Part shown: piece after piece, positions 1 to 64,000 of the stretch
Layout: every line of letters begins with the position of its first letter
Position numbering within the stretch: the stretch's first letter is position 1
Assembly: GCA_027972325.1 (NCBI GenBank)
Contig: JAPMOS010000027.1
Span: 372,001 to 436,000 of the forward strand
Origin: Paratrimastix pyriformis
Taxonomy: Eukaryota; Preaxostyla; Paratrimastigidae
Reading direction: 5' to 3'
Length of the DNA stretch: 64,000 nt
Notes under the pieces: generated by a model
What the model was told of the DNA's origin: nothing
The model's input: only the letters and a program-made list of their open reading frames with translations
Databases searched by the model: none
Made by a program: the position numbers and the translations under genes

Positions 1-340
1 CCCTTTTCCCACCCTACGCCTACCAGTGGATGGAAAATTTCACGTCACAAATCCCGACGAGGATTTTCATAAAATGACGAAGTTTTTATGATGGGCAGGT
101 GCAGGTCAGCCCATTTATGATGGCACTTTTCTTAATAACCATCACTCCATGACCTCTTCCCATCATAAAAAGTTTTATGTACGGGGTCTCCTTTACTTAC
201 CCCCGAGCAGCCCCCCCGGTCACTTTGCCAGGGTGGGCAGTGGCGGGCGGCACGTCGGTCAGGTGCAGGGCATCGAGGCGGGCCACGGCGGGGACATCCA
301 GACGTTCCTGATCACCAACCCTCGAGGCGGTGAGGCTTAA
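1..340 (+). CDS. possible 3' end of an upstream gene (partial)
   Basis: An open stretch near 2-88 reads PFPTLRLPVDGKFHVTNPDE and on to HKMTK. After a likely intron, a last exon near 241-340 reads VGQVQGIEAGHGGDIQTFLI and on to a TAA at 338-340. The base composition is lower in GC than the following gene. I do not recognise the family. The exon joins are inferred and the 5' part lies outside the window, so this could also be non-coding leader sequence. Confidence 0.3.
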
Positions 341-483
341 AGCGGGAGTTGTTTGTGTTATATTCGTAGCCTCCCAGTCTTCGGGAGGACGTCACGGTCG
401 CGAGCGGTCCCCGTGAAGGCAAAGAATGAATGCTTCATCCTCAGGCTCGGAAACCGAGCCCCCCGGGGCCCGTAAAAGGGAAC
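341..483. other. intergenic spacer
   Basis: Short spacer between the TAA at 338-340 and the first plausible ATG (484) of the next gene. I see no recognisable element in it. Confidence 0.4.
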
Positions 484-3400
484 ATGAGAAAGACCGAATC
501 ACCCAAGACACAAAATGGGAAAACTAAAGGGAGGGAGGACACCCACCACCCCGCACGCCCCTTAACCGGCGCGCACGAGAAGGTTTGCGTCGAACACCTC
601 GCGCACAAGGCACGGGGGGCACGGGCAGGTGGCGACCGGCTCGCGAGCGCGAACAAGCGCCTCAGAAGCGGCCTGCCCCATCCCCATCCCCATCCCCATC
701 CCCATCCCCATCCCATACCGGGCGACCCTTGGTGCCCGGGATTGCGGCTGGCTCCTTGGGCGGCCGCAGCCGTGCAGCGGATGCTGGACCGGTTCAACGA
801 GGACGAGGACGAGGACACCCTCAAGCGTCACTACGAGGAGGAGGCCAGGGTCCGCACCGCCCCCTCTCCGGCACCCGGCACCCGGCACCCGGCACCCGCT
901 GTCCCCCATCTGAATCCTGCCCTGCCCTTGCGTAGACATCGGGGCAGCCGGTGGGAGGACCGGGGGGCGGTCGGCCGCCCATGGGGCGCAGCCCCTCTTC
1001 GGCCGTCATGGCCCCGGCACCCGATCCCGGCCCCGGCCCCGGCCCCGGCCCCGGCCCCAGCCCCAGCCATGACCATGACCATGACCATGACCATGACCAT
1101 GACCACCCTGCTGGCAGCAGCCTCCGACCCGCGGCCCCGCAGGCTGCTGGGCTGCTGCAGAGCAGCCCCACCGGGTCCGACACTTCGGCCGATGCCCAGG
1201 GGCTCGCCGCTCCCGCCGCCCTCGAGCTGCCCGATGCCCCAGTGGCGGAGGCGCCCGGGCCGCCGCTGCTGGTGCCTGCACTGGTGACCCCCTCGGTGGA
1301 CGGGTCGCTGCGGGGCCTCGCGGCCATGCTCCACCTGCCGGGCGGGGCCGGGGACCTGTCCACCGACCTGCTCGCCGCCCTGGGCGTCCCCCACGACACT
1401 GCCCTGGGCCCCGGCCAGGGGCCTGACGGACACCCAGATGAAGGCGGGCATGAAGGCGGGCATGAAGGCGGGCATGAAGGCGGGCATGAAGGCGGGCATG
1501 AAGGCGGGCATGAAGGCGAGCATGAAGGCGAGCATGAAGGCGAGCATGAAGGCGAGCACGACGGCCCCAGGGGGCCGCAGGGCGGCATGTCATTCCACAT
1601 CGAGGCGGGCACCGACGCGGGCCCCGGGCGGGCGGTCGAAGTGCGCACGCCCCCCCTCGAGGGGGCCCTCTCGGGACTGCTGCCCCCCCTCCAGCCCGGC
1701 TCCGTCGCCGCCTCAGTCTTGGGGGGCCGCGCCCCAGCCGGGGGCCCGCGACCGTCCTCGGCCCTCTTGGGTAGCCCCACCCCGAGCGGCCTCTCCCCGG
1801 AGAGCGCCCCAGGGGACTTCGGTCTGTCCCTCCCTCCCTCTCCCTCCCCCCCCCATGCTGACGAGCCAGGGACATTGATCTGCCGTCGTGGGCGGGGGCG
1901 CGGACGGGCCAGTGGGTCTGGGGGACCTGCCCACCGAAGCCTCGACGCCCTCAGCCGATGGGACCCAGCCGCTGCTGGTGCAGTCGGTCGACATGGCCGG
2001 GGGCTCGGCTAAGGGCAGTCCCTTGCCCTTCGGCAGGCCCGGGAGCGCCGCCCTCCCTGCCAGTTCGAGTGGCCTGCTGGAGCAGGCCGTCCCCCTGCGC
2101 AGCCTGGGCGGCCCCACGACACCCGTCCCGAGCCCGACCAGCGACCTGACCGGCCAGCCGGATGGGCTCGTCCTGGCGGGGCTTCTCAACACGGACAACG
2201 CGCCCACCCCCTCGCCCGAGGGCGACGAGTCCCCGCCAGCGGCTGCCCCGCATGCCACCATGCCCACCCCGGGCAGACCCCCATTGGCCCCGCTGACCCT
2301 GCGGACGGCATCGGCGGCCAACATCGGGTCCGCCCCCCCGCCGCCCGACCGCTCCTCACCACCCCGCTTTCTCACCCCACGACCCTCCGGGCGGGGCGCA
2401 GGCCGCGCCTAGGTCTGGGGGCCATTGCCGAGGAGGGGGCCGGGTCGTTGGCCCAGCAAGCGAGCTCGCCCCCGCCGAGCCCCCACCCGGCCGGCCTGTC
2501 GGCCCTTCCGTCGACGGCCACCCTGGGGCCCAGCGCCTCGGGTGTGTTCGGAGGCCCCCACACGCCCCCCTCTCCCAGCCGCCGCCCCCAGCGCGAGCGG
2601 TCCATAACCCTGGTTCGCCCTCGCCTCGGTCCCTCGTTGGACGGCACCGGCACACCGAACCCACCCCGAACACATTGCACATCCCTGCGCACCCGATTCA
2701 CCGGGCGTCCCTTCTGCTTCTGCTTCTGCTTCTGCTTCTGCTTCTGCTTCTGCTTCTGCTTCTGCTTCTGCTTCTGCTTCTCCTTTCCCCTGTCCGCAGC
2801 TGGGCGGCGGGGCCATGGACATGTCGGCCAGCATCGCCCTGGAGGAGCCGCCCGCGCCCAGCCAGCGCCAGCAGCCACAAGTGCAGCTGCCCCCACAGCC
2901 GCCACAGCCGCCACAGCCACAGGGCGACCAGCCGCCCGAAGGCAACCCGCCCGAGGGCAACCACGAGGCCGACGCGGCCACCTTGCAGCAAGCCACCGAT
3001 GGTGCGTGCGAGGAGGCCCACGATGAGGCCTCCAAAGGGGACGCCAGGGGGCCCGGCGCGGCCACCAAGGACCGCAACGTCAGCAGCCTCGACGCGATGA
3101 AGCAGTCGATCGCCCTCCCCAAAGGTCCGCGCCCGCCCCCTCCTCGCCGCCCGCCGCCCTCCTCGCCGCCCCGTGTGGAGTCCGGCCACTGACCCGGTCG
3201 CTGACCCGGTCGCTGACCCGGTCGCTGACTCGGTCGCTGACTCGGTCGCTGACTCGGTCGCTGGCCCGGGGCATGCTGGGGCAGGCTCGATGCTGTGCTT
3301 GCTGATGGGTCTGGGGCTGGTGCTGCTGTGGACGGTGGCCGTCTCGGTATTCTGCATCACCGAAGTGACCACCACCGAGTTCGTCCCCTCCGAGCTGACC

Positions 3401-5918
3401 GCCTCCAGTCCGCCCCACCCACCCACCCACCCCCACGCCATCCTCGCCGTCACAATGTCGCAATGTCACCCTGGCACCCTCCTCGCCTTTTGCTGGAACG
3501 AGGCCTTTTGGCTCACCCGCCGTCCCTCACCCCTGGCGGCGCAGCGCTGCGGACGTCCGAAGTTGCCCGGCTCACCTACACGGCCATGCGGTACGCCTCG
3601 GCCCGCGAGGCCCTGCGGCCCGTCATCCCGGAGGGCATCCTGCTGGCTGCCGTGCGACCCATCGCCGCCCTCCAGGCCGCTTCGGCGGGGCGCCTCGCCC
3701 TCTCCCCGGGCAGCCTGCCGGCCCTCTCCCAGGCCTCCGGTCCGTCCCGGCTCGTGCCCCTGTCCATCCCCATGCCCGAACCCGTGCCCCCATCCATCCC
3801 GTGCTCCTGTCCATCCCGTGCTCCTGTCCATCCCGTGTCCCTGTCCATCCCGTGCTCCTGTCCATCCCGTGTCCCTGTCCATCCCGTGCCCCCATCCATC
3901 CCGTGTCCCTGTCCATCCCGTGTCCCTGTCCATCCCGTGTCCCTGTCCATCCCGTGTCCCTGTCCATCCCGTGTCCCTGTCCATCCCGCGCCCCTGTCCA
4001 TCCCGCGCCCCTGTCCATCATCCCGTGCCCCTGTCCATCCCGTGCCCCTGTCCAGCCTCATGCCAGCCCGAGCCCCCGTACTCACGTTCATGCTCTTGTT
4101 GGTGCCCATGTCCATGCCCATGTCCATGCCCATGCCCATTCGCAGGGGCGCTGCTGGGGCAGTCGGCTGCGGGGGGCCTCTCGCTGGGGGCCCTGCTCTG
4201 CCGCCATCTGGGCGGCCTGCTCCCCGCGGCCTCGGTGCCCGACCAGATGGGCGCCCTGGTGGCCTCGGGGGCCCCGCTGAGCGACCCGTACGCGACCAAC
4301 CACTCGGCCACCATCCGGGCCGTGGCCGCCTCGCTGGACACCCTCAACAGGGGGCTCCGCTTCGTCCGCATGCCGCCCGCCCCCCACCCCCCACCCCCGG
4401 CTCCCATCGTCCGCCTTTCTGGCTCATTCAGCCCCTCACCTGCCCCCGCTGGGCGCAGGGCGCCAGGGCGGGCGATCTGGCCGTCTCGGGGCTCCCCGAG
4501 CTGATGCTGCCTGGTCTGCCCCTCCCCTCCCCTCCTCTCCCCCCAAAGCTGCGCCAACGGCCGGCCCGCCATGACCGGTGACGCGGGGATGGACACGGGC
4601 ATGCGGCGGGCCGGGGCAGGCTCCTTCGGGGCCATCCAGGCCGACGACAGTCTCTTCACCGAGGCCGTCGAGTGCCTCATGTATAACGTCACCCGCTGCC
4701 TGCCGGGGCGGCTCACCGACCCGGCCGCCCTCGGCACCGGCCTGGCGGGGCTCCTCGACCACTTCCTGCAGGCAGCCCTGCGCCTCTCCACCGTCCGCCA
4801 CGCCCGCCCGTCCCCAACAGCACAGCACAGCACAGCACAGCACAGCACAGCACAGCACAGCACAGCACAGCACAGCACAGCACAGCACAGCACAGCACAG
4901 CACAGCACAGCACAGCACAGCACAGCACAGCACAGCACAGCACAGCACAGCACAGCACAGCACAGCACAGCACAGCGCAGCACAGCGCAGCACAGCGCAG
5001 CACAGCGCAGCACAGCGCAGCACAGCGCAGCACAGCGCAGCGCAGCGCAGCACAGCGCAGCACAGCGCAGCACAGCGCAGCACAGCGCAGCACAGCGCAG
5101 CACAGCACAACACAACACAACACAACACAACACAGCACAACACAGCACAGCACAGCGGCAGCGGGCCGCTCGGCTCGGCCTTGCCGTGGATCCGCCCATC
5201 CCTTCCGTTCATTCGCCATCCTCCGTCCCTGGCTCCCTCCGTCCCTGGCTCCCTCCGTCCCTGGCTCCCTCCGTCCCTGGCTCCCTCCGTCTCGGTCCTG
5301 CAGCGCGGTTGGGACGCGGGCCTGGCGGGGTCGGCGGACTTCGGGTTGCTGCTCTCGGCCTTCGAGTTCGACCTCACCGACGGCCTCGACCGGTCCACCG
5401 AGAACTACCGCGCGTCCGCAGCCCCCGCCCCGTCCTGCGTCGCACCACACCCTGCCCCGCCCCGCCCCGCCATCATGCCGCCATTCACCTCGCACCCGCC
5501 CCGCCCCGCCATCATGCCGCCATTCACCTCGCACCCGCCCCGCCCCGCCATCATGCCGCCATTCACCGCTCTTCTCCCCGGCCATCCCTTGGCCTCTCCC
5601 TTGGCCTCTCCCGGTCCCGGCAGGAACGGGGAGAGTATGCTGAGCTCGGGCATCTCGGTGTGCATCGTCATGCTGGTCGTCTCGGCCCTCATCTTCGCCA
5701 CCGCCCAGCGTCCGCATCCCTGCCTCGCCCGGCCCTGCCTGCCTCGCCCGGCCCTGCCATCCCTGCCTGCCTCGCCCCGCCTGTCTGGGGCCTCTCGATC
5801 ACTCGGCTCGGCATGCTCGCACTGGGGTTGCGGCTGGGGCAGTCTGCTTCTGGCAGAGCAGCGTCCATCTGCAGAACGAGGCCTACAAGACCCTCCGCAT
5901 GGTCGGCCCTCCATCGTC

Positions 5919-5949
<31 letters not shown>

Positions 5950-7581
5950 ACACACGCGTCCCCCGTCTTGATGCCCTCCCGCCTGCCTTTGCTGCCCTCC
6001 GGCTCACCTCCGCTCCATTCGCCCCGGCCTCCGCGCCAGTTGGCCATGATGCCCGCCCAGGAATCCAGTCCGCGCTGCCCGCCTGCCCCCGCCTGCCCCG
6101 CCTGCCCCGCCCCCCCGCCTGCCCCGCCTGCCCCCGCCTGCCCCGCCTGCCCCGCCTGCCCCGCCTGCCCCGCCTGCCCCGCCTGCCCCGCCTGCCCCGC
6201 CTGCCCCGCCTGCCCCGCCTGCGCACCTCTCCTTTCCGCCCCGGACCCATGTTATCCTGCTCCGGCACTGCCGCAGACGCGGAGCTGGTTGTCTGGAACG
6301 CCACCCTGGTGCTGAAGATCAAGAGCATCGACGTCCAGCACAAGCGCCTCGTCCGTTGTCCCCTCCGTGACCCGCGCCCCCGCCCCGGCTGTGCCGCTGT
6401 CTGCTTGTCGGCCCCTTGCCTGGCGTGTGGGCCATCCTGACCGAGTTGGGCCCGGGTTGTCCGGGTCCGGTCGGGGGGGCGCAGGTGGACCTGATCAACC
6501 AGATGTACCGCGCCATGACCGGCGGCAAGGAACGCGAGGTCGCCCTGCCTCCCCGCCCTGCCTCCCCGCCCTGCCTCCCCGCCCTGCCTCCCCGCCCTGC
6601 CTCCCGCCCTGCCTCCCGCCCTGCCTCCCCGCCCTGCCTCCCCGCCTGCCTCCCGCCCTGCCTCCCCGCCCTGCCTCCCCGCCCTGCCTCCCCGCCCTGC
6701 CTCCCGCCCTGCCTCCCCGCCCTGCCTCCCCGCCCTGCCTCCCCGCCCTGCCTCCCCGCCCTGCCTCCTCGCCCTGCCTCCCGCCCTGCCTCCCCGCCCT
6801 GCCTCCCCGCCCTGCCTCCCCGCCCTGCCTCCCCGCCCTGCCTCCCCGCCCTGCCTCCCCGCCCTGCCTCCCCGCCCTGCCTCCCCGCCCTGCCTCTCCC
6901 CGCCTCCCGCCCTGCCTCCCCGCCCTGCCTTTCTCTCCTCCCGGGGGACGAGGGCACGACGCCGTCGGGTGGCGCCTCCGGCTGCGGGCTGCGGGCTGCG
7001 GGCTGCGGGGCCGGTCTGGGCAGGCGGTCTTCGAGGTCTTCGAGGGGCTGCTGAACTACACCCGGACCCACTTCAGCGACGAGGAGCTCATGCTGCGCCG
7101 CTACGGCTACCCCCTCCTCGCACAGCACCATGAATGGCCCGTCCCCGCCCCCCACCGCCCCCCACCGCCCACCGCCACCCCTGCCGGGGGCAGAGCGGGG
7201 GCAGGCGGCAGGGGCAGAGCGTGCAGAATGGCAGCGGGGACTGAAGGGGCTGCGGCTGGGGTCCGTGTGGGGCGGCGGCGCAGGCACAAGCAGCTCGTGC
7301 GGCAGGTGGGCCAGCACGGGGCCGCCTACCGGGCACAGGAACCCGGGGCGGACTTCTCCCTGATCAACTTCCTGACCTCCTGGCTCACCTCCCACATCAA
7401 GGTCCGCCCCGCCGCCCCGCCGCCCCGCCGCCCCGCCGCCCCCGCCGCCCCCGCCGCCCCGCCGCCCCGCCGCCCCCGTCGCGATTGGGCTGCTGCTCAC
7501 TGCTGCTGCCGGGTGGCCGTGCGCTTAGGGCGGGATCGCCAGTACGCCCAGTGGCTCCAGTCGAAGAACCTGCATCCCTGA
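484..7581 (+). CDS. two-TM receptor-like membrane protein with C-terminal hemerythrin domain (multi-exon)
   Basis: The N-terminal region is low complexity and probably cytosolic: exon 1 reads from ATG 484 (MRKTESPKTQNGK...) and joins in frame to RMLDRFNEDEDEDTLKRHYE, which ends at a GTCCGC donor at 850. Next come His-rich tracts (HD repeats near 1066-1106, HEGG repeats 1438-1560). TM1 lies near 3290-3360 (MLCLLMGLGLVLLWTVAVSV). A roughly 250-residue inter-membrane region follows (exons near 3540-3740, 4145-4380, 4570-4800, 5303-5410). TM2 lies near 5640-5700 (ISVCIVMLVVSALIFA). The linker EAYKTLRM/LAMMPAQES leads to hemerythrin (exons about 6278-6351, 6485-6537, 7023-7136, 7284-7401, 7529-7581). 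All seven diiron ligands of bacteriohemerythrin have counterparts: H in IDVQH, H and E in HFSDEE, two H in QHHEWH, H in WLTSHI, D in DRQYAQWL. Likely role: oxygen or iron sensing at a membrane (inference). Exon joins in the low-complexity N-terminal part are uncertain. Confidence 0.72.
676..716. repeat. CCCCAT hexamer tandem repeat (intronic)
   Basis: About seven copies of a 6-bp unit inside the inferred first intron of the hemerythrin gene. Confidence 0.9.
1438..1560 (+). repeat. 12-bp coding minisatellite encoding HEGG/HEGE
   Basis: About ten copies of GAAGGCGGGCAT. The frame that is open here reads (HEGG)n then (HEGE)n. Because the unit is 12 bp, copy-number change keeps the frame. It sits in the predicted N-terminal cytosolic part of the hemerythrin-containing protein, 330 bp after a (HD)n tract. 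Confidence 0.8.
2711..2782. repeat. TTCTGC hexamer tandem repeat (intronic)
   Basis: About twelve copies of a 6-bp pyrimidine-rich unit just before an exon of the hemerythrin gene that starts near 2800. Confidence 0.9.
3186..3263. repeat. 12-bp tandem repeat CTGACCCGGTCG (intronic)
   Basis: About six copies between the donor near 3124 and the TM1 exon starting near 3287. Confidence 0.9.
3794..4058. repeat. 17-18 bp minisatellite (TGTCCATCCCGTGTCCC variants)
   Basis: Degenerate tandem array filling the intron between the exon ending near 3739 and the next exon near 4145 of the hemerythrin gene. Confidence 0.88.
4818..5157. repeat. 340-bp CACAG pentamer array (intronic)
   Basis: Nearly pure 5-bp repeat (CACAG, with CGCAG and CACAA variants toward its 3' end) occupying most of one intron of the hemerythrin gene. 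The ordered drift from CACAG to CGCAG to CACAA blocks suggests local expansion of variant units. Confidence 0.95.
5222..5292. repeat. 15-bp tandem repeat CCTGGCTCCCTCCGT
   Basis: About 4.5 copies, lying in the same intron as the CACAG array, downstream of it. Confidence 0.9.
5465..5572. repeat. 39-bp minisatellite, three copies
   Basis: The motif ATCATGCCGCCATTCACC recurs at 5472, 5511 and 5550, giving a 39-bp period within the intron before the TM2 exon. Confidence 0.9.
6078..6222. repeat. 9-bp tandem repeat TGCCCCGCC (intronic)
   Basis: About fifteen copies, some degenerate, in the intron immediately upstream of the first hemerythrin exon. Confidence 0.9.
6541..6938. repeat. 13-bp minisatellite CGCCCTGCCTCCC, about 30 copies (intronic)
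   Basis: Fills the intron that separates two hemerythrin exons (6485-6537 and 7023-7136). The repeat begins within a few bases of the donor. Confidence 0.93.
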
Positions 7582-8033
7582 CCGGACCACCCCGCCGCCG
7601 CCCGTCGGGGCACGCGGTGGGCCGGGTCCCTGTGCCAGGCCTTCATGGTCCAGTTGCCAGGCGGTGCGCAGGCATGCACACCCGAGGCATGCGGCCTCCC
7701 TCCCTCCTCCCTCCCTCCCTCCCTCCCTCCCTCCCTCCTCCCTCCCTCCCTCCCTCCCTCCCTCCCTCCCTCCCTCCCTCCCTCCCTCCCTCCCTCCTCC
7801 CTCCCTCCCTCCCTCCCTCCCCTCCCTCCCCCTCCCTCAGAATCTCAGTAATCCCCGGAAGCTTGTTCTTCCCCATCCATCCCTCCATCCCCCATCCATC
7901 CGCATCCCTCCCCATCCGGTCTTCAAGCACCGAGTGTTCGTTTGTTCATCTCATCGTCCGTCGTTCCGACAGGGCGGGGAAGCTGGTTGACGCCAGCCGG
8001 GGGTTCCGCTCGGGGTTCCTCGCCAATCGCCGC
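7582..8033. other. convergent spacer with CT-rich array
   Basis: Spacer between the 3' ends of the hemerythrin (+) and PSMD1 (-) genes. Positions 7691-7838 are a CCCT/CCTC tetranucleotide array. The remainder shows no gene; reading frames here come from the repeat. Confidence 0.7.
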
Positions 8034-8633
8034 TCAAGGGTACTCGAAGGGCTCTGGCGGGGCGGGCTCGTCATCGCCCACTGCGACCCGGCCAGCCCAG
8101 GGGGACGACCGAGGTGGGGGTGGGTGAGCAAGGCGCGCGGGTGTGTTGGCAACGAGAGGCGGGGGGGGGGGGGGAAGCGACCCTTCATGGCCGTCTCGGT
8201 GACGAGGGAGACGGGCTGCTCGGCGTGCTCGTCCAGCAGGACGATGATGCCCATGCGCTTCTCCTGAGACGCGCCCCCCCGACGGGACGGAGGCCGGGTC
8301 AAGAGGCCGCCCGACAAGGAAACGAGCAGCCAGCGGGAGGGAGGGAACCTGCAGACCGGGCGGACAGGCTTGTAGCGGGGGTCGGAATCGTAGAGAATGT
8401 CCTTGCGCTGATCGGGCGTGACGCGGGCCGGGTTTTGGAGGACCTGGAAAGCGGCGTCCTTCGTGGCAACGGCGGCTGCGGTGGCGGGCCCCTCGGTGGT
8501 GGTGGTGGTGGCCGTGGCGGCAGGAGTGGGAGAAGGGGTGGCGGCAGTGGTGGTCGTGGTAGTGGCGGCAGTGGCGGTCGTGGCGGGGTGGTGGCGGGTG
8601 AGGGGTGGTGGTGGTGGCGGTGGTGGTGGTGGT

Positions 8634-8665
<32 letters not shown>

Positions 8666-11600
8666 GGCCTTCCACCTCCATCGAGGAGGCCCCCTCACCG
8701 GCGGCGTTCTTGGCCTGCTCGCGCTCCTTCTTCTTCTTCTCCTCGAGGGCCTGGGCGTGGGCGGTCGTCGACAGAATGGCCGCGGGGCCCTTTTTGACCT
8801 CCTCCTTGGGAGGGGGCACCCGCTTCTCTGGGTAGGCGTACAGGGAGGGCTTGTTGTTGCTCTTGAAACTAAAGAGGGGCATCTGGAAAGGACAGGCCGG
8901 ATCAACGGACGGATGATGATGCACATGCGCAGAAGCGGACCCATCGGGGGGCACGGGGCACGGGGCACGGGGCACGGGGCACGGGGCACGGGGCACGGGG
9001 CACGGGGCACGGGGCACGGGGCACGGGGCACGGGGCACGGGGCACGGAGGGAAGGCGGACCTGGAGCTCCGAGTTGACGGCGATGATGGCGGTGGGCTCG
9101 AAGGCCAGCGCCAGGCAGTGGATCATGGGATGCCAGTACCAGAACTGCAGGAAGAGGGTCATCCCAGCGATGGCCCCCAGCCGGGGCACGCCGGTGGCCG
9201 AGTGGAGCGAGATGGTGACGTTGCGGCCGCCCGCGTCGATGATGCCCGTGGCGAGCATGGCCCCGAACTTGACGATGGGCTCGACGACCTTCTGAGGCAT
9301 GATCTTGAAGTACTCCGCCCGGACGTCCTTGATCTAATGGAGGGAGGGGGTGGGGGTGGAGATTGCCGGTGCGGGCGGAGATGTGCGGGATCGGCCGACC
9401 TTGGGCTCCTGGACCTCGTTGCGGAGCATGCACACCATGGCCAGCCCGATGCAGGCCGCCTGGCGGACGAAGCTCACCCGGTCCTCCATCATGTGGCGCA
9501 ACATGGCAAACGCCTCCGTGTTCCCCGTGGCGGCGCAGGAAACCCCGAGGGCCAGAGCCACGCCGTAGCGGACGTGGGGGTTGAAGCTCTCTGCGGTCAG
9601 CTTGAGCATCTTGGGGCAGCTCTCGGGGTCCCTGCACAGCATGAGGCGGCCAAGGATAGGCCGAAGGACCGCATGAGACAAGAGCGCTAACGCCACCCAC
9701 GCAGCACAGGGAGGATCGCGCTGTGCAAAGTCGCACGGACCGGCTGAGGAGGAAGCCCACGGCCATGACGGAGGCTCGTCGGACGTCATCGCTGGGGTCG
9801 CTGACGGCCACCCGAAGGAGGCGCGAGAGGATGGCGTGGTTCGGGTTGCCGCAGTAAGCCAGGCCGGCGCAGAACATGCCGCCATACCGGATGAGGGCCT
9901 CCTGGTCCATGCACATCTGCTCGATGACGATGTCGGCCTGGCCCTCGCACCCGCACATGATCAAAGCCACGGCCAGGCCCAGGGCGCGGGTAATCTTTTC
10001 GTGCTTCGTGTCGTGGGCGTAGGCCAGCAGTTCGTGGACGGCCTCCGCGTTGCCCGTGCCCAGCATGACCATGCCAATGCCGTAGGCAGCGGCCTCACCC
10101 GAGACTGCGTTGTCGGCGAAAAGCACCGCCTTCAGCGCCTCAAAGAGAGCTGCGGGAGAGGAAGTCACCGAGCGGAGAAACGGACCCAGTGAGGCTCAGC
10201 GGAATGGGGATGTGGGAATGGGATGCGGGAAGTGGATGCGGCAAGGACAGACTGAGATCGCCAGTCCCAAGCGCAGCAGCGCCCAGGCCCAGAGCGGCAC
10301 CATGCTGGACCACGGGGGCATTGGCGGGGTTGCCAGCGGCGGCGTTGAGGGCCTCCAGGAGGTAGGGGACGCACTCGCCGCCGTGGTTGGCGTTGATCAG
10401 GCCGAGCGCATAAAGGGCACCGGCTTCGCTGTAGGGGCTCGAGGTGGCTGCTCCGGCCCCGACAGCGCCGGCACTCGCGGGGAGGAACTGGCCCAAGAGA
10501 GTCATGCCCTCCTTGATGTGGCCCTGTCGCGCATAAAAGAAAAAAAATATGGGTGGATGGGTGTCAGAATGGAAGACGGACAATGTGCACGACACCGATG
10601 GATGACGTGACGGCCATTTTGGCGAAATTGGTGGCCCGGGCGATGAACTCCTCGTTGGCGCGGAGGAAGGAGTCACACGCAGTGCCTGCATACATCAGGG
10701 CATGGGCATACACGGCACCGGCGTGCGTCAGCGAGCTGCGCTGGTCGACTTTAGCCTGGGGGAACGGGGCGGGGTGTGAGACGGGGAGAAGAGCGCCAAG
10801 AACGACCTTCACGTCGGCCATGTTGAGAGGGTCGGCCTTGTTGTGTGCAAAGAGGAACCGCAGTTTGAGATCAGTCAAAGGCTCGCCCGAGAGGACGCTC
10901 TGAACTTGGGTGCCCAGGGTGCCCGGTTCGCCTTCAAAAGAACCCGTGAGGGCCTTGAGACGGTCGCGAATGACCCGGATAAACTGCTGAGGAGCTGCCT
11001 CGAGCAGATCAAAGGCGAGTTGAAGTACTGTGGCCTTGTTCTGAATCAGGAGAAGGAAGTGTGAAGCAGGGTGTGGCAGGAACGCCGAACGGACATTCTT
11101 CTGGATTTCAGAGACGAACATCAGCGCGACTCGCTCAGGGTCATTCAGGGAGACCAGCAACTGGCAGATTTCGAAGAGATCAGGGGGGGTTTGGGCACTG
11201 TGCATCTGCACCAGAAGGCGGAAGATCTGCAGGCGGAAGTCGCGGCTGTGGACGTTCTTCAGGGAGATGCGGTGGCACTCGGCGAGCATGTGGCGTAGGT
11301 TGCCAGATTGCTGCATGGCGCGCTCGAGGATGTCAAGGCGATGCCCCTCAATCGCCAACCCCATCACATGGTGGAATTCGCCCTTGCTGTGGAAAGTTGA
11401 ATAAAAGGCGCTGTGGGGGAGGAGTGGGCTCCAGACCTGAGAGCCAACTCGCACTTCCGATTGAAAAGTGCCTCCAGGCGAGGATCCATTGGGGCTGGGT
11501 GATCTTCCTTCCCCTCGGCCAGACGGAGTTGCTCGGCCTTGTATACATCGATGGCCTTATCTGGAGCGAAAATGGTGTGTTTGATCTGTGAGAATAGTCT

Positions 11601-12071
11601 GCAGACCAGAAATTGTATCAACAAAGCTCGAACTCTGGGTGATATCAAAGAGGTCGCCGGCCAGCAAGGCGAACTTCAGCGAGGTGGCGAGATCATTCAA
11701 GTGGAACACAACCTGTCATTGTCCGGAATCCCGAGAAAAGCCGAGAACCATTAAGAGCGAGCGGTGAAAAAACACTGATTTGGAAAGAAATCAAACCTTC
11801 GCGGCAAGGAGCGCGGCGAGGTGATGGTCCTGAAACTGCTCGTTCTCGGCAAGGGTTTTGCTGCGTGAGCCAAAAAGTCGGTGAGCGACAAAGCGGTGAC
11901 ACTTTACGCAGACATTTTGGGGAGAACGTCGGCGATTTGAGGCCAGAAGTGAGCGACCATGTCATCAAGCCGGCGAAGAGAGGTAGCCTTCACAGAAGCT
12001 GAAGGATGATCCAGCATTGGGAGGAAAAAGGCAGCGTTCCGGAGAGGATCTTGGGCCACCTCTACTTGCAT
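8034..12071 (-). CDS. PSMD1: 26S proteasome regulatory subunit RPN2/PSMD1
   Basis: Largest scaffold subunit of the 19S base, built of PC (proteasome/cyclosome) repeats. The start is MQVEVAQDPLRN at 12071 (an in-frame ATG at 12122 is an alternative). Exons match PSMD1 in order: helical N-terminus (SLRRLDDMVAHFWPQIADVL; AAKVVFHLNDLATSLKFALL, AGDLFD; GLAIEGHRLDILERAM), then the PC-repeat toroid (FMHAGT-like HALMYAGTACDSFLRANEEF, ARATNFAKM; GALYALGLINANHGG; AAYGIGMVMLGTGN; ALGLAVALIMCG; GGMFCAGLAYCGNPN), then VRYGVALALGVSCAATGN, then a Lys/Glu-rich insert EEKKKKEREQAKNAAGEG, and the C-terminus ending PPEPFEYP at a stop at 8034. Human PSMD1 ends with a closely similar EPPEPFEY motif. A run of low-complexity codons and intron repeats lies near 8480-8680. 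Tail to tail with the hemerythrin gene. Confidence 0.95.
8944..9048. repeat. 7-bp tandem repeat GGGGCAC (intronic)
   Basis: About fifteen copies in a PSMD1 intron. On the gene strand the exon ends SELQ and the donor GTCCGC reads leftward from 9060. Confidence 0.93.
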
Positions 12072-12246
12072 TGCGGTGCTGTGAGGTAATCGATTTGGGG
12101 GATCTATCCTCTGGGTATGCATGATTGTGCACGATGGCGCGCAGCGAGCTAGCGGGGCAGATGTCGGGCTGTCTGTCTGTGGCGATCCTTCAGATTCAAA
12201 ATATTTTCACGTAAAGCAATACGAAACAAAGGAAGAAGAGAAATTC
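12072..12246. other. spacer between PSMD1 5' end and copine 3' end
   Basis: Short AT-richer spacer. Both neighbours are on the minus strand, so it must hold the PSMD1 promoter and 5' UTR. No known motif recognised. Confidence 0.5.
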
Positions 12247-14185
12247 TTACATGGGCATGGGCATGGACATTGGCATTGGCATTGCGGCCTGGCTTTGGAC
12301 GGGGGCACTGGGAGGCGCAGGTGCCGAAACAGTCATAACAGCTACCTGCTGGCTCAAGGCAGATTCTGCGGTCGCCGGCTGAGGAGCCACCGTGATGGTG
12401 ATGGCCGGGGTCTGGACCGCCACTGTCGGGGCCGGAGCTTGCACCTGGGCGGAACGTGGAGGGTTGGGGACGAACCCCCGGAACTTCATATACTCGAGCA
12501 GCTGCCGGGGCAACTCACCCAGCGTCTCGGCGGCCAGCTTGCTCAGGTTGGGGCAGTCCCGCATGGCCACGAACTGCAGCAGCCACCACAAAGAAGGCCG
12601 GCCAACGGGCCCGACACGATCAGATGGTGGGGGCTGTGGCTGTGGCTGTGGCTGTGGGGGTGGTTGCAGTGACAATGGTCGGGGGGGAGGGGGAGGGGCA
12701 AGCCCGACCTGGACGATGTCGCGGACGCAGCGCTTGCCGGACGCGTCGGCAAGGAGGGCCTCGTCGCTGTCGAGGGCCTTCATGTTGGAAAAGGAGGCGC
12801 TGCCCACGCCCACGATGATGACCGACAGGGGCAGTTGCGAGGCCCGCACGATGGCCGAAATGGTCTGGTCCAGGTCTGCCCGGGGGGGGGGGGGGGGGCA
12901 GAGAGGACGTACGGTCAGGACCCAACCCAAGGGGCCGGGCCGCAGGGCGGCGGACCTGTGATCTCGCCATCGGTGATGATGAGCAGCACGAAGTACTTCT
13001 GCTGCTGGCTGGTGTACTGGGCGGCGGCGCGGCATGCCCGGTCGATGACGGGGCAAAGTTGGTGGGCCCGTAGAGCTCCGTCTGGGCGATGGCGTTGCCG
13101 TAGGCGGCCAGCATGCCCTGGAGGCCGATCACCTCGGGCTGCAAGCGGGCGCCAGTCGGCGGGGAGCAATGAGGGCAGGCGGGCGGGGAGCAATGAGGGC
13201 AGGACAGATGGGGGCAGCCGGGCGGGCCAGGGCATGGGAGGGAGGAGGAGGGAGGGAGGGAGGAGGAGGGAGGGGAGGGAGGGAGGGAGGAGGAGGGGGA
13301 GGGAGGGAGGGAGGGGGAGGGAGGGAGGGAGGGAGGGAGGGAGGAGGGAGGGAGGGAGGGAGGGAGGGAGGAGAAGGTGAGCGGGAAGCAGTGCGAGACG
13401 ATCCCCGAGGGGAGCCGCGCCCCGAAGCCGAACATCTGCGCCCCGAGGGGGCACGGACAGGGGGGGCAGGGACAGGACAGCAGGGGCGGGGAGCAGGGGG
13501 ACAGCAGGGGCGGGGACAGCAGGGGGGGACAGGGGACAGCAGGGGCGGGACAGCAGGGGCGGGGACAGCAGGGGGCAGGGACAGCAGGGCGGGGACAGCA
13601 GGGGCGGGGACAGCAGGGGCGGGGACAAGCGCAGGGATGGATCCATTCGGCAAGGGGGGGCGGCGGGGGCGGGGACCGACCGGGAAGGCACCGTCGCTAT
13701 CGTACGGGGCCACGATCGAGCCCAGCCTGCAGGGCCATCTGGTATGAGTTGGGCCCGGGGCCGCCCATGTAGTGCAACGACTCGCGGTTCGACGGCTCCT
13801 GCCCATCCCAACAGCAGCAGCAGTAGCAGCAGTAGTAGTAGCAAAAGCGGCGCATGGACGCGCGGTGGTCAACCAGAGCAGGGGGAGGGGGGGGGGGGGG
13901 GGGGGGTGCGGTGCGTGATGCCGCGGGCGGACCGGTTGGAGGCCGTGAAGTCGATGGCGGCGATGAGGGAGACCTCGCAGCCGCCCAGGATGTAGTCCAG
14001 GAAGGTCGGCAGCCGGACGACCTCCCACCGGAAGACCAGCACCCCGAGTTGCTGTACCGGGGGCCCTTCTTCTGGCGGAGCCTCGTGGATCAGCGGCACG
14101 CTGAAGCCGCCCGCAGCTGGGCCACAGTCAGCTGGGCCTGGCCGATCAGCTCGGCCTCTGCTGCGCGGGGAGGGCAGGGGGGGGG

Positions 14186-14220
<35 letters not shown>

Positions 14221-15370
14221 GAGGACCGAATGGGACGAGGAGGCACAAAGGCCGAGGGGCCGAGGGTGCGGGTGGGGCCCGGACCATTCTTGTCGAAGTC
14301 GAAGACCTCGGCCAGGAAGGGCTCGTCAGGACAGGGCTCCAGACAGAGAGGAGGGCGGATATGAGCCAGGGTGCGGTCGACACGAACTCGAGGGGGGAGA
14401 GCGGGCAGGCGGGCAGGCGGGCAGGCGGGCAGGCGGGCAGGCGGGTGGCGGGCAGGCGGGCAGGCGGGCAGGCGGGCAGGCGGGCAGGCGGGCAGGCGGG
14501 CAGGCGGGCAGCGGGCAGGCGGGCAGGCGGGCGGGCGGGCGGGCAGGCGGGCGGGCAGGCGGGCAGGCGGGCAGCGGGCAGGCGGGCAGGGCAGGCGGGC
14601 GGGCAGGCGGGCGGGCAGGCGGGCAGGCGGGCGGGCAGGCGACCGGGGTCGAGGGTCTTGTTGATGACCTCGGTCTTGAAGGCCGGCACGGGGCGGCCCC
14701 CGACGAGCCGCGAGAGGATGCAGAAGGGGTCGCTCTTGCCGAAGAAGTCCTTCTTGTCGAGATGCTCGGCCCGGAGGCTCACCCGGGCCACCGACGCGCA
14801 CCGGGACTCCTCCACCCCGACGGTCAGCATCCCCCGCCCCGTCGGGTGGCCGACCGCTCCCAGCGGGAAGACGGCAGTCATGGCGGGCCTGTCCGGGGAG
14901 GGGGGGGGGGCGAGGGGATAGCGCATGACGTGCCTGACGGGAGGGAAGAAACGAGAATGGCCACGGTGGAAGGAGGAGGCTCCGGGAGGCGGACCTGCCC
15001 GCAATGAACCCGAGGGTCGTCTCGCACTCGCCGATCAGCTACTCATGCGGGGCGGTGAGGTTTTTCACAGGCGAAAATAATCTCAAACCTCTTGTTGGTC
15101 GAGACGGGTGGAAGTGGTGTCCCAATCGTAGATGCTGAACTTCACAGGCTGGACGCGCTCAAAGGCATAGCGCATTTTGAGGCCGGTCACAAAACGAGGG
15201 TTGAGCGTGTCACGAAGCACCTCGGTACGGGATGCCTCGACCCAATTGAGGCAACCATCTTCCTTGACAAAAAGCACACAGCAGGGATCGCTTTTCGAGC
15301 CGACATCAAGGTTTTTCAGCTGCTGACAGCTGATCGAAAGGGAAAGCATTGTCGCGGGTTCGGCGGCCAT
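12247..15370 (-). CDS. copine (C2-C2-vWA calcium/phospholipid-binding protein)
   Basis: Copines bind membranes through Ca2+ via two C2 domains and recruit partners with a vWA-like domain. C2A: MAAEPATMLSLSISCQQLKN, DVGSKSDPCCVLF, then microexon LIGECETTLGFIAG (14995-15038). C2B: VARVSLRAEHLDKKDFFGKS, DPFCILSR, TEVINKTLDP, AEVFDFDKNG, LIGQAQLTVAQL. The copine core follows: FLDYILGGCEVSLIAAIDFT, ASN (MIDAS-like D-x-T-x-S region), LQGMLAAYGNAIAQTELYGP, YFVLLIITDGEIT, LSVIIVGVGSASFSNMKALD, ending LLEYMKFRGFVPNP. A C-terminal extension of about 65 residues is rich in A/P/V and ends in MPMPMSMPMPM. The start is the ATG at 15370, just after an AG that could be a 5' UTR acceptor; MVKF at 15385 is an alternative. 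Confidence 0.93.
13224..13374. repeat. GAGG/GGGA tetranucleotide array (copine intron)
   Basis: Purine-rich on the plus strand, hence pyrimidine-rich in the copine transcript. Confidence 0.9.
13463..13628. repeat. 15-bp minisatellite ACAGCAGGGGCGGGG (copine intron)
   Basis: About eleven imperfect copies between two vWA-coding exons. Confidence 0.9.
14400..14640. repeat. 8-bp tandem repeat GGCGGGCA, about 30 copies (copine intron)
   Basis: Fills the intron following the C2B exon that ends TEVINKTLDP on the gene strand. Confidence 0.92.
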
Positions 15371-15542
15371 CCTAAATTTCACCAAAAATCCGTTGAGCTG
15401 TTTTGCCGATTTGGAGCAGACTTCGTCTCGGCGAGAAACTGTCGACAGAGCCTAGTGACTGCCATTTCCGTTCTTTTGTTCTTTTCGTGTTGATTCGTTA
15501 TCCCCTTCCCCCCGGTTCGCGGGGAGGGCACAAGAAAAGGGG

Positions 15543-15573
15543 GTGTATATACGTTTACACGGGGGTGGTCACG
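15543..15573 (-). promoter_or_regulatory. promoter-like element, copy 1 (copine side)
   Basis: Read on the copine strand this is CGTGACCACCCCCGTG followed by TAAACGTATATACAC, about 175-200 bp upstream of the copine start. The first 16 bases match copy 2 (16397-16426) exactly and the next 14 are similar. A transcription-factor site is inferred. Confidence 0.5.
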
Positions 15574-16365
15574 AGCATGTTTTGCGGCTGACTTTGCCAC
15601 AATCGGCAGAGCGGACCGTGAGAGACACCAAACAACAATATGAATATCTCTGCTTCTACCTTGCCGAAGTTGGGTCTCTTGTTCCAGCCGATCCCACAGG
15701 GCAGCATCATCAATGCTGCCTGCCCATCGAGTTGACAACGGTCATGGTGGTATCGATCATATCATACGCACTGCTTTTCTAAAACACATTCCCATTGTAA
15801 GCGGCGTCAAAGGCGCCGATGTGACGTTCAACCTTCAGCATTAATCGAGTCGCCCATTTTGCCGACCGGCCACTTATCAACGCTGGGGATCTAACAGACA
15901 TTATGCTTTGAGTCTGTTTCATCGAGTTGACGGGTTTCTGCACACTTTCACGGGATGACCTCGAGTTCGGCCATGCGGCGCAGGCGAGGATCCCGTTTCA
16001 ATGCTGTTTTCCGATGCAGGCTATGGGGCTATTTATTGGTGAAGCGAGGCAGCCGATTTGAGGGCACCCTCGGAATGTGACATTGGTCGATGAGATCTTC
16101 AATAAATTTTTCTTGCACGGGCAGAACTCCTTCGAATCACCTGGGCGGGGTTCTTTTGTAAAATGTCATCGAATGATCGGGTTTCCAGCCCTGAAGCCCC
16201 CCCTCGGTGAGGCCGTGCCGGCGATGGGACCCATCGTCTGGGCCCGGCCCTGGCCCCGGGTGGCACCAGATTATCTTATGCACAAGCGTGCCCCCGGGCC
16301 CGGGTGAGCCCTGGTGTCAGATCGGGTCCCGGTCGGCCCGGGCGGGAATTAAACCCTGAGACTTT

Positions 16366-16395
16366 TTCAAAATTTTCTCGGACCAAAATTTTGAA
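16366..16395. promoter_or_regulatory. perfect 11-bp inverted repeat with 8-base loop
   Basis: Left arm TTCAAAATTTT (16366-16376), loop CTCGGACC, right arm AAAATTTTGAA (16385-16395). It sits directly upstream of promoter element copy 2 and about 115 bp before the C2-armadillo ATG. It could be a dimeric factor site or a hairpin; the function is unknown. Confidence 0.45.
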
Positions 16396-16396
16396 C

Positions 16397-16426
16397 CGTG
16401 ACCACCCCCGTGATAACGTACATAAC
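16397..16426 (+). promoter_or_regulatory. promoter-like element, copy 2 (C2-armadillo side)
   Basis: CGTGACCACCCCCGTG then ATAACGTACATAAC, about 85-113 bp upstream of the ATG at 16510, in the same orientation relative to its gene as copy 1 is to copine. Confidence 0.5.
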
Positions 16427-16509
16427 CCCCTGGTGACTGCAGCCAAATCCCAAAGGTCTGGCCCATTTCGGCATTACCCGCTCGTCTCACGTACAACACC
16501 GTTAGCACC

Positions 16510-19500
16510 ATGTTCGACGTGTATTTCCATTCTTTTTCGGCGCGTGATTTGGAGGCCAAGGATGCCAATGGTCTCAGTGATCCCTATCTCGTCATCACAT
16601 GCAATCGTACCGAGGTCCTGAAGGCACCTCTGAAATCGGAAATACTCAGCAAAAGTCCGCCCTTTTCCTTGAACACCCAGCCCTCAACCCTCGCTGGAAT
16701 TTTTCACTCGCAGCCCTCAACCCTCGCTGGAATTTTGCCGCCCATGTCGAACTTCCGACGGGCTACGAGAACACTACCTTTACCCTCGCGGTGTTCGACC
16801 ATGATGTGTCCTCGAAAGACGATGAGATTGGGCATTGCGAGCTTTCTCTTCTGGAAATGCTCACTTCGCCGGCCCACATCGATTACACCCTTCGCGGGGA
16901 GCACCCGAACTCTGGCCGTTTGATGGGCGTCGTGGAAGCCCACGCTCGGTCGCAGCTCGTGGTGACCCTGCCCAATCCGCTCTTCGGCAACCAGGCCGTG
17001 GCCCCGCAGGTCACGATGGAGTGCTGCTGGACGGGTGGCGGGTCTGTCCCCGGGCCACACTGACGCCATGTGAGGGGTCTCGCCCGGCCACGCCCGACCT
17101 GACTGGTCCTTCTTGGCACCTTGGGTGTGCCTGCCGGGTGGCGCGGCCAGGAAAACGGCCCTCTTTGCCCGGGACCTGCCCTCGGTCGAGCTGACCTGCC
17201 TCACCGACACCGCGGTCTGCGCCCCCCGCCCCGCTTTCCACCCGGGCTCATTTTCTTGTCCGTGCCCCTACCACTGCTCCCGCTCCTGCTCTCTGTTGGG
17301 TCTCCCTGGCAGGCCCTCGGCGGCGAGTCGCTGCTCATCCGCGCCTACGCCAACGGCGACATCCGCTCGGCGGTCAGCGCCCCGGTCCGCCTCGACGCGC
17401 CACCCTGGCCCATGCCCTTCATGTTTGCTGCTTGCTGGGCGTCTGGGTAGATCGCCCTGCCCGCTGGCGGGCTGCTCTCCCAAGGCAGCGCCTCACCCGC
17501 CCCTGTGGAGCTGCTCCTGCCGGGGGCTGCCGGGGCGCCCGCCAAGGTGACCCTGGCCGCGGCGGTCCGCCTGGAAGGGTGCCGGCGCGCCCAGATGGCC
17601 CACGGCGTCCTCGTGGACGGGGGTCCGTCGCTCCGCTGCACCCCCCCCGCTGCCCCGCTGCCCCGCTGCCCCGCTGCCCCGCTGCCCCGCTGCCCCGCTG
17701 CCCCGCTGCCCCGCTGCCCCGCTGCCCCGCTGCCCCGCTGCCCCGCTGCCCCGCTGCCCCGCTGCCCCGCTGCCCCGCTGCCCCGCTGCCCCGCTGCCCA
17801 CAGCTTGCTCATCCTTGCCGCTTGTGCTCGCTTTGGGCCTCCGCTCCCCCACCTTCTCCCCGGGGCCGCCCAGTGGTGATGAACGGCCGGCCGGCCGTTG
17901 CGGGGGCCTCGGCGGGCGGGGCGGCAGCCATCGGGATGTCCCCGGCGGCGGACTTCCTGACCCGGGGGGCGGGCCTCCCGCGCCTGGCGGCCCTCATGCA
18001 GCAGGCCCTGGCGGCCGGCCCGCTGGGGCCCCTCAGCTCCGGCAGCATGCCCCTGCCCATCCTCGGGTGCCGCATCGTGCAGGGCATCCTCTACACCGGT
18101 CCGCACCCCCCACCCGCCCAACGGCACCCCGCGCCCGCGCCCCCTCCACCGGCCGTGGGGACCTCTGGCCCAACGGCGCACTGTGACGGACTTGCCATGT
18201 CGTGCCATGATGCCGTGTGCCGTGCCTGATCATGCCTGCCGGTTTCTTTTTCTTTGGCTTGGGGCCGCAGAGCCGACCGCTGCGGGGCAGCCCGTGGGGC
18301 AGTTGCTGACGGGGGTGCTGCAGGCCGTGGCGGCCGTCCAGGCCCCGGCGGGGTCGCCCCAGCAGGCCGTCCTGATGAGCTGGCTGCCGCCCCTCTGCGG
18401 CGCCCTGGCCGCATACTCCCAGGGTCCGCACACCGCACACCGCACACCCACCCACGCGCACGCCCCATCCGCACCCAGACACCCCATCCGCACCCCACAA
18501 CCCTCTTCCCCTCGCCGCCCCCCGGAGCGCCCCTCATCGCATGCCCCGGGCGCCATGGGCGGGCGTCGCAGCGGCCGGACCGGAGGCGGCTTGGTGGGGG
18601 CTGCTGCTGGGGCTGGTGCCCCGGCTGGACGCCCAGCTGGTCGAGCCCGTCGCCGCCCTGGCGGCTGCCCTGGAGGCCTTCCTCGATCGCAGCCCCTGTC
18701 CGCCTCCGCCCCGATCTGCATCTGCCGACCCCCCCCCCCCCCCCCCATATGCTGCCCTGGCCGCTGCCCCTGGACGCCGCTGCCGGCCGATGGGCTCACA
18801 CGGTGCCCTTCGATTCGATCCCCCCCCAGCGCCCCCTCCCGAGGCCTGCGGGGTGCTCGTCTCGCTGGCCGCCCTCCACACGGCCGCCTCCTGGGTGCGG
18901 GTGCCCGCCCTGCGCGCATTGACCCTCTGCGCCAGCTCCCGTCCGCATCCCCTCAGCGCCCCCTCCCTCACCCCTCCCTCACCCCCTCCCTCACCCCTCC
19001 CTCACCCCCTCCGCCCTTTCCCACGCCCCCCATCATCCCAATTGTCCCACCAATCATCCCAATCATCCCTTTTGCTGACTGTGACATCCCATCTGGGGGC
19101 CCACCTTGGGGCTGGGGGCGTGGGGATGCAGCGGCCGGGGCCGGGGCCCTGTCGGCAGCCCTGACCGACAAGAACGACCGGTTCGCACTCGCGGTCGCTG
19201 AGGAGGTCCCCACGCGCCCCCCACCGCACACGCGCACCCCCCGTCGCACACACGGGCACGGGTCCAACTGACGAGGGGGCTGCCCATTGGCGATGGATGC
19301 GGCGATGGGGGGGCGTGCGGGGCGCAGCTTGCCGCGGTCTCGATGGGTCCCTCCAGCCGGCGGGCGGCGGGCGCGTGCGCGGTGCTGCTGACCCTCTGCG
19401 CCGCCAAGCCCAACGCGGGCGAGCTCGCCGAGGCGGCCATCAAGGGCCTCCTCGCCCACTGCGAGGCCTCCGGTCCGGCGCTTGGCCCCGGGGTGCCCTG

Positions 19501-20309
19501 GGGTGCCGAGCGGGGCCATCCGTCCGGGTTGGGTGCCCGCCCTGATCCTGATGTGGGGGGTGCGGGCTGCCCTTCTGTTGCGCGCCGGGGCAGTGGCCGC
19601 GCGGCGCGGGGTTGCCGGCATGGGGGCGGGTGCGCTGGCGGGGCTGCTGGCGAGCCAGGCCAAGTCGGCCGACTGCATGGCGGCCCTCTGCCGCCTCCTC
19701 GGGTGCGCCTGCGAAGGTCGGCCCGCCCCGCCCATCCGGCCGCTCCCCCACCCCGTGGGGGCGCCGCCGCCTCCTCCTTGGCCACCGACCATCATCGGTC
19801 ATCATCGGGTGCGGGCTGCTGCGTCCGCGGGGCGGCCGGGTGTGGGTGCCTGGGTGCCTGGGTGACTGTCTGCAGGGCCCGAGGGGGCGTCCCTGGTGAC
19901 GGAGGCCATCGTCAAGGGCGTCGTGGCCGCCCTGAAGAAGCACGCCGGCCAGCCGGCCCTGGTCGTGGCGGCCGTGGGCTTCCTCGGCGCCGCCGCGGGC
20001 AGCGGTCCGCCCCCCAGCCGCTCGATGGGCTGCCGCCTCCCCCAGCCGCCCCATGCTGGAGCTGATGGCGAGCTGTGGGGCTGTTTTTATGCGTGGCATG
20101 GGGCATGGGGAATGGGGAATGGGCATGGGGCATGGGGAATGGGGAATGGGCATGGGGAATGGGCATGGGGAATGGGCATGGGGAATGGGCATGGGGAATG
20201 GGCATGGGGAATGGGCATGGGGAATGGGCATGGGGAATGGGCATGGGGCATGGGCATGGGGCATGGGGAATGGGCATGGGGCATGGGGAATGGGGAATGG
20301 GCATGGGCA

Positions 20310-20342
<33 letters not shown>

Positions 20343-22309
20343 AGTCTGGCCGGGAGGTGCTGCTGCAGAGCGGGGGCGTGCAGGCCCTGCTGCAGGCGGC
20401 CCAGGCGCTGATGGGGAACAGCCGCACCCAGCAGGCCACCCCCATCGAGGTCTTCGCATCCATCGTCGCTGCCCTCGATCGCTGCGCCGCCTCCCGTCCG
20501 TGCCCCGCCCCGTCCCGCCCCACCCCACCCGCCCTGCCTGGCCCTGCCTGGCCTGCTCACATCCGTGCCTGCTGGGGATATATGCTGGGGATATATGCTG
20601 GGGATATATGCTGGGGCTGCCGGCTGCAGCGACGGCTCGGGGGCTGCTGGTGAAGGACGGCGTCGTGGCGACCCTGGTGGCCGTCATTGCCCAGCTGGGC
20701 GACGAGCGGGCCGCCCTGCCCGCCATCGGCTGCCTGCGCACATTCGCCCTCGATGGTCCGCCAACATCCGCCTCCTGTCTGGGGCCTGGGGCCGGCCGTA
20801 TGGGGCCGACCGTGTGGGGTCGGTCGTTGGGTCGGTCTGTGGCTCAACGGGCCATCTTGGGGTGGCGCGGGGGTGTCTGGGCGTCTGGTCGGGTCAGAGG
20901 CGAGCCGGGCCGCGGTGGGCAAGGCCAAGGCCCTCGAGACGGCCCTGCAGTACGAGCGGGCCCACCCCATCAGCCAGCAGGCGGCCCTGGGGGCCCTCCT
21001 CCAGCTGGCATCGGCCCTCGCCTTCAGCAGTCCGCCCCCACCCCCCCATCAGGCCCTGCTCCCATCCCCGCTCCCCCTGCCGTCCCGCCCACACACGCCA
21101 CCCCGCTCGGGCGCCCGCGGGCCGGCGGCGCTGGCGGCATGATCACCGCATCTCCTCGGGTGGGGCGCCCCAGACATGCTGCCTGCCGACTGCCTGGCCG
21201 AATCGGTCGACGTGGCCCAGCGCGCCCTCGCCCGCGCATGGTCCGCCAGCCCCGCCCTGCCCCGCCCCTCCCGATCGGCTTCCACCCACCCACCCCGGCC
21301 CCTGCTGGATGGCCGGATGGCCGGATGGCCGGATGGGATGGATGGCCCCCCTCACCCTTGGCCTCTGGTGGGGCCTGTGCAGCATGTCCGATCGGATCGC
21401 CGCCGCGCGGCTGCTGAAGCTCTTCGCGGAGCAGGGTCCGCTCCGACACGCCCACTGAGCCGCCATCCCCCCCTGCGGGCATCCCCCCCTGCGGGCATCC
21501 CCCCTGCGGGCATCCCCCCCACAGCGCAGTCCCCCACCGCCCTGCCGTTGGGCAGGCCTCGTCTCAGCACCCTCGGCCTCCAGTACCCTCGGCCTCATTT
21601 GGCGCCTTTCTTCGCCTCGTTTCGTTTCGGGGGGGACGACGGCGCAGCGGTTCGCGTCCCGCCCGGGAAGGGGCGCCACCCGGTGGTCAGCGAGCCGGTC
21701 CTGCGGGCCCTGGGCCAGGCCGTGGGCCAGGAGGAGACGCCCGCCCTCGTTGCCGCCGCCGCCGAGACCCTCAACGTCCTCCTCGGCCAAAGTCCGCACC
21801 CGCACCCGCACCCGCACCCGCCTCCCCGATTTTGCCGGGGGCCGTTGGGTTTGGTAGGAACGCTCACACCGGTGCCCCTCGCAGCGGCCTGGCACGCGAT
21901 GGCGCTGGCTTGCGGCTACGGGGAGCGCCTGCTGGCCGCCATGGGCCGGCCGGCCCTGGCCCAGGACGGGCGCTGCATGAGCCAGCTCGCTTGCGCGGCG
22001 GCCCTCCTGTCCCGCTCCGGTCCGCGGCCTGGCCCGCCCTCGGCCCCCATCCCACCGCCCTCGGCCCCCATCCCACCGCCCTCGGCCCCCATCCCACCGC
22101 CCTCGGCCCCCATCCCACCGCCCTCGGCACGCCCCTCCTCACGTCCCTCCTCCCCCCTGGGGCCACCGCTCTGGGCAGCGGGGACCACCCGGCGGGCGCT
22201 GCTGGGCTGCGTGGGCTTCCTGGAGGGGCTCCTGGGGCTGCCCGACTGCCCGCCCGACGCCCTGGCGGCCGCCCTGGAGGCCCTCGGGGCCCTGCTCGGC
22301 TCGGCCTAG
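16510..22309 (+). CDS. C2-domain protein with armadillo/HEAT-like helical repeats (multi-exon)
   Basis: Starts MFDVYFHSFSARDLEAKDAN, then GLSDPYLVI, a canonical type-I C2 domain: TLNPRWNF after splicing, then FTLAVFDHDVSSKDDEIGHC (the Ca2+ loop aspartates D-x-D are present). A second beta-rich segment follows (VELTCLTDTAVCA; LLIRAYANGDIRSAVSAPVR). From about 17,900 to the stop at 22309 the exons encode short Leu/Ala-rich helical pairs: LPRLAALMQQALAAGPLGPL; LLTGVLQAVAAVQAPAG; LVEPVAALAAALEAFLDRS; LAEAAIKGLLAHCEASG; VLLQSGGVQALLQAAQALMG; VVATLVAVIAQLGDERAALP; QQAALGALLQLASALAFSS; LRALGQAVGQEETPALVAAA; LLGCVGFLEGLLGLP. These suggest an armadillo/HEAT solenoid. I do not recognise a named family. 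It is possible that the C2 part (to about 17,060) and the solenoid are two genes, but no stop or promoter-like gap separates them clearly. Confidence 0.65.
16678..16740 (+). repeat. 33-bp direct duplication spanning a 3' splice site
   Basis: CAG|CCCTCAACCCTCGCTGG occurs at 16678 and again at 16711, offset by 33 bp, giving two in-frame acceptors for the intron whose GTCCGC donor is at 16655. The downstream acceptor yields a normal C2 motif (TLNPRWNFAAHVEL); the upstream one adds 11 residues and repeats NPRWNF. Confidence 0.7.
17648..17802. repeat. 8-bp tandem repeat GCTGCCCC, about 19 copies (intronic)
   Basis: Directly follows an exon ending VLVDGGP and a GTCCGT donor in the C2-armadillo gene. 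Confidence 0.92.
20095..20339. repeat. 12-bp minisatellite GGGAATGGGCAT plus 29-base poly-G run
   Basis: Purine-rich in the sense direction, unlike most introns here. The poly-G run is 20311-20339. Intron of the C2-armadillo gene, after the exon ending VGFLGAAAGS. Confidence 0.93.
22043..22132. repeat. 21-bp minisatellite, about four copies (intronic)
   Basis: Unit CTCGGCCCCCATCCCACCGCC, just after the GTCCGC donor at 22020. Confidence 0.92.
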
Positions 22310-22613
22310 GCCCCGCCCACTTCGTGCGGCCCCCTCCGTCTGACACGGGGCACGGCGGACAACCCAGTCCCGTCCCGTCCCGTCCCGTCCTCTGGCTCTC
22401 TGGAGTCGGCAGGTGGCCCCGGCCGCTTTTCAAGAAACCGCCTTCTTCTCTCTGCTTTTCAAAACCCGTTTTCGTTCATGTCCCTCCCTGTTGCCCGTTT
22501 CCTGCACTGCGCTCTGCGCTGCTGTCCGGCTTCGTTTTGTGGGCCGAAGGAGAGGAGGTCCGCCCTTCCCTCGCTGCTGCTGCCGGAGCGCGATCGGGTC
22601 CCGCGGGGGCCCC
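22310..22613. other. convergent spacer between C2-armadillo and PLAA
   Basis: About 300 bp between two stop codons facing each other. It includes a somewhat AT-richer stretch (22430-22540) suitable for 3' processing signals. No gene seen. Confidence 0.6.
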
Positions 22614-23875
22614 TCAGGCGGAGGGCGCCGGGGCGGGCCGGTGGAGCATCTGGGCCTTGGTGGCGGCCGCGGCCTGGGCCAGCTGGGGGTGGCGGGCGCA
22701 CCGGTCCAGGGTGGCGGCCAGCTCGAGGTCGCCCAGCTGCCGCTTGGCCTCGGCGTCCCCGGCCATCTGCAGCGCGGGCGAGGGGCGACCACGGGTGTGA
22801 TGGCAGGGTGTGATGGCAGGGTGTGATGGCAGGGTGTGATGGCAGGGTGTGATGGCAGGGTGTGATGGCAGGGTGTGACGTGGGATGGCAGGGTGCGTGA
22901 GACGCGGGCGGGCGGACCAGGGCCGACAGGGCCAGGATGCAGCGGAAGGAGGTGGCCGGGTCGCGCTCCGCCTCGAAGTCCGCCAGCTGCCCCGCCCCGC
23001 CCCGCCCCGCCCCCCAACCCCAAGGGCAACCAGGCGCACCAAGACGAGCATCAGCCACCAGCGTCCCACCTTGCCGCGGCAAGGGGGCAGGCAGGCAGGG
23101 AGGGGCAGGGACGGACCTCCTTGAGGACCGAGGCGAGCATGAGCTTGGCGTCGGGCGGGCAGCTCTCGGGGTAGAGCCCGATGGCGATGGTGAAGCTGTC
23201 CCGCCCAGCCCAGGGCCCGAGGGGAAGGGGGAGAGGGGCTCAGGCACGTTCTCGTCTCCCACCGCCGCCCCAATGGATCGGCTCCCTCCACCGTCCCAAT
23301 GGATCGGCTCCCTCCACCGCCCCAATGGATCGGCTCCCTCCACCGCCCCAATGGATCGGCTCCCTCCACCGTCCCAATGGATCGGCTCCCTCCACCGCCC
23401 CAATGGATCGGCTCCATCCACCGCCCCAATGGATCGGCTCCATCCACCGCCCCAATGGATCGGCTCCATCCACCGCCCCAATGGATCGGCTCCATCCACC
23501 GCCCCAATGGATCGGTCGGCTCCCTCCACCAATGGGCAGCGGGCGGGGGCAGCGGGCGGGGCGGCGGGCGGGGCGGCGGGCGGGGCAGCGGGCGGGGTGG
23601 CGGGCGGGGCGGCGGGCGGGGGCGGCGGGCGGGGGCGGCGGGCGGGGGCGGCGGGCGGGGGCGGCGGGCGGGATCGACTTGAAGAGTTGGGCCAGGGCCC
23701 CCGGGCCGGGGCCGACTCGGAGTGGCTCGATGGGGCCAACTCCTCCATCATCTGGCAAACAAACCCCACCCAGACATGCCGCCCCACCCAACGCAACGGC
23801 AGCCGATAAGCCGCCGGTGGTGCGGCCGCCTGAGCCGGCCAGGGCGGGTGGTGGATGGCGGATGGCGGATGGTAG

Positions 23876-23914
<39 letters not shown>

Positions 23915-26900
23915 CTGCGGGAGGCGCCTGACGATGATGGGGCCCGTCCGGTCGCTGCAGAGCAGGTTGGCCAGCACCCGCAGCACCAGCAGCCGGTTCT
24001 TGGGGTTCGCGTCCTCGGCCAGCCCCCGGGCCGACAGTAGGGGCAGGACGCGCTGCTCAAAGCTGGCCTACTCGCCCCCGCCATCGACAGAGGACAGGAC
24101 AGAGAGGACAGGACAGGACAGGACAGGACAGGACAGGACAGGAAAGGACAGGAAAGGAAAGGACAGGACAGGAAAGTTGAAAGGACAGGAAAGGAAAGGA
24201 CAGGCCAAGAAGAGCCGCAAGAAGCGGCCGCAAGAAGCGGCCGCAAGAAGCGGAGGCAGCGCGATGTCAGGGCGGGCGGAGGCGAAGGCAAACGGGAAGG
24301 GGGCCGTCGCGGGCGGGGGGAGGCATGTCGGGGCAGGCGAACCTCGCGGCTGAAGCGGAAGGGGGTGCTCTGGCCGAGGGCGAGGGCCCGCAGGAGGTCC
24401 AGCACGGGCACGAGGCACTCCGAGGGCCACTGGAGCAGCTTGCGGCAGAGCAGGTCGTGGCACTGGGGCGGCGGCCGCATGAAGCGCAGGTTGCGCGACT
24501 CGTGCAGCATCTGTGTGGGCCCCGGGGCCACGAAGGCAATCGGTCACGGTTGCCGATGGGCAGGGGCCGTGAGGGCATGGGGGGGGGGGGAGGACATGGG
24601 GGCCAGCCCGACAGCGGACCTTGCAGCAGGTCACGAAGTGGGGCAGCTCCTCGGCCGTCAGCCGGTTCCGCTGGGGCGGCGAAGGAAGGCGTGGGTCGGG
24701 TGGGCGCCCAGGTGAAGGGCGGGACGGTGGGGGGCAAAGGGGGCAAAGGGGGCAAAGGGGGCAAAGGGGGCGAATGGGCGACGAAGGGGGCAAAGGGGGC
24801 GGGCGGCCGCGGACCGTGGGCACGGCGGGGTTGAGCTCGAGCAGCTTGGCCTGGAGCAGGTCGAAGCGGCCCCCCTCGAAGGGCGCCACCGCGTGGGGGA
24901 AGTCCGGCCCCGGGCAGGGGTCCACCTCGGGGGCGGCTCGGGGGGCCCCGTAGTAGCAGCCCGACGTCCACTCGGCCTGCTTCGGGGCCGCCGGGAGGCT
25001 CGTCACGGGCGCGGGCCCAGCCGCAGGCGCCGCAGGAACGGGGGCGGGGGCGGGGGCAAGGGCGGGCGGGCGCCTGGGTCGCCAAGGGAGCCAACACAGG
25101 ATGAAGAAGAACAAGGGAGCCAACACAGGATGAAGAAGAAGACGGCCAGAGGATGATGAAGGCGGCCCCATGATGATGAAGGCGGGCCGGCCGGCGAAGG
25201 CGCGGACAGCGCAGGGGGACGGACCCTGGGCAGGGACAGGGGCAGGGGCAGGGGCAGGGACACCCCTCATCGAGCTTTGGCTGGACGGTAGGAAAGACGG
25301 AAGGGAAAGGGAAGACGGAAGGGCCGGGCACCGAGTGAGGGCACCGAAACCAAAGGGAGGCTGGCCGCGGAGGGGGATGCGAGGTGGGAGGGGCGGACCG
25401 GGCCAGGTAGCGGGCCTTGTAGGTGTTGATCTCCTCGGCGATGGCCATGAGGAACTCCTGCGACAGATGGTGGTCCCAGATGAACTGCTGGGCCACCTCG
25501 TAGGCGTTGCAGGGCACGTTGAAGCCCAGCATGCTGCGCCCAGCGCCGCCCCCGTCCCCCGAGACAACCGTCATACCACCGCCAGCCCCACGGGGACCTT
25601 CGGGCGGGGCGGCAAGCGGGGCGGCAAGCGGGGCGGCAAGCGGGGCGGCAAGCGGGGCGGCAAGCGGGGCGGCAAGCGGGGCGGCAAGCGGGGCGGCAAG
25701 CGGGGCGGCAAGCGGGGCGGCGGCATCTGCGGACATCTCGGGGCCCTCGTTGACCTGGACGGGGAAGGCCACGTCGTACTCGACCCCATCGACGGTCGGC
25801 CTCCCTGCCAGTGTGACAGCGCCCCGGCCACCCCGGCGCGCCAACCCGGTGAGAGGGTGCGCCGTGGGGGGGGGGACGAACGAGGGGCGGTAGGGCGGGC
25901 GGCGGGCGAACCCATGCCTTCGCCGACGGCAGCGCCTTCCCCGCCGGGGCCATTGGTCACCACGCCCACCTGCCCGGCCCGCCAGGGGTGCCAACCAGGA
26001 GGCGTACAGAAACGGCGTGAAGATGCGCCCCCGAGGGCGGCAGGGCGGCGCGTGGGGCGAGGAGGCCATCACGGCCAGGGCGGACGACGGACGTACTGCC
26101 AGGCCTGGCCGTCCCAGGTGTACGTCTCGGGGACCACGCCCCGCCGGATGACCTTGATGACCCCGGCCGATCGCCTGCAGGCCCCGCCACCCGGGAGTGA
26201 GCCCACTCGGGGGGAGCCAGCCCTCCGGGCGGGCACGGACGGGCCCCGGGGAAGCGGGGCCAGGGGTCGGGGGCAGACCGGGTGTCTGCAGGGCCGACTC
26301 GTCGGGCAGGTTGCTCAGCTGGATGCCACCAACCTTGACGCTGCGCACAGACCAAAGCCCCGGGCAGGCGAAAGGGTGACCGCACCGGCATGTCCCCCCC
26401 TCCCTCCCCTCCCCTCCCCCCTCCCCTCCCCTCCCCTCCCCTCCCCTCCCTCCCTCCCCTCCCTCCCATCCACCTCCCCCAGTACCGATCATGTGGGGAT
26501 GGAGGCAGAATGGCTGCGGGGCGGGGCGGACTCGAGCAGGGCGGCCTGGTAAGCGGTCCGGACGGCCTCGGGTGCAGCCCGTCCGGGGAGCGCGTCCACA
26601 CGCGGATGAAGCGGTCCTCGCAGGCGCACACCAGGTCCCCGTTCTGCCCGGCCCGCGAGGTGTGACAATGAATCGCGGTCAGGACCCCCACCCCCACGGC
26701 CCCCCCACACACACACGGCCCCCCCCACGGCCCCCCCACGTCCACATCAGGGCCAGGGGCGCACCGACGGACCGGGAGCAGAGCCATCGAGGGCACCGAG
26801 CAGGGGAAGTGCAGCTCCTGGCCCTTGATGGCGCCCTGCCAGATGGTGACGGTCCGGTCCTCGCCGCAGACGAGCACCTCACCCGTGGGCAGCTGAAGCA

Positions 26901-28138
26901 TGTCGTACTGGGGGACCGGCGACCCCGCCAGGGCCACGGCGCCGACAGAACGAGTACACAGAGCATGAGCATACGCACAGAGCATGAGCGCACGCACAGA
27001 GCATGAGCGCACACAGAGCATGAGCCGATGCGCCCGCCAGTGCCGAAGCAGGGCGGAGGATGTATGGATGGGGGTGGGGCATCGAGGCGAGGCAGCCGGA
27101 GGCCGGGGCGGACCAGCAGGAGCTGGGATGCCTGGATGGTCTGCAGGCACCGGCCGAGCATGTCCCACTGGCGGATGGTCCTTCCCGCCCCCAGTGCCCG
27201 TGCCCCCAGCAAGCCCCCATGCCCCAGGTGAGCCCCTGGGTGGACCGCAGCAGCCGCACGCGTCACGGGAGAAGCAGCGGCCACGTGTCACGGGGTAGCG
27301 GCCACGCGTCGGGCAGCGGCCACAGACCCGTCGTTGGAGCAGCTGAGCAGGAGGCCCTGCGGGGTCGGGATCACCTTCCGGACGGGGCCCGTGTGGCCCT
27401 CGAGTGTTTGCACCTGGGCCCCGTCGACCCACAGGATGATGTGGGTGTCCGTCGAGCCTGCAGGCCAGCCCATCGAGGTGACCCGTCAGTCCGTGCGTGG
27501 GTCGGTAGGTGCGCCCCGGCCCCGGCCCCGGCCCCAGCCCCAGCCCCAGCCCCGGCCCCGGCCCGACCAGCGGCAAAACCACTGCTACACTGTGCGGGCA
27601 CCCCGGGCTACAGACAAGTAGCGATACAGCTGGGGAGCACGGTGACGCTGAGGACCGAGTGGGTGTGGCCCCGGAGCGCCTGCACTTCGACGCCCTTGCC
27701 GTCGTCCTGGCCCCGCCACACACGGGCGGTCTTGTCCCACGAGCCGCTGACTACATCACCATTCGGCATTGAAGTACACGAGCAAACAACGTCCTCGTGG
27801 CCAGAGAAAACGTGGATCGGGCTGGCTGTCTCGAGGTCCCATGCAATGATGTTCTTGTCCGAGCCGCAGGTGATCAAGGCGCCACGGGGGTATCGATCAC
27901 AGGGTGGGCAGTACGTTGCGGCACGAACATAGGAAGTATGTCCAACGAACTCTTTGTCCAATTCATAGGGTGCCTCCGGAGTTGGAGTTCGAGAAGGGCG
28001 CCACATCTTCACAGACTTATCGTATGACACAGAGACAAATCGTCCATCGGGAAGTGCGCAAACACCTCGGATATCATCGTTATGCGCTCTCCATTGACAA
28101 GCGAGGACAAAAGGCCCAGGTTGCTGGGTTTCAGCCAT
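22614..28138 (-). CDS. PLAA: PLAA / Doa1-Ufd3, ubiquitin-binding Cdc48/p97 cofactor
   Basis: Adaptor of p97 that binds ubiquitin. Domain order is complete. N-terminal WD40 propeller from the ATG at 28138: MAETQQPGPFVLACQWRAHN, DDIRGVCALPDGRFVSVSYD; TSYVRAATYCPPCDRYPRGA, LITCGSDKNIIAWDLETA; DVVCSCTSMPNGDVVSGSWD, KTARVWRG; HIILWVDGAQVQTLEGHTGP; IRQWDMLGRCLQTIQASQLL; VLVCGEDRTVTIWQG; GDLVCACEDRFIRVW. Next the PFU domain: VDGVEYDVAFPVQVNEG, a (PLAA)n insertion, then MLGFNVPCNAYEVAQQFIWD, HHLSQEFLMAIAEEI. Then the C-terminal PUL domain of armadillo-like helices: GRFDLLQAKLLELNPAVPTV; RFMRPPPQCHDLLCRKLLQW, PSECLVPVLDLLRALAL; NRLLVLRVLANLLCSDRTGP; ATSFRCILALSALV; ending AQMLHRPAPAPSA. Divergent from FAM98, convergent with the C2 gene. 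Confidence 0.95.
22795..22876. repeat. 13-bp tandem repeat TGATGGCAGGGTG (PLAA intron)
   Basis: About six copies between the last two PLAA exons. Confidence 0.92.
23264..23520. repeat. 26-bp minisatellite, about ten copies (PLAA intron)
   Basis: CAATGGATCGGCTCC recurs every 26 bp (for example 23297 and 23323), with CTCC/ATCC variants grouped in blocks. Confidence 0.93.
23878..23912. repeat. 35-base poly-G run (poly-C in the PLAA transcript)
   Basis: Uninterrupted G run near the 3' splice region of a PLAA intron. Such runs are error-prone in sequencing, so the exact length is uncertain. Confidence 0.9.
24096..24215. repeat. GGACA pentamer array (PLAA intron)
   Basis: Imperfect 5-bp repeat with GGAAA variants, adjacent to a short tract of GCGGCCGCAAGAA repeats (24220-24255). 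Confidence 0.9.
25609..25722 (-). repeat. 12-bp coding minisatellite encoding PLAA in the PFU domain
   Basis: Unit GGGGCGGCAAGC on the plus strand, about nine copies, read on the gene strand as (PLAA)n. It interrupts the PFU domain between VNEGPEMSADA and MLGFNVPCN without breaking the frame, because the unit is 12 bp. Confidence 0.8.
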
Positions 28139-28948
28139 TCGCCAGAAAGAGTCACCCTCTCACTTTGGTGAAGGCCACCGATTTTGACGTGGTGCAGGTA
28201 AAACGTGTTGGCCTGGGGACGGTGGGAGAAGGACGAAGAAAGGAGGTGAAAAGAAAGCAAAAAGGAAGGGGAGAACGCTAAGAAGACGAAAGGAAAGCTG
28301 TGGACTCATTTCAAGAAAGGGACCAAATTTCCGACTTGGGGACGTTTTGGCCCAGATGCCCTGGTTGGAAATGATAGTTGACCGGTTTGGCAGTCAGTCA
28401 GTCTCGTGGTAATGCAGCCTCATCGGAGGCTAACTAAGAAAGTGGATGGCTGGGTGATGGCCCAAAAAATGTGCCCACTATTCGCACACACTTAGACCCC
28501 CACCCCACCCCACCACCACCACCAGCCACCAGCCACAGCAGCCACAGCAGCCACAGCAGCCACAGCAGCCACAGCAGCCACAGCAGCCACAGCAGCCACA
28601 GCAGCCACAGCAGCCACACCAGACACACCAGACACCACCCACCCACCACCAACCAACCAACCACCAACCACCCTCCCTGTTGATCAGCACCTGCCAAGAA
28701 CCGAAACGTAAGTTCCTCTCGGTCCTTGTTGCCGCCTACAGAGCGTCGCGACTGGCGAGCGGAACAATCCTGCTTTTGTCGTGATGACCTCCACGTTTCT
28801 ATTTTTCTATTTAATTCCATTTGACACTCCGCCAATCTTTGGACCGATCGGACTCCTCCTGGTCAAGCCTCACGTGTGCATCCCATGAATATCCTGCGCA
28901 ATCCTCATCGCCCGTGGGTAAGTCGGCAGTGCTTTCCCCTTCACAGAA
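28139..28948. other. divergent promoter region PLAA/FAM98 with a 9-bp repeat
   Basis: About 810 bp, AT-richer. Positions 28535-28620 are a CAGCCACAG 9-mer array. The remainder is unique with no supported gene. It should carry both promoters. Confidence 0.6.
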
Positions 28949-30683
28949 ATGGCCGATACACTCGCAGCGCGTCTGGGCAGGACAGCACTCAATATGTCCT
29001 CTTTAGATCTGGGGGATTACAATTTGCAAGAGATTTGTGACGTTACACCAGTTGGAACATCGTTCATTGATTTGTGCTCGAAGCTTGTGACTTCTGCTGG
29101 TGGCCGGCCTCTTGGCGGTGTCGCCTCCAATTTTTCTAGCAATCTATTCTCTTTTGTTGACGAACGTGGTTGTCTGTCGTGGCATCCTATTCCCTCCTGA
29201 CTCAGACCTATCCAAAATAGGCAGTCCCACCCTGGGCCGGCAACAGACTGGAGAATTTCTCGCGACGGTAGAGGCTCGCTTCGATCTTTTGGACTTTCTG
29301 ATATGCGAGGTACAAATGTACCGAATGGAACAGGCCCACTTGAAGGTGGTCCCCCACCTCCGCGCTCGGGTGGGGGCCGCGCTGGACGAGTTGGTCCAGA
29401 TGTGCGACGCGATCCCGGCGCCCCTCCCCGCTTCGGCTGCCTCTCGTTCGCATGGGGCTCCTGCGACCTTCTCCCTGCGGTCCCCCCCATCGGACACGTC
29501 CAGCCTCGAGAGCAAGCTCACCCGAATCGCAACCAAGGTCTCCTTCCTTTGGGACTTGTGTTCTCGCCCTGTTGCTGCGCTTGACCGATCGAATCGACTC
29601 ACACCTCAGAGGACGCACACCGCAGGTTGGGCCCCTGCTCTCCCCCGCCGGAGCAGCTGCCGCCTGCGACGAGCCAGCCCTGACGAGGCGACTGTGCCCT
29701 CCGCTCACCGCTGCCCAGCAGGTCGGTCATCGCCTCGCCACTCGCACCCGCTCTCCACGAGCACCCGGTCACCGACACGTCGCTCTCTGCCGCCACTTTG
29801 TTTCGGCGCAGGCCGCCCTGGGGGCCATCAACGACCGGCTCCATCAGGACTACCACCTGCGGCACGCGATGCTCGTCACCCGCGCCCAAGCGACCCTGCA
29901 GTCGATGGCGTGGGCCCCCCGTGTCAAGGTCTCCATCTGCCCCCGCTTTCCACGTCTCCTTCTTTCGGGCCGGGTGGCTATCGCCTGACCATATCCTCTT
30001 GGTGTCACGTGCGCAGGCCAACCAGGACGAGACCAACGCACTGGTGGGGCGCCTGTCGGCCGCACTGGTGGTGCCGCCGCCCATCTCGCTCGGGCTCCTC
30101 GACCGGGTCACGCCCGTTTTACTCTGGTCTGCCGCCTGCACTACGCCCTTGCCCGTCGCTGACCTGCTTGCCTCTCCTTCGCAGCTCCTCTCTGGAGGAG
30201 GAGTCCCGGGCCAGCCAGCTGAAGAAGTTCATCATCCCCAAGGTCCGCTGGCGCAGGGGGTCTTTTTTATCGGTGCAATCTCGCCGTTGCCTGTCGCAGG
30301 TGCCCGATCGGGGCGGCCGGGCCGAGGAGATCAGCTTCACCCATGCCTACGACAACCCATTCCAGCAGCAGGGCCAAGGGGGGGGACGAGGGCGTGGAGG
30401 CCACGGGGGCGGGCGTGGTGGCGGCGCCCCCCAGGGCTTCCAGCAACAGGGCCAGAGTGGGGGCCGTGGCGGACGCGGGGGGGCAACGACCGGGCGTCCA
30501 CAAACGGCCCCGGCCCCGGCCCCGGCCCCGGCCCCATTCGGAGGACAACCTCGGCCCATGGTCATGCCCTATCAGCAAGGTCTGAATACCCTACCACTCA
30601 TACCAAGCTCACCCACCCTCAGGAGGCAGTGGCTGCGTTTTGAAGGGCGCCCAGGGCCCACCGGCCGTTTTCCTTGCTCCTAG
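28949..30683 (+). CDS. FAM98-like protein with C-terminal GRG-rich tail
   Basis: FAM98 proteins are part of the tRNA-ligase/RNA transport complexes in animals. Here: N-terminal SSLDLGDYNLQEICDVTP, then SFIDLCSKLV, like FAM98 F-x-x-LC-x-WL-V; RFDLLDFLICEVQMYRMEQA, like the FAM98 LLxYLISELExAR motif; a helical middle (AALGAINDRLHQDYHLRHAM); SQLKKFIIPK joined by splicing to VPDRGGRAEEISFTHAYDNP, the FAM98 signature KVPDRGGRxxEI; then a Gly/Arg/Gln-rich tail (GQGGGRGRGGHGGGRGGG) typical of RNA-binding proteins. Start: ATG 28949, or the internal ATG at 28994 which begins SSLDLG. The last codons after YQQG may include an unrecognised intron. Likely RNA-binding (inference). Confidence 0.75.
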
Positions 30684-31014
30684 CCCCGGAGGCGGTTTCG
30701 TATCTGCGATGGGAATGAGACAGGGTCCGCTTCTTGAATCGGTGTTGGCGTCTTTGTTGCTAATTTTTCTCATTCCGGCGTCTGCGCAGATCTCCGCCAG
30801 GAACAGAGCCTCCGGGGAGGTCGGAGGCGTAGATGATTGCACCAGTAAGTTAATCAACATCGGCAATATTGAGTGCAAGTCATCGTGGAAATTGTCTCAA
30901 TGGTTTCAACAACCAAATTCCTCCTCGAATCTTCCTTTTTTTCTCGGTGATGACATGATGACCGTCCAGTCGCATCGCCCCGGACAGCCTTTCAATCTCT
31001 TTCTCTAAACAGTC
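30684..31014. other. spacer upstream of SEC24
   Basis: AT-richer. A plus-strand frame (30709 onward) has a signal-peptide-like start but no family resemblance. The bases just before 31015 (TTTCTCTAAACAG) look like a splice acceptor, so SEC24 may have an upstream non-coding or coding exon here. Confidence 0.4.
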
Positions 31015-34000
31015 ATGCACTTCGGTGTGGCACCGTTTGGGGTTGCCCCGTTCAACCTTCCACCAGCACCCCCAGCGCCTCCCCAGCCCCTCGCTTCCCA
31101 AAGAAAGCTGCGGCAGGCGCCAGTTCCCCTCGATGTGTTGAGACAGGAACCGATTGTCTTCCATGCTGCCCGCGATGAGCGCATCCCCAGCAGTGTTGCG
31201 AACTATTTTGTTCACGATGATGGGCAATGCTCCCCTCGCTATATCCGCTCGTCCCTATATGCCCTGCCCTATCGTGCCGACCTCCTCTCTCAAACTGCCC
31301 TGCCTCTTGGCCTGATTGTCCAGCCCATGGCCGAGCTGGCTCCCGGAGAGGTCTGCTGTCCCGTGCCGAGACGCGTTTGACCCTCGCTGGGCGTCTCGGG
31401 TAGGCGGAGCCGCCCGTGGTGGACTTTGGGAACAGTCCCCCTCGGTGCCGTCGGTGTCGGGCCTACGTCAACCGGTTCAATCGGTGGGTGGCAGGCGGTC
31501 GCCAATTTGTCTGCGTCTTCTGCGACATGCCCAACGACGGTCCGCAGCCCCCTGCATCGCCCCGCATCCTATCCCGCCCGCCTGGCTGGGCTCGTGACTC
31601 TCGCATCCTGTCCCTTGGGCTCGGGCTGGGCTCATGACCCTCGCATCGGTGCTCCGACCGGGTGCTGGGGCAGTGCCCGAGAGCTATTTTTCGCCCCTGG
31701 ACGCGGGCGGCATGCGGCACGACCTGGCCAAGCGGCCCGAGCTCTGCCGCGGCTCGGTGGACATCGTCGCCCCGCCCGCATACTACGACCACCCCGCCCA
31801 GGTCGGCACGCGCAGGCACGCGCACAGGCGGGGGCACGCGCACAGACACAGGCACGCACACACCACACACACGCCACACGGGGCATGGGGCCCCGTCCGA
31901 TCGCCCTCACCGCCGCCCGATGGTCATGCCCCCCATCGCCCTGGGGCGGCCGCACCAGGTGCCGGCGTACCTGTTCGTGGTGGACGTCTCGGTGCCGGCG
32001 GCCATGTCGGGCATGCTCCAGGCGGCCCTGGCCGGCATCCGGGCAGCCCTCGAGGGGTCCGCCCCCGCCCCCACTGGCAAATCCCACCAGCCTCCCTCCC
32101 GTCAGCCCATGTGGCCGCAACCCCGTCCTGATTGTTCTCCCTCCGGGCTGGGCTCCGGGTAGGATGGCCGGGGAGGTGCTCGTCGGGCTGCTCACCTACG
32201 ACCGGGCCCTCCACTTCTACAACCTGGCCGCCACCCCGGTCCGCGGCGCCCAGGCCCCTCCTCCGTCCCCGTGGCCCCTGCCCCTGCCGCGGCCGCGGCC
32301 GCCGCCCGATCCGCTGTGGGCCTGTTTCGTGCCGCCCTCATCCGCCCCGTTTGGCTGTGTGCACATGCACCCCCTGCAGGGCGACCGACCGAGCCCCCAG
32401 ATGCAGGTAGTGGCCGACGTGGACGAGGTCTTCCTGCCCCTGGCCCCTTCGGGCTCGGGGGGCGCCCTGGTACCCCTCGCCTCCGCCAAGACGGTCCGCC
32501 CCGGCCCCATCCCGCCCACCATCGCACCGCCCGGCCCCATCCCACCATCACACCGCCCCGGCCCCATCCCGCGCCACGATCCGGTGCCGCGTCATCCCCC
32601 CCCCCCATCTGCGGGTAGTCGCTGCTGGGGCTTCTGGACCGGCTGCCGGCCCTCTTCCAGGGCGGCTCCTCTTCGGGGGAGCTCGCCTTCGGGCCCGCCG
32701 TCCGGGCCGCCATGGAGATCATGGTCTGCCCCGCCCTGCCGCCCACTGCCTCTGCTCGCCCTCCCGTTCGGTTTGCCCGCCGGTGGGGCCTGGGCCTGTC
32801 GCCTCACAGGATTGGGGGGGGCCGATGGCGGGTCGGCGGGGCCGCAGAAGGAGACGGGCGGCAAGATGCTGGTCTTCGCCTCGGGCAGCCCCACCCGCGG
32901 CTACGGGGCCCTCGTCGACGCGGCCAATATCGCCGAGGCCATGGGCGCCGACCGCGAGAAGGCCCTCTACAGCCCCCAGGTCGCCCCGCACGCCGCCACG
33001 CGCCCCGCACGCCACACGCCCCGCACGCCACACGCCCCGCACGCCACACGCCCCGCACGCCACGCGCCCCGCACGCCACACGCCCCGCCCTCCGTTCCGC
33101 TTCCCTTCCCTGACACGACGTGGTGCCCGCCTTGTGTTGTCCTTGTCCTTGTCCTTGTCCTTGTCCTTGTGCTTGTGCTTGGGGCGGCAGGACGGGTCCT
33201 TCCGGGCGCTGGGCCAGGAGTGCCTCCGCCGCCACATCGGGGTGGACCTCTTCGTGGCAGGCGACCGCTACACCAACCTGGCCTCGACCGGTCCGCCCCT
33301 GCCCTGCCCTGCCCTGCCCGCAGCCGCAGCCGCAGCCGCCGCAGCCGCAGCCGCTTGGCTCGGCCCAGCCGATCGCTCACCACCCGGCGCACCGCACCGC
33401 CCCCCCAGTGACCCTGGCGCGTGCCACGGGCGGCGAGGTGCTCTTCTACCCCGGGGTCCGTCGCCCACTTCCCAGCCCAACCGCCTCCTCGCCCTCACCC
33501 CTCCTCCTCCTCCTCCTCCTCCTGCCGCCGCCGCCGCCGCCCCCCCGGACCTTCCCGTCGCCACCCCTCGGCGCTGCCGTCATCACCACCGTCGCCGTTG
33601 TCGCCTTCCCCTTCGCGCCTCCCGGTGGGGCTTTGGGGGCAGTTCCTGCCCACGGGCCAGGGCAACGGGGCCCAGCTGAGCAGCGACGTGCGACGGGTGT
33701 GCACCCGGCGGACGGCCTTCGAGGCGCAGCTCAAGGTGCGCTGCTCGCAGGGCCTCGAGGTGGCCCGCTTCCTGGGCCCCACCGAGGCACGCGGCGACAC
33801 GGCCGACCTGCCCTGCCTCGACTCGGACAAGTGTCCGCGCCCTGCCCCTGCCTGCCCTGCTGCCCTGCCTTGCTGTCCTGTCCTGTCCTGCCCTGTTGTC
33901 CTGTCCTGCTGTCCTGTCCTGCCCTGCTGTCCTGTCCTGCCCTGCTGCCCTGCCCTGCTGCTGTCCTGCCCTGCTGCCCTGCCCTGCTGCTGTCCTGCCC

Positions 34001-36380
34001 TGCTGCCCTGCCCTGCTGCTGTCCTGCCCTGCTGCCCTGCCCTGCTGTCCTAATCTGACCTGCTGTCCTGATCTCTGTCTGCGTCGACTCGGGCAAGAGT
34101 CCGCCCCCCCCCCCCCCCCCGAAAACTCGCGCCTGTCGGCCGGGTCGCTCATCGATCGGTGGGGCCGGCGCGGGGCGCAGGCTTCGGGGTCGAGCTGAAG
34201 TACATCGACACGCTGCCCCTCGACCGGCCCTCCGTCGTCCAGGCCGCCATGTTGTCCGGACCCCCATCCCACCTTCCCGCCTTCCCATCCCTCCCATCCT
34301 CCCCACCCAACCACCCACCCTCCCTTTCTCCCATCGCATCGCATTCGCATTCGCATCGCATCGCATCATCCGATTGGGCTGCTCCCCCCGGGCTGCACCC
34401 GCGACAGGTACACCACCGCCCAGGGGCAGCGCTTCATCAGGGTGCACACCCTCTCTCGTCCGTCCTCCCCGCCCCGCCTGCCTCGCTCGCCGCCTGCCCG
34501 CCTCCCTGCCTCCCTCTGCCTCCCTGCCTCCCTTTGCCCCTGCTGGAGGTGGGTGGGTGCCCTCGCTCGCGGCTCTCCCTCCTCGGTGGGTCACTCGGCT
34601 CTCCCTCCGCTTCTCCCTTTTGGGTGGGTCACTCGGCTCCCCCGCAGTGCAAGCCACCGACCGGGTGGGGGCCGTCTATGCCCGGGCCGACCCCGACGGT
34701 ATCATGGCCATGACGACCCGCATCGGTCCGCAGCCCGCCCATCTTCCCCTCTGCCCATCCATCCCCTCTGCCCATCCATCCCCTCTGCCCCTCTGCCCCT
34801 CTGCCCCTCTGCCCCTCTGCCCCTCTGCCCCTCTGCCCCTCTGCCCCTCTGCCCCTCTGCCCCTCTGCCCTCTGCCCTGCCCTCTGCCCCTCTGCCCGAT
34901 GAGCATCTCCTGACCCGAGCGGCCCCTGGGGGGGGCGAGGGGCTCGCCGCAGTGGCCGAGCAGCTGCGGTCGGTGTCACCCGTGGATCTGCGGGGGCGCC
35001 TGGTCGAGGAGGCCGTCACCATGCTCCACGCGTACCGCCGCGAGTGCGTCCACAACACCCCCGCCGCCCAGCTGGTCATCCCCGGTCCGCACGTCCCCAC
35101 CCCGCCGCCCAGTTGGCCATCCCCGCATGGCCGGGGCGTAGAGTTGCTCGCTGTGCAGCACACATGTGGATGGTGCCGGGGGTTGGCCTGCACACATGTG
35201 GATGGTGCCGGGGGTTGGTCTGGGCGCAGAGTCGCTGCGCAACTACGTCTGCTACCTGAACGGGCTCCTGAAGGGCCCCCTGCTGGGCCCCCAGGTGCGC
35301 AACCCGGACTTCCGCGTGGGGTGGGCCTGCCGCCACGGGGCCCTGCCCGTCCGGAACACAATGCTGCTGCTCTACCCGCGCCTCTACGCCCTGCACGCGG
35401 CCCCCGACCAGGTCCGCGCCCCCCTCCGCCCAGGGGCCGGTATGCCCGTTCCCCCGCCCCGGCTGCCCCGGTCATCGACACTCGGTGGCCGTCTGCCTGC
35501 CCGGGCGGCTCTTCATGGGCGGCATGCCGGTCGGGCCGTTGGGGCAGTGCGGGGCCCTGGACGAGCGGCAGCAGGTGGTGATGCCGCCCCTGGTGCGCAT
35601 CTCGGCCGAGTCGCTCGAGCAGGACGTCCGCACCCCCGCCCAGTCCCAGTCCCCCCGCCCAGTCCCAGTCCCCCCGCCCAGCGCCCCCTGCCCTCGGCTC
35701 CCGGACACGGCGACCGATGGTTTGCCCGGGGTGCTTGTCTTGTTGGGGGTGCAGGGGCTGCTGCTGCTGGACGACGGGCTGCAATGCTGGCTCTGGGTGG
35801 GCCGCCTGGTGCCGGCCGCCCTCATGGACGCCCTCTTCGGCGCCTCGGCCACCGCCCAGACGGTCAGCGCCCCCCCCCCCCCCCCCCCGTCGCCATGCCA
35901 GCCCCGTCGCCATGCCAGCCCCGTCGCCATGCCAGCCCCGTCGCCATGCCAGCCCCGTCGCCATGCCAGCCCCGTGCCGTCCCCCTGCTCGTGGCGGCCC
36001 TTCCACCGACTGACTCGTGGATGGTGGTTTCGCACGGGGCGGGTGGCGCAGCTGACCCTGACCGCCCAGGAAGGCGACCTCTCCCGCCGGCTGCACAACG
36101 TCCTGCAGGCTGCCCTGCGGCCCGAGCCCTGGCCCAAGACCCTCACCATCGTCCGCCAGGGGGGGCCCCACGAGCCCGCGTCCGTTCTCGCCTCCCGCCT
36201 CCTCGCCTGAACCCCTCCTCGCCTCCTCGCCTCGCCTCCTCACCTGCACCGCTGGCTGGGCGGGGTGTTTCGGGCAGGTTCTGCGGCCTGCTGAACGAGG
36301 ACCAGTTCGGCGAGCAGCCCGCCTACGTGGCCCTTCTGGGCGACGTGCACACCCGCATCACCAGCCTCCTCACCGCCTAA
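31015..36380 (+). CDS. SEC24: COPII coat subunit SEC24
   Basis: Cargo-binding subunit of the inner COPII coat at ER exit sites. Domains appear in the usual order over about 17 exons: pre-zinc segment CSPRYIRSSLYALPYRADLL; zinc finger PPRCRRCRAYVNRFNRW and FVCVFC (four Cys); vWA trunk VPAYLFVVDVSVPAAMSGML, LVGLLTYDRALHFYNLA, DVDEVFLPL, LLDRLPALF, GGKMLVFASGSPTRGYGAL; HIGVDLFVAGDRYTNLAS; beta sandwich VTLARATGGEVLFYPG, VRCSQGLEVARFLGP, VELKYIDTLPLDRPSVVQAA; helical RLVEEAVTMLHAYRRECVHN; gelsolin-like LLLLDDGLQCWLWVGRLVPA; C-terminus FCGLLNEDQFGEQPAYVALL, ending at TAA 36380. The long Pro/Gln-rich N-terminus of many SEC24s is short or missing, unless encoded upstream. Most introns open with GTCCGC. 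Confidence 0.95.
32995..33086. repeat. CGCACGCCACACGCCC tandem repeat (SEC24 intron)
   Basis: Imperfect array followed near 33140-33180 by a CCTTGT hexamer array in the same intron. Confidence 0.85.
33838..34062. repeat. CTGCCCTGCTGTCCTG-type array (SEC24 intron)
   Basis: Degenerate pyrimidine-rich array after the exon ending CLDSDK. Confidence 0.88.
34788..34872. repeat. 8-bp tandem repeat CCCCTCTG (SEC24 intron)
   Basis: About ten copies after the exon ending MAMTTRI and a GTCCGC donor. Confidence 0.9.
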
Positions 36381-36735
36381 CCCAAGCCGCCAACCTCCCG
36401 GCACGGCGGCACGCCCCAGCCGCTGTTTGTTGGGCGGCAGCGATCTGCGCCACTCGGGCGGGCGGGAGAGGGAGAGCAGCGTCGTCTTATCCGCGGGACG
36501 GTTGCCGGAGTGGGCCCGTGGCCCGTGGTAAAACAAGGAAAACTCGCCGACAGAGAGAAAAGCAGCCGGCCTGGGGGCTGGGGTGGGGGTGGGGGTGGGG
36601 GTGGGGTGGGGAGGCTGTGCATGTGCATGACGCACCCGGTCGGGGGAGGCTCGAGCTACCGGGTCTGAGGCGGCGGCCCGGAGGTGCGGGGCGGGTGCGG
36701 GGGGGAGGGAGGGGAGGGAGGGGATGGCGGGCGGC
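36381..36735. other. convergent spacer SEC24/PACRG
   Basis: About 355 bp with a GGGGGT tract (36580-36610). No gene seen. Confidence 0.6.
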
Positions 36736-37562
36736 TAGTTGAGGACGCAGCTCTCGTAGGTGGGGATCATGTACTTGATGTTGATGAAGGCGTCCACGCC
36801 CCCGTGGATCTCGAACAGCTCCAGCGTCTCCTGGATGAGGTCACCCACGTTCATGCGCTTCCTCTGCCCGTAGTCAATCGCATCCCCGACGGAGACTACA
36901 GAAGGCATGTCGGTGATGGAGAGATCGGACGGGACAGACTGTTCTGATCCTTGAAAAGGTTGAAAATCGGAAGGATTTGACGATAATATGGTACAAGGGC
37001 CTCGCCAATCATTTCACCCGAAACGACCAGCTTTTGAAGGACAAGCAGCATGGTGCAGATAATTTCAGGGTCTCGCGTGTTGAGGGCAGCTTGAACCACG
37101 AAGAAAAACATAACCGACCGATTCGAATGAGGCAACAGTAAAGGACAACAAGAACAGACTCTTAATTGGGATAATCAATTGGGGAATAACGGGAAGGATT
37201 TTTGCACCACCGCGTTCCAAGAGCCCCATAGTCCCCTCCCGGGCAAGGAAGCGGAAAGGCTCCTGCTTCTCACGAAGACCATCGAAGAAAATGGGAAGAT
37301 AATGGTGATAGTCGAGCTTTTCTTGGTCCACTTTCCAGTGAATCTTGTTCCCATTGGCCTTGTGCTCCACGGAGATTGGGAGATCTCCACGACCATAGAA
37401 TTTGCGGAACTCGCTGGGCTGGGATGCGCGCGCTTGCCGCGATTGGGCAGATGGGGGTCCGCGTGGTTTGACGGGTGTGCGTGCTGTCTTTTGAAGCCCA
37501 CTCGAAAGAATGCAAGTGCGCCCACCAGGAGACATCGGAAGAGTTGACGAAGTGGCCTGCAT
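36736..37562 (-). CDS. PACRG: PACRG, parkin co-regulated gene product (axonemal inner-junction protein)
   Basis: PACRG joins the A and B tubules of axonemal doublets and is conserved with flagella. Exons read (gene strand) [76 protein letters not shown]; then [31 protein letters not shown]; then [40 protein letters not shown] and [10 protein letters not shown] before a stop at 36736-36738. This is the complete PACRG fold with its conserved C-terminus. The start is taken as the ATG at 37562 ([15 protein letters not shown]...); the preceding [12 protein letters not shown] region is variable, as usual in the family. Confidence 0.95.
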
Positions 37563-37649
37563 GATGTTTGCTGTCCACGGAACGGCTCACGGAATTTATG
37601 CCCTGGGATTGAAGGCTGACTTCGGTTTTTTCTTTTTTCAACCGAGTCC
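37563..37649. promoter_or_regulatory. short bidirectional promoter PACRG/DRC11
   Basis: Only about 90 bp separate the PACRG start (minus, 37562) from the candidate DRC11 start (plus, 37650). A T-rich tract (37626-37640) lies in the middle. No RFX-like X-box could be identified with confidence. Confidence 0.45.
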
Positions 37650-40600
37650 ATGTCCACTGCGTCTGTTTTATCGTGTTCCGGGGCAGAAATACTCACCGCA
37701 CGACCATAGATATTATGACCAACTATGGAAGGACAGCATGGACAAATTGTTCGACATGCTCGAGATAGATAATCCAGACTCCAACCGACTTCTCGAAAAG
37801 AAGGTTGCGCATCTCTCCTTTTTTTTTCTGTTTACTGTTTTATGTTAGCCACACGCCGATCGATTTCGGCAATACGCTCACAACCTTGTAAAATACATCG
37901 GACTCTATCGGGATCTCGAGGAAGCCTACGATCAGACGTTACATCCTCAAAAGCGGATCGACATTAAGCCCGCCCTCCAGGGTGTGATGGGTCGGATCAT
38001 CGAAATTACGCAGGTCGGACGCCTTCTTCGTGCGCCCACTCCCCCCTCACCACCCACGACCGCATCTTAGTACCTGCGGCTGCTGAAGGGGTGCGATACG
38101 ATCGACCTGGACGAGGTCCTCAACGAGATGCGGCTGACACCGGATGCGCTCGAGTTCGCCCCGCCGCGGTTCATCAAGGAGGGCCGCGTCGAGAAGATCG
38201 CCAAGCAGGCCGAGCTCCTCGTCCGCCCCCTGCCCCTGTCCCCATCCATGCCCCTGCCCCTGTCCCTGCCCCTGTCCCCATCCATGCCCCTGTCCCTGTC
38301 CCCGCCAATCCCCTGGTGGTGGCCGGATGGGTGACCGACCTGGTCGGATCCTGGTTGCCGCCCTCCGGATGCCGCCAAGAGGCGTCTCCTCACGGCTGGG
38401 GGCTGTCGATGCCTCTGGGCCTGGCGGCCTGCCGGGGTGCTGCGTCTGTGCGCGGGGCCTGCAGAGAGCGCTGCAGCAGCGGTACGGCATCGAACCCGAG
38501 CCGGCCGAGGTGGTGGCCCGGCCCTTCACGCTGACCCCCGAGGATGCCGCCCTCATCATCCAGATGGCCGAGCGCGGCCGCCAGGGCCGCCAGAGGGCCC
38601 GCTACATGCGCGAGATGAGGTCCCTTGCCCCTCCGCCCCTCCCTCGCGCTTCCTCCGGGGCGGGCCTTGGCGCTGGGGCGGCCCGGTTCCCGGGACGCTG
38701 CTGCCGCCCATTCACGTTCACGCCCGTCTGTCCTTGTCGGCCGGGCGACGAACGGGCCCCTCAGACAACCGCCCCCGCCGCCCCGGCCCGTGGCCGCCCA
38801 GATCATCCAGCGCCAGTACCGGGCCCACCTCGCCCGGGGCCGCGCCCAGACCCTCCGCCAGCAGGACGCGGCCCTCATCGGTCCGCCCACGGCCGCCACT
38901 CCTGGCCGCCTCGCTCATGGGACCGCCTGCGTGTGCTCGGTGGGTGTGTGCTCGGTGGGTGTGTGCTCGGCGGGTGTGTGCTCGGTGGGTGTGTGCTCGG
39001 TGGGTGTGTGCTCGGCGGGTGTGTGCTCGGTGGGTGTGTGCTCGGCGGGTGTGTGCTCGGTGGGTGTGTGCTCGGCGGGTGTGTGCTCGGTGGGTGTGTG
39101 CTCGGTGGGTGTGGGGCCGGTGCTGTGGGGCAGGGATGGCGCTGCCCGAGGCGGTGACCACCGGCCAGGCGGCCGACGCGCTGGCGGTGCGACAGCAGCG
39201 GTCCCAGATGCGCAAGGCCGAGCAGACCATCCGCCAGGAGGCCTACGAGGAGGCCCGCATCGCCCTCGAGAAGAAGTCCGCCCCGCCCCGCCCCGCCCCG
39301 CCCCGCCCGCCCCGCCCCGCCCCGCCCCGCCCCGCCCGCCCCGCCCCGCCCGCCCCGCCCCGCCCGCCCCGCCCCGCCCCGCCCCGCCCCGCCCCGCCCC
39401 GCCCCGCCCCGCCCGCCCGCCCCGCCCCGCCCCGCCCCGCCCCGCCCCGCCCCGCCGGGTCCATGTGGGACGGGCATGACAAGGGCCGGCGTTTGTGGGG
39501 CGCAGGCTGGAGGAGGAGGAGGGCCCGGCCATGGAGTCGGACATGCAGGAGACCATCCGCCAGCTCTGGAACAACATCAAATGCGTCCGCCTGCCGCCCA
39601 CACCCACGCCCACACTCACGCCCTCGAGAGGCGAGAGAGGTCACGCTGGCCCATCCGCACAGCCCTGCGCCCTCCCCGCGACGGTGTGCCCATGGGCGGG
39701 CTCCTTCTCTCCCTGGGCGGGCCGGGCCGGGCGGGCAGACGGATGGCAAATGGCCCGAGAAGTACTTCGACGAGCACCCCGACGGGTCGCGGGCCTTCGC
39801 CCACCCCGAGCTCTACCCGCCCCCGCCCCCCAAGGAGGACGGTCCGCCCTCCCCTCACGCCCCGTCCCGCTCAGCACGATCTCGCGCCCTCGTCTCATCT
39901 TGCCCGGTTTCACCTTGCCCGTCCTCATCTCATAGCCGACGATGCCAAGGGCAAGAAGGGCAAGAAGGGCAAGAAGGACAAGAAGGCCCCCAAGAAGAAG
40001 AAGGGCAAGAAGGGCGCCGTCCGTCCCGCCGCCCGCCATCGCCAGTCCCTCCATCCTCCGTCCCGTCCCTCCATCCTCCGTCCCGCCCCTCCCTCCCGTC
40101 CTGCCCGCGCCTCCGTCCCTCCCGCCTGCCCCTCCCGCCTGCCCCTCCCGCCTCGGATCGGCCTGGCTGCGCTGCGAGCCACCGATGGTGGGGCGTGGGA
40201 CGGGGTCCTGGGGTTGCCGCCCTCCTCCCCGGTGGCGATGGCCTCATCTTCATCACCCTTCCACTGCCCGCCCATCGGCCCGCCCATCGGCCCGCCCATC
40301 GGCCCACTCTGGTCACTGGCGGCCCCAGGACGAGCCTGTCGAGGACCCGCTGGCCAAGGTGCCCGACTCGTTCGCCATCCACCCCATCGCACGCAGGTCC
40401 GCGCCGACTGCGGCTCCCCCCCGTCCATCCATCCATCCATCCTCTCCGTGGGAGGGTGCGGCTGCCTGCTGGCCTCGGCTCGGCTGACCGGTTGCTTTGC
40501 GGTGGTCGTGGCCGCGGGTGTGCACCCGGTGTGCAGCCTGGCCCAATACGAGGGGGCCTGGAAGGGCCTCGACGAGACGGCCAACCCCGAGCAGCGCCAC

Positions 40601-42607
40601 CTGGAGCCGCTCATCCTCGCCCAGAAGCGGCCCCTCGTCGAGGACGCCGTCCGCCCCCGCCCCCGCCCCCGCCCCCGCCCCCGCCCCGGCCCATCCCACC
40701 CCATGTCATGGGAGCGCCCATGCGCCCATGTCCATGCCGATGCCCCGTGCCCGTGCCCCTCGTCGGCCATCCGCCATCCCATGGCGGCCCCCTTCCTGTG
40801 CCCTGCGGATGCCGTTGGGTGGGGCGGCCGGCCGGGCAGGTGCGGCGGCGGGTGGACGAGCTGATGCGCCACGAGCTGCTCAACCTGCGCGGCGAGGAGG
40901 CCCGCATCGCTGCCGCCGGTCCGCCCCTCCGCTCGCCCCGTGCCCGCCGGCCCGCTGGCTGTCCCCTTCATCGGCTGCCCCTCTGCCCCTCATCGGCTGC
41001 CCCTCATCTCCTTTTCATCGGCTGCCCCTCATCTCCTTTTCATCGGCTGCCCCTCATCTCCTTTTCATCGGCTGCCCCTCATCTCCTTTTCATCGGCTGC
41101 CCCTCATCTCCTTTTCATCGGCTGCCCCTCATCTCCTTTTCATCGGCTCCTCATCATCGTCGGCTGCCCCCGCAGCCAGTGGCAAGAAGAAGAAGAGCAA
41201 GACGGGCAAGAAGAAGAAGGGCAAGAAGGGCGCCCACAAGGAAAAGAAGGTCCCGCCCCCGCCCCGCCTCCTCCAAGCCTGCCCCTGCTGCTCCTGCTGC
41301 TCCTGCTGCTCCTGCTGCTCCTGCTGCTCCTGCTGCTCCTGCTGCTCCTGCTGCTCCTGCTGCCCCTGCTGCCCCTGCTGCCCCTGCTGCTCCTGCTGCT
41401 CCTGTCGCCCTGCCCCCGTCTGTCCGGTCCTGCCTCATTCCCGTCTGGCTTCCCCTGTCTGTCTCGGTCTGGCTGGCCCCGTCTGGCTGGCCCCGTCTGG
41501 CTGGCCCCGTCTGGTTGGCATGCAGGCGGCCGAGCCGCTGACGGCCGAGGGCCTGGAGTCGCTCTTCGCCAAGCTGGTCGCGGCCAACATCATCCAGCAG
41601 GCCCGCCCTCGCCCCGCCCACCGCCCATCCGCCCCCCCTGCCGCCCCCCCTGCCGCCCCCCCTGCCGCCTGGCCTGGCCTCGCCGCTTCACCCGATTGGC
41701 CTCCCGGGGGTGCCGCGGTCGGACGGGCAGTGCCCCCCTGTGGACCTGGCCGAGTGGGTGGGGTGCTACGACATCACGGGCAGCCTGCTGACCCAGCAGC
41801 GGATGGCCCACAAGGCCGACCTCGAGGCCCGCATCCGCAGGGGCGAGCAGCCTCCCGCCCCAGACGCGTTCGACCCGCTCATGGTCCGCGCCCTGCCCAT
41901 GCCCCATGCCCCATGCCCCATGCCCCATGCCCCATGCCCCATGCCCCATGCCCTCGCTCCCCCCGCCTCGCTCTTGGTCCGCCCCCCTGCCGGCCCTGCC
42001 CCGTCTCTCCTCTTCCCCCCCACCCCCTGCACCCGGCCGGCTGCGGTGCCCCTCAGGCGGTGGTGTGGGGTCGCTGTATGGTCGGTGACCGGGGGGGGCT
42101 GTGCAGGCGCCCCGCAACCCGGGGCTGAAGGAGGTCCTGGACACGGTCACCGAGATGGCCATCTTCCCGCTGGGGCTCACCCCCGAGATGGTCCGTCCGC
42201 CAGCAGCCCGCCAGCCCCGGGGCCGCCCCTTCCCCGCCCCTCGTCCTCGTCCTCGTCCTCATCGCCCGATCTCTGGGCCGGCTGCGGGCGGGTGCGGGTG
42301 CGGGTGCGGGTGCGGGTGCGGGGCTGGGCGGGGCAGCTGGAGCGGATCCAGCCGCCGCGGGCGGTGTTCCTCTACGGGCCGCTGGGTGTGGGTAAGACCA
42401 TGCTCGCCCGGGGGGTGGCCTGCCAGACGGGCGCCACCTTCATCAACCTCTCGCCCCGGGTGCTGGGGGCCGACCCCCAGGCCAAGCTGGGCAAGAAGTT
42501 CATGCAGGAGGTCTTCACTGTCCGTCTGCCCACCCGTCCGCCCGCCGGCCTCGGCCCCCCCCCCTCCGCGACCTCTCGGGGCCCGCTCTGTCGCATCCGC
42601 CGGGACG

Positions 42608-42641
<34 letters not shown>

Positions 42642-44345
42642 TCCACGCGCCGCCACTGACTGCGCTCGTGGCTGCTCTGTGGGGCCACTGACTGCGCTCG
42701 TGGCTGCTCTGTGGGGCCTGGGGGCGGGGGGCAGGTGGCCAAGGAGCTGGCCCCCACGGTGATCTACGTGGACCAGTGCGAGGTCATGTTCTACACGCGC
42801 CCCAAGAAGGCCGGCAAGAAGGGCGCCCGCGCCAAGCCCGGTCTGCAGGGGTGCAGGGCACCTCGGGGACGCCCACCCCACGGGCACGTAGCCCCACCGC
42901 AGGGAGCAGCCCCACAGCCGCGCCCAACAACGGGACGCATGGCCATTTGCCCTCCCCGCCCATGGCCATTTGCCCTCCCCGCCGCGGATGCCCCATCCCA
43001 CCCCATCGGCGCCCCTTCCCTCCCTTCACTCCCCTCCCTTCCCTCCCCTTCCCTTCCCCGCCCTTCCCTTCCCTCCCTTCCCTCTCAGTGGACCCGCTGA
43101 CGGCCGACGAGCAGGCCCTGGGGACGGCCCTGGCCAAGGTGCGCAAGGATCTGCTGAAGGAGGCCGAGGCCCTTGCCCCCGGCGACCGGGTCATCATCCT
43201 GGGCGAGTCCTCCCGCCCCTACGGTCCGCCCCCGCCGGCACGTGCCATGCCCCCCGCCACCCCCTCGCGATCTGTCCGCTTGAGGCGTGCAAAAAAGTGG
43301 TCACCCGGATGCTCACGGCATGTCTGTGCTGTCTGTCTGTGCTGTCTGTCTGTGCTGTCTGTCTGTGCTGTCTGTCTGTGCTGTCTGTCTGTGCTGTCTG
43401 TCTGTGCTCTGTCTATGCTGCTCTGTCTGTGCTGTCTGTCTGTGCTGTCTGTCTGTGCTGTCTGTCTCTGCGCTGCCTTGGCGGGCCGGGCAGACTGCGA
43501 CCCGAAGGCCATCCAGGAGCTCTTCAAGGTGCTCGTCCACGTGCCCCGGCCCTCGTACGGCGAGCGGCAGCTGCTGTGGGAGAGCTTCATCGAGCGGTTC
43601 CGGGGGACGCTGACCCCGGACCTCGACCTGGGCTCGTTGGCCCTGGTCTCGGACTGGTACACCCCGTACGCGGTCCGCCCGCCCCGCCCGCCCCGCCCGC
43701 CCCGCCCCTCCATATGCCCCCTGCCCCATGCCCGGGCCCCCGTACCGCCGCGGCCCATCTGACGAGGGATGGGGCCCGGGCATGGGGACGGGCCGGGCCT
43801 GAGCAGATCAAGTCCATCACCCGGCAGACGCTCACCGACCTCCGCGTCCGCAAGGTCCGCACCCACCCCTCATGTCTCGCCCGGCCCCGGCCCCGGCCCC
43901 GGCCCCTCTGCATGGCTGCCCCCTCTGCATGGATGCCCCTCTGCATGGCTGCCCCTCTGCATGGCTGCTGGAACCGTCACGGCCGCCGCTCGCCCTGTCC
44001 CCTCCTCTGCCCCCACCCGGTCCTCTGCTCACCCGGTCCCACCCTGCTCACCCGGTCCCGCCCTGCTCACCCGGTCCCGGCTGCCGCCCGGCCGGCCAGC
44101 TGGCGACGGAGCCGCTGAAGAGCAGCGAGTTCGTGCCGGTCCTGGCCAAGTTCGCCCCCGTCTACCAGCACGTCGAGCAGGCCATCCTGGTCCGCCCTCC
44201 CCCCCGCCTGCCCACCCGCGGCTGCTCATCCCGAGGTGCGGCCTTTGGCTCGGGGCAGGAGTTCAAGCTGAAGCTGCACCCGCTGCCCCTCAAGGTCGAC
44301 GAGGACCAGCCCAAGAAGGCCGGCAAGAAGAACAAGAAGAAGTGA
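37650..44345 (+). CDS. DRC11: DRC11 / IQCA1, nexin-dynein regulatory complex subunit (IQ motif and AAA domain)
   Basis: Order of segments: YYDQLWKDSMDKLFDMLEID; DRFRQYAHNLVKYIGLYRDL, EEAYDQTLHPQKR; YLRLLKGCDTIDLDEVLNEM; IQ motif AAQIIQRQYRAHLARGRAQT; EQTIRQEAYEEARIALEKK; DGKWPEKYFDEHPDGSRAFA; lysine-rich KGKKGKKGKKDKKAPKKKK; CSLAQYEGAWKGLDET; VRRRVDELMRHELLNLRGEE; GLKEVLDTVTEMAIFPLGL; AAA core PPRAVFLYGPLGVGKTMLAR (Walker A), LAPTVIYVDQCEVMFYTRPK (Walker B position has DQ, not DE, so ATP hydrolysis may be lost); VHVPRPSYGERQLLWESFIE; C-terminus QPKKAGKKNKKK, stop 44345. This matches IQCA1/DRC11. The first exon is uncertain: ATG 37650 needs a 22-base intron (37665-37686); otherwise the start lies further upstream in the same frame. 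Confidence 0.93.
38935..39113. repeat. 15-bp minisatellite GTGTGCTCGGTGGGT (DRC11 intron)
   Basis: About twelve copies with T/C variants (GGTGGGT, GGCGGGT) alternating in a patterned way. G-rich in sense. Confidence 0.93.
39276..39460. repeat. CCGCCCCGCCC array beginning at the donor (DRC11 intron)
   Basis: The exon ends EEARIALEKK, the donor GTCCGC is at 39276, and the CCGCCCC repeat begins inside the donor itself. Suggests the array arose by slippage from the splice-site sequence. Confidence 0.9.
40975..41152. repeat. 25-bp minisatellite TTTTCATCGGCTGCCCCTCA-type (DRC11 intron)
   Basis: About six full copies with a 25-bp period; closely matched, so probably recent. Confidence 0.92.
41283..41406. 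repeat. 9-bp tandem repeat CTGCTCCTG (DRC11 intron)
   Basis: About fourteen copies with a CCCCTG variant block, following the exon that ends GKKGAHKEKK. Confidence 0.92.
42608..42641. repeat. 34-base poly-C run (DRC11 intron)
   Basis: Uninterrupted C run in the intron between the Walker A and Walker B exons. A tandem 39-bp repeat (GCCACTGACTGCGCTCG at 42652 and 42691) follows. Confidence 0.9.
43319..43468. repeat. 13-bp minisatellite CTGTCTGTCTGTG (DRC11 intron)
   Basis: About eleven copies with one length variant in the middle. Confidence 0.92.
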
Positions 44346-44693
44346 CCGCCTCCCCCCCCCCATCTCTCCCCATCTCTCCCCATCTCTCCCCATCTCTCCC
44401 CATCTCTCCCCATCTCTCCCCATCTCTCCCTACCCCATCCTACGTTCCTCCTGCCCTGGCGGACGATCAAGATGCTGTGCTGCTCTCTTCAGCCGGGCGC
44501 AGTGAGCCGAGGGCCGGCGATGAGCCCCAAGCCCCTGCTGGGCGATGGGAGCGATGGGGGATGGATGGGGGATGGGCGATGAGAGCCCCAAGCCCCTGCT
44601 GGGCGATGGGAGCGATGGGATGGACGGATGGATGGATGGAGGGCGGATGGATGGGCGGATGGATGGACGGATGGATGGGGGATGGGGGATGGG
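44346..44693. other. convergent spacer DRC11/HECT with two simple arrays
   Basis: Positions 44362-44428 are a 10-bp CATCTCTCCC array and 44540-44690 is a GGAT-rich array. No gene seen. Confidence 0.65.
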
Positions 44694-45912
44694 CTATGAG
44701 AGCCCGAAGCCCGTGCCGGCCTCGCGGATGGCCTGCTCGAGGCGCGCCCGCAGCTCCTCCGCCGTCGGATAGGCTGCCGCCCCCAAACCCCAGGTGCCCC
44801 CCGGGGAGGGCGGGAGGTGTGAGGGGAACGCGCGATGTGGGGGATGGGGGGAGCACGAGGCGGCCAGCCTGGCGGACGGGGCAGCTTGAGGGTGTTGAAG
44901 CAGGTCGCCGCGGAGGGCAGCCGGGCCGTGTCGGGGACCCGCTGGATGGTCAGGGGCGGCTCGAGGCGCCCGAAGCCGCCCGCGGGGGGCCGGCTGGAGC
45001 CCGTCACGAACTGCACGAACCGCTCGCGCATCCCCTCGTCCCACCCGCCCAACACTGCGCTCGCCCCGACCCACCGCCCCGCCAGCCGCACCCCCGAACC
45101 TCCGAATGAGCGGCCCTCGCTCATGGACGCTGCATGGGGGACATGGACGGGGCATGAGCAGGGGGGCATGGACAGGGGATGGGCACGGGGCGGGGCGGAC
45201 CGAGCCAGAGCGCACGGATGGTGGGGTGGGCCGGCTCGTAGCCGAACTTGAAGAGGCAGTGGCGGGCGAGGTCCTCGGGGTCGATGACTCCCTCACCGCA
45301 CAGCAGCCGGGCCAGCTCGGCCCCCGTCAGTGGCTGGGGGGGGGGGGGGGGTGGGGGTGGGGTGGGGGGGGGGGGGGGGGTGGGTGGGTGAGGAGGGACT
45401 CCTCACAGCTCCCAGCCCACCAGCCCACCACAGCCCACCAGCCCACCAGCCCAAAGCCCAAAGCCCACCAGCCCAAAGCCCACAGCCCACAGCCCACAGC
45501 CCACAGCCCACAGCCCCGCCCCCGAGCCCCGAGCCCCGAGCCCCGAGCCCCGAGCCCCGAGCCCCGAGCCCCGAGCCCCGAGCCCCGAGCCCCGGGTGCG
45601 CCTGGGGGCGGACCGACCTCGATCCAGGGTGGCTCCAGGATGGTGTACAGGCCCCGGGCGAGGGCCCGCAGGTGGGGCAGCAGCTGGGCAGCCAGCCGGT
45701 ACTGGACGAGGGCCTCCAGGTACTCGGCCTTGTTGGCCCCCGTCACGGGTCGGCTCGCCCCGCCCGGGCACAGCTCCACCTCGCGGCCCCCGGGCCCCTC
45801 GGCCGTGAAGGTCAGCTCCACGACCCCCTCGATGTCTGCCCACCCAGCAGCACGGCCGGCCGTCGGTACCCGGGGCCACACCCGAGCGACAACAAGCAGC
45901 GGGGTATATGCG

Positions 45913-45947
<35 letters not shown>

Positions 45948-48900
45948 AGCAAGGGCCGGAGCGGACCGTGGTCGCGGAGCCAGAGGATGTGGTTGCGGAA
46001 GAAGGCCGGGTCGACGGGGGCCAGGTCCCACACGGTCGGCCGGCGGCCCAGCAGGTGGCGGGCCACGAAGTCCGACAGGAGCAGCCCCACCGGGATGCCC
46101 TGCGCCCCCAGGAGGGGAGGGGACACCCAAACAGCGAGAGGTGGGTGAGCACAGGACCGGACGCACTCGAGGGCGGCAGTTGGTGGGACGGTCGGGGGCC
46201 GGCGGCGGTGACCTCGATGAGAGCCTTGCCACCGTCTCCAGCCCTCGGCGCCCTGGCCGCCCTGCCCGCCGGCCGCCCCCACCGGGGAGCCAGCACCCCA
46301 GGGGCAGGGGCAGGGGCAGGGGGGGGGGGGGCAGGGGCAGGGGCAGGGGCAGGGGCAGGGGCAGGGGCAGGGGCAGGGGCAGGGGCAGGGGCAGGGGCAG
46401 GGGCAGGGGCCCCCGGGCGAAGAGGCCCCGCTCAGGGGCGCAGATGTCCGCGAAGAAGAGCCCCACCAGCTCCCGCCGGACGCCTGCGCAGCCCGGGGTC
46501 GGCAGGGAGCAGGAATGTGAGCCTGAGGCAAGTGCTCGGTTGGCCGCGTCCCAGGAGGGAAGGGGAAGGGGAAGGGGAAGGGGAAGGGGAAGGAGCGGAC
46601 CCTTCAGGTCGATGGCGGCCTCCCCCTCGAACTCCACCCGCCACGGCCTGACGCCACACCAACCCGGTCTGACCCTCAGCCGGATGCCACCCGCAGAAGA
46701 GGCCAGGGGGGCAGGCCAGGGGGGCAGGCCAGGGGGGCAGGCCAGGGGGGCAGGCCAGGGGGGCAGGCCAGGGGGGCAGGCCAGGGGGGCAGGCCAGGGG
46801 GGCAGGCCAGGGGGGCAGGCCAGGAGGGAGGGCTGCAGACCGGAACCACTCGAGCCGGGTGCGGCTGGCGGCGAACCAGCGGAGGACGTCCTCCACCAGG
46901 CTGCCCCGGCGCACCAGCAGCCGGTCGGCCGGACCCGGGGTGGCCCCGGGCAGCCGCGCCAGGAAGAGCGACCCCTGCAGCCGCCCCTCGGAAGGGAAGC
47001 CCAATCGGCGGCCGCCCATGCGAAGGGGCGCCATGCCCTCCCCTCCCCTCCCCCGGGGATGGGCCAAGGGACTGGGCGGGGCCCGGACGGGGAGGGGGGA
47101 GGGAAGGAGGGGAGGAGGGGAGGAGGGCGGGCCTTGGTGGGCAGGGCGAAGAGGGCCGGGAGGCGGCGGAAGAGCTGCCCAACCAGCGAGCCGGCCGGGC
47201 GGCCATCTGCCCGGGCCAAGGAGAGGAGAGGAGAGGAGAGGAGAGGAGAGGGACGACAATGGGGCGGCGGATGGGTGGCGGAGGCAGACCGGGCCAGACG
47301 AGGGGGCACTCCTCAGCGGGCGGGGGCTCCTCGCCGGCCCTCCCGAGAGCCGCCGCACGTGGCGGGGCACAGGTCAGAGGGGCCAGGGCGGGGTGGCAGA
47401 AGAGCGACCCGTCGGCGAAGGGGCGCTCCTCGTTGCGCCGAGAGAGGGCTCCCAGCACGTCCAGGGCCGCCACCAAGCTGCCCCCACCCATGGCATGGGC
47501 CGATACGGCCACGGACAGACCGACAGGCAGCCAACCAGACAGACACCCGACCCGCTCGTGTGAGAAGGGACCCAGCGGAGGGGAGAGGGGCTGACCGAGG
47601 GTCCTTGAGGGCCGCTGCGGCCTGGGTGGGGGTGAGGGCCGGGCTGGGCGCCGGTGAAGGGGATGCGCTCGGGGTGCCTGCCGCGGAGCCCTCCGGGGGG
47701 GGCGTCCGACCGGCCCGTGCGGCCAGCAGCAGGGAGGCCCCCGTCGGCAGGGCTCCGTGAAGCAGCGATGAGAACCCGTCCGCGGGTCGCCCATCCGGGG
47801 CCGGGGTCGGGGCCGGGGGAGAGGGCGCGGGGGTGGGGGCCGAGTCGGGCTGCCCCATCGCAGGGCTGGGGCCCGGGGGGGCAGGCACACTGGCCGGGGG
47901 CATGCGGGGCGGCACCCGGGGCCGCGCATGGGCGGAGGCCGGGCCGCCATCGCTCCCCGGGGGGGGCGGAGCCGACGGGGAGTGGGCAACCTCCCCACCG
48001 AGCGGCCTGGCCCCGGGGGCGGAGGAGCCGGGACCGGCGAGGAAGGCCCCGATGACGGCATGCGAGAGGGCTGCCCACCCGGCCCGCCCCAGAGGGAAGT
48101 GGGCCGTGGTGATGAATGACGACGCAGGGGCCCGTCCCTGGGAGGCGGGCGCGGCGGCCGACGGACCGACGGCCTCCTTGATCTCGGCCAGGGGGAAGTT
48201 GTGCGGCGGCAGGGCCGCGCCCCCCTCGGTGCCGCAGCGGCCCCCCTCGGCCTCGATGCGGGCCGGGTCGGCCTCGGCGGCCAGCAGCCGGTCGGGGATG
48301 GCCCGCATCAGGGCGGCCACCATGGCCAGACGGCCCTGCCATCCGCGGACCCGCCGTTGCGGTGCGAGGGGATGGGCGGGGCGAGCTGGGCACGGGCGAG
48401 GGCGGGTTGGGGTGGATGGCCGGCGGACCGGCTGGGGCACGCGGGGCGCCGACAGGCCGACCGAACGCCAGGCCTCCGAGGGATGGCCGCTTGAGGCACC
48501 GGCCGTCTCGCGGGCCTGCGGGGCGGCTCGGCAGAGGCCCATGACCCCGCTCCAGATGGCCCGCAGGCCCCCCCAGAGCAGCTGTCGGGTGGCGGCGACT
48601 CGGAGGGCCTCCAGCTGGCCGCTCAGCCCCGTCCCGGGTCCCGAGGGGGGCGGCGAGAGGGGCCCGCCTCGCGAGCCCAGGAATGGGGCCAGGTGGGGCC
48701 ACAGGGCGGGCAGGGTAAGCCCCTCCGGCAGCTCGGCGGCCTCGCCCCGGGTGGCTTCGGGCACGATGCGGCCCCCGGCCCGCCCCACCAGGGCCGCCAG
48801 CCGGCTGGCAGCGGCGCCTGGGCGGTCGCCGGGTGTCCTCGGGCCGGCCCCAGGGCCCTCCGGGCGAGTGGGCGGGACCATGGGGGTGTTCTGGTCCTCG

Positions 48901-51900
48901 GCCATGGGCTGCCCGAAGGAGACCCGCCGCAGCAGGGCAGCCGCCTGCTCGAGGAGCTGCGACCCCTCGTGCGACTCAGCCGGCAGCTGCGTGGCGGGGC
49001 CGAGAGGAGGCGGATGGCGGCCCCGCGGGGGGACGGGAAAAGCGTGACGAACGGCGAACGGAGGGGGCCGGATGGAATGATGGGCAGGCAGAACGATAAG
49101 GGATGGCTGGATATGGGAGTTGGGTGCAGGGCAGAGGGGGCGGGTTTGGCAGCGGGGCGGATGTCGGAGGGTTGCGGCAGACCGCGACCCAGAGGCGGGC
49201 CGTGGCGGCCAGGGCCAGATGCGGCTGGGTCTGCGCCAGGGCCTCGAGGAGGCGCGCCCCGCCGGCCCACTCCCACAGGAGCAGAGCATCCTCGGGGCAG
49301 CTGCCCCCCAGCCGCGGGAAGGGGGCCGCCGGGGCCGCGGGGAGGCCGGCCAGCGCCTGAACGAGGTCCTCGAGAGCCCCAGGGGGGCCGACGGCAGGGC
49401 GCACCAGCCCGCCGTATCATCGCTGCCACCCTGCGGCTGAGGGGCGCCCGTCTCGGAGGAGCCCGTCTCGGGGGGGCCCGTCTCGGGGGGGGCCGTTTCG
49501 GGGGGGCCCATGGCCGCCACACGCTCCAGGAGGCCTGCCGCAAGCAGGAGGGGGCCGCTCAGGAAGCCGGGAGCCGAGGGCGTCTGCTGCTCGGGGGCCC
49601 GCGGCACCGGCGCAAGGGCAGGGGCAGGGGCAGGGGCAGGGGCAGGGGCAGGGGCAGGGGCAGGGGCAGGGGCAAGGGCAAGGACAAGGACGAGCCCCAG
49701 TGGCCGCGCGGCCAACACCCTGACCCTGGCCGGCAGGGGAAGGGGAAGGGGAAGGGGAGCCCCGGGGCCCGCTGCCGGCTGGGCCGCCATGGAGGACCGG
49801 CGGCCGGTCATCAGCAGGGGCCACGCGAAGGCCGAGCCTGGCGGGGTCCGGGGAGCCGGAGAGGGCGGCCTGGCCTTGGAGTGGGCGGGGAAGGCCTGCT
49901 GGGGGGGCGTCTGCGGGGCCCCCGCTGCCGAGGCGGCCTCATCATGGGCATCCTCCTCGACGGGCCAGCCGGCGAGGATGGCGGCCAAGGGGAGGCCCAC
50001 CATGGCCTGCACCCAGCCCGCCCGGGCGGGGGCCAGCCGGGGCTCGCCGCCGGCGCATCGGGGCAGCAGCTCCTGCAGGGCCGCGCAGCACCAGCCCAGG
50101 GCGACCCCTCGGGCGGAGGCAGCAAGCCCCCTGCCGGACGCGGCCCCGTCGCACGGGCGGGCGAGGGCCGGAAGGTGAGGACGGTCGGCCAGTCAGCGTG
50201 GTGAGCGTAGTGCAGGCTATGGACGGGGGCGGACCGTTCAGGGGCGAGCAAGGCCGCCCAGAGGGTCCCGGCGAGGGCCCCCAGGGCTCTCCAGACGAGC
50301 GCGGCGGGCCCGGTCCCTGCGGGGCTGCATGCCGGAGAGGATCCCGCGGGGGCCGAGGCCGAGGCCGTGGAAGGGGCCAGGGCCGGGTTGGGGAGTCGCT
50401 GCGCCAGGGCGGCGAGCGAGGCCACCAGGGGCGGCAGGTGCCGGTGCAGCGCCAGCCCGCCAACCCCCGGCACCCCCCCGGCACTCAGGGGCGGGACGAG
50501 GCGCTCCAGCAAGGCGCAGAGGAGCCCCAGGCGCCCCTGGAGGGAGGGCAGCCCGAGGGCATCGATGTCCGGGCCGCCCGTCGGCTGGGGGTCGAGAGAG
50601 GGCAGCCCCGCCAAGCAGCGGGCTCTCAGGGCATGCCCCCCGCCCGCAAGGGACACGGCCGCCTCCAGGAAGCTGCGCCCACAGGCGGGGGGAGGATGAG
50701 GAGGAGGTGGCGGGTTCGGATCCATGCCTTCAGACGCACGGAGGGCAAGGGGAGGGGAGGGTGGGAGGGGAGGGGGCTGCAGACGATTCTCTGTCGGCCT
50801 TGGGTGCGAGTGCCGCGGCGGCGAGGAGGGCCATGATGGCGGCCCCTTCCCGGTCGGGGGCCTCCCCCCCGGTGTCCGCCGTCGCCGTGGGGCCGGCCGC
50901 GAGGAGGTGGCGCGAGATGGGACTGGCCACCCCCCGCACCACTCGGCCCGCCGGCTGGGCGGCCGAAGGCGGGGAGCCCTCAGGGGAGAGGAGCGCCACC
51001 TCCCCCCAGAGGAGGGGCCCGCAGGCCGCCAGGCATCCCACCAGGAGGGCCCGGGGCGGGGGCGGCTGCAGCAGCAGCTGGGCAGACGGGCCCACCAGGG
51101 CGCCGGCGCTCTCCTCGAGCAGGGCGAGGGCCTCGGGCGAGCACGAGGCCGCCACCCCTGGGGGAGGACCCACACCCACACCGGGGCGGAGGCCGGGCGA
51201 GAGGAGGCGCGCAGAGGCCGAGGCCAGGCAGTGGGCCCACAGGGCGCCCATACGGGGGGCCGCGAGGTGTGCCCGCAGGGCCAGGGCGAGCAGGTCCTGC
51301 AGCAGTGTGAGTGCCGCTCCCTGGGGGCCGCCCCGGGAGGCTGCGCCGGCGGGGCCCAACAGCTCGTCCACCAGAGCAGCCACCCCCACTTCCGTCCCCG
51401 TCCCCGTCCCCGTCCCCGTCCCCGTTCCTGTACCCCCGGGAGGCTCGGCCCAGGACAGCGCGGGGCCACCGGCCACCCCCAGAGCCGCCAGGGCGTGCAG
51501 GCAGGCGGCGGCTTCGGGCACCCGCCCGGCGGTGAGCATGGCGTGGGCCAGGGTCACCAGGTGGCCCTCGGCCTCCCCGGTGTGCACGTCGCCACTGCTG
51601 CCACTGCTGCCGCCGCTGCCACTGCTGCCGCTGCCACTGCTGCCGCCGCTGCCGCCGCTGCCGCCGCTGCCGCTGCTGCCGCTGCTGCCGCTGCTGCCGC
51701 TGCTGCCCGGGGAGAAGGGAGCGAGCCGCCGCCCGAGCCCCCCGTCACCCTCGTGGAGCGCCACCAGCACCCTGCAGAGCGCCCCCAGCGTGGCCGGGTC
51801 GAGGGTGGTCGCAGTGGGCCGCGCCAGTACCCCCATGGCAGCGCCGCGGGCCCGGGGCACCAGGGCCAGACGGAGGGAGGCCCACGCGGGCTCCCCGAGG

Positions 51901-54900
51901 ACCACCGCCCCCCCACCGGGCCCCCTGAGGAGGGCCTCATCGAAGAGGCGCACCGCCGAGGGGAGCCGCTCAGGGGGCACGGCCGCCAGGGCGCCCAGGC
52001 AGACCACCTGCAGCGCCCGCTCGCATTCGGCCGACCTGGGCCCCCAAGCCGGGCCCCCCGCCAGGAAGGGAGCCACCGCATGGGGAAGCACCGCCCCGAG
52101 CAAGGGCCCGCAACCCGCCAGGAAGGGGTGGCCCACCACATCTTCGGCCTCGGCCGCCACGACGGCCGCCAAGAGGCCCACCGCATCCCGGGCCAGCTCG
52201 GCGTCGCCCTCCTGGGGGCAGAGGGGCAGGCACCAGCGCAGGGCCAGGTGCGTGACGGCGAGAGGCGCGACCCGGGCGGCCAGGCGGAGGAAGGAAACCG
52301 CAGCTGCGAGGAAGGGCCGCCGGTTGGAGGGCGCCGGGGCCCGGCCACCTCGGGCCCACTCGAGGCACTGCCCCGCCAGACGGAGGGCCAGCTCGGCGGC
52401 AGCGGCGGTCTCGTCGGGCCCCAGGGGCCCACCCGGCGGTGACCGTGGCTCGGGGGCGACGAGGAGGTTGCCCGAGGAGCTGGCGGCAACCTCCCCGCGC
52501 CGCCCGCCAGCCGAACGGAATGGGCGGCCCACAGGGCAGCGACACACTCGACCAAGATGGGCGCCCGAGGGAGCGCCCCCGATGGCAATGGCGGGGCCGG
52601 GGCCCTGCTGCTGTGGGCTGCCATGAGCGCGAGCGCTGGCCCCGCCGAGAGGGGGGGCTCGGGGCCGCAGGATGACGCGACCTCCAAACAGGCGGCCGCG
52701 GATGCGGCCAGGAGGTCATCACAGAATGGCCGCAGGGGAGCCGCCGTCACCGCGTCCTCGGGGAGCCGTCGCACTGCGAGCAGCCGCTCGCAGAAGGGCC
52801 CCAGGAGCCCCTCCAGGGCCTGCAACCGGGGCGGGGCCAGCCCGCGGAGCGAGGGCAGCACGGCCCAGAGGGCCAGCCCCAGCCAGTGTTCGTCGGCCTC
52901 GTTGTCGGCTTCCTCACCGCCGCCCAGGTCGGGCCCGAGGAGGGCCGGGGGAAGGGCTGCCACGGAGTGGGGCCGGAGGCTGTCTGGGGCGACCGCGGCC
53001 AGGACGAACTCCACCAGGCGGCCCGCCAGGCGGCCCGTGAGGCGCCCGCCGCAGCCCCCGGGGCCGGCGCCGAGGCAGAGGCGACACAGGTGGGCCAGCA
53101 GGGCCGTCAGGGCGTAGAGGCCGGCGGGCGTGTCGAGGGGCACCGGGGATGAGGCCGAGCCCAGCAGCAGTTCGCAGAGCAACGCCTCGGCACCCCCCGC
53201 CTCCTCGGCCGCCCCGCCAGCGTCCCCTTCGGCCTGAGGGGCGAGGCAAGAGGCCGTGGAGAAGGCAGCAAAGGGGCGTCCCGGGTCGGGGCAGGCCCCC
53301 CAGATGGACAGCGAAGGGAGCGCCATGACGGATGGAGCCGGGTCGGGGCCGGCTCGGCTCGACCTCCCTTGCCGCATCTTCGCCCGGTGGAGCGCCGTGA
53401 CCGCGTTCGCCCACGCTCCCGCGCAGCGGAGAAAGGCGACCCCACTGCTTGGAGGGGACGCGGCGCGTCTCGTCAGAATGTCGCCCCACCGGTGCAGCTG
53501 GGCCCCGAACGCTCCCTCGGCGGCCCCGGCCCCGGCCCCGGGCCCAAGGATGCACTGGCGCACCAGGAGCAACACCGTCGCGGCGGCTCCCCAGAGCGAC
53601 TCCCCGGGCGGGGATGGCGCCGCCTCGGCGGTGGCATCCCCCAGGGCTCCCAGCGCCGCGCAGAGGGTCATCGGTGCTGCCAAGGCCCCTGTCGTGCCCG
53701 GGGCCGGGGCGGGCGGGGCGGAGCAGCCACAGGTACAGCGAGCCCGGAACGCCGCCCAGGCGAGCATGTCGCCCCGCTCGGTCAGCAGGGGGGCCGCGAG
53801 GAAGAGGCCCCATGGGCTGCCCAGACCGTCCCCGCGGCCCCGCTGCTGCTGCTGCTGCTGCTGCTGCTTAGGGGAGGACCGGCTCAGGCGCGGGGAGGCG
53901 TCCCAGAAGGGGCACAGCGAGACCAGCCGGAGGAATGGCGCCCGCAGGGCGGGACAGGTCGGCAAGCGGCCCAAGTGGGCCACGAGCACATCCAGCAGGC
54001 CGTGGCGCAGGCACACCGTCAGGCAGGCCCACGCCCGGCCGGCCTGGGCGCAGGCGAGCAGGTTGCCAAGCAGCCCCACCGAGGCGACCAGCTCGGGGGC
54101 CGGGGCCGAGGCCGAGGCGGCACTGGATTGGTCCTCCCAGGGCAGGAGGCGCATCAGCCGCAGGAGGGAGCCCACCAGCGAATGCAACAGCGGCTGGCCA
54201 CCCTGGGCGGGCTCCCGGACTAATTCCGGCATCACGGAGGCAGAACCGACCATCTCCAGGACGGACGGGAGGTGCCGTGCCGTGTCGGCCTGCCCAACGA
54301 GGGCGGCGAGGCCCCCGGGGAGCTCCGCCATCGAGGCGGCAGGGGATGCCGTCGCCTGGGTCTGGGCATCGGCCATGTCCGCTGCGGGGGGGCCCTCCAC
54401 CACAACCAAGGGGAGTGCCGACGGTGACTGTGGGGGCGGTGGCTTGGCCAAGGCGGCCCTGAGTTGGGCCACCTCGGCGCCAAGTCGGTCGCGCGCTTCG
54501 GCCTCGGCCCGCGCGGCCTCGAGGGCCCGCCGAAGGGTGCCCACTTCCTGGGCAAGGGCCCTCTCACGCCCATCGAACTCGGCGCGGGCCTGCTCGAGGC
54601 TGGCCGCCGCCCGGGGCTGCTCGACCTTGGCCTGCTCCAGCTCGGCTCTGAGGGCCTCCCGCTCCTGACGCAGCGCGGTTCCCTCCCCCGCGAGCCGATC
54701 GGCCTCTTCGCCCATGGCGGCCAGGGCGCCCTCAAGGCGGGATCGCTCGTCCCGGGCGGCCCGATCCCGGGCGGCCATCTCGCGGCGCAGGGTGGCCGAG
54801 CCAACGGCAGCTTGCAGGGCCTGCTCGCGGAGGTCGGCCAGTTCCTGGCGGAGGGCGGCCTCCTTCTCGGCGACCCCGGCGGCCGCCGACCGCGCCAGGG

Positions 54901-56102
54901 CCAACTCGGCCCGAAGGCCATCCGTCTCCTGGGCGAGGGCCACCCTCGCCTCCGTGAGGTCGGTGCACTGCCTCTCAAGGGCGGACAGCTGCTGCTTCCA
55001 ATGGGCTTCCTCGTTGGCCAGGGCGCCCTTCCAACGGGCCACCTCGTCCGGGTGTTGCCGCTCGAGGAGTACAAAGTGCTGCTGGGTGCCATCCTGGGCG
55101 CGCTGGAGCTGAGCGTTTGCCTCGGCCAGGGCGCCGCGCTGCTCGGCCTCCGCCCGGGCGCCCCGGGTGAGTTGCCGGTTGGCCGCTTGGAGCCGGTCGG
55201 CCCGAGCCCGAAGCTCGGCATTGGCGGTGGATTCCCGCTCGACCCGGCGGGTGAGCTCCTCGACAAGCTGCCCCGCCCCGCAGGCCGCCTCCCGGGCCTC
55301 GCCCAACTCCAGGCGCAGGCGGTCCAGTTGGTCGGCCTGGGCATCCCGGGCAACAGCAGCGTTCCATCCTCGTCCGGGCGCCCCGCGTTGGGGGGCGCTG
55401 AGGGCCCCATCGCCCTCGCCGGGGAGGACAACCGCCTGCCGGAGCTTCTCCACGCTGATTCGTTCGGCCTCGGCGGCCTGAAGGGTCTCGAGTGCCACGT
55501 GGGCACGGCCCAGCTCGGCCTCGGCCTCGGCCCTGGGCACAACCTCGGCCCGCACGAGGGCCGGGGTGTCATCGCTACCTGGCGGGGCAAGCTGCTGGCC
55601 CTTAGTGCATGCTGGGCGTGCTGGGCGGGTTCCGCCCTCCTAGGAATAGTCGGCAGGGTCATGTGAGCGGGTCCAGAAAAGACCAGACCTCCTCACCAGC
55701 ACCCTCGACCCAGGCCTCCCCCTGCTTGACAGCAGCCGGAGGGGGGCCATCTTCCCAGCTGGAACGAGCCAATGGTCTCTTGAAGGGAGTGGATCCTACA
55801 GCAGGGACAGGTTCCGACGAGCCGGTTGGGGGGAGAGGCTCGAGCGCACCCGGCGAAGATTCCGGGACTACTTGATCCCTGGGGGCAACCACGGCAATCA
55901 GGCGCATCTCGGGGCTGGTCAACAATTTTCGAGGGATAGGTTCTTCTGGCGAAATCACAGTTGGGTTGTTCTCTTCTCTGCCCGGGGGTGGAATGGTTGT
56001 CACGGAAGGCTCTTGCGGGCGAAGCGAAACATCAACAATTGAACCGGTCGATGAAACTGGGGGGCTCTCTTCTTGGCGGGGCCTTGGAATGCAGGCCCCC
56101 AT
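44694..56102 (-). CDS. giant HECT-domain E3 ubiquitin ligase with N-terminal coiled coil
   Basis: C-terminal HECT domain (gene strand): VEFEGEAAIDLKG with VRRELVGLFFADICAPERGL; GIPVGLLLSDFVARHLLGRR; VELTFTAEGPGGREVELCPG; VTGANKAEYLEALVQYRLAA; ELARLLCGEGVIDPEDLARH; RERFVQFVTGSSRPPAGG; LPSAATCFNTLKLP, holding the catalytic Cys, and the ending EQAIREAGTGFGLS at 44694. Upstream, 47,300-52,550 encodes Ala/Leu-rich helical-repeat sequence. Positions 54,450-55,550 encode a long coiled coil (LEQARAEFDGRERALAQEVG). The 5' exon (to ATG 56102, MGACIPRPRQEE) joins phase 0 to phase 0 through a short intron near 55,625-55,684. Several frame changes (near 52,500 and 50,150) have no clear intron and may be sequence errors or unseen introns. 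The subfamily is not recognised. Confidence 0.8.
45408..45600. repeat. AGCCCAC and CGAGCCC heptamer arrays (HECT intron)
   Basis: Two successive arrays: AGCCCAC/AGCCCA variants (45408-45515), then pure CGAGCCC (45525-45595). Poly-G runs lie just upstream (45339-45380). Confidence 0.9.
46300..46408. repeat. GGGGCA hexamer array (HECT intron)
   Basis: About seventeen copies. A second block of the same hexamer occurs in a different, coding-frame context at 49615-49672. Confidence 0.9.
46700..46828. repeat. 13-bp minisatellite GGGGGGCAGGCCA (HECT intron)
   Basis: About ten copies between two exons at the start of the HECT domain. Confidence 0.92.
49615..49690 (-). repeat. coding-frame hexamer array encoding (AP)n
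   Basis: GGGGCA units on the plus strand, read in the open minus frame as alternating Ala-Pro within the long HECT gene. Keeps frame because 6 is a multiple of 3. Confidence 0.6.
51588..51705 (-). repeat. coding Ser/Gly trinucleotide array in the HECT gene
   Basis: GCTGCCGCTGCT-type repeats on the plus strand, read in the minus open frame as (SSG/GSG)n. A nearby CCCCGT hexamer array at 51394-51427 encodes (GT)n. Confidence 0.65.
53843..53868 (-). repeat. polyglutamine CAG run in the HECT gene
   Basis: CTG repeat on the plus strand encoding about nine Gln on the gene strand, between the coiled coil and the helical-repeat region. Confidence 0.75.
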
Positions 56103-56210
56103 ATTCTACACCGGCCGACAGGTAAATCAGAACGAAGGATTTGTTGCAGCTCGGGGATCAAACCGGCCGGCGAGTGTTCCGCACCCACAGGTTCCTGACC
56201 CTCGCCTCGG
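56103..56210. promoter_or_regulatory. short divergent spacer HECT/thioredoxin-like gene
   Basis: About 110 bp, AT-richer than either gene. It would hold both promoters if the chosen starts are right. A minus-strand frame continues to 56290 (LEKIFRGLGIRGEG...), so the HECT gene might start further upstream and overlap the plus-strand gene. Confidence 0.4.
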
Positions 56211-57032
56211 ATGCCCAACCCGCGAAATATTTTCTCAAGTACCAGCGGCCTTGCCCTTTTGGCTGGAGGATCTGTTGGTTGCGTCCTCATCGTTGCCCTC
56301 GCTGGGATTCTGTGGAGTCACCGGAAAGCAGCCGCTGTGAAGAAGAGGACTCCGACGCAGCCTCGCAAGGGCGCCAGCACAAAAAAGCCATCGCCGGCTC
56401 ACAGCCTTCCAACTAACGCACCATCGACACCTCTGAAAGTCCGTTTCACCATCTCGCAAGAAGACATATACGTAACATCATCTTTTCTGCATCTAGACCG
56501 GACGGGTTGACGCCCTTCGGACTGCAGCTACCGCTGATGTCCCTTTTTCTCCCCTTCGAGCCGCGGCCTTAACCGAGTTTACCCGACCCGGTCGTGCGGC
56601 TCTCCCGGCGTTCTTCTTCGTGGTTGTGTGTCCAGCATGCGATGCCGAGAGAGGTGAACGCGTTCGGTCGGTGATGTCGTTTGCTCGGGCTTGCTCTCGC
56701 GCCGTTGAGCCTGTTGATTTCCTCTGGGTGGGACCCGAACAGGTCCGAAACCGCCCATCCATCTTCCTCTTCCTCATCGCCTCCATCGATTCAAACATAT
56801 TTCTCTTTGACCTCTACAGTACCCCGAGTTTTGCAAGGCTGTCATGCACACGAAACTTTCCCCGAGGAGATCTCCGACCCGGACTCACATCCTTGTTGTC
56901 GATTCCCGAGGAAGGCGTTTCTCCAGATACCCAGGCGCCCTCCTTGACGGCGCTGCCATCGCTGCTTGGATGGACGCGCCAACAGAATGGGCTCCGCTGG
57001 AGGATTTTCAAATGGCGCTCTACCTCGAGTAA
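56211..57032 (+). CDS. single-pass membrane protein with thioredoxin-like domain (CPAC motif)
   Basis: Three exons join phase 0 throughout: 56211-56471 (87 codons), 56497-56742 (82), 56820-57032 (70 plus TAA), 239 residues. The first intron is only 25 bases (56472-56496, GTAACA...CTAG); the second is 77 bases and begins GTCCGA. A TM helix at about residues 16-36 (LALLAGGSVGCVLIVALAGI) is followed by a basic stretch (HRKAAAVKKR), predicting N-out/C-in topology or a signal anchor. After a Ser/Thr/Pro linker comes ALPAFFFVVVCPACDAERGE, with Cys 132 and 135 forming a CxxC, then an alpha-helix, VDFLWVGPEQYPEFC, a THILVVDSRG strand pair, and YPGALLDGAAIAAWMDA, the strand/helix order of thioredoxins. 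Redox activity is inferred; no named family is assigned. Confidence 0.75.
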
Positions 57033-57259
57033 TGCGCGAATGGGTGAATAATTTCCTGATTTCCGGACCTTGGCCAACAAGACCGAACGCCTCTTGAAAA
57101 TTCTTTCCGCACGGCCCGGGCGCACAAGTGGGTTGAAAAACAGGTGGAGACAGCCCGTCAAACGCAGGGTGAAGGAGGCTCTCCCGGCCTGCCTTTTTTG
57201 TGGTCGGTCACGCTTTTTTCCAACGAAAAACCGTCGAGTTAAACGATCAATTATAGACC
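57033..57259. other. spacer upstream of the subtilisin gene
   Basis: 227 bp, AT-richer; probable promoter and 5' UTR of the downstream gene. No motif recognised. Confidence 0.5.
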
Positions 57260-58603
57260 ATGGCAGTCCATTCTTGTAACTTCACTCTTTTTTTGGCGTT
57301 ATTGTTCATTTGTCCATTTTTTGGGCTCGCCTCCGTCAGTATCTCGCCTTCTTCATTCACCATCTCGGTTCTTGGCGGGCACACAAAAGCAACAAATGTA
57401 GTTATCATGAATCCAAGCAGCTCCGCCACGAACGTCGTGGCCGCAATCGATCCACAACCCGAGCCGCGCTACTCGGCGACCATCACCTCCTTCGACTGGA
57501 CTGACATTTCGACCCTTTCTGGGGTTACCTCGTTATCGCTTGGCGACGACTCCTACACAAATATCAATCTCCCTTTCGCGTTCCCCTTCTTTGGGTCCCC
57601 CCAAACCGCCGTGGCTGTCTCCTCCAACGGGTTCCTGACCTTCGACACCACCGGCCAGACGGCCTACTCAAACTCTGCCCTTCCGAAGGGCTCTCATCCC
57701 CACTCGATGATCGCCCTTTGCTGGGTCCGTCATCGTCTCGCCTCCTCTGCCCGTTTTTGCCTGCTGATCCACGCGCTCTGCAATGATGGCTTCCTCTCTG
57801 GGTGGCGCGTGGGCGCACATCCCGCAGATGGACCTGTACCCCAACGAGGCCTCGGCGGCCGTGTACGTGCACGCCACCTCCGACCGGGTCATTGTCCAGT
57901 ACAGCGCCGTGCCCACCTACTCGAACCGGGGCCTCCGGCTCACCATGCAGGCCGTCCTGCGCCCCTCGGGCCGCATCGAGGTGCGCTACCTCTCGGTGCC
58001 CGCTAACTTCTCCAGCGGGACGGCCGGCCTCGAGAACTCCGACGGCTCGTGGGGCCTTGGGGTCCGCCCGCCTCCGCGCCGCCCTCCGATTGGCCCCATC
58101 GCTGATCATCCCCGCCTCTCTGCCCCGCCCCAGTTTTGCTTCAACACGGCCGGCTGCCTGTACTCGCGCCTGGCCGTGGCGTATGATACGCTTGCCGACC
58201 CGGTGCGGCTGGTCCCTGGCGGCCCGTACTCCCTCCCCGCGGGCGGCTCGGTCAGCGCCCAGCTGGTGGCCGACGCGGGCGGCTTCTCGGCGGGCAGCTC
58301 GCACAGTATGACGCTCCGGCTCACCGACTCGGGCGGGGTCTGTGGTGCCCCCACAGCACACGGGGAGGTTTCCATTGGGCATCGGCTTTGCGCGCTTCCT
58401 GGCCCCCCATCCCTTGGGGTTGCCGCTCCTGACCGCCGGCCCCACCTTGTCGCAGGTGGCGACGACGGCCCCCATTACCCTCACCACGCCCGCTTCCCCG
58501 GCGCTGGTGCTGCCCCGAGGCTCCGTCGACCTGGGCTCCATCGTCCTGGGCATCTCGGTCCGTCCGGCTCACTGCCCCCTCCCCCTCCCCCTCCTCCCCT
58601 CTC

Positions 58604-58634
<31 letters not shown>

Positions 58635-60967
58635 ATCCGTTGCACCGCACCGGAAGGGCTCCTCTTCCTCGAGCGCAACCCCACACCCACCCGCCCGATC
58701 TGCCCCGATCTGCTGTCTCCTCGTCCCGCCAGACGACCTTCGCCCTGCCCGTCGGGAACAGCCCCATGGCGACCGACCGGCTGAACGTGACCCAACTCGG
58801 CTGCGGGGGCTGCTCGGCCACATTTTCGGCCTCCGGCCTGCCGCTGAGCCTCCTTCCGGGGGCCCAGGGCTCCCTCCAGGTGACCCTCACCACCCAGGGT
58901 AGCCTGGGGCCCTCCTCGGCGGTGCTCTCGCTGACCCACAACGACCCCCTTCCCCAAGGCAACTCCTCGTCTGTTCATCGCCCCCCTCTGCCGCCGGCGC
59001 CCATATGGAGTGGATCTGGCCTGGCGAGCGTCCCACCATTCCGCTGCTTCCGCTCCTCTGGCCCCCTGCCCGCTCCGCTCCGGTGGGGTGCTCGCAGGGT
59101 GACCGTTCAGTGGGTGCAGACGCCCCCGCCCGTCTTTGAGCTCCACCACGCCACCCTGACGGACGGCCAGCTCGCCGCCACGGGCATCCAGAAGAACCTC
59201 ACCAGCGCCACCATGGTCTGCCCCGCCGACCGCTCCGTCGCTCGTGGAGCGGCTGGGGCTGGTGTGGGCTGGTGCCCCGCTGGCCAACCCGCTGCCGGGG
59301 CTGCGCTCAGCCTTCCCTTTCGCCCCCCTGCCCCCTGGGTGGTCTGGCGGCCCGGCAGATCGCCACCGACGGGGTCCTCATCGCCAACTCGGGTGCGGGC
59401 CCCCTGCGCGTCACGGCAACCTTTGTGCCCGTCTTCGGCACCTCGGCCGCCGCCTCGAACGGGGGCGCGACCCCCGCGGCCGCCGCTCCCTCGGCAGCCG
59501 CAGCGCCCCGCACCGAGGAGCCCGGCGAGTGGAACCCCAGGCGGCTCATTGTCCGCCGGAACATCGACGGCCCCCCGGCCGCTGCCAACAACAAGGCCCA
59601 TCCCGCCGTGGCCGCCTTCTACGACCTCATCGGCGTCGAAAAGGTCCGCCGCTGCCACCCTGCCACTGCCACCCTGCCACTGCCACCCTGCCACTGCCAC
59701 CCTGCCACTGCCACCCTGCCATCACGTTGATCCGCGGCGCCTATCTCGGACCGCCCTCCCCCCGGCTGACGGGCTGACGGCTGGTGGTGGGTGGCTGGGT
59801 GGCTGGCGGGGGCCGTGTCCAGGTGGAGCCTGTGGGCCGCTTCTCCATGGACATTGTCACCCTGGCCGAGGGGCCGTCGGCCGGGATGGCCAGCTACCTC
59901 GGGGCCGCGGCCAACTCGGGGACGCCCTCTGACCGGGCCATGGACCTCTGGGCGCGCATGGTCTGCCGCCTCTCCAACCCAACGCGTGAAGATGTGGCCT
60001 CGTGCCAAGAGGAACCGAAGGATGAGGGGAAAAAGGAGGGCAGGGCAGCAGGGCAGGGCAGGGCAGGGCAGGGCAGGGCAGGGCAGGGCAGGGCAGGGCA
60101 GGGCAGGGCAGGGCAGGGCAGGGCAGGGCAGGGAAAAAGCGAGACCCTCATCCGTCATGCCCTGCCCTGCCCCCATCGAGTCATTTTACATGCCTGCCCA
60201 CCCTCCTTGGCGCACCTAACCGGGTGCTGGTCTCAGGGCGAGGCGCTTGCTTCCAACGAGGAGACCCACCTGCGGGCGATGGCGGCCTCGCTAAAGGAGG
60301 CTGGCGGCATCCGCTACATGGAGCGTGACTACCGCGTCACGGCGAGCCAGTTCATCCCCAACGACCCCCGCTTCGGCGAGCTCTGGGGCCTCCGCAACTC
60401 CGCCCAGGGTCCGCCTCCCCGCCTGCCCCGAGGCGCTGCGCTGCCCCACCGCCACGGCGCGCCCTTCATGAGCCACCACCACCCACCACCACCCACCACC
60501 CACCCACCACCCTACAGAGGGCGCGGATATCTCGGCGACTGAGGCCTGGGAGCTGACGCAAGGGGCGCCCAACGTTCTTGTTGCCGTCATCGACACGGTC
60601 CGCCAGCCGAGCGCCACCGCCCCACCCATAGCCCGAATTACATTGTTCCATCGCCCCCCCCCCCCCCCCCCCCCCCCCCGCCCCATCGCCCGCCCCATCG
60701 CCCGCCCCATCGCCCCCCCCCCCCCTCCCTGCCCCATCGCCCGGATGGCATCGCACGAACCATTCCACCCATTTCGGCTCGCTTCTACCCGGGGCCCCGG
60801 GGCACCTCAGGGCATCGACTACACGCACCCCGACCTGGCGGACAACGTGTGGACCAACCCGGGCGAGATCCCCGGCAACGGCATCGACGATGACGGCAAC
60901 GGGTACGTGGATGACGTGCACGGGTACAACTTCGTCGCCAACACGGGCGACCCCATGGACGACCACA

Positions 60968-60999
<32 letters not shown>

Positions 61000-63674
61000 G
61001 GTCCGCACCCACTGCCCCCACCGGCGCTCAGTGGCTCGCTTTCGTCCCCTGGCCCGCCTCGGCCCCTCCTTGGCCTCCGTTGCCCCGGCCACTGCCCCCC
61101 ACTCGCCCCTCATCCCGTCCCTGCTCCTCCCTGGCCGCGCAGCCGCCTCGAACAACGGGCTTGGCGTGGTCGGAGTGTGCCCCCACTGCAAGCTGATGGC
61201 CCTCAAGTTCCTGGACAGCTCGGGGAGCGGGTCCGACTCGGACGCCATCCGGGCCCTCGACTACGCCCTCCAGATGGGCGCCTCGGTGACCTCCAACAGC
61301 TGGGGCGGCCCCAACTACGTCACGGCGCTGCGGGAGGCCTTCGAGGCGGCCATCGGGGCCGGCATCCCGGCCGTCATCGCGGCCGGCAACGACGGACACA
61401 ACATCGACGTGAGCCCCGCCTACCCGGCCTCGTACCGCCTCGAGGGCAGCATCGTCGTGGCGGCCTCGACCTCGCTCGACGGGATGGCCTCCTTCTCCAA
61501 CTTCGGCACCGGGACCGTCGACCTGGCCGCCCCGGGGGTGGCAATCCTCAGCACCGTCCCCGGCTCCGGTCCGCCCCGAGGCCGCCCCGCCCCGCCCCGC
61601 CCCGCCCGATCAGAGCCTGACCCACGCCTGCCTTCCCCCCACCCACTCCGCATGTCATGCCCCCTCCCCTGTTCATCGCGGTTTTCATCTTCGCGGCACG
61701 TCGTCAGCGTACGGCACGAAGCAGGGGACGTCCATGGCCACCCCCCACGTGACCGGCGTGGTGGGCCTGATGCTGTCCCTCAACCCCATGCTGAGCCCCC
61801 GCCAGGTCCGCAGCCGCCCCGCCGCCGCCGCTTCCCGGGGGAGGGGCCGAGCGGCCTCCGCGCTCCACGGGCACCCGGGCCAATTCGCCTCACCCCTGCC
61901 CGCCCCCCTGGCCCGCCCCGCCCGCCCTGCCCGCCCGGGCCCCAGGTGACGGACATCCTGCGGCGGACGGCGGACCCGCTGCCGGTCTGGTCGGCGCTGG
62001 TCAAGGCGGGCGGTCGCATCAACGCCTTGGCGGCCCTCACCGAAGTGGCCCAGCTGTGGCTCACGGGGGCCCCGACCCTGCCGGCCGGTCTGCTCGCCTC
62101 CCTTCCGCCTCTCCCCACCGATCTCACCCGTCCACCGGGCGGGCGCAGTGATGGAGATCCCCGCCGGCCAGACGGCCGCCCTCAACCTGACCTTCAACGC
62201 CACCGCCGTCAACGCCGGCTCGTACCGGGGTCCGCAAGCCGCCCCAGCCGACCCCGCCTCTTGGCCGGCCTGCTCTGGAGCCCACAACCACCCATCCCAA
62301 CCACCCACCCAACCACCCATCCCAACCACTCCCCCTCCGCAGGGATGCTGGTCATGACGAGCAACGACCCCGCCCACCCCAACCGGACGGTGCCCCTGGG
62401 CCTGACCACCCCCGGCACGGCCATGGCCGCTCTGGGCCAGAGCGCGCTCGCCTTCGGGGCGGCCTTCCTGAACTCCTCGGCGACCCTCAGCCTGACCCTC
62501 ACCAACCGCGGTCCGCCCTGCCTCCCCTCGGCTCCCGGGGATCCGTGCCGCATCTTGGGCGCTCGCCCGCCGACATGCTCCGCCCTCCTGCGCAGGGACG
62601 TGCCCTCTGACGGCCACCTCGATCACCTGCGAGCCCGCGAGCGCCTGCGTGGCCTTTGGGCTGCCCGCCCTGCCCGGGGCCCTGCTGCCCCGCCAGTCGC
62701 GCGTCCTGGCGGTCAGCTTCCGGCCCCCGCAGGCCGTGTCCGTCCTTCTTCCCTCCCCTTCCCGCATCCCCCTTCCCCGCGGCGCCCTTCCCGCACCTCT
62801 CATTCGCCGCCGATCCCATCCCGGATCCGCCGACCCGCCTCATTCATCCACCGGTCTCGCCCGTCTCCGCGCAGCTTGTACAATGCCACCCTCACCATCC
62901 AGTCCGACAGCGTCGGCGGCCCGGTTCGTATGCTCCCCTGCCCGTCCAGGCTTGCCTGCCTTCTTGCTGGTGGTGGGGCGACGCGGCGCATCCCGGGCAC
63001 ATCCCCATCTGGCACACGCACCGGGGGCTGCTTTTCGGGGGCGGCGAGTGCAGGTCGCGGTGGCGCTCGAGGGGATGGGGCTCAGCCTGGCCTTCAGCCC
63101 AGCCGCAGTCCAGGCGGCGGTCCTCTCGGGCCACAGGGTCGACCTCGGCGCCTCCCTCACCAGCGGCTCGCCGGCTCCCGTCTGCTCCTCCCTCCTCCCC
63201 CCCCCCCCCCCCCCCTCCCTCCCCCCGCGCCCCGCCGCTGCCCCGATCCGCTGCGGCACCGTTTTGCGTCAACCCGCCATGCACCGCACGCACACACGCG
63301 GCGTGTTCCCCCAGGCGACTGTGCATCTGACCTCGCTGGCCGTGAGCGCGGCCCAGTTCCTGGAGGGCGGCGGGACCCGCTACGACCCGGCCACTTCGTA
63401 CGCCTGGCGGAACGCCACCGCCGAGCCCGGCTTCGCCGACGGGTGGATCGAGCTGGGCCCCGGGGCCTCCAGCCTGAGCCCGTCGGACGACTCGCACCAC
63501 CCCGTCGAGATCGGGTTCGCCTTCCCCTTCTACGGGCAGCGCTTCACCTCTTGCTACGTCGACTCCAACGGGTCTGCCTCATGCCCTGGCGGTTCCCGGG
63601 TCGTGTGGCACGTGGCACCTTGGCACAGGCGCAGGCCACAGGAAGAGGGAGGAAAGACACCGCAAGAAGTGTAG
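57260..63674 (+). CDS. secreted subtilisin-like (S8) serine protease, multi-domain, probably continuing past the window
   Basis: Signal peptide MAVHSCNFTLFLALLFICPF, then beta-rich domains: LPFAFPFFGSPQTAVAVSSN, GFLTF; WAHIPQMDLYPNEASAAVYV; ASH-like LPRGSVDLGSIVLG. An I9-type propeptide end (IRYMERDYRV) precedes the mature start NDPRFGELWGLRN. The catalytic triad is intact: Asp in VIDT|GIDYTHPDL (split by an intron), His in DDHSHGTHVAGTIAG, Ser in GTSMATPHVTG; the oxyanion Asn is in IAAGNDGHN. Calcium-loop-like GNGIDDDGNGYVDDVHGYNF is common in bacterial S8 enzymes. After the protease, more ASH/beta domains (VMEIPAGQTAALNLTF; GMLVMTSNDPAHPNRTVPLG) and a second IGFAFPFYGQRFTSCYVDSN, matching the first beta domain. 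The reading then leaves the last clear exon near 63574, with no certain stop. Function: extracellular or lysosomal proteolysis (inference). Confidence 0.85.
58606..58633. repeat. poly-C run (subtilisin intron)
   Basis: About 28 uninterrupted C; another poly-C run lies at 60657-60679 in a later intron of the same gene. Confidence 0.88.
60045..60134. repeat. GGGCA pentamer array (subtilisin intron)
   Basis: About seventeen pure copies, purine-rich in the sense direction. Confidence 0.92.
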
Positions 63675-64000
63675 GCACAGTCCACGGGGGAAGCGTAGAG
63701 TCAAGCAGTGTCCACCAGGCCAACATACGCAAACAGCAGCGAACAAGGGTCAGTCAACGGCAAAGCGCTCAGGGAGGAGACAGACGCGTGCACTGGCACT
63801 GGCACCGGCACTGGCACTGGCACTGGCACTGGCACTGGCACTGGCACTGGCACTGGCACTGGTATCGTCTGGGTGTGGTGTGCGGTTGGTTTGCTCGGAT
63901 CCGCCGGTTGCGGCCGCTGTGGCCGTGGGCTTTTCTCATGTGGCGCCTCTTGGCTCCGACTGTCTGGTGGCCTGTGTCACAATCGTGTGCCGTGCTCATC
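63675..64000. other. window end: probable intron or 3' flank with ACTGGC hexamer array
   Basis: Positions 63788-63860 are a nearly pure CACTGG/ACTGGC hexamer array with one CACCGG variant. No exon recognised. Most likely an intron of the subtilisin gene, by analogy with other introns here. Confidence 0.5.

Follow-up and report, generated by a model that had tools for sequence, protein, structure and literature searches.

The window analysed here is a 64,000-nucleotide stretch of the genome of Paratrimastix pyriformis (Metamonada), a free-living single-celled flagellate with an assembly of 56.06 Mb. Three of its genes, encoding Rpn2/PSMD1, a Sec24-like protein and a protein similar to DRC11/IQCA1 (dynein regulatory complex protein 11), were used to anchor splice donors by spliced alignment of homologous proteins. 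The Rpn2 gene was aligned with a P. pyriformis protein (P0001), and 919 of 919 residues were identical. The homolog searches for Sec24 (4 hits) and DRC11 (65 hits) returned no P. pyriformis protein by name, and the models of these two genes therefore rest on more distant homologs, namely all four returned for Sec24 (P0096–P0099) and 10 of the 65 for DRC11, including P. eleionoma P0100. Donors were retained when proposed by at least 3 of the 4 Sec24 homologs (14 of 39 proposed) or by at least 5 of the 10 DRC11 homologs (20 of 43 proposed). The anchored set consists of 48 donors, all from these three genes of one window, and is presented in Table 1; four doubtful donors (38686, 41577 and 42888 in DRC11 and 8675 in Rpn2) were left in the counts.

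Table 1. Anchoring genes, anchored donors and further GTCCGC sites in the window ("named earlier": listed as a donor in an earlier note made from the sequence alone)
Feature	Position	Strand	Basis
Rpn2/PSMD1 gene, 14 introns	8037..12071	−	spliced alignment to P0001 (P. pyriformis)
Sec24-like gene, conserved part	31282..36374	+	spliced alignment to 4 homologs
DRC11/IQCA1-like gene	37705..44342	+	spliced alignment to 10 homologs
GTCTGC	11908..11913	−	Rpn2, spliced alignment
GTTTGA, exception at +3	11791..11796	−	Rpn2, spliced alignment
GTCTGC	11601..11606	−	Rpn2, spliced alignment
GTCTGG	11431..11436	−	Rpn2, spliced alignment
GTCCGT	11089..11094	−	Rpn2, spliced alignment
GTCGTT	10801..10806	−	Rpn2, spliced alignment
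GTCCGT	10576..10581	−	Rpn2, spliced alignment
GTCTGT, complement of own U1 at +1 to +6	10247..10252	−	Rpn2
GTCCGT	9735..9740	−	Rpn2, spliced alignment
GTCGGC	9394..9399	−	Rpn2, spliced alignment
GTCCGC, named earlier	9055..9060	−	Rpn2, spliced alignment
GTGGAA, annotated, doubtful (repeat region), counted	8670..8675	−	Rpn2
GTCTGC, annotated; in-frame alternative GTCCGC at 8365	8351..8356	−	Rpn2
GTCGCT	8176..8181	−	Rpn2, spliced alignment
GTCCGC, named earlier	31540..31545	+	Sec24, 4/4 homologs
GTCGGC	31802..31807	+	Sec24, 4/4 homologs
GTCCGC	32057..32062	+	Sec24, 4/4 homologs
GTCCGC	32239..32244	+	Sec24, 4/4 homologs
GTCCGC	32494..32499	+	Sec24, 4/4 homologs
GTCTGC	32724..32729	+	Sec24, 4/4 homologs
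GTCGCC	32980..32985	+	Sec24, 4/4 homologs
GTCCGC	33291..33296	+	Sec24, 4/4 homologs
GTCCGT	33456..33461	+	Sec24, 4/4 homologs
GTCCGC	33833..33838	+	Sec24, 4/4 homologs
GTCCGG	34254..34259	+	Sec24, 4/4 homologs
GTCCGT	34458..34463	+	Sec24, 3/4 homologs
GTCCGC	34726..34731	+	Sec24, 3/4 homologs
GTCCGC, named earlier (as 35086)	35085..35090	+	Sec24, 3/4 homologs
GTTGCG, exception	37804..37809	+	DRC11, 10/10 homologs
GTCGGA	38014..38019	+	DRC11, 8/10 homologs
GTCCGC	38221..38226	+	DRC11, 10/10 homologs
GTTCCC, poorly anchored, counted	38686..38691	+	DRC11, 7/10 homologs
GTCCGC	38881..38886	+	DRC11, 9/10 homologs
GTCCGC, named earlier	39276..39281	+	DRC11, 10/10 homologs
GTCCGC	39585..39590	+	DRC11, 10/10 homologs
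GTCCGC	39842..39847	+	DRC11, 8/10 homologs
GTCCGT	40019..40024	+	DRC11, 6/10 homologs
GTCCGC	40397..40402	+	DRC11, 6/10 homologs
GTCCGC	40649..40654	+	DRC11, 10/10 homologs
GTCCGC	40919..40924	+	DRC11, 7/10 homologs
GTCCCG	41250..41255	+	DRC11, 10/10 homologs
GTCGCG, poorly anchored, counted	41577..41582	+	DRC11, 6/10 homologs
GTCCGT	42191..42196	+	DRC11, 9/10 homologs
GTCCGT	42520..42525	+	DRC11, 10/10 homologs
GTAGCC, poorly anchored, counted	42888..42893	+	DRC11, 5/10 homologs
GTCCGC	43224..43229	+	DRC11, 10/10 homologs
GTCCGC	43673..43678	+	DRC11, 9/10 homologs
GTCCGC	43855..43860	+	DRC11, 8/10 homologs
GTCCGC, named earlier	850..855	+	plausible exon end only
GTCCGC, named earlier	7402..7407	+	plausible exon end only
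GTCCGC, named earlier	14989..14994	−	plausible exon end only
GTCCGC, named earlier	16655..16660	+	plausible exon end only
GTCCGC, named earlier	21792..21797	+	plausible exon end only
GTCCGC, named earlier	22020..22025	+	plausible exon end only
GTCCGC, named earlier	60409..60414	+	plausible exon end only
GTCCGC, named earlier; preceding exon ends HGTHVAGTIA	61001..61006	+	plausible exon end only
GTCCGC, named earlier	62511..62516	+	plausible exon end only

The 48 donors and 47 acceptors are GT/AG by construction because the aligner demanded both ends; at the donor, nothing beyond GT was required. When GC donors were allowed in the Rpn2 alignment, none was used. The acceptor word GCAG was enriched at coding starts in a k-mer contrast that did not demand AG. 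No clear branch site consensus was found in the 47 introns, where CTNAY occurs in 11 (6 when reversed) and TNAY in 26 (10 when reversed).

C is found at +3 in 43 of the anchored donors (background GT 0.38, p = 1.8e-13) and is absent from five, and G is found at +5 in 39 (background GT 0.325, p = 5e-12). The word GTCCGC accounts for 20 donors, GTCCGY for 28, GTCYGY for 33 and GTCNG for 38, whereas CYGY follows only 6.4% of the other GTs in these gene regions (binomial p for GTCYGY = 2e-28). GTRAG appears in none of the 48, and the GURAGU consensus of major introns is thus absent from this set. The unusual donor described in the earlier note is confirmed and reaches beyond the examples given there. 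All 13 GTCCGC sites named in that note carry the word, with one coordinate off by one (35085 rather than 35086). Those at 9060 (minus strand), 31540, 35085 and 39276 are anchored by homology, and the other nine can be read only as plausible exon ends; the exons ending at 16655 and 60409 are presumably copine-like and subtilase-like, respectively. The note had also listed two deviating donors: GTTTGA in PSMD1/Rpn2 is a donor at 11796 (minus strand), and GTAACA is present at 56472, outside the anchored set. GTC-Y-G-Y describes the motif better, GTCCGC being its commonest form in GC-rich genes. GTCCGC has 117 occurrences in the window, 76 on the plus and 41 on the minus strand; trinucleotide frequencies predict 57, and 5-mers, which already hold most of the word, predict 102.

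The signal was also detected independently of protein homology. A de novo k-mer contrast covered 373 predicted coding segments and compared the surroundings of their 3′ ends with two control zones. GTCCGC was found near 50 ends against a control-zone mean of 14, GTCCGT near 19 against 6, GTCTGC near 14 against 3.5, and GTCTGT near 11 against 3. One word outside the pattern, GTCAGG, was enriched as well (7 against 0). GTCYGY appears near the end of 40 of 124 segments in the window (22 in the upstream zone) and of 52 of 177 segments in contig C441 (17 in the upstream zone), with no excess in a repeat-rich stretch of C112 that includes 10 kb of N (4 against 5 of 72). A scan of 116 hexamers, each with 20 sites or more, for drops in coding potential placed simple repeats on top, and the first word of another kind was GTCCGC, with 50 sites. 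An unsupervised EM motif search at the coding ends recovered a codon-like signal only.

Eight U1 snRNA loci were identified in the assembly with the RF00003 covariance model, each as a full-length match (model positions 1–166) with a score of 50.8–60.2 bits (E = 3.7e-13 to 2e-10), in all cases below the gathering score of 69.5. A pattern search for stem-loop I (at most 2 mismatches) returned the same eight places. All eight genes begin with AUACAGACCUUGC, the canonical start being AUACUUACCUGGC; the canonical 5′ end AUACUUACCUG is replaced by AUACAGACCUUG in every copy. The U5U6 of the donor-pairing stretch is thus A5G6 in all of the genes found, and the canonical 13-mer ATACTTACCTGGC has no occurrence in the assembly. 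The first 58 bases are invariant among the eight genes, AAUGUUUGG occupies the Sm position in each, and the minimum-energy fold of one copy contains U1-like stem-loops (z = −3.4). A CCCATAA element is located 59–60 bp upstream of the U1 start in 8/8 genes and 58–60 bp upstream in the eight U2 loci examined; this promoter-like element is common to the U1, U2, U5 and U6 genes, and its spacing supports the assigned position of the U1 gene start.

The key motifs of the other snRNAs are canonical: the U6 box AUACAGAGA in 4/4 loci, the U5 loop GCCUUUUAC in seven loci, and U2 GUAGUA in both loci inspected. A U12 snRNA candidate is also present (L051). A search of six-frame exons for U1-70K (PF12220) gave no match, and neither did the control. 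The sole zf-U1 hit was rejected as U1C; the protein begins MTEFWIHTPKHYCKYCN and is presumably WBP4/FBP21-like. In other metamonads, U1-associated proteins are reported to be nearly absent (PMC6679479). Loss of METTL16 or SNRNP27K, a cause expected from work on yeasts, was rejected as well, a METTL16-like gene (L033; exon with CNPPFFEE, a CNPPFF motif) and an SNRNP27 match (L035) being present.

The P. pyriformis U1 can pair with C at +3 through G6 in 43 of the 48 donors, against 1 of 48 for canonical U1, and with +5 in 39; pairing is weak at +4 (7) and +6 (11), and that at +1 and +2 (48/48) follows a GT that had been required. With the register left free, the mean best-duplex energy is −6.1 kcal/mol for the own U1 and −2.9 kcal/mol for canonical U1, and the donors are separated from 840 other GT sites with an AUC of 0.72 and 0.56, respectively. 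Among hypothetical U1 sequences, U5G6 (0.71) almost equals the real one and G5G6 (0.90) exceeds it. At exon position −3, A and C are each found in 18 of the 48 donors, without the shift to A predicted by U11 of U1. Of the three options in the earlier note, an altered U1 is the one that the genome supports; the note had proposed locating the U1 and U6 genes and inspecting the U1 5′ end for compensatory changes. Such a change was found in all eight U1 genes and would explain the preferred bases at +3 (C) and +5 (G). The altered end is the complement of GUCUGU, not of GUCCGC, which puts an A of U1 opposite C at +4 and +6, and U6 is unchanged.

The third option of that note was a relaxed code dominated by composition; taken alone, it would mean a code reduced to GT, with CCGC as the product of a C-rich genome. 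Composition does explain part of the word. The C found opposite A of U1 at +4 and +6 is partly compositional: it occurs there in 31 and 29 of 48 donors, near the 24 to 30 seen at +7 to +12, and T at +4 accompanies lower downstream GC. At high GC, the share of C at +3 among GTNNG sites at coding ends is not clearly above that of the upstream control zone, or is below it (64/87 against 45/67 at GC 0.7–0.8; 20/34 against 29/40 above 0.8); this zone may itself contain true donors because predicted coding ends are imprecise. Where downstream GC is below 0.6, 22 of 35 such sites have C+3 (control zone, 1 of 3). In the 48 donors, composition is refuted for +3 and +5, whose frequencies are far above those of other GTs of the same genes. 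It would have favoured C at +5 too, it does not fit the less GC-rich Rpn2 stretch, where C+3 is nonetheless found in 12 of 14 donors, and it leaves unexplained why all eight U1 copies changed opposite +3. As the whole explanation it is highly improbable. A minor, U12-type class of introns, to which the U12 candidate might point, has a negligible probability: the donors are unlike RTATCCTT, which was found four times in 264 kb scanned on both strands and never in the window, and GTATCC is found at 0/48 anchored GT donors.

The eight U1 loci might instead be pseudogenes or off-type copies, with a working canonical U1 missing from the assembly. The best covariance score is indeed below the gathering score, and the published assembly has a BUSCO completeness of 76.3%, but the shared promoter-like element, the invariant first 58 bases, the U1-like fold of one copy, the absence of the canonical 13-mer and a 5′ end matching the observed donors make this scarcely credible. 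Donor choice could also be driven by U6, the second option of the note, with C+3 and G+5 kept by pairing with U6 G44 and C42 and U1 having followed or become dispensable. It stays a candidate because the canonical ACAGAG box can pair with both bases (43/48 and 39/48, respectively), and a review describes donor selection by U6 without U1 in other systems (PMC11732430). Against it, eight U1 copies exist with an invariant 5′ end that matches the donor. Elsewhere the same U6 box accompanies a purine at +3, and U6 alone thus does not force C+3. We regard this explanation as unlikely.

The best explanation, in which we have considerable confidence, is that the introns belong to the GT-AG class removed by the major spliceosome and that their 5′ splice-site code has probably shifted from GURAGU to GUCYGY alongside a corresponding change in U1. 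The pairing register, the U1 5′ end as placed by gene alignment, and the joint change of donor and U1 are inferred from sequence. Where the usual AUACUUACC has UU at positions 5 and 6, all eight copies found have AG (AUACAGACC). G6 would then pair with C+3 and C4 with G+5, which is why these two bases look like a U1-matched code; C8 and A7 would pair with GU as usual, and the helix would be complete with U at +4 and +6. C is frequent at these two positions because the genome is GC-rich, and its apposition to U1 A may be accepted there as a mismatch or wobble. U6, whose box is unchanged, could pair with the same intron bases. The first seven bases of U1 equal the U6 stretch AUACAGA, so the two RNAs can read the same donor. 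It is possible, though somewhat less likely than not, that the 5′ end of U1 has come to duplicate the ACAGA-box stretch of U6, so that the same seven letters read GUC(U/C)G in U1 first and in U6 afterwards. If so, the A that both RNAs place opposite C at +4 and +6 would suggest a further adaptation, for which an adenosine of U1 that is modified or protonated is a candidate.

Few contacts in eukaryotic gene expression vary as little as the U1–donor duplex, and surveys agree on this. In one of these, ACUUACC is invariant wherever U1 was found (227/230 Saccharomycotina, 9/10 outgroups; PMC10581693). The P. pyriformis U1 shares with canonical U1 the stem-loops I–IV, the stem-loop I loop GAUCAC, an Sm-like site and Watson–Crick reading of the donor, but has AG rather than UU at positions 5–6 in the eight copies found, and its donors are GUCYGY. 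The yeast +4 switches linked to METTL16, in which U1 and U6 are unchanged (PMC10581693), and those involving SNRNP27K share a lineage-wide change of donor preference and a +4 pyrimidine; here U1 is changed, and the METTL16-like gene and the SNRNP27 match are present. The diplonemid S. specki is described as having a variant U1 with a run of C beside a conserved U1 (PMC12621601). That variant is likewise a natural U1 with an altered 5′ end, whereas in P. pyriformis all eight copies found are altered. Compensatory U1 suppressors and engineered U1 molecules, such as the altered 5′ end with which Zhuang and Weiner in 1986 reportedly restored pairing to an altered donor, are laboratory constructs directed at single sites; here it is the natural U1 of a genome. 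The non-canonical introns of Fritillaria borealis share a genome-wide donor change with compensating machinery, but there the two U1 versions have identical 5′ ends, and U2AF and m6A changed (PMC13326754). Cyanidioschyzon merolae, which shares divergent donor-reading machinery, is reported to lack a U1 gene and to have an altered U6 box (PMC11732430, PMC10581693). In the published odd cases found, U1 was either kept conserved or lost, and no report of a GUCYGY donor recoding with a matching U1 was found in the open-licence literature.

Donor and U1 appear to have co-evolved at a point of contact that hardly ever changes. Since all U1 copies found and the donors apparently moved together, the U1–donor contact can, it seems, be rewritten. 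The genome is a natural setting in which to ask which of the two RNAs, U1 or U6, determines the donor. Gene-prediction programs that expect GTRAG could fail on a genome of this kind, and comparison with the genomes of related Preaxostyla could show when the switch took place.

Forty-eight donors were anchored by homology in three genes of the window with a protein-to-genome spliced aligner that required GT and AG and had no preference elsewhere (one Rpn2 run admitted GC as well). Rpn2/PSMD1 provided 14 donors from one identical protein, DRC11 provided 20 (each supported by at least 5 of 10 homologs), and Sec24 provided 14 (at least 3 of 4). The top match of the draft spliced Rpn2/PSMD1 model was a protein of Paratrimastix pyriformis, a preaxostylan metamonad, with 96% identity and 100% of the draft covered; when properly spliced, 919 of 919 residues are the same in the printed alignment. 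The hexamer GTCCGC, with which introns were said in the earlier note to open, is the commonest donor (20), followed by GTCCGT (8), GTCTGC (4), GTCGGC (2), and 14 others that occur once each. C is found at +3 in 43/48, a pyrimidine at +4 in 38/48, G at +5 in 39/48, a pyrimidine at +6 in 40/48, and G at -1 in 34/48, and GTRAG was found at none of the 48 donors in these genes. The frequencies for all remaining sense-strand GT of the three gene regions, used as the control set, are 0.38 for C+3, 0.325 for G+5, and 0.064 for CYGY. The five donors that lack C+3 are listed in the table. Since C+3 is present in 12/14 donors of Rpn2, from a less GC-rich stretch, yet GTCCGC in just 1/14, the constant part of the donor is GTC-G, and the CC form goes with GC-rich genes.

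The word GTCCGC is present at all 13 sites named for it, with one coordinate shifted by one base. Both strands of the window contain 117 copies, compared with 57 expected from trinucleotides and 102 from 5-mers, which already hold most of the word; GTCTGT appears 46 times, with 19 and 29 expected, respectively. Microsatellites and short tandem repeats are found inside introns, and some carry the donor-like word itself.

Positions of individual features (window coordinates unless a contig or locus is given)
Feature	Position	Strand	Remark
Donor without C+3	11796
Donor without C+3	8675		poorly anchored
Donor without C+3	37804
Donor without C+3	38686		poorly anchored
Donor without C+3	42888		poorly anchored
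GTAACA named earlier	56472		present; AT-rich stretch, homology-unanchored
Intron repeats	4818-5150
Intron repeats	6063-6904
Intron repeats	43322-43460		GTCYGY mostly every 4-9 bases
C112 stretch (L023-L032)	G000:C112:100001-200000		repeat-rich, lower GC, 10 kb of N
U1 copy folded	L001:1501-1656
U12 snRNA candidate (L051)	G000:C432:103343-103517	minus	44.9 bits, gathering 53

For a homology-independent search, a self-trained codon score was applied to the window and to 100 kb each of contigs C441 and C112, and the ends of the resulting 373 coding segments were inspected for donors. The top-enriched GT-hexamers near these ends include GTCCGC (50 vs 14), GTCTGC, GTCCGT, and GTCTGT; GTCAGG is likewise enriched (7 vs 0), as is GCAG at coding starts (126 vs 57). 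GTCYGY is found near 40/124 ends in the window vs 22 in the upstream zone and near 52/177 vs 17 in C441, with no excess in C112 (4 vs 5 of 72). The corresponding values for GTRAGY are 0/124, 2/177, and 1/72. For 143 GTCNG sites at coding ends, the downstream GC is lower with T+4 (0.65) than with C+4 (0.72; p 0.001), and purines at +4 (12, 10, and 8 of 47 over three GC classes) are rarer than downstream. Position +4 therefore favours a pyrimidine, and the choice of which tracks composition. At GTNNG coding-end sites of the two highest GC classes, C+3 (64/87 and 20/34) does not clearly exceed the value in the upstream control zone (45/67 and 29/40), and thus this homology-free test of +3 is informative at lower GC only.

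The assembly (495 contigs, 56,060,509 bases), in which the window is C190:372001-436000, contains eight matches to RF00003, obtained after 41 of 992 first-look candidates were scored. A search for a 21-base pattern of stem-loop I, allowing at most two mismatches, hits the same eight places. The U1 5' end is AUACAGACCUUGC in 8/8 genes, where the RF00003 model has AUACUUACCUGGC, and the canonical U1 13-mer is absent from the whole assembly. Stem-loop I GAUCAC is kept and the Sm position is AAUGUUUGG in all eight; the predicted fold of one copy has U1-like stem-loops. In each gene, the AUAC start is preceded by CCCATAA at a distance of 59-60 bp. The altered end, present in all eight genes with a shared upstream element, is therefore not confined to one odd copy. 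In the minimum-energy fold of the copy at L001, CAGAC of the 5' end pairs with GUUUG of the Sm-site region, a pairing that is probably absent once Sm proteins bind. Neither U1C nor U1-70K was identified in searches of the assembly. The sole zf-U1 match found, L034, which we take to be a WBP4/FBP21-like gene, has an apparent intron that also begins GTCCGT.

In the standard register, G6, A5, C4, and A3 of this U1 are opposite +3, +4, +5, and +6, respectively. It pairs with +3 in 43/48 donors, compared with 1/48 for canonical U1; +5 is paired in 39/48 by either, and +4 and +6 by the P. pyriformis U1 in 7/48 and 11/48. With the register free, the mean best-duplex energies are -6.1 kcal/mol for the P. 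pyriformis U1 and -2.9 kcal/mol for canonical U1. When all 16 possible dinucleotides were compared in place of U1 bases 5 and 6, the actual AG ranked second (AUC 0.72, donors vs 840 other GT), after GG (0.90) and just ahead of UG (0.71), with UU at 0.55. The altered U1 proposed earlier therefore explains +3 and +5 but leaves over the C preference at +4. C opposite A is known to be partly tolerated; human U1 snRNP binds +2C better than +2A, presumably through a protonated-A wobble (PMC4383343).

The U1-independent choice that was also offered is touched by the sequence AUACAGA, common to U1 1-7 and U6 39-45, so that C+3 and G+5 are pairable by U6 too. U6 is canonical in 4/4 loci. In human numbering, G44 of U6 is able to pair with C+3 in 43/48 donors and C42 with G+5 in 39/48. 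U5 is GCCUUUUAC in 7/7 loci, and U2 has GUAGUA in both loci printed. A donor switch reported in yeasts is METTL16-linked, with U1 and U6 unchanged (PMC10581693); this route was rejected for P. pyriformis since METTL16-like and SNRNP27 genes are present.

CCCATAA is common to the U1, U2, U5, and U6 genes (L001-L012, L036-L050), being 58-60 bp upstream in all 8 U2 loci compared, from 10 U2 matches, and the U6 genes have an extra TTATAA or TTATCA stretch closer to the start. This arrangement would fit the expected polymerase II/III split. A U12 snRNA candidate, UAAUGAGUAAGGAAAAUA, was also found, and a minor spliceosome may persist in P. pyriformis; the main text of a survey of minor introns across eukaryotes (PMC10639083) names neither Paratrimastix nor metamonads.

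A published assembly of P. pyriformis comprises 56,627,582 bases in 633 scaffolds (GC 60.94%), with gene models built using RNA-seq intron hints (PMC10703272). Searches of open-licence literature, covered mostly as titles and abstract starts and with subscription papers mostly outside it, yielded no description of the P. pyriformis donor or of a genome whose only U1 is an altered one. ACUUACC of U1 is invariant across Saccharomycotina and outgroups wherever U1 was found (PMC10581693) and is kept in Stentor (PMC9505925). Among other metamonads, Monocercomonoides is reported to have candidates for all five snRNAs, given without sequence, and proteins associated with U1 are described as almost missing (PMC6679479). 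Fritillaria differs in that U2AF and m6A are changed there and the U1 5' end is not (PMC13326754), and a diplonemid has a single altered U1 alongside a conserved one (PMC12621601), whereas in P. pyriformis every one of the eight U1 genes found is altered.
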